32,757 nucleotides of DNA, taken from NCBI GenBank assembly GCA_025056095.1, contig JANWVW010000007.1, positions 1 through 32,757 of the forward strand. Reading direction: 5' to 3'. Below, in pieces: positions 1-32,757 of the stretch. The position numbers and the translations under genes were made by a program. The number at the start of each line of letters is the position of its first letter. Within the stretch, counting starts at the first letter, position 1. The notes under the pieces were generated by a model. That model saw nothing but the letters and a program-made list of their open reading frames with translations, ran no database searches and was not told where the DNA came from. The stretch comes from Bacteroidia bacterium (GTDB lineage Bacteria > Bacteroidota > Bacteroidia > JANWVE01).

Positions 1-121
1 CTTGCCCACACTTCGCTTGCGCTTGTGTGGGCAAGGTCGGCGTGCTACGGGCTACGCTCACGCTTCGGTGCTTCGCTTCGCTCCGCACTGGGCTAACGCC
101 CACCCTCCGCATGCCTCACGC
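1..121 (+). repeat. Dispersed GC-rich hairpin repeat, copy A (left end cut by window)
   Basis: GC-rich block in AT-rich DNA, one of seven related copies here. Stem 1 has 11-nt arms CTTGCCCACAC / GTGTGGGCAAG around a CGCTTGCG-containing loop. The block then runs through the shared GTCGGCGTGC box to stem 2 (TGGGC-TAAC-GCCCA) and ends in GCATGCCTCACGC. The T-run plus GGGCGTGCCC end is missing because the window begins inside the element. An open frame runs through it into the next gene; I treat that as accidental. Confidence 0.9.
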
Positions 122-161
122 AAAAAATAAAACTATCCCATTAAACGCGTATCTTTACTAC

Positions 162-1892
162 ATGAACCAAGTATTCTTCCCCTATGGCATAAGTAACTTT
201 GAAACACTAGTCAAAGACAACTACGTGTTTGTAGATAAAACTATTTTCATAGAAAAATTAGAGCAACACAAAGAAAGAAATGTATCCTTCTTACGCCCCC
301 GCAGATTTGGTAAAAGCTTGTGGCTCTCTATTTTAGAGTACTACTACGACATTAACCAAGCCCACAAATTTGACCAACTCTTTGGAAACTACTACATCGG
401 CAAAAACCCCACACCCCTGCACAACGCTTACCGAATTCTGCGTTTTGATTTCAGCGGCATAGACACCAGCACCAAAGAAAAAGCCAAAAAAGGATTTGCT
501 TTTTCAGTACTTAACGCAGTAAGAGAATTTGCAGATAAATACAAACTCTTTACACACGAACAAAGACAATTCATTTACCATCAAGCTGATGCAGAAGAAA
601 TTATCAATGCCTTTTTTAGAACCTATGCATCCAATGGATATTCAGAAAAAATTTACTTGCTTTTTGATGAATATGACCATTTTACGAACGATATTTTGTA
701 CCGCAGTTGGAATGAGTTTGTAGAGAGTGTGTCTAAACAAGGCTACATCCGCAAGTTTTATGAAGTTATCAAAAGTGCCACGCAACAAGGAGTTGTGGAT
801 AGGCTATTTATCACAGGCGTTTCTTCTTTGACTTTGGACGCCCTGACCAGCGGTTTTAACATCCTGACCGACCTTACCCACAGCCTTGAATTTGAAACTA
901 TGCTCGGATTTACCGAAAAAGAAGTACAACAATTAGTAGAACTGACTACAAAAGACAAAACTCTGCAAGCTAAAATTTTGCAAGAAATGAAAGAATGGTA
1001 CAACGGCTATCGGTTTTGTGAAACTTCTCACCAAACTCTGTACAATTCGGATATGGTTTTGTACTATTTGAAAGCTTTTCAAGAGACACACACTGCGCCC
1101 CGACGGTTGTTAGACCCTAACATTGCCCCTGACTATGGCAAACTCAAACAAATGTTTGAAGTGGTCAATCTGCAAAAGAACCAAGAAGTATTAGAAAAAG
1201 TACTACAAAATGGCTACATTGACGCCGAACTTATTCCGATATTCAACTTTGAAAAAGGTTTTACCCAAGCCGACTTTATCAACTTTTTGGCTTACTTGGG
1301 CAATTTGACCATTGGGGGCGTGGATGAAATTACAGGTAGAGTGCATTTCAAAATCCCTAACAAAGTGATTGAAGAACTGTATTGGCAGTATTATGCGGAT
1401 ATCCTAAACCAAATTCCTGAACTACAAAGCCAAAGTGAAGCAATAGACCAAGCCGTGATAAAAATGGCAAAGGAGGGAATATATGAAGATTTTTTTGTTT
1501 TGCTGGAAAAGGTTTTACAGACACTTTCCAATCGGGATTTTAGTAAGTTTAATGAGAAGTATGTAAAGGTAGTAATGGTGGCGTATTTAGTCTTGTCTAG
1601 TATTTTTGATGTAAGGAGTGAGGTAGAGCTTTTTGGGGGTGGTTATCCTGATGTGATGTTGATGAGAAGGCCGCAAAGGCAGCGGGAGCATCATGAGTAT
1701 GTGATAGAGTTGAAGTATTTGAAAAAGGAGGAGGAGAGTAGGTTGGATGAGGTCAGAGAGGAGGCTAAGCGTCAATTGTTGAGGTACTACCAACAAGATG
1801 AGGTATTACGGTGTAAGCCGTATTTGCATTTGTTGGCAGTAGTGTGCGTAAAAGATGTGCTGTATGTAGAGGAGGTAAAAGTACCTGCGTAA
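162..1892 (+). CDS. AAA-ATPase-like / PD-(D/E)XK nuclease-domain protein (DUF1703 type)
   Basis: 576 aa from the ATG at 162. The frame is open further upstream to 27, but that part lies in repeat copy A and is unlikely to be translated. The N-terminal half is an AAA-ATPase-like domain (PF09820 type): FVDKT near residue 23, a Walker-A-like RPRRFGKS at 45-52 and a Walker B LLFDEYD with Asp169. The C-terminal half is a PD-(D/E)XK nuclease-like domain (PF08011/DUF1703 type) with Asp497 and the E516-L-K518 triad intact. The family is abundant and multicopy in Bacteroidota, and its physiological role is not established. The gene stands alone between two repeats. Strand composition switches from C-rich to strongly G-rich at about codon 440, which may mark a recombination joint. 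Family assignment is from recognised motifs, not a search. Confidence 0.85.
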   Translation: MNQVFFPYGISNFETLVKDNYVFVDKTIFIEKLEQHKERNVSFLRPRRFGKSLWLSILEYYYDINQAHKFDQLFGNYYIGKNPTPLHNAYRILRFDFSGIDTSTKEKAKKGFAFSVLNAVREFADKYKLFTHEQRQFIYHQADAEEIINAFFRTYASNGYSEKIYLLFDEYDHFTNDILYRSWNEFVESVSKQGYIRKFYEVIKSATQQGVVDRLFITGVSSLTLDALTSGFNILTDLTHSLEFETMLGFTEKEVQQLVELTTKDKTLQAKILQEMKEWYNGYRFCETSHQTLYNSDMVLYYLKAFQETHTAPRRLLDPNIAPDYGKLKQMFEVVNLQKNQEVLEKVLQNGYIDAELIPIFNFEKGFTQADFINFLAYLGNLTIGGVDEITGRVHFKIPNKVIEELYWQYYADILNQIPELQSQSEAIDQAVIKMAKEGIYEDFFVLLEKVLQTLSNRDFSKFNEKYVKVVMVAYLVLSSIFDVRSEVELFGGGYPDVMLMRRPQRQREHHEYVIELKYLKKEEESRLDEVREEAKRQLLRYYQQDEVLRCKPYLHLLAVVCVKDVLYVEEVKVPA

Positions 1893-1900
1893 GCAGGTAC
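1881..1900 (+). other. Perfect hairpin with GTAA (GNRA-type) loop over the stop codon
   Basis: GTACCTGC and GCAGGTAC pair perfectly over 8 bp around the tetraloop GTAA, and the loop's TAA is the stop codon of the preceding gene. In RNA this would be a GNRA tetraloop hairpin. There is no T-run after it, so it is not a standard intrinsic terminator; it could protect the 3' end or act in termination with a factor. Bases 1901-1989 beyond it are G-rich and hold no gene I can see. Confidence 0.6.
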
Positions 1901-1989
1901 AAGAATTTAAGTTTGTAAGTGATTGAGAATAAGGTTGAGATGAGGTAGATAAGGTCAAGTTGAGGGTATTGAGGGAGTGTTATTCAATT

Positions 1990-2105
1990 GCGTGAGGGGC
2001 ATGGAGCATGCCGTTAGGCAGTGCGCAGCGTTAGCGGAGCACCGAAGCGAAGCGTAGTGCGGAGTGCCCCGACCCTTGCGTCAGCAAGGGGCACGCCCAA
2101 AAAAA
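1990..2105 (-). repeat. Dispersed GC-rich hairpin repeat, copy B
   Basis: Read on the minus strand it starts TTTTTTTGGGCGTGCCCC, forms stem CCCTTGC-TGAC-GCAAGGG, passes GTCGGGGCA, then a CGCTTCGCTTCGG segment and the small stem TGCC-TAAC-GGCA, and ends CCCCTCACGC. It uses the short TGAC-loop version of stem 1, as the composite copies D and E do at one end. It lies 97 bp after the ATPase/nuclease gene. Confidence 0.9.
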
Positions 2106-2113
2106 TAAATTAT

Positions 2114-2180
2114 TTAAGAATTCGCACAGATATAATGAACTTTGTTCATTTATCACAAAGTTTTTAACATAAGTTCTTAA
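2114..2180 (+). promoter_or_regulatory. Nested inverted repeats upstream of the NHL/OmpA gene
   Basis: An inner dyad AATGAAC-TTT-GTTCATT (2134-2150) lies within outer arms TTAAGAA (2114-2120) and TTCTTAA (2174-2180), ending 19 bp before the ATG at 2200. This could be an operator or a 5'-leader structure. AT-rich DNA gives such arms by chance fairly often, so confidence is low. No clear TAnnTTTG element was seen for this gene. Confidence 0.3.
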
Positions 2181-2199
2181 TTTAGCGTAAAATTAAAGT

Positions 2200-3966
2200 A
2201 TGTATAAAAAAGTAGTTATCTTACTTGCTATTACTGTAAGTGTTGCAGTGTGTCAAAACGCACAGCCAGAACCCGAATGGAAGGTTATTACATTTGCAGG
2301 GGGATTGATGGGCTACAAAGATGGAAAAGGTACAGAAGCCCGCTTCAATAGACCTAACGGCATGTGCATAGATATCTATGACAATATCTACGTATCTGAT
2401 GATGGAAATAACTGCATCCGTAAAATTACGCCAAATGGCGAAGTAAGCACTTTTGTTAAAGGAATACACGGATGCCCCGTTGCAGACAAAAAAGGTAATA
2501 TCTACGTAGCTTCTGAATACGAGCATGTTATTTACAAAGTAACACCAAACGGTAAAATTTCTGTATTCGCAGGCGGAGGAAAACCAGGATACAGAGATGG
2601 AGTAGGTAAAAATGCTCTGTTTAATCGCCCTGCAAGCATAGATATTGATGCAAATGACAATCTTATCGTAGCTGAAATGGATGGAAATTATATCCGTAAA
2701 ATTAGTCCTGACGGCACTGTAACCACTATCGCAGGAAGTGGTCAAGCTGGTTACGCTAATGGCAAAGGAAGAGAAGCCTCTTTTGACTGTCCATTAGGCA
2801 TTTGTATGGACGTAGATGACAATATTATTATCGTAGATAGCAGAAACAAAGCAATTCGCAAAATTACCCCTGATGGTGTAGTTACCACTATTCTCAATAG
2901 CAGATTCAAAGGATACGTAGATAAAACTAATGGCATTAGCAGTTTGAGCTTTGAAACAGGTAGAAATGATAACATACGCTACTACGGCAATTTTAATTGG
3001 TTAGACCCTTACAGCTTATCTGGAAGTAACTCTTGGGGGGGGGATGTGGTATTAGATAAAAGCCATAACAATCTCTACATTGCTGATGGGGGCAACAACT
3101 GCATTCTAAGAGTTAATTTTATTGACAAAACAGTAAGTGTATTTGCAGGAAACGGTAGAGCAGGCAGTAAAGATGGACCACCTTCTGTAGCTACCTTCAA
3201 TAATCCCGTAGAAATTGTAGTAGATAGTAAAGGAAATTTTTTTGTTGTAGATAATGGGGGACATGCTATAAGAAAAATTGAGCGCAGTTTTCCTGAAATT
3301 CCTAAAAAGAGAAGCGATAACGCTGCGATTGTAGTTAGCCCGCCTAAAACCAAAGAAACTGTTTTAATAGGTAAAGTAATTGACGCAGAAACTAAACAAC
3401 CCGTAGAAACCAAAGTAGACCTCATTTATACAAAAAACAATTCTAAAATTTCTTGTAATCACTCAAAGGAGGGCTTTAAGCAAACGTTAAAAGAAGGCGG
3501 AGAATATCAGTTGGTTGTAGAAGCACAAGGCTACCTACCCTACGAAACTAAAATAGAAGTCAAAGAAGGAACGGACAACCAAACAGTAATAGAACTTCAT
3601 AAAATAAAAAAAGGTGAAAAGGTAGTACTAAACAACATCTACTTTGAACCTAATAAATACACACTTGACCCTCGCTCTTATGAGGAACTAGAAAGAGTAT
3701 ATAACTTCCTTAAAACCTATCCTACGGTGCGGATTCGTATAGAAGGGCATACCGATGGTGGAGTTAAGGGAACCGATCCTGCTTATTTACAAAAGCTTTC
3801 CGAAGATCGTGCTAATGAGGTAAAGAATTGGCTTGTTCGTAAAGGCATAGATAAAAATCGTTTAGAAGCAGTAGGTTACGGTAGTTCTAGACCTATTGCG
3901 GATAATAATACCGAAGAGGGGCGTAAAAAGAATAGGCGGACTGAATTTGAAATTATTACAGAGTAG
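2200..3966 (+). CDS. Secreted NHL-repeat beta-propeller protein with C-terminal OmpA domain
   Basis: 588 aa. A signal peptide (MYKKVV, hydrophobic core, cleavage near residue 20) is followed by about six NHL-type blades (residues 30-365, recurring 'FNRPxxIxxDxxDNxxVxD...IRKIxPDG'). Then comes a carboxypeptidase-regulatory-like domain (about 385-470, GKVIDAETKQPV) and an OmpA C-terminal peptidoglycan-binding domain (about 477-588) with GHTDGG and LSEDRA carrying the usual Asp and Arg. It is probably periplasmic, anchoring the outer membrane to peptidoglycan. The order propeller-CRD-OmpA resembles the type IX secretion protein PorE, but with NHL blades and without TPRs; a T9SS role is only inference. 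A run of nine G at 3035-3043 lies in the coding sequence and is a possible slippage site. A good terminator follows at 4049. Confidence 0.85.
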   Translation: MYKKVVILLAITVSVAVCQNAQPEPEWKVITFAGGLMGYKDGKGTEARFNRPNGMCIDIYDNIYVSDDGNNCIRKITPNGEVSTFVKGIHGCPVADKKGNIYVASEYEHVIYKVTPNGKISVFAGGGKPGYRDGVGKNALFNRPASIDIDANDNLIVAEMDGNYIRKISPDGTVTTIAGSGQAGYANGKGREASFDCPLGICMDVDDNIIIVDSRNKAIRKITPDGVVTTILNSRFKGYVDKTNGISSLSFETGRNDNIRYYGNFNWLDPYSLSGSNSWGGDVVLDKSHNNLYIADGGNNCILRVNFIDKTVSVFAGNGRAGSKDGPPSVATFNNPVEIVVDSKGNFFVVDNGGHAIRKIERSFPEIPKKRSDNAAIVVSPPKTKETVLIGKVIDAETKQPVETKVDLIYTKNNSKISCNHSKEGFKQTLKEGGEYQLVVEAQGYLPYETKIEVKEGTDNQTVIELHKIKKGEKVVLNNIYFEPNKYTLDPRSYEELERVYNFLKTYPTVRIRIEGHTDGGVKGTDPAYLQKLSEDRANEVKNWLVRKGIDKNRLEAVGYGSSRPIADNNTEEGRKKNRRTEFEIITE

Positions 3967-4048
3967 CTCAAAATGAAGGTGCAAAGCAGTTTGACAAAGT
4001 AGACTGATAAAACCTTTTGGAAGCGAATAAGTAAGTTTAGAGAATACT

Positions 4049-4084
4049 ATGGCGGCGCTGGAAAGCAGTGTCGCCATAATTTTT
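4049..4084 (+). terminator. Intrinsic terminator of the NHL/OmpA gene
   Basis: Arms ATGGCGGCGCTG (4049-4060) and CAGTGTCGCCAT (4066-4077) form a 12-bp stem with two G-T pairs around the loop GAAAG, followed by AATTTTT. This is the only clear stem-plus-T-run terminator I found in the window. Confidence 0.8.
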
Positions 4085-4254
4085 ACAAAATCATTCCACA
4101 ATAGTTGGACTATTGCAGAAAACCTACGGAGAAAAATAAAAATGTATCCGTAGATACAAATTTGGTAGTTTTCAATGTCAGTTTTTCGGTTTAGGAAAGT
4201 TTGTTTTGTACTTAGTTTTTTTGAAAAGGATTTGTGAGGAGTTTTTAGTTTAAT

Positions 4255-4390
4255 GCGTGAGGCATGCGAAGGGTGGGCGTTAGCCCAGTGCGGAGCGAAG
4301 CGAAGCACCGAAGCGAAAGCGTAGCCCGAAGCACGCCGACCTTGCCCGCGTGAGCGCAGCGAAACGCGGGCAAGGGCACGCCCAAAAAAA
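4255..4390 (-). repeat. Dispersed GC-rich hairpin repeat, copy C
   Basis: Full-length copy on the minus strand: TTTTTTTGGGCGTGCCC end, stem 1 with arms CTTGCCCGCGT / ACGCGGGCAAG, the GTCGGCGTGC box, stem 2 TGGGC-TAAC-GCCCA, and the GCATGCCTCACGC end. Stem 1 differs from copy A on both arms with pairing kept. It lies 36 bp beyond the stop codon of the glycosylase gene. Confidence 0.92.
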
Positions 4391-4426
4391 TAGACCTCAA
4401 TTAGAATTAAACAAAGCAAACTAAAC

Positions 4427-5011
4427 TCAATACAACAAAAACCTGTAAGGCAATTCTGTACCCTTAGTTATACCTATGCGAGTAGTAGAAATGATATTCC
4501 TATTTTGCACTTCTGCATCCAAGATGTAAAGCTTATCTGAACATAAAGAAAGCATGTTGTGCGACATATCAATCCCCATTGCTTGACATAGTTTGCTTGG
4601 TCCACTGCAAAGTTGTTCAATTTTGGTTGTGTTTCTACGTTTTTGCATAATTTCTATTCCATAGAGGGGTTCCAAAGCGCGAATCAACACAGCTTCTCCT
4701 ACTCCTTCTTGACCACTAACTACATTAAAACAATAATGCATGCCATAAATCAAATACACATAGCTATTACCTGCCGACATAAACATAGCGGCATTTCGCT
4801 TAGTTTTTTTATTCATAAAAGCATGGCATGCAGGGTCATTATGTAAATAAGCTTCGGTTTCTATAATTCTGCCCGCGGTAACAGTGCCATCCTGTACGGA
4901 TACTAAAATTTTACCCAACAACTCTTTTGCCAGCGTAAGTGTATCGTATTCCTGATACCTATTAAACTTTGATGCTTTTAATGGCAGCATACTCGGGTGA
5001 GTTAACCCCAT
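4427..5011 (-). CDS. DNA-3-methyladenine glycosylase (AAG/MPG family)
   Basis: 194 aa. This is the monofunctional alkyladenine glycosylase family (PF02245), which flips out and excises alkylated purines such as 3-methyladenine to start base-excision repair. Seen: LAKELLGKIL near residue 28; RIIETEAY with the expected catalytic Glu53 and Tyr55; CHAF with His63; KTKRNAAMF; YVYLIYGMHYCFN; and VLIRALEP. These line up with human AAG motifs in order and spacing. The start is uncertain: ATG 5011 overlaps the upstream gene by 50 bp and ATG 4990 by 29 bp, and both keep the whole domain. The overlap suggests translational coupling to the duplicated unknown protein encoded upstream. Confidence 0.93.
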   Translation of the reverse strand: MGLTHPSMLPLKASKFNRYQEYDTLTLAKELLGKILVSVQDGTVTAGRIIETEAYLHNDPACHAFMNKKTKRNAAMFMSAGNSYVYLIYGMHYCFNVVSGQEGVGEAVLIRALEPLYGIEIMQKRRNTTKIEQLCSGPSKLCQAMGIDMSHNMLSLCSDKLYILDAEVQNRNIISTTRIGITKGTELPYRFLLY

Positions 5012-5651
5012 ATTGTACTTTAATGTAGGATTTAATTCGCTTTACACGCTCTGAAAGACCATTTTTGCCATTGTACAACTCTTGTCGTTGGGCTTTTACT
5101 TCATTTAGCTTTTGCAATACATTTTCGACTTCTGTGTGTAGTTCAATAAGATAATTGAGTTTTTTGGTTAGCTCTTCAATTGTAACCTGCTCTACAGTTG
5201 GATTGTACAAAACAGGAAATTTTTCAATTTCACTAATCATGCTTTTGAAAGCTTCGATAAGGCTATTGTAAGACAGTTCTGTAATTTTTTCTTCGCCCTC
5301 TTTTCTATGAATAGCTCGAGTGGTTTTGGCAATGGCGTTAATAGTGTTGTATTCGTGAGATTTGTTACCGTACTGGGCTTTAACTGCATTGAGGACTAAA
5401 GTTACTGTTTTTTGTAGTGAATCAGGTGCTGTGCGAAAAGCTTTTTGCCGCAAAGCAGCTAGTTCGCTATACCTTTTGCGTAATTCTGCTTCTTTTGCAT
5501 TTACCTCTGCGATAGCGTTCAATAAGTTACTTACGTCGGTTATAGACTCCCATTGGCGAGGAGGTTGATATTCAGGAAAGCTGCTAATGTAGTTCAAGAG
5601 TAATTGAGCTCTTTCGTACTTGGCTTCAAAAGTATTATTGGTTTTTGCCAT
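4962..5651 (-). CDS. Unknown protein with two tandem helical repeats ending in QYGxxSxEY
   Basis: 229 aa, no signal peptide or membrane segment. It is an internal duplication: each half is a long charged helical stretch followed by a conserved tail. The tails are VKAQYGNKSHEYNTINAI (about residues 90-107) and IKVQYGVNSPEYAAIKSI (about 209-226). The first helical half has AEVNAKEAELRKRYSELAAL, the second ELHTEVENVLQKLNEVKAQ. I do not recognise a named domain; similar YGxxSxEY proteins of unknown role occur in other bacteria, from memory only. The promoter at 5671-5702 is a textbook Bacteroidota one. The 3' end overlaps the glycosylase start. Confidence 0.8.
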   Translation of the reverse strand: MAKTNNTFEAKYERAQLLLNYISSFPEYQPPRQWESITDVSNLLNAIAEVNAKEAELRKRYSELAALRQKAFRTAPDSLQKTVTLVLNAVKAQYGNKSHEYNTINAIAKTTRAIHRKEGEEKITELSYNSLIEAFKSMISEIEKFPVLYNPTVEQVTIEELTKKLNYLIELHTEVENVLQKLNEVKAQRQELYNGKNGLSERVKRIKSYIKVQYGVNSPEYAAIKSIKV

Positions 5652-5670
5652 GTGCGTTTTAATTGCGGGG

Positions 5671-5702
5671 CAAATATAAAATATAAGTTTGTAAAAACCA
5701 AA
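5671..5702 (-). promoter_or_regulatory. Bacteroidota-type promoter of the duplicated unknown gene
   Basis: On the minus strand TTTG (5702-5699), exactly 20 nt, then TATATTTG (5678-5671). This matches the -33/-7 consensus TTTG-N~20-TAnnTTTG. The start codon is 19 nt further on. Confidence 0.75.
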
Positions 5703-5773
5703 TAAAAAGTTGTAAAGTTAGATAAGCTTTTATCAACACAATGAGAGGCTTAATTTTTAGGAGTGAGCTACTT

Positions 5774-7309
5774 TTATTCCCATTCAATAGTAGCAGGTGG
5801 CTTTGAGCTAATATCATAGACTACTCGGTTTATCCCTTTTACATGGTTAATAATTTGAGTAGAAACTGATGCTAAAAAAGAATGAGGTAGGGGTGCCCAA
5901 TCGGCTGTCATGCCATCTAGGCTGGTAACTGCGCGTAAGCAAGCAACTTGTTCGTAAGTACGTTCATCGCCCATTACTCCAACAGAATGCACGGGTAAAA
6001 GCACAGCAAAAGCTTGCCAAACAGTATGATACAAATTGTGTTTTTTTAAGTTTTCTATGAAAATAGCATCTATTTCTTGTAACAAAGCTACTTTTTGTTG
6101 AGTAATTTCTCCTATTATCCGAATAGCAAGCCCAGGTCCTGGAAATGGATGCCTGTTGAGTAATGCATCAGGCAGGTTTAGCACTTTTCCTAAGTTTCTC
6201 ACTTCATCTTTGAATAACATTCGCAAAGGTTCTATTAGCTTCAAGTGCATTTTTTGAGGTAAGCCACCTACATTGTGATGAGATTTTATAGTTACAGAAG
6301 GTCCTTTGACTGAAACAGATTCTATTACATCGGGGTAAATAGTACCTTGAGCTAAAAACTGCACATTTGGAATTTTTTGTGCTTCTGCTTCAAATACTTC
6401 AATAAAAACTCTGCCGATAGTTTTACGCTTTTGTTCAGGGTCCGTAATGCCCTTTAAGGATTCATAAAATTTTTGTTGTGCTTTTACACCTATTACGTTC
6501 AAGCCTAGGGCTTGATATTGCTCTAAAACTTGTTCGTACTCATTTTTGCGTAGCAAACCATTATCTACAAAAATACAGTGTAAACGTTTGCCAATAGCTT
6601 TATGAATTAACACAGCGGTTACGGAAGAGTCCACTCCACCTGATAGACCACATACTACGTTTGCCTTTTCTCCTACTTGCAAGTTGATGTCAGCAATAGT
6701 GCGTTGAATGAAGTTTTCGGCGGTCCAGTTGGGTTGGCATTTTGCTATGTTGTAGACAAAATTTTGTAAAATTTCTTTACCTTGTAAAGTGTGTACTACT
6801 TCGGGGTGAAATTGTACGCCGTAGATAGGTTTTGTTTCATGTTTGAATGCAGCAATAGGGATGCTTTCTGTTTGGGCTATTACTTGGTAGTCTTTTGCTA
6901 GTTCTAGTATGCTATCGGCATGACTCATCCATACTTGGGTATGTGGACTAATATTTTTGAAGAGAGTATTGTCTTTAATTTGTGTTAGATTTGCTCTACC
7001 ATACTCACGTATGGCAGCTTTTTCTACTTTACCTCCTTGTTTGTGAGCAATGAGCTGCGCCCCATAGCATATTCCCAAAGTAGGCAAGCTAAGTATTTTT
7101 TGCCATACCTCTTGGGTTATATTCGGTGCTTCGGGTTGGTGTACGCTTGCAGGGCTACCCGATAGAATAATTCCTTTTGTATTATTGTCTAGAGCTCGTG
7201 CAGCTTCATAAAAGGGATGTATTTCGCAATATACGTGCAATTCTCTTATTCTGCGAGCTATGAGCTGCGTGTACTGCGAACCAAAATCTAATATCACAAT
7301 CTTTTGCAT
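5774..7309 (-). CDS. guaA: GMP synthase (glutamine-hydrolysing)
   Basis: 511 aa, the usual full length. It converts XMP, ATP and glutamine to GMP in purine synthesis, in the cytoplasm. The N-terminal class I glutamine amidotransferase domain has nucleophile Cys81 (GICYGAQ) and the His168/Glu170 pair in GVQFHPEV. The ATP-pyrophosphatase domain has the P-loop SGGVDSS at 222-228. The C-terminal dimerisation domain ends in the conserved PPATIEWE. All catalytic residues are present. The gene is alone on its strand, with TATTTTTG at 7318-7325 eight nt before the ATG. Confidence 0.98.
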
Positions 7310-7317
7310 AATTTGTG

Positions 7318-7325
7318 CAAAAATA
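7318..7325 (-). promoter_or_regulatory. -7 element of guaA
   Basis: TATTTTTG on the minus strand, 8 nt before the start codon. No convincing -33 TTTG at the expected distance. Confidence 0.5.
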
Positions 7326-7466
7326 CATACTGTATTTGTTTGTAAGTTTTTGGGATGTTAAAAGTGTGAAGTAAATTGAGTAGATTAAAAATTATGAAAT
7401 TATGATTGTAGTCAAAATGTATAATGGGTATTGTTGAAATAGACAATGAGGATTTACTTTTGCGTT

Positions 7467-8086
7467 ATGAGCCAAATAACGATAAAAAGAGCAAGCACTG
7501 CTCTCATCGTCTTGGCAAAGGTAGTAAAAAATGGAACATAAAATTTTTTGTGTAGAGATTGTGGCAAGCAATTTCAGAGCTACTACTAAGCCAGGAATTA
7601 AAAACCTGATTGCCTGTTATGTCATTTAAGAGATATAATAAATCGTTGTAGGTTTTACGTACGATGCTACAAGTAGCAAAAAGAACCTTGATTGAGCTAA
7701 AGGGAAAGTATTATCATAATTATGCTCTTATGTGGTACGAAAAATAGCCAGAAATGGTGGACAATATATGCTTATGTTCTTGAAACAGATGAAATTTTAG
7801 CTTATAGGGAAAAGAGATGCTGTTGCAGTCAAGAAACTTTATCAGAGACACAAAAATTTACAAATAAGTGCCTATTTGCACTGATGGGTGGAAAGCATTT
7901 GTACAAGTGCTTAATAAGGAAAACCATCAAGTTAGTAAGGCTTGTAGATTGAAGGTGCACACGCTGCGTTGCATGCTAGAAACAGACGATTAGTCCGCCA
8001 AACTACTTCCAAAAGAGAACTTTACCACAGATGCTTCTGTTGAAATTATGTTTTACCATAGAAATTGTAGCTATCATACATTCTAA
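7467..8086 (+). pseudogene. Degenerate IS1-family transposase
   Basis: No intact frame, but pieces of an IS1 InsA/InsB-type transposase occur in order across the three forward frames. A zinc-ribbon piece LCRDCGKQF (about 7548) is followed by KNSQKWWTIYAY and ETDEILAY (about 7740-7805). After a shift come RDAVAVKKLYQRH, after another CTDGWKAFVQVL (from 7877), and after a third ARNRRLVRQTTSKREL (about 7965-8020). At least four frameshifts or stops separate them, and the first part also has a stop after the zinc ribbon. Start (ATG 7467) and end (TAA 8086) are approximate. I could not find convincing terminal inverted repeats or a target duplication; GGTA near 7427 and TACC near 8092 are the only weak candidates. 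The 157 bp between guaA and 7467 hold nothing else that I can see apart from the guaA promoter element. Confidence 0.8.
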
Positions 8087-8103
8087 CTAAGTACCATCAA
8101 AAA

Positions 8104-8424
8104 TTACTCTGACTTCTTTTCATCTTCTCTTTTGGGATTGACATTTATCTGACTTTGGTTAGACAAAGTAGGAGGATTGTTTTTGTCATCAGCCGCAGGA
8201 TGAATTCTATCATCAGTTACCTGACCTTTTACATTTATTGCAGGTGCATTAACTTTTGTAACAGAAACTTGATTTTTAGGTAATTTGTCAGGTTTTTTAG
8301 GCTGTTCGATTTTCTCCATTGGCGCTAGCTTGGGGGCATTCGCTCCCTGAATATCTTGCTGAGCATATAGGACTTCTGCAAAGAGAAGCAAAACACCAAT
8401 AAATAAAGTTTTTGATACTTTCAT
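8104..8424 (-). CDS. Small secreted Lys/Pro/Asn-rich protein, unknown
   Basis: 106 aa. A clear signal peptide (MKVSKTLF, hydrophobic core, cleavage after LYAQ near residue 22) precedes a low-complexity hydrophilic tail rich in Lys, Pro, Asn and Asp (EKIEQPKKPDKLPKN) with no predicted fold. It follows the next gene by only 18 bp on the same strand, so they are probably cotranscribed. No family recognised. Confidence 0.65.
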   Translation of the reverse strand: MKVSKTLFIGVLLLFAEVLYAQQDIQGANAPKLAPMEKIEQPKKPDKLPKNQVSVTKVNAPAINVKGQVTDDRIHPAADDKNNPPTLSNQSQINVNPKREDEKKSE

Positions 8425-8442
8425 TCTTCACAACCTCCTCTC

Positions 8443-9084
8443 TTATTGTATAACGGATAAAGTCATGTGATGACCTGGCTGGGCAGTATCTACGACAGGA
8501 TTATAAGTACCCAAAATACCATTTCTCAGCCAATCTACTCTAAGCGTGTAGTTTGTACCTACGGTTAATCCTGTGAGCAAGCGATTAGCTGAACAACTCC
8601 AAGTAGTAACTGTTCCAGTAAAGTTATCGTAGCTCTGTATTTTCTCATTGGTCTCTACTACGCTTGTGTTCGTAGTTACGTTGAACACTCTAAATTGTAC
8701 GTAAGACATAGAGTTGGTATAGCCGTATCCTGACGCAGAAAACATCACATAAGCTGAGGTAGCTCTTGCTGTAAATGTCAATGTCATACCTGTCACTGTA
8801 GACCAAGTTGTAGTGGTGCCTTCTCGGTAACCTGATAAAGAAACACTTGTAATTTGACTGCCTGCTACAGTACTCCATATAGGTGCAACGCCTGCACCTT
8901 GACTAACAAGAATCTGACCTGTCGTACCTGCATTTCCCCCTGGCATCAGTGCTCCACTGAAACGTAGGTTTCCTGAAACATCTAAGCGCTCTAGTGGAGT
9001 GGCTGTGCCTATACCCACATTTTGAGAAATCCCCTGAAGAAGCAGTACTATACAAAGTACAACTGTAATTTGAACTATTTTCAT
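8443..9084 (-). CDS. Secreted protein with tail-fibre-like VGIGTxxP repeat
   Basis: 213 aa from the ATG at 9084; a longer frame to 9123 would place 13 residues before a good signal peptide (MKIVQITVV, hydrophobic core, cleavage near GISQ). After cleavage comes NVGIGTATPLERLDVSGNL and then GTTGQILVSQGAG with IWS, the pattern that starts many Bacteroidota surface and phage-tail-fibre-like proteins. The rest is Ser/Thr/Tyr-rich, probably beta-sandwich. It is a surface or secreted protein of unknown ligand. It heads a two-gene unit with the small secreted protein and is divergent from the OmpA gene at 9193. Confidence 0.7.
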   Translation of the reverse strand: MKIVQITVVLCIVLLLQGISQNVGIGTATPLERLDVSGNLRFSGALMPGGNAGTTGQILVSQGAGVAPIWSTVAGSQITSVSLSGYREGTTTTWSTVTGMTLTFTARATSAYVMFSASGYGYTNSMSYVQFRVFNVTTNTSVVETNEKIQSYDNFTGTVTTWSCSANRLLTGLTVGTNYTLRVDWLRNGILGTYNPVVDTAQPGHHMTLSVIQ

Positions 9085-9179
9085 AAGAAACTTGTTAAGT
9101 TCTAGCTGCAATATTAAGAACAAACTTTTAGAAAGTCAACCACTAATCTAAAAAATTCTTATATATCTAAAATCTTGCA

Positions 9180-9187
9180 TAACTTTG
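9180..9187 (+). promoter_or_regulatory. -7 element of the first TPR/PD40/OmpA gene
   Basis: TAACTTTG ends 5 nt before the ATG at 9193. This favours 9193 over the in-frame ATG at 9175, which lies upstream of the element. Confidence 0.55.
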
Positions 9188-9192
9188 AATGC

Positions 9193-11169
9193 ATGAAACA
9201 TTACTTTTACATTTGTTTATTAGTCTATTTGACAGTCTTGCCTTTTTTCGTTGAAGCTCAAAAAAACAACAATCCCTATACTTTAGAAAATCTTGGTATA
9301 AAGTCTAAAAAAGCCTTAAAGTACTTTGTAGAAGCAGAACATTTGTTTCAAAGGAGGGTATTTGACCAAGCAATTCCTTTATATCTCAAAGCTATTAGTT
9401 TAGAACCTCAATTTGACCGTGCTTACGCAGGAATAGCTAATTGTTACTTCTATGCACACCAAGATTCTATGGCAGAGATTTGGTTTGAAAAAACTTTATC
9501 TATTAACGATAAAAAGTATGCTATCTTTTATTCGGTAATTGGGGATATAAATTACCAAAAAGGAAATTACCAAAAGGCGTTAGAGAACTATAACAAGTAC
9601 GCTAAAAGCCCAAATGCTGATATTAGGACTCTTGAAAAAGTCAATTTTAATAAGAGGAACTGCGAGTTTGCCTTAAAAGCTATAAAAAATCCTACCGCGC
9701 CTCTACCTAAAAATATGGGTACAAACATAAATACTATTTACAATGAGTATTATCCTTCTCTAACAATTGATGAAACGCAACTCATTTTTACAGCTCAACG
9801 CCCACGCAATAGTACTCTTTCCGGTGTGCAAAATTCGGAAATGGCTAAGCTAAAGGTGTATGACGAAGACTTTTACGTTTCTACATTCAAAGATGGTCAA
9901 TGGCAGAAAGCAGTCAATCTTGGACCACCTGTAAATACTCTTGAAAATGAGGGTTCATGCTGCTTCTCGGCAGATGGAAAATCGGTTTATTATGTAATCT
10001 GTGATAAGAATGGCTGCGACATTTTTGTTTCAGACTATGTAAACAAGGAATGGTCAGAACCGCGCAGACTAAATGAAAACATAAATACTCGATATTGGGA
10101 AAGTACTCCTTGTATTTCTGCGGATGGTAATACTCTATATTTTACTTCCTCGCGCCCAGGGGGCAAAGGGGGTTACGATATTTGGAAATCTACTAAAACT
10201 CCCGATGGCGATTGGGGACCTGCTGAAAATCTTGGTGATAGTATCAATACACCCTATAAAGAAATTAGCCCCTTTATCCATCCTGACGGAAAGACACTTT
10301 ATTTTGCCAGTGAAGGGCACCCAGGAATGGGTAGTTCAGACTTGTTTGTAAGCAGAATTAAGCCTGATGGTACATACAGTACTCCTGTTAATTTAGGCTA
10401 CCCTATCAATACTCCAGGTAGCGAAGCAAGTATTATCATTAACCGAAAAGGTGATATCGGATATTACAGTCTGAAAAAACCTGCTTCCGAAGGGGGCGAC
10501 GTGGATCTGTATACTTTTCAAGTCCCTGACTTTGCTAAACCTGTCAAAACTTCTTACTTAAAAGCCACTGTACTTAATGCTAAAACCAAACAGCCTATTC
10601 CTAACGCCACTCTGAACTTGATAGACCTATCTCAAAATAAAACAATCCTTAAAAAGAATACCGATGAAGAAGGTAATGTGCTTACAGTATTGCCCGCCAA
10701 TCAACTACTTGGCGTATTTATTGAACATAAAGGATTTTTGACACATTCCGAAAATTTTCAAATTACCGAAAGTACCGCAGATAAACCTCAGCTACTAACT
10801 ATTTCACTTACACCTATTGAAGTAGGTAGCGCAACTATTCTTAAAAACGTATTTTTTGACTTTAATACATATCAACTTCTTCCTGAATCTTATCCTGAAT
10901 TAGATAAGTTAGCTGAATTGCTCATCAAAAATCCTACACTCAAAATTGAACTTTCAGGGCATACAGATGACATTGGCGAAGATAAGTTTAATTTAGTTCT
11001 ATCTCAAAACCGAGCAAACGCCGTGAAAGAATATTTGCTCAAAAAAGGTATTACTGCAGATAGAATTCAAGCAAAAGGGTATGGTAAAACCCAACCTCTT
11101 TTACCTAATACGAATGAAGAAAACCGTAAACAAAATCGTAGAACAGAATGTAAAATTGTAAGCTTTTAA
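9193..11169 (+). CDS. TPR / PD40 propeller / CRD / OmpA envelope protein (PorE-like architecture), paralog 1
   Basis: 658 aa from the ATG at 9193. A signal peptide (cleavage after FVEAQ) precedes TPRs (about 30-150), PD40-type propeller blades (about 175-450: ISADGNTLYFTSSRPGG, HPDGKTLYFASEG) and a carboxypeptidase-regulatory-like domain (about 455-540, LNAKTKQPIPNATL). An OmpA C-terminal domain (about 550-658) has GHTDDIG and LSQNRANAV. This is the domain order of PorE of the type IX secretion/gliding apparatus, but many Bacteroidota paralogs share it without a known T9SS role. It is probably periplasmic, bound to peptidoglycan. It converges on the response regulator with a 14-bp gap, and a paralog lies on the other side of that gene. 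Confidence 0.88.
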   Translation: MKHYFYICLLVYLTVLPFFVEAQKNNNPYTLENLGIKSKKALKYFVEAEHLFQRRVFDQAIPLYLKAISLEPQFDRAYAGIANCYFYAHQDSMAEIWFEKTLSINDKKYAIFYSVIGDINYQKGNYQKALENYNKYAKSPNADIRTLEKVNFNKRNCEFALKAIKNPTAPLPKNMGTNINTIYNEYYPSLTIDETQLIFTAQRPRNSTLSGVQNSEMAKLKVYDEDFYVSTFKDGQWQKAVNLGPPVNTLENEGSCCFSADGKSVYYVICDKNGCDIFVSDYVNKEWSEPRRLNENINTRYWESTPCISADGNTLYFTSSRPGGKGGYDIWKSTKTPDGDWGPAENLGDSINTPYKEISPFIHPDGKTLYFASEGHPGMGSSDLFVSRIKPDGTYSTPVNLGYPINTPGSEASIIINRKGDIGYYSLKKPASEGGDVDLYTFQVPDFAKPVKTSYLKATVLNAKTKQPIPNATLNLIDLSQNKTILKKNTDEEGNVLTVLPANQLLGVFIEHKGFLTHSENFQITESTADKPQLLTISLTPIEVGSATILKNVFFDFNTYQLLPESYPELDKLAELLIKNPTLKIELSGHTDDIGEDKFNLVLSQNRANAVKEYLLKKGITADRIQAKGYGKTQPLLPNTNEENRKQNRRTECKIVSF

Positions 11170-11183
11170 GACCTATTACAAAC

Positions 11184-11867
11184 CTATGCATCAAATTTGT
11201 AGCCTACACCTTTTACTGTGGCAATATAGTCCTCTCCAACTTTTTCGCGCAGCTTACGAATATGGACATCTACGGTTCTATCTACTACTAAAACATCGGT
11301 TCCCCATACATTTTCAAGCAGTACGTTACGACTAAATACTTTTCCAGGCTTAGAAGCTAAAAAGTAAAGCAATTCAAATTCTTTTTTAGCCAAAGTGATA
11401 GTAGAGCCATCGTCTTTGGTTACTAAAAAGGTTTCTCGGTTTATTTCTAAATCTCTAATTTTTATGACTTTGGGTTTTTCGGCATCTATTTCTGAATCTC
11501 TACGTAAAATAGCGTTAATTCTTTTTATGAGGGCACTTAGTCTAATCGGTTTTTGAACGTAATCATCTGCACCCGCTTCAAAACCTGCCAATTCTGAGAA
11601 CTCTTCTGTACGTGCTGTAAGAAATAAAATGTGTGTCCGCCTAAATTCTGGTATTTCGCGTAGTTGTCTACATGTCTCAATACCGTCCATTTTGGGCATC
11701 ATTACGTCTAGTAGGATAACTTTGGGATTGACTTTTTTTGCTACTTCTATTGCTTCTAAGCCATTTGTAGCTCTATATACTTCAAAGTTATTTTGTTTGA
11801 GTTTGTATTCTAATAAATCTAAAATATCTGTTTCATCGTCCACAATTAGCACTTTGATAGCACTCAT
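11184..11867 (-). CDS. OmpR/PhoB-family response regulator
   Basis: 227 aa. The receiver domain (1-120) has acidic residues Asp10/Asp11, phospho-acceptor Asp54 (LLDVMMPK), LTAR and the conserved Lys in DYVQKP. The winged-helix DNA-binding domain (about 130-227) has LAKKEFELLYFLA, VDRTVDVHIRKLREK and VKGVGYKF. It is a DNA-binding transcription regulator; no histidine kinase is adjacent, so its partner is elsewhere. It lies between two OmpA-type paralogs, but nothing shows that it controls them. The -7 element TATTTTTG is 5 nt before the ATG. Confidence 0.96.
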   Translation of the reverse strand: MSAIKVLIVDDETDILDLLEYKLKQNNFEVYRATNGLEAIEVAKKVNPKVILLDVMMPKMDGIETCRQLREIPEFRRTHILFLTARTEEFSELAGFEAGADDYVQKPIRLSALIKRINAILRRDSEIDAEKPKVIKIRDLEINRETFLVTKDDGSTITLAKKEFELLYFLASKPGKVFSRNVLLENVWGTDVLVVDRTVDVHIRKLREKVGEDYIATVKGVGYKFDA

Positions 11868-11872
11868 AATTG

Positions 11873-11880
11873 CAAAAATA
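11873..11880 (-). promoter_or_regulatory. -7 element of the response regulator gene
   Basis: TATTTTTG on the minus strand, 5 nt before the ATG at 11867. No clear -33 element. Confidence 0.55.
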
Positions 11881-11950
11881 TAGGTTTGAATGGTCAGTTG
11901 TGTTATTTGAATGTAAATATACAGTAAATTTAGTGAATAGAGTTTGGTTC

Positions 11951-13891
11951 TTAATTTTGAATAATTTCAAATTCAGTTCTTCGGTTTTTACGCCTGCCTT
12001 CTTCGGTTTTATTATCTCCGATAGGTTGAGTGCGTCCAAAGCCTTTGGCTATAATACGTTCAGGTTTGATGTTGTAATGTTTAATTAGATATTCTCTCAC
12101 AGCGTTGGCACGTTTTTCTGAAAGTTGTTGTAGGTATTCATCGGTAGTACCTTCGGCACCACCATCAGTATGTCCATTTACTTGTATGCGAGTGTTAGGA
12201 TTATCCTGTAAAAACTTAGCTACCAAAGCTAGTTCTGCTTTTGATTTTGCATCTATCTCTGCGGTATTGGGTTTGAAAAAAATATTATTGAGAGTTACTT
12301 TTGCACCTGTTTTTACTCTTTGTAGTAAAATATCTAACTCAATCTTTTCAGAATTACCTTCTTTTTGTATGGTAAAATTTTCAGAATGGAATAGATAGCC
12401 ACTTTTTCGTACAGAAATTCCATAGTTTTTACCTGCGGGAAGTACTACTACGTATTTGCCTGTTGTAGGGTTTGATTTAAATTGAGCAATAATTTGATTT
12501 TTTTCATTGTCTTCTAGTACAATATCAGCCTCTAAGGGTTCATTAGTTTCTTTGTCTTTAATGTATCCTGAAAGGGTTATTACTTTATCACCTTCGGCTT
12601 TTTCAAAAAGGATGCGGTACATGTCTCTTTTTCCTACGGCGTTGGGGTCTTCACGAGTGGAACTAAAATAACCTACCGTTCCTGCGGGGTTGATTACAAA
12701 GAATGTGTCATCGCCCCCTGAATTGATAGGGTAACCTAAGTTAATGGGAGTTGACCAAGTACCATCTTCTTGTAAAGTAGATTTGAATATATCCAAGCCG
12801 CCCATGGTGTTGCGTTGAGAGCTAAAATAGAGGGTTTTTCCATCTGCATGCAAAAAAGGAGAAGCTTCATCTAAGGGAGAATTGATTACAGGACCTAGAT
12901 TTTTAGCAGGTTCCCATTCACCGTTCGGTTTTCGCTTTGACCAATACAGATCTCTACCACCATAGCCACCAGGGCGCTCACTAGCAAAGATGATAATGTT
13001 CCCATCTGCAGATATGCAAGCTTGGGCATCCCAATAGCTTGAATTGATAGCAGAGGGCAATGGGCGGGGTTTTGTCCATACATTTCCCATGAGATAAGAA
13101 ACAAAAATATCTCCGCCGTTGTAAGTGGAATTGTACAAATACATAGTTTGCCCATCTGCGGATAAGGCTAAAACAAAATCGTGTCCAATTGTATTGAGAG
13201 GAGGTCCTACGTTCCGGGGGGTAGTCCACTCGCCGTTTACTTTTTCTGAAAACCAAATATCTTCATAAAACTCTCCATTAGGAGTTTTTCTATCGCTTGT
13301 TCCATTCTTGCGTTGGGAAGTGAAGTATAATATGCTTTCATCCGCTGTAAATACAGGGTGTGTGTCATTTTCTTCGGAATTAAGGACTTTACCTAGGTTC
13401 TCTATCTTGACTTTGATAGGATTTTCTTTCATTTTTAAGCCATATCTAGCTTGCTCAATTGCATCTTGGGCAGCTTTGAGTACTTGTGGGTCAGGGTTAG
13501 CAACTCTTGCCATATAGGCACTTAAAAATGTCTCTAATGTACTTATAGCTTCTCTAAATTGATTACGAGTAATTTTGAGCGTACCTGCATAATACAGCGC
13601 TAATGGTTTATAATCAGGGTCAAGATTGTAACACTGTTCAAAGTATTGAATTGCTTTTGGGATATCAATATCATAGTAGCTAGCACCTAATAGCCAAATT
13701 ATTTCTTTTTTTTGTTCAGTATCAAGGTTAAGTTTGGCTGCTTCCTCTAAATAGGGGATAGCTTCAGCATATTTCTTTTGATAATACAAATTTTTACCTC
13801 TTTCAAAGCTGCTTTGGGCATTTGTCGTTCTTACTAAACCAATATGATACAAAATTAAAGCGTAAGCTAATACCTTATTACAGACGTTCAC
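11951..13891 (-). CDS. TPR / PD40 propeller / CRD / OmpA envelope protein (PorE-like architecture), paralog 2
   Basis: 646 aa from a GTG at 13891. The frame is open up to an ATG at 13918, but that region contains the -7 element TACCTTTG (13904-13897), so the GTG 5 nt later is preferred. The resulting N-terminus is a plausible signal peptide ending in TTNAQ. TPRs (about 30-130: KYAEAIPYLEEAAKL) are followed by PD40 blades (SADGQTMYLYN, SADGNIIIFASERPGG, HADGKTLYFSSQRN), a CRD (GYIKDKETNEPLEADI) and an OmpA domain with GHTDGG and LSEKRANAV. It is closely related in layout to the gene at 9193, and its OmpA domain is closer to that of the NHL gene (GHTDGG...G...EYLQQLS). It is predicted to be a peptidoglycan-bound periplasmic or outer-membrane-associated protein. 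Confidence 0.88.
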   Translation of the reverse strand: MNVCNKVLAYALILYHIGLVRTTNAQSSFERGKNLYYQKKYAEAIPYLEEAAKLNLDTEQKKEIIWLLGASYYDIDIPKAIQYFEQCYNLDPDYKPLALYYAGTLKITRNQFREAISTLETFLSAYMARVANPDPQVLKAAQDAIEQARYGLKMKENPIKVKIENLGKVLNSEENDTHPVFTADESILYFTSQRKNGTSDRKTPNGEFYEDIWFSEKVNGEWTTPRNVGPPLNTIGHDFVLALSADGQTMYLYNSTYNGGDIFVSYLMGNVWTKPRPLPSAINSSYWDAQACISADGNIIIFASERPGGYGGRDLYWSKRKPNGEWEPAKNLGPVINSPLDEASPFLHADGKTLYFSSQRNTMGGLDIFKSTLQEDGTWSTPINLGYPINSGGDDTFFVINPAGTVGYFSSTREDPNAVGKRDMYRILFEKAEGDKVITLSGYIKDKETNEPLEADIVLEDNEKNQIIAQFKSNPTTGKYVVVLPAGKNYGISVRKSGYLFHSENFTIQKEGNSEKIELDILLQRVKTGAKVTLNNIFFKPNTAEIDAKSKAELALVAKFLQDNPNTRIQVNGHTDGGAEGTTDEYLQQLSEKRANAVREYLIKHYNIKPERIIAKGFGRTQPIGDNKTEEGRRKNRRTEFEIIQN

Positions 13892-13896
13892 GAACA

Positions 13897-13904
13897 CAAA
13901 GGTA
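13897..13904 (-). promoter_or_regulatory. -7 element of TPR/PD40/OmpA paralog 2
   Basis: TACCTTTG on the minus strand, 5 nt before the GTG at 13891. It decides the start codon. Confidence 0.55.
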
Positions 13905-13964
13905 AAAAAAATAAGCACTTTAACTATGTAAAGTGCCTATTTAGGTTTCTATCAGCTTTGTGCA

Positions 13965-14285
13965 CTACTTGCTTTCTTCTTTGCGGGCTTCTTTTTTAGA
14001 AGAACAGCATTCTTTCTTGCTGGACGCAGTAGCTTTGTCGTTGCAGCAGCTTTTGTTCTTGCTTGCTTTGCTTGAACAACATTTTTTGTCTTTTTCCTCT
14101 GTGCTATTTACAGCTTTGGCATCGGGTTGAGTATTATCTACGTTATTTGCTGCACTAACTTCTGTTTTTGCTTTGCTAGGACAGTTACTTGCAGATTTTT
14201 TACCGCCACAGCATTGTGCATTAGCTACATTAACAAATACAAATGTGCAAATTACAAAAGCACAAGCCACAAGGATTTTTTTCAT
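13965..14285 (-). CDS. Small secreted cysteine-pair-rich protein, unknown
   Basis: 106 aa. A signal peptide (MKKILVACAF, cleavage after VANAQ near residue 24) precedes a hydrophilic Lys/Ser/Ala-rich chain with four Cys-Cys pairs in similar contexts: CCGGKK, CCSSKA, CCNDKA and CCSSKK, plus single Cys residues. Regularly spaced CC-x-x-K units suggest metal binding or disulfide cross-linking outside the cytoplasm; that is inference. No family recognised. The -7 element TACTTTTG is 23 nt upstream. It lies 73 bp upstream of the OmpA gene on the same strand. Confidence 0.75.
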   Translation of the reverse strand: MKKILVACAFVICTFVFVNVANAQCCGGKKSASNCPSKAKTEVSAANNVDNTQPDAKAVNSTEEKDKKCCSSKASKNKSCCNDKATASSKKECCSSKKEARKEESK

Positions 14286-14308
14286 AGACTTATGAATTTA
14301 AGGTTATG

Positions 14309-14316
14309 CAAAAGTA
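14309..14316 (-). promoter_or_regulatory. -7 element of the cysteine-rich secreted protein gene
   Basis: TACTTTTG on the minus strand, 23 nt before the ATG. A TTG lies about 16 nt upstream of it, closer than the usual spacing. Confidence 0.45.
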
Positions 14317-14376
14317 CGAAAAAATTTTTAATCAAGTTTTTACTCAATATGTAAAAGTTTCAATTTATGACAAACA

Positions 14377-16077
14377 TTATTCAAATTGAAGCTTAAAAGT
14401 GTCAATAAATATCGTAAGTTCAGGATTTTGCTGTAGCATACTTTGAATTTTTTGTTGAGTAGAAGTAGGAATATTTTCAGGTTGCAAAGCTATTTCTTGA
14501 ATTTTTATGCTTAAAGTATCCAGGTTTAGCCCTTTTTTGAAATATGCTTCAAAAAGTTTGTACTTCTCTTCGTCATCTAAAAACCATTTTTTAAGCGTGT
14601 GGAGGTAAAATAACGTTAAAACACCTTCTTCATATTGAATATATGAATTTTCTAAAGCTATGTTAAGGTTTTGACTGTTGTACTGCTGTTTAATAAATTC
14701 CTTGAACTTTTCCCACAATTCGGTAGGAGTGAGATTAGGAGGAATATCTGGCAAGGAAAGGGCATAAGTACTTTTTTCAGAGTTTGAACTAGGCGTAGAT
14801 ATAGATTGAATTTGTTGTTTATCAGGGTTTTGTATTGTTTTTCGTAGGGTGGCTACATCTACTTTGGTATGACTTTTTGTAAGTGATGCAGTTTCTTCAG
14901 TTTTTTGGATTAGAGTTTTTTTTTCTTTGGGGGGTTGTAGTTTAAGTTCGTCTATATTTTGGAGAAGTTTTGCGGTTTTTATCGCATTTTTGAGGTAGCA
15001 GAGTTTGATAAGAGTTAGTTCTACAAGCATGCGCGGATGTGCCGAATTTTTATATTGGGCTTCAGCTTGGGTACAAAGATTGAGGGCGTTAAGTAGATAT
15101 TCTGTATCTATGTCTTGTGCTGCAGCAACGTACTTTTTCTTTACTTCCTGACTTATCTCTAGTATTTTAGCTGATTCTTCTGTTTGTGCAAGTAGCAAGT
15201 CCCTGTAATGTGCAATAAGACCATTTAGGAAGTGGTGGGCATCAAAACCATTTTGTAGAATTTGATTGAAAATTACTAAGGCTCGGGTGTGATTCTGTGC
15301 CATAATAGCGTCAGTTAGTTGAAAAAAAATGTTGTAGTCTAAAACATGTAGATTTTCAATCACAGATTGGTAGGTCAAGTTGTTTTCGGTAAAATTGCAC
15401 AGTTGGTCAAAGATACTAAGTGCGTCGCGCATAGCGCCATCTGCTTTTTGGGCAATTACGTAGAGGGCTTCAAGTTCGTACTGGATATTTTCTTTTTGAG
15501 CAATCCGAACAAGTTGTTCTACAATATCTTTGACTTCAATACGCTTGAAATCAAACTTTTGGCAACGGGATAAAATTGTAGGTAAAATTTTATGCTTTTC
15601 TGTGGTAGCTAAAATGAAAATGGCATGGCTAGGCGGTTCTTCTAATGTTTTTAAGAAAGCGTTAAAAGCAGCTGTAGAAAGCATGTGGGCTTCATCTATG
15701 ATAAAAATGCGGTATTTTCCTGCTTGAGGTGGGATACGAGTTTGTTCTATTAAATTACGAATGTCTTCTACACTATTATTAGATGCAGCATCTAATTCAA
15801 AGATATTGAGGTTAGTACCTTGATTGAAGCTTATGCAGCTGCTACAAGTATTACAAGCTTCTATGTCTGGAGTTATGTGATGACAATTAATGGTCTTTGC
15901 TAGTATTCTGGCACAGGTAGTTTTTCCCACACCTCGGGGACCACAAAATAAAAAAGAATGAGCTAAAGTATTGTTTTTAATAGCATTTCGCAGTGTTTTA
16001 GTAATATGCTCTTGTCCTACTACGCTACCAAAAGTAACAGGGCGATACTTTCGAGCAGATACTACGTAGTTATCCAT
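14377..16077 (-). CDS. dnaX: DNA polymerase III subunit gamma/tau
   Basis: 566 aa from the ATG at 16077. It is the clamp-loader ATPase of the replicative polymerase. Seen: KYRPVTFGSVVGQ at the N-terminus; Walker A GPRGVGKT 46-53; zinc-binding Cys65, Cys75, Cys78 and Cys81; Walker B DEAH 128-131; TLEEPPSHAIFILATTE; and the SRC sensor/arginine-finger motif (LSRCQKFDF). The tail after about residue 370 is a poorly conserved tau-like region. An in-frame ATG exists at 16116, but the -33/-7 promoter lies between it and 16077, so the downstream ATG, 4 nt after the -7 element, is the start. I see no internal slippery A-run of the kind that yields separate gamma in E. coli, though I did not examine it exhaustively. 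Confidence 0.96.
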   Translation of the reverse strand: MDNYVVSARKYRPVTFGSVVGQEHITKTLRNAIKNNTLAHSFLFCGPRGVGKTTCARILAKTINCHHITPDIEACNTCSSCISFNQGTNLNIFELDAASNNSVEDIRNLIEQTRIPPQAGKYRIFIIDEAHMLSTAAFNAFLKTLEEPPSHAIFILATTEKHKILPTILSRCQKFDFKRIEVKDIVEQLVRIAQKENIQYELEALYVIAQKADGAMRDALSIFDQLCNFTENNLTYQSVIENLHVLDYNIFFQLTDAIMAQNHTRALVIFNQILQNGFDAHHFLNGLIAHYRDLLLAQTEESAKILEISQEVKKKYVAAAQDIDTEYLLNALNLCTQAEAQYKNSAHPRMLVELTLIKLCYLKNAIKTAKLLQNIDELKLQPPKEKKTLIQKTEETASLTKSHTKVDVATLRKTIQNPDKQQIQSISTPSSNSEKSTYALSLPDIPPNLTPTELWEKFKEFIKQQYNSQNLNIALENSYIQYEEGVLTLFYLHTLKKWFLDDEEKYKLFEAYFKKGLNLDTLSIKIQEIALQPENIPTSTQQKIQSMLQQNPELTIFIDTFKLQFE

Positions 16078-16081
16078 ACCA

Positions 16082-16113
16082 CAAAGGTATGGATTAGATT
16101 TTGGGAATACAAA
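16082..16113 (-). promoter_or_regulatory. dnaX promoter, leaderless geometry
   Basis: Minus strand: TTTG (16113-16110), 20 nt, TACCTTTG (16089-16082), then only 4 nt to the ATG. It is a full match to the Bacteroidota -33/-7 consensus. A start site a few nt after the -7 box would fall on or next to the ATG. Confidence 0.75.
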
Positions 16114-16513
16114 CAATTCAGATAGAAAAATAGGAATAATTATTTTAGGTTGATTTCAAAAAAATTTGCAAACTTCGCAGCGGTTTAATGATCATGTTCT
16201 TGTAGGAGGGACTTTGCATTTAGATTATTATTAGCTTTTATTTAGTACCATTCATCGTGATGTAAAGCTTATTCTTAAAGTTATTTTTTTGGGCGTGCCC
16301 CTTGCTGACGCAAGGGTCGGGGCATTCCGCACGTAGCCCGTAGCACGCCGACCTTGTGGGCATGAGCGCAAGCGAAACGCCCACAAGGGCACGCCCAAAA
16401 AAATTATATTACATTCGTTCTTTTAATTTATTTAATTACAGCCAATGCTTTTCCACAAAAAGAATCATCAAAAAATCGTGCAAATTGGTTAATACAAGCA
16501 GTTTAGTAAAAGT
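16114..16513. other. Intergenic region between the sigma gene and dnaX
   Basis: About 400 bp holding repeat copy D (16284-16403). The AT-rich DNA on both sides shows no gene, RNA gene or terminator that I can recognise. Confidence 0.7.
16284..16403. repeat. Dispersed GC-rich repeat, copy D (double-ended composite)
   Basis: Both ends are the T-run/GGGCGTGCCC end, in inverted orientation. The left part has stem CCCTTGC-TGAC-GCAAGGG and GTCGGGGCATTCCGCAC. The right part, read on the minus strand, has stem CTTGTGGGCGT / ATGCCCACAAG (one G-T pair), then GTCGGCGTGC. The GCATGCCTCACGC end is absent. It is nearly the same as copy E in reverse, apart from the stem arms. Confidence 0.9.
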
Positions 16514-17206
16514 TTAGGTTAGCTTATGTTTTTGTTTAGATAAGGCTTTGTACATTAGCTCTCTTGCCCTATGCAACTGGGCTTTTATTGTACCAATAGG
16601 TACTCCAATTATTTGGGCAATTTCTTCATAAGAGAGTTCCTCGTAATAGCGAAGTTTGATTAAAGTAGAGTAGGTTTTAGGTAGACTTTCTACTACACTG
16701 CGTAAGAATTTAGCCTTATCCATTCGGTTTGCGTACTCATCAGGAAGTTCTAGGTTATCAGGCAGGTCAAAATTATCAATGGTTCCGTTGTCTGTTTCTA
16801 AGGGGTTGTTAATGGAAAGTGTTTTCATTTTGTTTCTACGGATGTAATCAATGCAGTTGTTAGAAGCTATCTTGAATAACCAAGTTGAGAAAGCATACTT
16901 TGGGTTAAATTTATGTAAAGACTTGAAGGCTTTGGCAAAAGATTCCATAGTTAGGTCTTCGGCGTCGTCTTTGTTTTGAGTCATTTTGAGTAGCATAAAA
17001 TAGACAGACTTTTTATAGCGGTTCATGAGCTTTTCGTAGGCTTTTTCATCGCCCTGTTCTACGGCTTGCTTGATAAGAGCTATGTCTTCTTTGGCTTTAG
17101 CAGATAAATTAGCGTGTGCGTCCTCTGTTGTCAAATCTTCTTCTTCAAAATAAGTACTTTCATCATCGAAATTCAAAGGATTAAGATTGTCTTCTAAGGT
17201 TACCAT
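16514..17206 (-). CDS. ECF-type RNA polymerase sigma factor
   Basis: 230 aa. After an acidic 40-residue leader come sigma region 2 (about 45-115: AEDLTMESFAKAF, FSTWLFKIASNNCIDYIRR) and region 4 (about 165-225: LRYYEELSYEEIAQIIGVPIG, AQLHRARELM). It directs core RNA polymerase to a target promoter set. No anti-sigma factor is adjacent, so the group cannot be named. Its ATG overlaps the glycosyltransferase stop in ATGGTAA (7 nt), so translation is probably coupled. It is the last gene of the purQ operon. Confidence 0.95.
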   Translation of the reverse strand: MVTLEDNLNPLNFDDESTYFEEEDLTTEDAHANLSAKAKEDIALIKQAVEQGDEKAYEKLMNRYKKSVYFMLLKMTQNKDDAEDLTMESFAKAFKSLHKFNPKYAFSTWLFKIASNNCIDYIRRNKMKTLSINNPLETDNGTIDNFDLPDNLELPDEYANRMDKAKFLRSVVESLPKTYSTLIKLRYYEELSYEEIAQIIGVPIGTIKAQLHRARELMYKALSKQKHKLT

Positions 17207-18270
17207 GTTGTTTTGGGTTTAGCAAAAGCTCCCTTTATGCTGAAGATTATCTGATATACACTATATAAAAAAGGTAAAAAGATGAGATAAGTGAAATGTT
17301 TTGGCAGTTTAAGCCGTGTGTAAAATAGTGCGATAATCAGATAAACTCCTACAAAAGGTAATGCAAAAATATAAAAATTTTCTGGTTTTAAGAAATACGA
17401 AAATGCAAAAAAAGGTAAGAGCACATTTAAGAGGGCTAACATGCCAAGTATGAACAAATGAAAAGCCTTATAATGCTTTCCCGTAGAAATATGTCTTGTT
17501 TTTTGTTGGTACCACTTTTGCCAATTTTTAGGTGGAACAGACCACATCCAAGATTTAGGATGAGTTTGAATAGCTACGTTTTTTCGGTTTGCTGCTTGAT
17601 TTACGAATAAATCATCATCACCTGAATAAATATGCTGATGCTTTTTGAACGTGTGTTGATAAAACAACGACTTTGTATAAGCAATGTTTCTACCTACGCC
17701 CATGTACGGCAGACCTAAACGAGCTAATCCCAAATACTGTAAAGCAGTGAGTGTAGTTTCGTATTGAATCCATGCACTTAACCATGTATTTTGATACAAA
17801 TAAGGGCTATAACCTAATACTACCTCTACTTTTGGACACGAAAAGGGAAACATCATCATTTTTAACCATTCTGAACTGTTAGGTAAGCAATCGGCATCTG
17901 TACATACTAAATATGAATACAGTGAGTGCTCAATGGCTTGCGTAAGTGCATATTTTTTGGGCGATAGGTTAGCAGGAATATGTTTAATTTCTATCCACCG
18001 CAAATGGGGATACTTTTTTTGTAAATTTTGAAGGACTTGTATTGTGTTATCATCAGTTTGATTGACTGCTATAATAACTTCAAACTGCGGATAGTTCTGA
18101 GTTAAAATGGCAGGCAAATGTTTTTCAAGGTTATGGGCTTCATTTTTAGCTGCTATCAATACAGAAACAGGCGGACTGAAATTGCTTACGTACTCTTTTT
18201 GAATACCAAAGGCAAGCCAAAATAAAAGGCTATACACGCTTATCCATAAAAGTACAAAAGTCAACAGCAT
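17200..18270 (-). CDS. Family 2 glycosyltransferase, membrane-bound
   Basis: 356 aa. A single N-terminal membrane segment (1-20) is followed by a GT-A domain: PPVSVLIAAKNEAHNL near residue 33, CTDADCLP (the DxD-type metal site), GDDDLF and QQKTRH (the QxxRW-like acceptor motif). Two or three C-terminal membrane segments follow (about 265-345). It is a processive-type or polyisoprenyl/lipid-linked glycosyltransferase of unknown acceptor. It starts 3 bp after the purQ stop and overlaps the sigma gene. The neighbours do not reveal its product. Confidence 0.88.
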   Translation of the reverse strand: MLLTFVLLWISVYSLLFWLAFGIQKEYVSNFSPPVSVLIAAKNEAHNLEKHLPAILTQNYPQFEVIIAVNQTDDNTIQVLQNLQKKYPHLRWIEIKHIPANLSPKKYALTQAIEHSLYSYLVCTDADCLPNSSEWLKMMMFPFSCPKVEVVLGYSPYLYQNTWLSAWIQYETTLTALQYLGLARLGLPYMGVGRNIAYTKSLFYQHTFKKHQHIYSGDDDLFVNQAANRKNVAIQTHPKSWMWSVPPKNWQKWYQQKTRHISTGKHYKAFHLFILGMLALLNVLLPFFAFSYFLKPENFYIFALPFVGVYLIIALFYTRLKLPKHFTYLIFLPFLYSVYQIIFSIKGAFAKPKTTW

Positions 18271-18273
18271 GTA

Positions 18274-18960
18274 CTACACTTTTTCAAGTAAAGATAGGAA
18301 TATATCCATACCATCTGTGTTGTAAGTATCTTTATCTACCGCGCGTTCGGGATGAGGCATCATTCCCATGACATTACCTTTTTTATTGCATATTCCTGCT
18401 ATGTTTAGCAAAGAACCATTCGGATTGGCAGCTTCATTAACATGACCTTTTTCATCGCAGTATTGAAACAAAATTTGTCCGTTATCTTGTAGACTTTTGA
18501 GCGTTTCTTCATCTACATAGTATCTACCTTCTGCATGCGCGATAGGAATTTTATAGGCTTTATCTATTTGCATTTTGCAGGTAAATTTACTTTGAGTATG
18601 AACAGGTTTGATATACACATTTTTGCAACAGAATTTTTGATCTATATTTCGTAGCAATGCCCCTGGGAGTAGTCCTGCTTCTGTGGCTATTTGGAAACCG
18701 TTACATATACCTATTACAATTCCACCTTGATTAGCAAAACGAACTACTTCTTTCATAATAGGTGAGAAACGAGCAATCGCACCTGAACGTAAATAATCCC
18801 CATACGAAAAGCCGCCAGGTAATATAACCACATCGCAATTTTGTAAGTCAGTGTTTTTATGCCATAATTTGACGCAATCTTGCTGAATAAAGTGCTGTAT
18901 AGCTTCTACCACATCTTGGTCGCAGTTAGAACCTGGAAAGACTACTACTCCAAATTTCAT
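18274..18960 (-). CDS. purQ: Phosphoribosylformylglycinamidine synthase, glutaminase subunit
   Basis: 228 aa from the ATG at 18960. It supplies ammonia from glutamine for the fourth step of purine synthesis, with PurL and PurS, which are not in the window. Nucleophile Cys86 (GICNGFQ) and His203/Glu205 (PHPERA) are present, with VVFPGSNCDQD at the N-terminus and LPGGFSYGDYLR. An ATG 24 nt upstream is in frame but lies before the -7 element TACTTTTG (18972-18965), so 18960 is chosen. It is the first gene of a three-gene unit with the glycosyltransferase and sigma factor. Confidence 0.96.
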   Translation of the reverse strand: MKFGVVVFPGSNCDQDVVEAIQHFIQQDCVKLWHKNTDLQNCDVVILPGGFSYGDYLRSGAIARFSPIMKEVVRFANQGGIVIGICNGFQIATEAGLLPGALLRNIDQKFCCKNVYIKPVHTQSKFTCKMQIDKAYKIPIAHAEGRYYVDEETLKSLQDNGQILFQYCDEKGHVNEAANPNGSLLNIAGICNKKGNVMGMMPHPERAVDKDTYNTDGMDIFLSLLEKV

Positions 18961-18964
18961 TGGG

Positions 18965-18972
18965 CAAAAGTA
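18965..18972 (-). promoter_or_regulatory. -7 element of purQ
   Basis: TACTTTTG on the minus strand, 4 nt before the ATG. No clear -33 TTTG. It shares a 62-bp divergent region with the DUF5686 gene. Confidence 0.55.
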
Positions 18973-18993
18973 GTATTTTTTCAAAAACTCTAT

Positions 18994-19001
18994 TATTTTT
19001 G
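18994..19001 (+). promoter_or_regulatory. -7 element of the DUF5686 gene
   Basis: TATTTTTG, 21 nt before the GTG at 19023. The in-frame ATG at 18960 lies upstream of it, which supports the later start. Confidence 0.45.
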
Positions 19002-19022
19002 TTTGCTATTTTGCTCATAAAC

Positions 19023-21533
19023 GTGAAAAGACACGGTTATTTCTGCATTTCTATACTCCATCTTTTTTTAGTTTTTATTTTGTTTGCCTTGCCTTGTTTT
19101 GCACAAAAAAAGTACGAAGTGGCAGGGATTATCAAAGACTCTGCGACTAAAGAAGTCATGCCATTTGTAGGAATTTCCATTTTAGACTCTGCTCAAAATA
19201 TTGTTGTCAATTTAGAAACCGATGCGGATGGTAAGTTCAAAACTACTTTACCTAATGGCAGATACACTTTACTCACACAATGGATAGGATACAAAAATAA
19301 GTCTGTACCGTTCAAAGTGGCAGGAAAGAACATTACAGATTGGGAAATACTGATTGTTGAAGACAAAGCAGGAATTACGCTAAGCGAAATTGTAGTTCGG
19401 GCTAAAGAAAATCCTGCTTACCGAATTATTCGACTAGCAAATGAAAACCGCAAAAAAAACAACAGGCTGATTCCGTACATGCAATTTACAGCATATCACA
19501 AATTGAGTGTACAGTTGGATGGTTTGGATAAAAAATTTTTTGAGCAACGTTTAGTCAAGCCTGCAAAAGAAAAACTTCTCAAAACTTTGGTAGACTCTAC
19601 CTTCACAGATACTTCACGGACAAGCATGGTTGTCTTTATCCGAGAGAGTGTAACCGATAACTATGTCAAAGCGCCGAATATGCGCAAAGAAATTCTTAAA
19701 GCCAGCCGAAGCTCAGGCTCTTTTGACCAAGAAACTATGAATTTCCTATCTTTGGCAAATCTTGACCTCAATTTTTATGAGAACTATGTAACAATCTTGG
19801 ATAAAAGTTTTATGAGCCCCATTGCAGATGGATGCTTTGCTTTTTGTGTATATGAACAGTTGGATACTATTATCCATGCTCCTGGCGATTCTACTTATCG
19901 CATTAGAGTATATGCAAAAACGCCAAGAGACTTAGTCTTTCATGGAATTATTGAAATTAACAGCAAAACTTGGGCATTGACTAAACTCGATCTCACTGTA
20001 CCTGACAAAGCTAATATCAACTTCATAGAAAACTTGAATACAAAGCAAGAGTTTGAGTATGTCAATGGTTATTACGTACCTAAGCGATTTGAGAGCAGCA
20101 TGGGGATTCGTCAGAAATACAAGGGCTATGGAGTTTCTGCACGAACCGTTTCATATTTCTTTGACTACAAATTTGATAATCCTAAACCGAATTCGTTTTT
20201 TGATGGGGAATTATTTGCTTTGGATGAAAATGCCAAAAAAATCGCCGAGGATGATACTACCTTTTGGAACAAATATCGCAAAGACACATTGAGCAAAAAG
20301 GAAAAGTTAGGTTTTGGCTTGATTGATACTTTGGCTACGCTCAACTTTGTACAAATTTACATTAAAACTTATCGCTTTTTAAGTAGTGGTAGGATAAGGT
20401 TAGGAAAATACCTTGCCATAGGTCCTTTTTATACTTTGGCTTCTTTAAATGGTTTAGAGGGGCTTAGAGTGCGATTAGGGGTCAAAACTACTAGTGCAGT
20501 AAAAAAACTTTTTGTCTATACCTACGCAGCTTATGGCTTTAAGGATAAACAATGGAAATATCAAGGATTGGCAGACTATGAGTTTTCTACTCAACCGTGG
20601 TTACTATTAGGCTATTCGCATACACGAGATATAGAAACACCAGGAATTCAAGGTTTTACTTTGGCACAAACTAACATTTTAGCCCCCTTTTTCAGAAGAA
20701 CGGATTTAGAAGGACTTAACTATTACACGGAAAATAAAATTTATTTCAAAACGCGCCCTGTCAATGGCATAGACCTTACACTCAACGCTCTGACCAAGAC
20801 TTTTGAACCAAGTTATCCTTTCTTATTTGAGTACAAAGAAAAAGGCACAACTACCTTTCGCACTACCTATTTTAACGCCGAACTTCAACTAGAAGGGCGA
20901 TTCTCTTTCAAAGAGAAATTTATGGGCAAAGGAAGAGATAGAGTAGTAATTGCTAATAAATATCCTGTTATTTATACTACGCTTAGTGCAGGGATTCGCA
21001 ACGTTTGGGGAAGTGATTTTGAATATCAAAAAATTAGTATAGCAGTTACACAACGTGTGAGGACACCACCTTTTGGTTTTATTCGCTATTATGCTTCATC
21101 GGGCAAGCTCTTTGGTACTGTGCCTTTTCCGCTTTTACACGTTCTTAAAGGAAATGTAACTTTCATTCATCTTTCTGATGGCTTTAATCTCATGAATGTA
21201 AATGAGTTTGTAGCTGATAGGTACAGTACGTTAATTATGGAGCATCATTTAGAGGGCATCATTATGAATAGAATTCCTGTGCTTAAATGGCTTAAACTTC
21301 GTGAGTTTTGGACTTTGCACATTGCAGAAGGTTCGCTTACCCCAGCTAATAGAGCGATGACTCTTGTTTCTTTACAGCCCTTACGAGCACCTAGTGGGCT
21401 ATACATAGAAGCAGGTTGCGGCATTGAGAATATTCTCAAAGTACTTAGAGTGGATTTTGTGTGGCGCTTAACTAACCGAATTCCTAACAGGGCTAATTTT
21501 GGCGTACAAATTCAAGCCGCAGTCAGTTTTTAA
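19023..21533 (+). CDS. Outer-membrane protein with CRD and DUF5686
   Basis: 836 aa from the GTG at 19023. This gives a clean signal peptide (KRHGYF, hydrophobic core, PCFAQ cleavage); the ATG at 18960 would add 21 residues in front. A carboxypeptidase-regulatory-like domain (about 30-110, VAGIIKDSATKEVMPFVGI) is followed by the long DUF5686 region, marked by ENPAYRIIRLANENRKKNN. The C-terminal part alternates polar and aromatic residues, consistent with a beta-barrel, and the protein ends in Phe, as outer-membrane proteins do. The family is widespread in Bacteroidota with no defined substrate. It is divergent from purQ, and repeat copy E starts 10 bp after the stop. Confidence 0.85.
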   Translation: MKRHGYFCISILHLFLVFILFALPCFAQKKYEVAGIIKDSATKEVMPFVGISILDSAQNIVVNLETDADGKFKTTLPNGRYTLLTQWIGYKNKSVPFKVAGKNITDWEILIVEDKAGITLSEIVVRAKENPAYRIIRLANENRKKNNRLIPYMQFTAYHKLSVQLDGLDKKFFEQRLVKPAKEKLLKTLVDSTFTDTSRTSMVVFIRESVTDNYVKAPNMRKEILKASRSSGSFDQETMNFLSLANLDLNFYENYVTILDKSFMSPIADGCFAFCVYEQLDTIIHAPGDSTYRIRVYAKTPRDLVFHGIIEINSKTWALTKLDLTVPDKANINFIENLNTKQEFEYVNGYYVPKRFESSMGIRQKYKGYGVSARTVSYFFDYKFDNPKPNSFFDGELFALDENAKKIAEDDTTFWNKYRKDTLSKKEKLGFGLIDTLATLNFVQIYIKTYRFLSSGRIRLGKYLAIGPFYTLASLNGLEGLRVRLGVKTTSAVKKLFVYTYAAYGFKDKQWKYQGLADYEFSTQPWLLLGYSHTRDIETPGIQGFTLAQTNILAPFFRRTDLEGLNYYTENKIYFKTRPVNGIDLTLNALTKTFEPSYPFLFEYKEKGTTTFRTTYFNAELQLEGRFSFKEKFMGKGRDRVVIANKYPVIYTTLSAGIRNVWGSDFEYQKISIAVTQRVRTPPFGFIRYYASSGKLFGTVPFPLLHVLKGNVTFIHLSDGFNLMNVNEFVADRYSTLIMEHHLEGIIMNRIPVLKWLKLREFWTLHIAEGSLTPANRAMTLVSLQPLRAPSGLYIEAGCGIENILKVLRVDFVWRLTNRIPNRANFGVQIQAAVSF

Positions 21534-21543
21534 TGATAATTTG

Positions 21544-21662
21544 TTTTTTTGGGCGTGTCCTTGCCCACACTTCGCTTGCGCTTGTGTGGGCAAGGTCGGC
21601 GTGCTACGGGCTACGTGCGGAATGCCCCGACCCTTGCGTCAGCAAGGGGCACGCCCAAAAAA
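21544..21662. repeat. Dispersed GC-rich repeat, copy E (double-ended composite)
   Basis: Same composite as copy D in opposite orientation. The left end is GGGCGTGTCC with stem CTTGCCCACAC / GTGTGGGCAAG, then GTCGGCGTGC. The right end, read on the minus strand, has GGGCGTGCCCC with stem CCCTTGC-TGAC-GCAAGGG. The stem 1 arms equal those of copy A, not D. It lies between converging genes, 10 bp after the DUF5686 stop and 37 bp from the stop of the FAD oxidase. Confidence 0.9.
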
Positions 21663-21699
21663 GAAACATAAAAAACTACCAATCAGAACAGACTTTTTA

Positions 21700-23109
21700 C
21701 TACAAAAATATTTTTTCAGGGTTGAGAATATGATTAGGGTCAAAAGCAGACTTAATTTTTTTCATCAAGTTAATTTGTACAGGGTCAAAAACAATATCTA
21801 AATAAGGTCTTTGAACATAGCCAATACCATGCTCGCCTGAAATAGTTCCCCCCAAAGAATGACATAGCTCAAATATTTCTCTTATTGCCTTTGGTAAAAC
21901 ATTTTTCCACTTTTCATCAGACATGTTTTCTTTTACAATATTGATGTGTAAATTTCCATCACCTGCATGACCATAACAAATAGAACGAAATTCATACCTT
22001 CTACCTATTTCCTTTACGCCTTGAAGCAAAGTTGCTAATTTTGCTCGCGGCACTACGGTATCCTCTTCTTTGTAAATAGAATTTCGTTTAACTGCTTCAC
22101 CGATGCTTCTGCGCAGCTTCCAAAGATGTGTTTGAGTATCTGCACTATCGGCAAACAAAACTTGACCTATTTGATAATTTTCCAACACTTTGTGTATCTG
22201 CTCGCAGTCTTGGTACAAATTTTCTAAATTATTCCCATCTACTTCAATGAGCAAATGGGCACGTATATCTGAATCATTAAACATTTGAATACCTGTGTAT
22301 TGCTGCGCCCACTGTATAGCTTCGTACTCCATAAACTCTAACGCAGAAGGGATAATCCCTGCGTGAAAAATAGCTGCCACAGCATCACAAGCCTGCAACT
22401 CTTGATAAAAAGGAACTAACAAACAAAGTCTAAATTTAGGATATGGAATGAGTTTGACAAAAATTTTAGTAACTATTCCCAATGTGCCTTCCGAACCTAT
22501 AATTAAAGCCGTTAAATTGTAACCTGTGGAATTTTTCAAAGTTCTTGCTCCCGTTTGAATGACACTTCCATCAGCTAAAACGACCTCTAAGCCTAAAATA
22601 TAATCTTTGACTACACCATACTTTACCGCTCTTGGACCTCCAGAATTATGAGCAATATTCCCGCCCATAAAACAGCTTCCCCTGCTAGAAGGGTCAGGGG
22701 GGTAAAATAAACCTTTTTCTATTACTGCTTCTTGAAAAACTTGTGTAATAACGCCTGGTTCTACAACAGCTTGAAAGTTAGACGTGTCTATTTCTATAAT
22801 CCGATTAAAATTTTCTACACTCAAACACACTCCTCCGCATACACATAGAGAACCTCCACTTAGCCCCGTGCCTGCTCCACGCGCAGTTACAGGAATTTTT
22901 TTTTCGTTACAATAAGACAAAATTTGCGAAACCTGCTCCACTGTGTTAGGCTTCAAAACAATATCAGGATAAAAAACATAATCTTCCGTATGGTCAGATA
23001 AATACTTTTCATACTTCTCTTGATTAGGCAAAATAATCTCTTTTGAACCTACAATCTTTTCAAAATAAGCTATATCACTGCTATCTACCTTGTGATACCC
23101 AATAGGCAT
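21700..23109 (-). CDS. FAD-linked oxidase, GlcD / D-lactate dehydrogenase family
   Basis: 469 aa. FAD-binding PCMH domain (about 45-225): TARGAGTGLSGG, PPDPSSRGSCFMGGN, GPRAVKYG, and IGSEGTLGIV. The C-terminal oxidase domain has YGHAGDGNLHI and GEHGIG. It oxidises a 2-hydroxy acid; glycolate, D-lactate or another 2-hydroxy acid cannot be told apart from sequence alone. No GlcE/GlcF-type partners are adjacent. Start: ATG 23109 lies 3 nt after the -7 element TATATTTG; a TTG two codons earlier is in frame but inside that element. Divergent from cinA. Confidence 0.92.
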   Translation of the reverse strand: MPIGYHKVDSSDIAYFEKIVGSKEIILPNQEKYEKYLSDHTEDYVFYPDIVLKPNTVEQVSQILSYCNEKKIPVTARGAGTGLSGGSLCVCGGVCLSVENFNRIIEIDTSNFQAVVEPGVITQVFQEAVIEKGLFYPPDPSSRGSCFMGGNIAHNSGGPRAVKYGVVKDYILGLEVVLADGSVIQTGARTLKNSTGYNLTALIIGSEGTLGIVTKIFVKLIPYPKFRLCLLVPFYQELQACDAVAAIFHAGIIPSALEFMEYEAIQWAQQYTGIQMFNDSDIRAHLLIEVDGNNLENLYQDCEQIHKVLENYQIGQVLFADSADTQTHLWKLRRSIGEAVKRNSIYKEEDTVVPRAKLATLLQGVKEIGRRYEFRSICYGHAGDGNLHINIVKENMSDEKWKNVLPKAIREIFELCHSLGGTISGEHGIGYVQRPYLDIVFDPVQINLMKKIKSAFDPNHILNPEKIFL

Positions 23110-23112
23110 ACA

Positions 23113-23120
23113 CAAATATA
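23113..23120 (-). promoter_or_regulatory. -7 element of the FAD-linked oxidase gene
   Basis: TATATTTG on the minus strand, 3 nt before the ATG at 23109; it decides against the TTG start within it. Confidence 0.5.
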
Positions 23121-23198
23121 CTTATAGAAATTCTATACGTTGTTAAGTAGTAAAAGTTCAGCGTGATAATTTTTGAAGAGTAGTATTATCAAGTTTTA

Positions 23199-23206
23199 TA
23201 TCTTTA
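23199..23206 (+). promoter_or_regulatory. -7 element of cinA
   Basis: TATCTTTA, one base off TAnnTTTG, 4 nt before the GTG start. A TTTTTG lies about 23 nt upstream as a possible -33 element. Confidence 0.45.
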
Positions 23207-23210
23207 CCTT

Positions 23211-24479
23211 GTGAAACCAATAGAAATAGAAATTCTTACCATAGGGGAAGAAATTCTCATCGGACAGACCATTAACACAAATGCTGCTTGGATAGGCGAA
23301 AAATTAAATGAGATTGGTCTAAAAGTTCATAGACATACCACAATTACAGACAATAAAGAGATTATCAAAAATACTTTGAGCGAAATAGCACAGCGATCTG
23401 ATGTAATTTTAATTACAGGAGGGTTAGGCGCCACAAGCGATGATGTTACTAAAAAGGCTTTATGTGAATACTTTAATGTAGGAGTAGTCCGAAATGAGAA
23501 CGTATTAACACATATTAGGGAAATTTACTTGCGTAGAAATAGAGCTCTAAATGCTGCAATGGAGTCCCAAGCAGATTTACCTACCAACTGTACTTGTATT
23601 TTTAACTCTGTGGGGGTAGCCCCTGGAATGTGGTTTGAAGAAAATGGGACTATTTATGTCTCTATGCCTGGGGTACCGTATGAGATGAAAGAAATGATGC
23701 AGTCTTTTGTTTTACCTGAACTCAAAAAACGGTTTGCTGAACAAGTTATCTATCATCATAGAATTTGGATAGCATCCTTGGGAGAAAGCTACATTGCAGA
23801 AAAGTTAGAAAAGGTAGAGAAAGAGCTACCACAGCATATTCAATTAGCTTATTTGCCCCAAATTGGAATAGTACAACTGCGCTTTACGGCAGTAGGTAGT
23901 CAAGAAAATGAACTTAAAAAGCAATGCTTAGAGATAGAAAAAGAGATAAGATCAATTTTTGGTGATGCCGTAGTAGGCGTAGGTGATAATGTTACTTTAC
24001 AAGGAATTGTAGGAGAAATTTTACAACAAAAAAAACTGACTATATCGACTGCGGAAAGTTGTACAGGTGGTTATGTTGCACATTTAATTACCTCTGTACC
24101 AGGCAGTTCTGTATATTTCAAGGGAAGTATTGTATCTTACGATACACAGGTCAAAATAGCACAGCTTAATGTTAATCCAAAAGATATAGCTGAATATAGT
24201 GTAGTAAGCGAAAAAGTAGCTATTCAAATGGCAGAGGGCGTGAGAAAACGCCTACAAACTGATGTGGCTATTAGCACCACAGGAATAGCAGGACCTGATG
24301 GAGGTACAACAGAGAATCCCGTAGGTACAGTTTGGATAGGTTACGCAGATAAAGATATAAGTTTTGCTAAACGTTTTGTGTTTGAAAAGGATAGACTACG
24401 TAACATTCAAAGAGCTGCTTTAATGGCATTAGATATAGCCCGAAAGCATTTGGTACAAAAACACGGAAATGTAAATTAG
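23211..24479 (+). CDS. cinA: CinA-family protein, nicotinamide-nucleotide amidase
   Basis: 422 aa with a GTG start. The N-terminal molybdopterin-binding-like (COG1058) domain has EILTIGEEILIGQTINTN and LITGGLGATSDDVTK. The C-terminal CinA domain, typical of NMN deamidases (PncC), has TAESCTGG near residue 280 and STTGIAGPDGGT with NPVGTVWIG near 355-380. It hydrolyses NMN in pyridine nucleotide recycling, while the N-terminal domain is linked to ADP-ribose/CoA pyrophosphatase activity in characterised members. Full length for the two-domain form. It is upstream of truA on the same strand, with a 75-bp gap. Confidence 0.95.
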   Translation: MKPIEIEILTIGEEILIGQTINTNAAWIGEKLNEIGLKVHRHTTITDNKEIIKNTLSEIAQRSDVILITGGLGATSDDVTKKALCEYFNVGVVRNENVLTHIREIYLRRNRALNAAMESQADLPTNCTCIFNSVGVAPGMWFEENGTIYVSMPGVPYEMKEMMQSFVLPELKKRFAEQVIYHHRIWIASLGESYIAEKLEKVEKELPQHIQLAYLPQIGIVQLRFTAVGSQENELKKQCLEIEKEIRSIFGDAVVGVGDNVTLQGIVGEILQQKKLTISTAESCTGGYVAHLITSVPGSSVYFKGSIVSYDTQVKIAQLNVNPKDIAEYSVVSEKVAIQMAEGVRKRLQTDVAISTTGIAGPDGGTTENPVGTVWIGYADKDISFAKRFVFEKDRLRNIQRAALMALDIARKHLVQKHGNVN

Positions 24480-24542
24480 CATCAAGGCATCTTAAACTTA
24501 ATCCTATTTTTTTATTGTATTTCAAAAAGTAAAAAAGGTTGA

Positions 24543-24550
24543 TACCTTTG
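24543..24550 (+). promoter_or_regulatory. -7 element of truA
   Basis: TACCTTTG, 4 nt before the ATG. The -33 region is weak. Confidence 0.55.
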
Positions 24551-24554
24551 TGCT

Positions 24555-25316
24555 ATGCCCAAGTACGCTATACAACTTTCTTACGTTGGAACAAGGTATG
24601 CAGGTTGGCAAAGTCAAAAAAATGCAGTTTCTGTGCAAAATAAATTAGACCAAGCGCTTTCCATAGTGTTGAAAGAAGAAATAGAAACAGTAAGTTCAAG
24701 CAGAACAGACACAGGAGTACATGCTAAACAACAATTTTGTCATTTTGAGTATAGCTTACCTTTACCTAAAAACATAGTGCGTCAATTGAATGGAATTTTA
24801 CCTAATGATATTGCTGTTCAAGTTATTTACCAGGTTCCTGATACTTTTCATGCCCGTTTTGATGCTATATACCGAAGTTATGAATATCATGTAATACAGC
24901 AAAAAGACCCTTTTTTATATCAAAGAGCATACTTTTTAACTCGCCCATTAAATATTGAATTGATGAATCAAGGCGCCAATTTTTTGCTATCCCAGTCTAA
25001 TTTTAAGTCATTTTGCAAAGTAAAATCTGAAACTAAAAGTTACATTTGCAAACTGAGATATGCCTATTGGAAAGAAATAGCACCTAAGCATCTTATTTTT
25101 TACATTTCATCCAACCGTTTTTTATATGGAATGGTACGAGCTATTGTAGGTACGCTTATAGAGTTGGGCGAGGAAAAAATTACTCTTACCCAGCTTGAAG
25201 AAATTACATACAGCCAGAATAGAAGAGAAGCTAAGTACTCTGCACCTGCCGAAGGTTTATTTTTGACAGAAGTAGCTTACCCTTGGGATTGGAATCAATT
25301 TCCTTGCTGGAAATGA
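24555..25316 (+). CDS. truA: tRNA pseudouridine(38-40) synthase
   Basis: 253 aa. It converts uridines 38-40 of the tRNA anticodon arm to pseudouridine. Seen: YVGTRYAGWQ near the N-terminus; catalytic Asp52 in SRTDTGVHA; ARFDAIYRSYEY; FLYGMVRAIVGTLIELG; and SAPAEGLFL near the C-terminus. Full length. It has its own -7 element, so it is probably transcribed separately from cinA. It converges on the lipoprotein gene with a 6-bp gap and no visible terminator. Confidence 0.97.
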   Translation: MPKYAIQLSYVGTRYAGWQSQKNAVSVQNKLDQALSIVLKEEIETVSSSRTDTGVHAKQQFCHFEYSLPLPKNIVRQLNGILPNDIAVQVIYQVPDTFHARFDAIYRSYEYHVIQQKDPFLYQRAYFLTRPLNIELMNQGANFLLSQSNFKSFCKVKSETKSYICKLRYAYWKEIAPKHLIFYISSNRFLYGMVRAIVGTLIELGEEKITLTQLEEITYSQNRREAKYSAPAEGLFLTEVAYPWDWNQFPCWK

Positions 25317-25322
25317 AAATCG

Positions 25323-27458
25323 TTACCTTGTAGAAGAAGTATATTTGAAATCGCCAATAATTTTTAGGTCAATACCATAATCACTGTAAATTTTTGTACC
25401 ATTAACAGTATTGAGTACAATTTTGAATACCACTTTCTTGCTAGTGCGGATACGTGCCATTCTATCTTTATTGAAGTAGGCAGGCATAATTGTGCGATTA
25501 GGTTCAGTAATGAGACCTGCACCATTATCTTTACCTGCTTGGGCAACTTTAGGTCCATTAGCAAATAGAGAATCTATGATTTGCTTATTTGCATCCAAAA
25601 AATAAGCTTGAATAGCTGCTGAAAAAGGAAATTTATTGTCTATCATAAGTTTAAGCGTACCTTCGGCAATTTCTAATCCGCCTGTATTAGCAAAGCTAAT
25701 GTTGGAGGTATCTACTAAGGTTAAATGATCTGCAACCCCATTAAGAGGAATGTTGATAAGCAAATCTGCTTTTACTCGACTGTTATGAAACGCGTGGTTA
25801 GTGTAAGAAGTGCTAGGTACGCCTTCATTCATTTTAGCTACACCTTCGTAAGTAATTTTATTGGGCAGATTATTCAAAAAGGCTTGAATATTGGAGTTAC
25901 TTTTGTTAATGCTATAAGTATTAGTGATGGTTTGCCCTGGTTGGGAGAGAGTAGGTCCGTAGATAGTAATAGGATTATCTATCACAGGAGAGGTTAAGGT
26001 TACTACATTTCCTGTTCTAGTATTAACTCCTTTAATTTTACCTGCTATATAAAGGTTAGCATTTACGCCAATAGAATTTTCTACGGTCAGATCCATGTTG
26101 ATGTTTTGAAAGTCAAAGGTACCTGCCTTAATTTTGTTGAAAAAGGCGAAATCCACGCTACCAGGTTCTATGTTAATAGTTTTATTTATAAACCACCCTT
26201 CGGCATATTCAGGAACTACGTCATACAATCCATAAGTTACCTTCACACTGTCTGATATATCAATTGTTCGCTCTATACCTGTAGAATCTATTCTTACTTT
26301 GAATATTTGTTCAAAAGTGTTGACAGTATTACCTGGTCCTCCATGCTCGTTGTAAGTATAGTCTATTTCATATCCATCAATATACGCAGTAGTGGTATCT
26401 ACTCGTACGCCCCCAGGGGGAGCAGGTGGCACTTTTGCGATAGCAATTAAAGAATCACCATCTTTAATGGCTTTTGGAACAGAAAATAAAATATGCATCG
26501 TGTCCTCCAAGGCTGACTCGGCTTTTATTCTAATTTTGCCCGTTTTTACTTTAATTTTAGTAATGTTGTTTCCAGCCATGTTGTACACGATAAACTTTCT
26601 ATCATTTTTCAAGTATTGAGTAGGGAATATTGCTGTGGCTTTTTCAGCTTGTAAATCGTATGCTTTCAAATGTATAATAATAGCTTTATTTGTATCAATA
26701 GGAACATTTGTGGATGCAGGTACTTGCATAGTTTTTACCTGCCCTTCCATAAGCCCTTCTATGGTTTTACCTGCAAGGTTCTCCGTATGTTTATACGTTC
26801 CTGTATCTGCTTCTAAGGCATAAGGAACGACTACGTTTGCAATAGTAGCCTTATCTGTTTTATTTCGTAGTTCAAAACTCAAATTTTGTATCTCTATAGG
26901 AAAGTGGTTCTCCATCTTAATTTCTAAAAATCCTGTTTTGAGCTTGGCGGTCTTAAACAAAGAGGTAGCATTAAATTCTGACCATGGGGAAGTGGGTCCT
27001 GCAGTGTAGCTAAGCGCAGGAATGTTAGGAATAGTGCTCCCATGACTGGCTATTATAGCATTTCCTAAAAATATATTTGAAGGCGTTCCTGTTGCAATCA
27101 AGTCCCTAGCAAACCTTCCTAATGTGTACTGATAAGTAACTGTTTTTGAAGAAAGTTTGAGTGAGTCTAACTTGGCATACTGTACCAACTCTGTATCAGG
27201 AATAGAAAGATACTTTTTCAGGGGTATATCTAACAAAGTTTGCTTGTGTACGTAGGTAAGCGAGTTATCCCCCTCTACTTTAAGGGAAGTATCCCCTACC
27301 AAGTTTTGCATCGTTAAACGTGTAGTTACTAATGGGGTTAAAGCATTACTTTCCCACTGCGGATTTTCTAAATTTTTAGTGCTATATTTACAACCTGATA
27401 AACCTAAAAACAGACTGAAAAAAACAAGAGCAGCAAGAGGTAAAAATTTCGGTTTCAT
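25323..27458 (-). CDS. Large predicted lipoprotein, unknown function
   Basis: 711 aa. Signal peptidase II motif LSGC with Cys23 after a 20-residue hydrophobic signal, so lipid-anchored. The chain is Thr/Asn/Ile-rich and probably all-beta. I see weakly repeating units with 'GxLxIxMENHFPI' and 'GTLKLMIDNKFPF' (about residues 176 and 614), which suggests duplicated beta-sandwich domains. No catalytic motif. After Cys come Lys-Tyr-Ser, with no acidic surface-export signature. It is not a SusD homolog by any motif I can see. It has a strong divergent promoter and is divergent (47 bp) from the TonB-dependent receptor gene. Confidence 0.75.
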   Translation of the reverse strand: MKPKFLPLAALVFFSLFLGLSGCKYSTKNLENPQWESNALTPLVTTRLTMQNLVGDTSLKVEGDNSLTYVHKQTLLDIPLKKYLSIPDTELVQYAKLDSLKLSSKTVTYQYTLGRFARDLIATGTPSNIFLGNAIIASHGSTIPNIPALSYTAGPTSPWSEFNATSLFKTAKLKTGFLEIKMENHFPIEIQNLSFELRNKTDKATIANVVVPYALEADTGTYKHTENLAGKTIEGLMEGQVKTMQVPASTNVPIDTNKAIIIHLKAYDLQAEKATAIFPTQYLKNDRKFIVYNMAGNNITKIKVKTGKIRIKAESALEDTMHILFSVPKAIKDGDSLIAIAKVPPAPPGGVRVDTTTAYIDGYEIDYTYNEHGGPGNTVNTFEQIFKVRIDSTGIERTIDISDSVKVTYGLYDVVPEYAEGWFINKTINIEPGSVDFAFFNKIKAGTFDFQNINMDLTVENSIGVNANLYIAGKIKGVNTRTGNVVTLTSPVIDNPITIYGPTLSQPGQTITNTYSINKSNSNIQAFLNNLPNKITYEGVAKMNEGVPSTSYTNHAFHNSRVKADLLINIPLNGVADHLTLVDTSNISFANTGGLEIAEGTLKLMIDNKFPFSAAIQAYFLDANKQIIDSLFANGPKVAQAGKDNGAGLITEPNRTIMPAYFNKDRMARIRTSKKVVFKIVLNTVNGTKIYSDYGIDLKIIGDFKYTSSTR

Positions 27459-27470
27459 ATTATTTCATAG

Positions 27471-27503
27471 CAAAAATAAAGTTTTTTTACTTACTTTGCA
27501 AAA
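27471..27503 (-). promoter_or_regulatory. Bacteroidota-type promoter of the lipoprotein gene
   Basis: Minus strand: TTTTG (27503-27499), 20 nt, TATTTTTG (27478-27471), then 12 nt to the ATG. Full -33/-7 match inside the 47-bp divergent region. It overlaps the region needed for the receptor gene's own promoter, so the two may compete. Confidence 0.75.
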
Positions 27504-27505
27504 GC

Positions 27506-29914
27506 ATGCGGATTTTTTTATTAAGTGTATATTTGTTTCTACTGGTTACATACTCTTTTACGCAAAGTTCATTAGAAGGTAAAATCACGGATATCAACAA
27601 CAAACCTATACCTGGTGTAAGCGTGTATTTACAGGACTCTCTCAATTTTGCTACAACTTCAGACACAAATGGATATTACAAACTTATTTTACCCCCAGGT
27701 ACGCATTGGATTGTCTATAAACTTACAGGTAAAAAAACTGAACTTTACCAAGCTATACTGCGCAAAGCAGAGAAGCAAGTAAAAAACATGGTAATGGTAG
27801 ATGAAGCGATTCACACAGGTACAGTCCAAGTCAAGTCTCAAAGTAATGATAATTTTGACCTTAAAACCAAAGATATTGAGGTTATGCCTATTCCTGCGGG
27901 AGGAATAGAAAAGATGTTAAGGTACTTACCAGGCGTAGTTAGTAATAACGAATTTAGCTCACAATACTCTGTACGCGGGGGCAATTTTGATGAAAATCTC
28001 ATTTATGTCAATGACATAGAAGTTTACAGACCTTTTATGATACGCAGCGGGCAACAGGAAGGATTAGGCTTCGTCAACCCTGACCTTACAGAAAGTATTT
28101 ATTTCAGTACGGGCGGCTTTGAAAGTAAATATGGCGATAAAATGTCTTCTGTATTAGCCGTAGAATATAAAAAACCTGAAAAATTAGCAGGTTCAGTCCA
28201 ATTAGGCGTGTTAGGTGCAAATATCCACGTAGAAAACAGAACTAAAAACGAAAAATTATCATATCTTTTAGGTGTACGTTATGCTAGCACTCGGTATTTG
28301 CTCAACTCTCTGGATACCAAAGGAAACTACCAACCTACTTTTACCGATATCCAATCGTGGATAGAATACAAACCTGCACAAAAATTCTCCTTAGGCATGC
28401 TCAATACGTATGCACGCAATAATTATCAATTTTATCCCACTAACCGAGAAACTACTTTTGGCACAATAAAAAATGTACTGCGTTTATTCGTAGCTTTTGA
28501 AGGACAAGAATTTGCCCGATATAGCACTTTTCTTAACGGAATAGTAGGCACTTACAAACCTAACTTTAATTGGACACATAAATGGATTGTCAGCACTTAT
28601 TTTTCCAAAGAAAGTGAAGTTTTTGATGTAGAAGGGGGATACAGACTTTGTGATGTTAATGCAAACTTAGGTAATGAAGGATTCAATGAATGCATATTTA
28701 ATCGTGGAATTGGTACGTACTACCAGCATGCGCGGAATTTTTTAAATGTTCAGGTTATAGCAGGGGACTATAAAGCAGCATGGGTCGATGATAGTGTAAG
28801 ACACAAAGTAGAATTCGGTACGCGTGCTGAGCAAAACCTCATTTTTGATACTTTGAAAGAGTGGAACGCCGTAGACTCGGCAGATTTTGTTAGTATGGGG
28901 GAATATCTTAAAACAAACATTACCCTTCAAACTGTGCGATGGCAGGGGTATGCTCAATATAAGCGTTTTTGGAGAGATAGGACTACACAACAAAATGTAG
29001 TTCAAGTTTGTGTAGGTGCAAGGACTAACTATTGGAGTTACAACCATCAGCTTTTGTTTAGTCCAAGAGTGCAGTTTACTTATACGCCGCAGCATTGGAA
29101 ACGCATCAAAAAAACAGGGGATACCATTCCTGTGGGGATAGAGTTCAGAGTTGCTACGGGCTTATATCAGCAGCCCCCTTTTTACAGAGAACTGCGCAAT
29201 CGTTCAGGAGTGCTTAACCCTCAAATTCGGGCGCAAACTTCTATACACTACATTGCAGGAACTACCTATAACCTCAAAATTTGGAATAGACCCTTCAAAA
29301 TTATGGCTGAAGCTTATTACAAACAGCTCTTTAACCTTATTCCGTATGATATTGAAAACGTTCGTATTCGCTATTTTGCACAAAATAATGCTCGCGGGTA
29401 TGCCACAGGTTTTGATTTTCGTATCAATGGAGAATTTGTGCGAACCGTAGAAAGTTGGTTTTCGCTTAGTATTATGCAAACTAAGGAAGACATTCAAGGG
29501 GATAAAGATATTCAAGGCAATGAACGTGGGTACATCCTTCGCCCTACTAATCAAACCGTAACGGCACAGATTGTTTTTCAGGATTATTTACCTAAAAATC
29601 CTACTATAAAAGCCAATTTAGCTTTGATATATGGCTCAGGTTTGCCTTTTGGACCGCCGAATAATCCTGCTTTTAGAAGCATTTTTACCATGCCTGCTTA
29701 TCGGAGAGTGGATGTAGGTATCAGCAAACTGATTTCTTATGATGACACACGCAAGGTAAAGTCCATTTGGATAGGGTTGGAAGTGTTTAATGTTTTTCAA
29801 ATTGCTAATACTGTTTCTTACATTTGGATTGAGGACGTATTTGGAACGCAGTTTGGCGTGCCTAATTATTTAAGTCAGCGGTTATTAAATTTGCGTGTGC
29901 AAGTTAAGTTTTGA
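27506..29914 (+). CDS. TonB-dependent outer-membrane receptor with CRD-type N-terminus
   Basis: 802 aa. A signal peptide (MRIFLLSVYLFLLVTYSFTQ) precedes a carboxypeptidase-regulatory-like domain (about 22-100: GKITDINNKPIPGVSVYL, DTNGYYKL). The plug domain (about 115-225) has LRYLPGVVS, YSVRGGNFDENLIYVND and GGFESKYGDKMSS. A 22-strand-type barrel follows, ending in Phe (LRVQVKF). It imports or exports a large or scarce ligand using TonB energy. No SusD partner, so it is not a standard Sus pair; the ligand is unknown. It is divergent from the lipoprotein gene, which could be a functional partner, though this is untested. Confidence 0.92.
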   Translation: MRIFLLSVYLFLLVTYSFTQSSLEGKITDINNKPIPGVSVYLQDSLNFATTSDTNGYYKLILPPGTHWIVYKLTGKKTELYQAILRKAEKQVKNMVMVDEAIHTGTVQVKSQSNDNFDLKTKDIEVMPIPAGGIEKMLRYLPGVVSNNEFSSQYSVRGGNFDENLIYVNDIEVYRPFMIRSGQQEGLGFVNPDLTESIYFSTGGFESKYGDKMSSVLAVEYKKPEKLAGSVQLGVLGANIHVENRTKNEKLSYLLGVRYASTRYLLNSLDTKGNYQPTFTDIQSWIEYKPAQKFSLGMLNTYARNNYQFYPTNRETTFGTIKNVLRLFVAFEGQEFARYSTFLNGIVGTYKPNFNWTHKWIVSTYFSKESEVFDVEGGYRLCDVNANLGNEGFNECIFNRGIGTYYQHARNFLNVQVIAGDYKAAWVDDSVRHKVEFGTRAEQNLIFDTLKEWNAVDSADFVSMGEYLKTNITLQTVRWQGYAQYKRFWRDRTTQQNVVQVCVGARTNYWSYNHQLLFSPRVQFTYTPQHWKRIKKTGDTIPVGIEFRVATGLYQQPPFYRELRNRSGVLNPQIRAQTSIHYIAGTTYNLKIWNRPFKIMAEAYYKQLFNLIPYDIENVRIRYFAQNNARGYATGFDFRINGEFVRTVESWFSLSIMQTKEDIQGDKDIQGNERGYILRPTNQTVTAQIVFQDYLPKNPTIKANLALIYGSGLPFGPPNNPAFRSIFTMPAYRRVDVGISKLISYDDTRKVKSIWIGLEVFNVFQIANTVSYIWIEDVFGTQFGVPNYLSQRLLNLRVQVKF

Positions 29915-29969
29915 GTGTTGTTAAGGCTTGGCATTGTGTAAGATATTTTGAGTTTCTTTTTATGGATTA

Positions 29970-30086
29970 TTTTTTGGGCGTGCCCCTCGCTTGCGCTCGG
30001 GTCGGCGTGCTACGGGCTACGCTATCGCTTCGGTGCTACGCTGCGCTCCGCACCGTGCTAACGCACGCCCTCCGCATGCCTCACGC
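29970..30086 (+). repeat. Dispersed GC-rich hairpin repeat, copy F
   Basis: TTTTTTGGGCGTGCCC end. Stem 1 is reduced to about 3 bp (CCC/GGG) but the loop TCGCTTGCGCTC is kept exactly. GTCGGCGTGC follows, then stem 2 CGTGC-TAAC-GCACG and the GCATGCCTCACGC end. It lies 55 bp after the TonB receptor and 5' of the restriction-modification genes, in direct orientation with copy G. Confidence 0.92.
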
Positions 30087-30180
30087 AAACTAAATCACAA
30101 AATTTGATAATCTGATACAAATATAACCACTTTCTTTCCCATCAGTAGCAGCATTACACATTTTCAAGCTAAATTATGTG

Positions 30181-30188
30181 TAAATTTG
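30181..30188 (+). promoter_or_regulatory. -7 element of the restriction endonuclease gene
   Basis: TAAATTTG, 11 nt before the ATG at 30200; no clear -33. Confidence 0.45.
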
Positions 30189-30199
30189 TATAACTAGCC

Positions 30200-30982
30200 A
30201 TGAATTATTGGACTGCATTAAGTATTGAGTACGCAAATCAAAAATCTTACTTAGATGACTTATTTCAGGTTTACCCTACTATTCCCGAAGGAATCAGAGA
30301 AATTGAGCAAGAAAATTGGAGTAGAATAGAGTTGGCTTTCAAAAGTCAGGACAACGTAGCACTCATTAAGGAACTTCTAAATTTGGACTTATTTCCTATA
30401 AAAGATAGCTATGTGGCTTTTCTTAAACGAGATATTGGGTCAATAGAACGAAATCCTAAAACCGTAAATAGAATTTGTGGTCGGTTATATGAAATGGGGC
30501 TCGAGAAAATCTTTGAAAAGTGTACTGAACCAAAAGAAACTAATCGGCAAATTGGACCACTTTTTCGTAGATGGCTAAATAAAAAGGCATTAGGGATACA
30601 ACCTGTAAGTTTGAAAAAATTCATAAGTTCAGAAGAGGACGCAATCTTAGATGGTAGTGATTATGAATTAGCTGAATTTAGTAGAAAGGTTTTGAATTAC
30701 AATAGAGAAAAAGGGCTTGATTTTGTAGCAAGGTTTAACAAAAAGTATATCATAGGTGAAGCTAAATTTCTTACAGATTTTGGAGGGCATCAAAATGCAC
30801 AGTTTGAAGATGCTATTAAAACCTTAGAAACGCCAGATGTTAAAGCCATTAAAATTGCAATTCTTGACGGAGTATTGTACATAAAGGGAAACCACAAAAT
30901 GTACCGAGATTTAACCACTAAATACAAAGAATACAATATCATGAGTGCCTTATTATTGCGTGATTTTTTGTATCAAGTTTGA
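30200..30982 (+). CDS. Type II restriction endonuclease (probable)
   Basis: 260 aa. The function is assigned from a PD-(D/E)XK-like core late in the chain, Asp174 (GLDFVARF), then Glu187-x-Lys189 (IIGEAKFLTDFGGHQ), together with the adenine methyltransferase gene 34 bp downstream. The GEAKF-x-TDFGGHQ pattern recurs in type II enzymes I have seen, possibly Tsp45I-like, but I cannot fix the recognition site. The N-terminal 150 residues are helical and presumably bind DNA. The catalytic triad looks intact, so the system may be active. The pair is flanked by repeat copies F and G. Confidence 0.8.
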   Translation: MNYWTALSIEYANQKSYLDDLFQVYPTIPEGIREIEQENWSRIELAFKSQDNVALIKELLNLDLFPIKDSYVAFLKRDIGSIERNPKTVNRICGRLYEMGLEKIFEKCTEPKETNRQIGPLFRRWLNKKALGIQPVSLKKFISSEEDAILDGSDYELAEFSRKVLNYNREKGLDFVARFNKKYIIGEAKFLTDFGGHQNAQFEDAIKTLETPDVKAIKIAILDGVLYIKGNHKMYRDLTTKYKEYNIMSALLLRDFLYQV

Positions 30983-30993
30983 TAATTTTTGTT

Positions 30994-31001
30994 TATTTTT
31001 G
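30994..31001 (+). promoter_or_regulatory. -7 element of the methyltransferase gene
   Basis: TATTTTTG within the gap between the two genes, 15 nt before the ATG at 31017. A separate methyltransferase promoter would let methylation precede cleavage when the genes enter a new host; that role is inference. Confidence 0.45.
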
Positions 31002-31016
31002 TACAAGTCAAAAGCA

Positions 31017-32150
31017 ATGTTTTTACAATACCCTAACAAAAAGACATTACAAGAAATTTACGCACAAATTCCTGACAGCCAATGGATAAAACAGAACGAT
31101 GTAGAAAGTAAGAATAAGCTAATTTTTGGTGAGAACCTACTCGTAATTAAAAACCTGATAGAAAAACAAGGATTTGTAGGAAAGATTGATTTAATTTACA
31201 TTGATCCTCCTTTCGCTACTAATAGTATTTTTACTTTTTCTGATGAACGGACTAGCACCATTAGTGCTGAAAAAAATGGAAAAGTAGCTTATTCAGATAA
31301 GTTGCAAGGCGCTGCTTTTTTAGAATTTTTGCGAGAGAGGTTAATTTTGTTAAAAATGCTTTTGTCGGAGCAAGGCTCTATTTACGTACATACCGACTAC
31401 AAAATAGGGCATTATGTTAAAATTATAATGGACGAAATTTTTGGCATAGAAAATTTTAGAAATGACATTACTCGTATTAAGTGCAATCCTAAAAATTTTG
31501 CCAGAAAAGCTTACGGTAATATCAAGGATTTGATTTTATTCTATTCAAAAGGCAAAAATCCTATTTGGAATGAACCTAAGCTTCCATACACAGAAGAAGA
31601 CAAAATCAAACTATTTCCTAAAATAGACAAAGATGGCAGGCGTTACACTACTATTCCTTTACATGCTCCAGGAGAAACCCAAAAAGGTTATACTTCGCAG
31701 CCATTTAGGGGGTTACTTCCACCTAAAGGTAGGCACTGGCGGACGGATGTAAATACCTTAGAACTTTGGGATAAGCAGGGACTTATTGAGTGGTCAGATA
31801 CAGGCAATCCTCGTAAGAAAATTTATTTAGATGAGCAGGAAGGAAAAAGGGTACAAGATGTTTGGGAGATGAAAGACCCTCAGTACCCTGTATATCCGAC
31901 AGAAAAAAATGCGGAGTTATTAAATCTTATCATCAGAACGTCTTCAAATCCAAATAGTTATGTATTAGATTGTTTTTGTGGTTCAGGGACTACCTTAAAG
32001 GTAGCTCATTACTTGGGCAGAAACTGGATAGGCATAGATCAATCTGAACAGGCTATAAAAGTTTGCATTCAGCAGTTAGATAATCTGACAGAAGACATAT
32101 TTACCACAAAACCAACCTATGAAAAAATAAGATGCGAGGTAATCAGCTAA
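31017..32150 (+). CDS. DNA adenine N6-methyltransferase of a type II R-M system (beta class)
   Basis: 377 aa from the ATG at 31017; the frame is open to an ATG at 30945, but that would overlap the nuclease gene and the -7 element. Motif IV DPPF at 63-66 (LIYIDPPF) comes before the AdoMet-binding motif I FCGSGTT (from about 320), the order of beta-class N6-adenine or N4-cytosine methyltransferases; DPPF favours adenine. It methylates the site cut by the partner nuclease. The middle region (about 165-300, with PFRGLLPPKGRHW) is the target-recognition part. The stop TAA is followed directly by the T-run of repeat copy G. Confidence 0.92.
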   Translation: MFLQYPNKKTLQEIYAQIPDSQWIKQNDVESKNKLIFGENLLVIKNLIEKQGFVGKIDLIYIDPPFATNSIFTFSDERTSTISAEKNGKVAYSDKLQGAAFLEFLRERLILLKMLLSEQGSIYVHTDYKIGHYVKIIMDEIFGIENFRNDITRIKCNPKNFARKAYGNIKDLILFYSKGKNPIWNEPKLPYTEEDKIKLFPKIDKDGRRYTTIPLHAPGETQKGYTSQPFRGLLPPKGRHWRTDVNTLELWDKQGLIEWSDTGNPRKKIYLDEQEGKRVQDVWEMKDPQYPVYPTEKNAELLNLIIRTSSNPNSYVLDCFCGSGTTLKVAHYLGRNWIGIDQSEQAIKVCIQQLDNLTEDIFTTKPTYEKIRCEVIS

Positions 32151-32286
32151 TTTTTTTGGGCGTGCCCTTGTGGGCATTCGCTTGCGCTCATGCCCACAAG
32201 GTCGGCGTGCTACGGGCTACGCTTTCGCTTCGGTGCTGCGCTTCGCTGCGCACCGTGCTGACGCACGCCCTTCGCATGCCTCACGC
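32151..32286 (+). repeat. Dispersed GC-rich hairpin repeat, copy G
   Basis: Full-length copy. TTTTTTTGGGCGTGCCC end; stem 1 12 bp (arms including CTTGTGGGCAT / ATGCCCACAAG, 32166-32177 with 32190-32201) around the loop TCGCTTGCGCTC; GTCGGCGTGC; stem 2 CGTGC-TGAC-GCACG; and the GCATGCCTCACGC end. It begins at the base after the methyltransferase stop codon. Direct orientation with copy F. Confidence 0.93.
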
Positions 32287-32326
32287 ATACAGCATTAAAC
32301 CTGTTCTTAACCTTTAATTTATCAAT

Positions 32327-32614
32327 ATGGAAATTACCGAAAAACAAATTCAGGAATGGAAACAAAAATACGGCGAAGTCTATGCTGTTACCGTAGAAGA
32401 TAAAATCGGCTATCTTCGCAAGCCTGACCGTAAAATCCTCAGCGCAGCAAACGTATATGCCAATGACAGCATCAAGTACAATGAGTTTATTCTCAAAAAC
32501 TGCTGGTTAGGCGGAGACACCTCACTGATGGACGAGGACGCCTGCTTTTTTGCTCTGTGCAAAAAGCTCGGCGAACTCATTGAAGTCAAAGAAGCGGAAC
32601 TAAAAAAAATTTAA
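32327..32614 (+). CDS. Small phage-like protein, candidate tail-assembly chaperone (0-frame product)
   Basis: 95 aa, acidic and lysine-rich, no signal peptide. Features: WKQKYGEV, an LRKPDRK segment, NCWLGGD and a Lys/Glu-rich C-terminus (VKEAELKK). This resembles small proteins encoded in tail regions of Bacteroidota phages (from memory; not searched). The C-terminus falls on an A8 run and stops at once (ATT TAA), while the -1 frame stays open to the window edge, as in phage genes making a short and a frameshifted long product. It lies 40 bp after repeat G and may begin a prophage or phage-derived cluster to the right. Confidence 0.6.
   Translation: MEITEKQIQEWKQKYGEVYAVTVEDKIGYLRKPDRKILSAANVYANDSIKYNEFILKNCWLGGDTSLMDEDACFFALCKKLGELIEVKEAELKKI
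32602..32608 (+). promoter_or_regulatory. Candidate -1 ribosomal slippery site A AAA AAA
   Basis: In the 0 frame the codons are CTA AAA AAA ATT TAA, so the heptamer A AAA AAA is correctly phased for a -1 slip. After slipping, reading continues AAT TTA AGT GAA. A short hairpin AAGTG-AAACC-CACTT (32613-32627) starts 4 nt downstream and could stimulate it, though it is weak. Confidence 0.5.
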
Positions 32615-32757
32615 GTGAAACCCACTTCAAACCTGATACCCACTGGATAGTTCTTATAGATACCCTTTTGCAGTATTATCTCCACCTTGACCCACACGCT
32701 CTCTCCGATGACGAATGGGCAATGAAGTTCAAAGCATTAGAATACATACGAAAACAG
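32608..32757 (+). CDS. -1 frame extension of the phage-like gene (partial, runs off the window)
   Basis: 50 codons from the slip site to the last base without a stop and without an ATG until 32722. The product NLSETHFKPDTHWIVLID, followed by an acidic stretch, ends in DEWAMKFKALEYIRK, which looks like real protein. No credible independent start codon exists, so a fusion with the preceding 95-aa frame by -1 frameshift is the simplest reading; a natural or sequencing indel in the A8 run is the alternative. Confidence 0.5.

Follow-up and report, generated by a model that had tools for sequence, protein, structure and literature searches.

There is about an even chance that the GC-rich repeat of this Bacteroidia contig is the structured end of an insertion sequence-like family of transposable elements, in which most copies are non-autonomous and a nuclease encoded by the long copies would mobilise the family. 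In the window (the whole stretch of 32,757 nt that was analysed), the repeat lies at seven places, all of them where the original prediction had put them and with the arm sequences that it gave. They do not form a single unit type as it had supposed: each of copies A, B, C, F, and G is one module, whereas copies D and E are joined heads. Since D and E are each two heads face to face, the window contains nine heads. The features are as follows.

1..2105, + strand: nuclease-bearing long composite (module A, AAA-ATPase/PD-(D/E)XK gene, inverted module B, right A7)
1..121, + strand: copy A, long-hairpin module, left end of the long copy, head truncated by the left edge of the contig
162..1892, + strand: AAA-ATPase-like (PF09820) and PDDEXK_9 (PF08011) gene of the 'DUF1703' family, 576 aa
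1990..2105, - strand: copy B, right end of the long copy, short-hairpin module 1990-2098 and A7 2099-2105
4255..4390, - strand: copy C, solo long-hairpin module 4255-4383 and A7
16284..16403, no strand assigned: copy D, 106-bp minimal element, core 16291-16396 with T7/A7, short and long hairpin
21544..21662, no strand assigned: copy E, 106-bp minimal element, core 21551-21656 with T7/A6
29970..30086, + strand: copy F, solo module with T6 at 29970-29975, short hairpin on a long-type core (recombinant type)
32151..32286, + strand: copy G, solo long-hairpin module with T7 at 32151-32157

The protein encoded at 162..1892 matched PF09820 (E 2.7e-47) and PF08011 (E 4.1e-15). The outermost T7-GGGCGTGCC of the composite is lost at the contig edge, and its layout recurs in locus L239 of SKYG108. 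The original prediction missed the nuclease genes enclosed by module pairs, including the one at 1-2105.

A single module reads T6-7-GGGCGTG...hairpin...GGTCGG...CTCACGC. It is 107-131 nt long and consists of T6-7, stem P1 (GCGTG/CACGC), a variable hairpin P2, and a longer arm P3/P4/P5, with P1 closing both P2 and the arm. The claim that the stems covary between copies was borne out in many-copy alignments. Of the 1599 cells in 50 distinct short-hairpin modules, 99.4% were paired. Both-sided changes were found at 10 pairs (shuffled mean 3.5) and in 57 cells (12.8 when shuffled), and none of 500 shuffles equalled the observed pairs or cells. Slid structures, used as a control, gave only 0-2 both-sided pairs. 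Of the 67 long-hairpin modules, about 27 have P2 switched at 4 pairs, and in 29 one pair of the second hairpin (CGTGC/GCACG versus TGGGC/GCCCA) is switched. The 15 distinct arm pairs of the long P2 had a mean of 10.4 of 11 positions paired, compared with 8.74 when shuffled (maximum 9.80 in 2000). Thus the covariation is real and far over chance. Much of it reflects a few hairpin haplotypes swapped among copies and does not amount to hundreds of independent events: haplotypes are shuffled among copies, and some hairpin loops are inverted.

The seven copies of the window belong to a far larger family. The source genome (G000, 3.05 Mb) contains 731 heads (365+366; pattern GGGCGTGNCCN{6,36}GGTCGG), and the pattern read backwards does not occur in it. 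Two congeners, G297 and G298, contain 1499 and 46 heads, a 30-fold range of copy number within one genus. The elements make up about 2.8% of the sampled DNA in the source genome, and 11.3% and 0.2% in the two congeners. The reading of G000 covered about 1.08 Mb of it (about 35%), as separate stretches. Only two of 169 elements lie inside ORFs, while ORFs cover 85% of the DNA. Inward-facing module pairs fall into discrete sizes of 106 bp, 333-352 bp, about 600 bp, 1.3-1.6 kb, and 2.1-2.4 kb, and all 58 inverted pairs in G000 combine one long and one short head. The elements end sharply on the outside, at T6-7/A6-7. In the long copies the shared sequence ends at T6-8/A7 and the outer flanks are unrelated, as in insertion sequences. 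The flank consensus is T-rich, with no conserved end found beyond that. In a search for target-site duplications over 56 and 45 pairs, no combination of offset and length was clearly above shuffles. Few gene pairs are common to the partial genomes, and therefore only three syntenic sites were informative. One is occupied in G297 (L213:3085-3776) and empty in G298. G000 and G297 have the cydA-cydB site in common, and a stem change there is compensated. A literature search found no published description of this repeat.

In module-rich genomes, all five intact genes found for Rpn-like PD-(D/E)XK 'putative transposases' lie between inward-facing modules, and so do most AAA-ATPase/PD-(D/E)XK genes. 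Of 632 genes of at least 200 aa, only five were flanked on both sides by inward heads at distances up to 450 bp; one was an N-run artefact, and the other four were all four complete Rpn-like genes sampled. In G297, one further Rpn-like gene is enclosed by modules, and at five DUF1703 loci each visible side has an inward module. The module-gene junction is identical in four DUF1703 copies of G000. The Rpn-like proteins are 299-351 aa long with a variable, repeat-rich C-terminal part, and they score below the curated cut-offs (TIGR01784, 28.6-35.7 bits against 52.1; PF12784, 22 against 27.4; PF04754, 15.2 against 21). They contain the PD-(D/E)XK order D, D, E-x-Q, R, and residues D10, D58, E76, Q78, and R88 are invariant across six homologues. 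The residues named for RpnA are D11, D63, E82, Q84, and R94 (PMC5350276).

The shorter copies can be connected to the Rpn-bearing ones. Among the 109-bp spacers of the 333-352-bp copies, 34 of 35 matched the region of locus L061a from the stop of the Rpn-like gene to the right module, the best at 97% over 73 bp. Therefore, the 333-352-bp copies are internally deleted, MITE-like derivatives. Copies of 92-106 bp, including copy D, have an identical internal junction at 19 sampled sites.

We propose the following course of events. The element is bounded by two inverted modules, with a T run at one edge and an A run at the other, and the long copies (1.3-1.6 kb and 2.1-2.4 kb) carry the gene for a PD-(D/E)XK nuclease of the Rpn-like or the AAA-ATPase-PDDEXK_9 type. 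The 333-352-bp copies would have arisen when the gene was lost and the 106-bp copies when most of both modules was lost, and the solo modules would be half elements. The nuclease might recognise the folded end, as a cruciform or as single-stranded DNA, and might act in trans to move every form into T/A-rich intergenic DNA with no visible target-site duplication. Selection for foldable ends and the swapping of whole hairpins among copies would then jointly produce the observed covariation. A more specific version, to which we give a somewhat smaller chance, is that the Rpn-like nuclease represents a new class of autonomous transposase that acts on large folded DNA ends, and that Flavo-1 and similar Bacteroidota 'RNAs' are remnants of related folded ends and not RNA genes.

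Within the same mobile element family, the nuclease genes could instead be passengers, defence- or toxin-like, between ends that another enzyme mobilises. We consider this rather unlikely, and the nuclease is moderately favoured as the mover over a mere rider. The same slot holds two different nuclease families, a pattern that cargo would show too, and genes of both families occur without modules in G298. Moreover, Rpn proteins have been reported to be anti-phage toxin-antitoxin systems, possible hitchhikers on mobile elements (PMC10327210). On the other hand, both occupants are PD-(D/E)XK nucleases and not varied cargo, and the 333-352-bp copies descend from an Rpn-bearing copy. A search of G000 gave no Y1 transposase, and no other multi-copy transposase-like ORF was found in the 1.08 Mb (about 35%) of G000 that was read, although a collapsed conventional transposase could be missed at this coverage and because the short-read assembly breaks at these repeats (in 30 of 46 sampled contigs the left end is no more than 150 bp from a head). 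In other genera, 17 module-rich genomes lack DUF1703, so that related modules occur there without it; as a general driver of all related modules, it was ruled out by this absence.

It is improbable that the sites are ancient and passed on vertically, with copies that gene conversion and cruciform hairpin recombination have rewritten and with little current transposition. The shared cydA-cydB site with its compensated stem change, the shuffled haplotypes, and the inverted loops would suit such a history. However, the 30-fold range of copy number, the presence of both occupied and empty syntenic sites, and the same-junction 106-bp derivatives at 19 sites argue against it.

Still less probable is a structured RNA family, either a Flavo-1-like sRNA or a cis element, in which the covariation would reflect selection on RNA. 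The covariation is strong, and relatives in other Bacteroidota match RF01705, which is filed as an sRNA. But single modules show no bias relative to transcription (17 in the same direction, 16 opposite), and inverted pairs, discrete sizes, sharp ends, and empty sites do not fit an RNA. The Flavo-1 copies of F. psychrophilum lie sense or antisense alike, and many are not transcribed (PMC9723704). The original claim was that folding is important, either in RNA or in single-stranded DNA. The fold has held up; DNA is favoured over RNA, because there is no orientation bias and the modules are at the ends of transposon-like units.

The modules of this genus also fail the Flavo-1 model. Rfam gave no match in the window at the gathering score, the window modules searched alone did not match RF01705 at E<10, and RF01705 had 0 matches in G000, G297, and G298 (150 scored out of several hundred candidates). 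The original prediction had pointed to similar blocks in other Bacteroidota, and relatives were indeed found there: modules with the head GGGCGT..GGTCGGGC match RF01705. Our own-module model R1 detected other-genus modules at E 4e-4 to 0.03 and locus L112 at E 1.6e-13, in both cases at loci preselected by a shared 15-base head pattern. Flavo-1 is likewise of high copy number with a 3x3 internal loop between short stems, but its model lacks stems P1 and P2. Flavo-1 is probably a distant relative.

It is hardly credible that these are REP/BIME elements moved by a RAYT (Y1 HUH) transposase. They are inverted hairpin pairs, intergenic and of high copy number, and a Y1 gene in G049 has a module about 300 bp away. 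But the suggested search for a Y1/RAYT transposase found no PF01797 in G000 (E<=0.001), G297, or G298 (E<=10), and with no Y1 in three congeneric draft genomes the explanation was rejected for this genus, unless all three assemblies have lost such a gene. Elsewhere, G202 carries at least 82 copies of Flavo-1 without any Y1, the G049 gene carries its own, different REP-like hairpins, and only two of the scanned Y1 loci had a Flavo-1 match nearby. An intrinsic terminator was rejected by reasoning, since on both strands the GC stems come after the T run and before the A run, the wrong order.

Genes of the rpn family are annotated as 'putative transposases' in many bacterial phyla. The literature describes them as lacking identifiable terminal inverted repeats, with variable ends, and judges a transposase function highly unlikely (PMC10327210). 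A genus with Rpn-like genes between structured ends and hundreds of deletion derivatives makes the transposase question directly testable. If the Rpn-like protein is a transposase, rpn genes gain the element ends that they were said to lack, and the element may be an unrecognised way of moving DNA. Our findings also suggest that Flavo-1, a long-standing 'small RNA' of Bacteroidota, be re-examined as a dispersed DNA repeat.

Among known systems, REP/BIME with RAYT are likewise inverted palindromic pairs dispersed between genes and recognised through folded DNA, but the units here are far larger and have no Y1 transposase. The enclosed proteins align with Rpn/PDDEXK_2/Transposase_31 (TIGR01784, PF12784, PF04754) below cut-off and, unlike published rpn genes, have defined structured ends and deletion derivatives. 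DUF1703 of Cardinium cCpun has the same domain order and family expansion, with no mobile-element ends in the part of that description available to us (PMC6387759), whereas most copies in two genomes here lie between inverted modules. Correia, ERIC, and RUP are short intergenic bacterial MITEs with inverted ends. Together with NEMIS and BrickBuilt, they resemble our elements in being short and intergenic, in having inverted ends and several size classes, and in arising by internal deletion of a longer element. BrickBuilt is a MITE of Porphyromonas gingivalis, also in the Bacteroidetes (PMC4596501). The elements here differ in that their ends are multi-branched modules of 107-131 nt with compensating changes instead of simple terminal inverted repeats, no target-site duplication was found, and the gene-bearing parent has a PD-(D/E)XK nuclease with no DDE or Y1 transposase seen. 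As in MITEs, the short inverted-end copies are dispersed between genes, and the same genome has a gene-bearing parent whose ends and inner sequence they share.

Elements with structured, inverted ends are dispersed through this genome as a family that includes gene-bearing long copies and deletion derivatives, and it is very probable that the repeats of the window are the ends of such an element. The seven places where the original prediction saw a repeat are present in the window, but they are not seven copies of one type. Single modules stand at A, B, C, F, and G, and at D and E two heads (GC-rich, structured units) are fused face to face. A unit consists of T6-7-GGGCGTGYCC, a variable hairpin (P2), GGTCGG, a second structured arm, and CTCACGC at the end. 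Consensus folding gave one architecture for both head classes: P1 (GCGTG/CACGC), P2, a 7-bp P3, a 3x3 internal loop, a 3-bp P4, and terminal hairpins. The covariation proposed for the stems was borne out, since compensating changes far exceeded those in shuffles and slid controls, and compensation was also found in the long-hairpin class and among distinct P2 arm pairs. When single copies were folded as DNA and compared with shuffles, the outcome was mixed: G and D were clearly stabler (z -5.6 and -4.5, respectively), B and C showed a smaller excess (z -2.0 and -2.3), and F showed none. The loops of the small hairpins (P2 and micro-hairpins) vary freely across modules (GCTAACGC, GCTGACGC, GCTATCGC, GCTTCGC). 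Two P2 hairpins also occur in a version with an inverted loop, which would fit extrusion of the hairpin as DNA and is no more than suggestive of it.

Our genome, a 3.05-Mb draft of 397 contigs in which the window is contig C7, has 731 matches to the head pattern and 0 to the pattern read backwards; two further drafts assigned to its genus, SKYG108 and a low-copy congener, have 1499 and 46, respectively. From these three genomes 1.08, 0.28, and 0.61 Mb of DNA were read, respectively. Contigs C2 and C12 and the sampled parts of C21, C40, and C41 of our genome contain head-free stretches of 16-40 kb with similar GC, while the genome average is one head per about 4-5 kb; are these stretches contamination or a recent region? 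Each of the 58 inverted pairs in our genome joins a long hairpin to a short one, with sizes of 92-106, 333-370, and 564-616 bp. In SKYG108, where elements account for about 11% of the DNA sampled, pairs are mostly 400-620 bp and all four hairpin combinations are present. Of 169 elements, only 2 fall within ORFs, although these take up 85% of the DNA. Between tandem genes, single modules run along transcription in 17 cases and against it in 16, which counts against a strand-specific RNA.

The original prediction pointed to similar blocks in other Bacteroidota, and the head is indeed present in other Bacteroidia. Many of their modules match Rfam Flavo-1 (RF01705), with at least 82-126 matches per genome in five genomes (G154, G202, G142, G068, and G021; up to 150 candidates scored). 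This copy number is more like that of a dispersed repeat than of an sRNA gene. In the F. psychrophilum transcriptome, Flavo-1 is found sense or antisense without preference and often without transcription (PMC9723704). Modules of our genus did not match Flavo-1, and thus we do not file them under it; a model built from our modules found foreign ones weakly and one strongly.

One syntenic gene pair holds a complete element in SKYG108 and none in the low-copy congener, and another holds a solo module in our genome and none in that congener. Between cydA and cydB, our genome (locus L076:1757-1873) and SKYG108 (locus L203, about 5999-6130) share an orthologous solo module, in which the second hairpin differs in both arms (CGTGC/GCACG to CATGC/GCATG). 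Element flanks are T/A-rich, and no target-site duplication was visible at the elements. A Y1/RAYT-type transposase had been suggested as a search target, but Y1 transposases are absent from our genome and its congeners, and the 1.08 Mb read from our genome showed no other multi-copy transposase-like ORF.

The facing of the nearest heads within 450 bp was scored for all genes that encode 200 aa or more. These heads usually face outward, and in our genome only five genes are flanked by inward heads to the left and to the right: one N-run artefact and four members of a single protein family, the Rpn-like family. By tblastn, these four are all the complete members in the sample, and a fifth member, truncated where its contig stops, likewise has a module on the side that can be seen. 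By arithmetic, the chance of choosing exactly these four among about 631 genes is about 1 in 6.5 billion. SKYG108 has one further Rpn-like gene, enclosed by modules, and the low-copy congener has three, none of them enclosed (tblastn). Three of five proteins match TIGR01784 (Rpn recombination-promoting nuclease/putative transposase; E 1e-6 to 8e-9), one matches PF12784 (E 1.5e-4), and one PF04754 (E 0.016), all under the curated cut-offs. The D, D, E-x-Q, R pattern is conserved in the family, as judged against the residues of RpnA (PMC5350276). In the proteins of loci L044, L061, L071, and L167, the C-terminal part consists of EKQRAEQ heptads, which vary in number.

A second nuclease family, AAA-ATPase-PDDEXK_9, occupies the same slot:

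162-1892, window: AAA-ATPase-PDDEXK_9 gene, the window's first gene, flanked 5' by module A and 3' by inverted module B
L241, L245, L249, L252, L261, low-copy congener: module-less AAA-ATPase-PDDEXK_9 loci
L251-L258, L262, another MAG (CALLNY): module-less AAA-ATPase-PDDEXK_9 loci

The module-to-gene junction of the window gene recurs in three further copies in our genome, and in the two with upstream DNA read, the flanks beyond the T run are unrelated. All five copies fetched from SKYG108 have inward modules on each contig-visible side, with AT-rich palindromes separating module from gene. Several palindromes, AT-rich and about 50 bp long (TTTTACCTTGT...ACAAGGTTAAA), occur in similar order in the spacers of the ~600-bp elements (L161-L167, L239, and other SKYG108 loci). 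Homology among the module-less copies is limited to the gene and about 12-38 bp upstream, with unrelated flanks, which suggests dispersal of the gene alone or gene conversion. Between solo modules F and G (29976-32286) lie the gene of a Tsp45I-type restriction enzyme (30200-30982) and that of its N6/N4 methyltransferase (30945-32150); since these modules point in one direction, this stretch is not an inverted composite.

Homology among long copies does not extend beyond the T run on one side and the A run on the other. In the 333-352-bp copies, 34 of 35 109-bp spacers match the region of locus L061a from the Rpn-like stop codon to the right module, at best 95-97% over about 75 bp starting at spacer position 34, and the first ~30 bp of these spacers correspond to the second type of flank, seen in L071. 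The 19 shortest copies have one common internal junction despite differing P2 hairpins. It is therefore probable that this minimal form was amplified and that hairpins were exchanged among copies.

These observations are consistent with a mechanism to which we give an even chance: the enclosed nuclease would recognise the folded ends and move the element. That the nucleases, Rpn-like or AAA-ATPase-PDDEXK_9, are instead passengers of the element we consider rather doubtful. RpnS has a variable, repeat-rich tail (PMC10327210), which the heptad run of the Rpn-like proteins resembles. The same study describes rpn genes as lacking inverted ends and states that there is no autonomous transposase with a PD-(D/E)XK fold; the enclosed Rpn-like genes are of interest because they clash with this statement.

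Follow-up and report, generated by a model that had tools for sequence, protein, structure and literature searches.

A tail assembly chaperone gene at the edge of a Bacteroidia contig, almost certainly read by a programmed -1 ribosomal frameshift

The gene at the right-hand edge of this contig raises two questions: does it encode one protein or two, and does it mark the beginning of a prophage? The window analysed is a stretch of 32,757 nucleotides, and is the whole of contig C7 in a 3.05-Mb assembly of a Bacteroidia bacterium comprising 397 contigs. Its last open reading frame, of 95 amino acids, ends CTA AAA AAA ATT TAA, with the run of eight A residues (A8) at 32602-32609 and the stop codon at 32612-32614. 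An initial annotation proposed that this was a lambda G/GT-type tail assembly chaperone gene with a programmed -1 frameshift, and that the window ended at the entrance of a prophage or tail-like particle cluster. Its description of the 95-aa frame ending on A8, of the in-phase heptamer A AAA AAA and of a -1 frame open to the window end was confirmed. The features referred to below are as follows.

32327..32614, + strand: 0-frame ORF, 95 aa; belongs to phrog_19076 and is the putative short, G-like form of the chaperone.
32602..32608, + strand: slippery heptamer A_AAA_AAA inside A8, followed by one sense codon (ATT) and then the TAA stop.
32608..32757, + strand: -1 frame extension (T-like domain), 50 codons; matched by the family profile and ending with the contig.
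32613..32627, + strand: weak 5-bp hairpin (32613-32617 with 32623-32627), not supported as a stimulator.
32149..32288, + strand: copy of a dispersed GC-rich host repeat, in place of a tube gene; about 137 bp, with about 40 copies in the genome.
12-122, 2021-2106, 4253-4391, 16283-16405, 21544-21615 and 29970-30090: other copies of the repeat in the window.

After the slip site the -1 frame is translated as NLSETHFKPDTHWIVLIDTLLQYYLHLDPHALSDDEWAMKFKALEYIRKQ up to the end of the contig, which contains neither a stop codon for this frame nor the beginning of the tape measure gene. Approximately 5% of mononucleotide shuffles of this stretch are also open for 50 codons, so openness alone is weak evidence. 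The 0-frame protein matches phrog_19076 along its full length (residues 1-95, E = 1.7e-34), and 131 distinct loci encoding it were gathered by scanning viral contigs and genomes. A second domain related to the -1 frame of the window is present in 126 of the 131, the window included, and in every one of the 126 it is in the -1 register, ie never in the 0 or +1 frame. The single continuous frame that the initial annotation had set against its own reading was not seen among these 126 loci. The five loci without a second domain are L112, which is cut by a contig end, and four distant relatives, L029, L033, L034 and L039. A profile made from ten relatives, with the window left out, matches the -1 stretch of the window with E = 5e-19 and has no other match in any of the six frames. 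Beyond the 0-frame stop, substitutions at the first, second and third codon positions of the -1 frame number 570, 394 and 1048, respectively, in 44 pairs that share sequences, so that the counts are not fully independent. The excess at the third position indicates that the -1 frame encodes a protein under purifying selection. A DNA-level search against phages gave no match, and the chaperone gene was not found in two genomes of the same genus (G001 and G002).

The family libraries gave little guidance on function. Neither Pfam nor NCBIfam gave a consistent function for the family, phrog_19076 is listed in PHROGs without one, and PF08890 (the XkdN-type chaperone) has no match in this genome. 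LIC_10177 matches 15 of 77 family members, with a best value of 4e-5. The family profile had no significant match to the sequences of solved structures, and a fold search was therefore needed. An AlphaFold2 model of the 0-frame protein, built from a 77-sequence alignment, had a pLDDT of 94.6, and the best and only convincing PDB match found by Foldseek was 3FGX (E = 2.7e-3, probability 1.00), with which the predicted structure agrees along its whole length; the fold assignment rests on this one template, at a moderate TM-score of 0.64. 3FGX is Rbstp2171, a phage tail assembly chaperone which shares the core of HK97 gp13 (PMC9603447). The likeness to the HK97 gp13, YqbN and Rbstp2171 group is thus one of predicted structure, whereas sequence identity to 3FGX is only about 20% and the libraries searched assign phrog_19076 no function.

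The gene order in the relatives is that of a contractile tail. A tail tube gene lies upstream in 119 of 120 loci, the window being the sole exception, a sheath gene upstream in 104 of 104, and a tape measure gene downstream in 109 of 117, with hub genes farther on in the clusters. A terminase gene is present at L043, and some of the loci are phages or prophages. One relative is in the Winogradskyella phage Peternella_1 (Winoviridae), an isolated, Mu-like myovirus (PMC8776804), in which the order is sheath, a hypothetical gene, the chaperone homologue and, directly downstream, the tape measure. That homologue, Peternella1_46, is annotated 'hypothetical protein' and ends GTA AAA AAG CGT TAG; its slip site, A_AAA_AAG, is one codon ahead of the stop, and the -1 ORF that follows is unannotated. 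Unlike the window, Peternella_1 is a complete phage. The completed plasmid pAT6 of Aureibacter tunicatorum carries a tail cluster in which the slip site, AAA AAA ATT TAA, is identical to that of the window.

The tail clusters L040 and L041 comprise genes for sheath, tube, chaperone, tape measure and fibre-like proteins, but inspection of the ORFs in 20 kb revealed none for heads or terminase; they may be tailocin-like elements of Bacteroidota. Plasmid pAT6 has two DUF2586 sheath genes and, at the position expected of the tape measure, no more than an ORF of 209 aa. Distant chaperone-like ORFs at L197 (7546-8016) and L198 (13679-14149) appear by eye to combine the two domains in a single frame; each has a second chaperone-like gene, without a -1 extension, no more than about 8 kb away, and 20 kb of sequence revealed no long ORF recognisable as a tape measure.

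The conserved -1 domain, the tail-gene neighbours and the 3FGX-like fold together point to a lambda G/GT-type chaperone, so that this part of the initial annotation is strongly supported, and two proteins are almost certainly made from the gene by a programmed ribosomal slip. In full, we consider it to be a gene from which contractile-tailed phages of Bacteroidota make their tail assembly chaperone, with a -1 slip giving short and long forms, and probably present here with its tape measure as a remnant or cassette; the probability of this reading is put at about 0.9. Most ribosomes would terminate at the TAA at 32612-32614, giving the 95-aa short form, and a minority would slip back one base on A_AAA_AAA, bypass the stop and yield a longer product that carries an additional domain at its C-terminus. 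On the model of lambda gpG and gpGT, the tape measure protein would be coated by many copies of the short form and a few of the long one, and recruitment of tube subunits would fall to the latter. The -1 extension, the position of the slip, the predicted fold and the gene order of the relatives are established by comparison, whereas the occurrence of slippage, its rate and the partners of the two forms are inferred.

In lambda, ribosomes reach the -1 extension by slipping shortly before the 0-frame gene ends (PMC5009743). The present family likewise has a short gene before the tape measure and a -1 extension near the 0-frame end, together with an in-phase slippery sequence near the stop and a predicted chaperone fold. 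The position between tube and tape measure is found in the relatives; in the window the repeat lies upstream, and on the downstream side the contig ends. The family differs from the lambda system in having contractile (Mu-like) tails, in lacking any sequence-family link to gpG/gpGT in Pfam, NCBIfam or PHROGs, and in its slip site, which is mostly NNA_AAN and not a two-codon heptamer like G_GGA_AAG.

At 116 of the 126 loci the slip region reads A_AAN, one sense codon and a stop, and the window uses the same codon position as the A_AAN tetramer of the family. In 36 loci the -1 frame extends only 4 codons upstream of the 0-frame stop, so the shift is confined to those codons, ie to the AAN site. 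Across all 126 loci, the second codon ahead of the stop is AAG in 93, AAC in 13, AAA in 11, AAT in 2 and another codon in 7. The codon preceding it is GTA in 38, GAA in 34, AAA in 32 and another in 22; the class of this P-site codon (AAA, GTA, GAA or other) has changed at least 28 times on a tree of the 0-frame protein, which was built without the slip region and is poorly resolved. The canonical A_AAA_AAR heptamer is found in just 31 loci, the window among them, and exactly A_AAA_AAA in six including the window. That sequence gave 10% frameshifting in an experimental cassette derived from another gene (PMC3711429). Other sites are G GAA AAG (34 loci), G GTA AAG (18) and G GTA AAC (9).

Slippage of a single tRNA at NNA_AAG has been described for E. 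coli, where IS1222 uses G_CGA_AAG (PMC5009743). The same process would account for the G_GTA_AAG and G_GAA_AAG sites, at which re-pairing of the P-site tRNA is poor, although these, unlike the IS1222-type cases, lie in a tail chaperone gene. The E. coli tRNA-Asn is said to shift only by double slippage (PMC5009743), with which the nine G_GTA_AAC loci are at odds. Since the P-site codon has changed many times, one-tRNA slippage would take the place of the classical two-tRNA heptamer. We therefore propose, tentatively and at less than even odds, that the signal is reduced to A_AAN, a single sense codon and then an in-frame stop, without a supported RNA structure, and that one tRNA slips, perhaps aided by the nearby stop, even at G_GTA_AAC.

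The small hairpin to which the initial annotation drew attention can be drawn on paper, but it is no stronger than in dinucleotide shuffles of the sequence (z = +1.13). Family-wide, the mean z was -0.84 compared to -0.34 in control stretches, a difference too weak to sustain a stimulatory role, and the hairpin was rejected as a frameshift stimulator. An Rfam search of the flank found nothing.

The A8 run invites two other explanations of the overlap. RNA polymerase could slip on it, and transcripts with an extra A would then yield the long form; realignment during transcription has been linked to poly-A runs longer than seven, and Thermus dnaX uses A9 (PMC3711429). Most relatives, however, shift at the same codon without a long run, as at the G GAA AAG, G GTA AAG and G GTA AAC sites counted above, and polymerase slippage is not expected there, so we regard it as improbable. 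Homopolymers are also prone to sequencing error, and in an assembly as fragmented as this one an indel might have split one continuous gene. The same register at the same codon in all 126 loci, and likewise in an isolated phage and a completed plasmid, led us to reject such an artefact, which is left with next to no probability. The -1 ORF could also be a separate downstream gene that has a start codon of its own, and some ATG, GTG or TTG does precede the conserved motif in 86 of the 126 loci. Against this, ATG accounts for only 36, and 40 loci have no such codon at all. In the window the sole ATG of the -1 frame sits within the conserved domain (...DEWAMKF...); besides it, the one codon resembling a start is a TTG immediately ahead of the YY motif. 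The claim that the -1 frame lacks a start of its own thus held for ATG ahead of the conserved motif, but has to admit that TTG; a separate gene is considered very improbable.

Frameshifted tail chaperones are already known, and the additions made here are the family assignment and the slip-site rule. A function is given to a phage protein family, phrog_19076, which is listed without one in the libraries, and tail-chaperone frameshifting is extended to Mu-like contractile phages of Bacteroidota. The family offers more than 100 natural slip sites, at the same codon position and in hosts beyond the usual E. coli models, on which one-tRNA and two-tRNA slippage could be compared experimentally, and the isolated phage Peternella_1 is a possible laboratory system. 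No paper combining tail assembly chaperone, frameshift and Flavobacterium was found among the papers searched.

The answer to the second question is different. Where all 119 relatives have the tube gene, the chaperone gene of the window adjoins the host repeat, and the initial annotation's idea of a prophage or tail cluster beginning at the window end lacks support. The repeat is 63% GC, compared to 37% for the window, has strong self-folding and is often intergenic. The sequence between the repeat and the chaperone gene is unique; any misjoin could therefore lie only within the repeat, which must truly border the gene. The sole other tail gene found in the assembly is the C-terminal end of a tape measure at the start of contig C170 (E = 2e-17). 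Immediately after its stop codon comes another copy of the repeat, inverted, and host genes lie beyond that; the middle portion of the tape measure gene is absent from the assembly. Searches of the assembly for sheath, hub, tube, gp25, PF04965 and PF04984 found none. Because the assembly holds one chaperone and one tape measure, we infer that the C7 and C170 pieces come from the same copy.

The two genes are probably an isolated chaperone-tape-measure unit between inverted copies of the host repeat, ie a remnant or an acquired cassette and not part of a complete prophage. The alternative, a full prophage or tail-like particle with its remaining genes on contigs missing from the bin, would be compatible with the frameshift, and has in its favour that the middle of the tape measure has been lost from the assembly and that nearly all relatives are within full tail clusters. 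Such an element would have sheath, tube, hub and baseplate genes, which are not found in this assembly, although it may lack contigs. The unit abuts the repeat at both ends, on the left in C7 and on the right in C170, where host genes follow, and since a misjoin is possible only inside the repeat, the repeat borders both genes; we therefore think a complete element rather unlikely. For the remnant or cassette, the failure to find sheath, hub, tube, gp25 and PF04984 genes in the assembly makes it uncertain whether the chaperone is expressed and functional in this organism. Upstream of the chaperone gene, at 30200-32150, a Tsp45I-type restriction enzyme (PF06300, 1.6e-124) overlaps an N6/N4 DNA methylase, and this restriction-modification pair is bounded by copies of the repeat on both sides.
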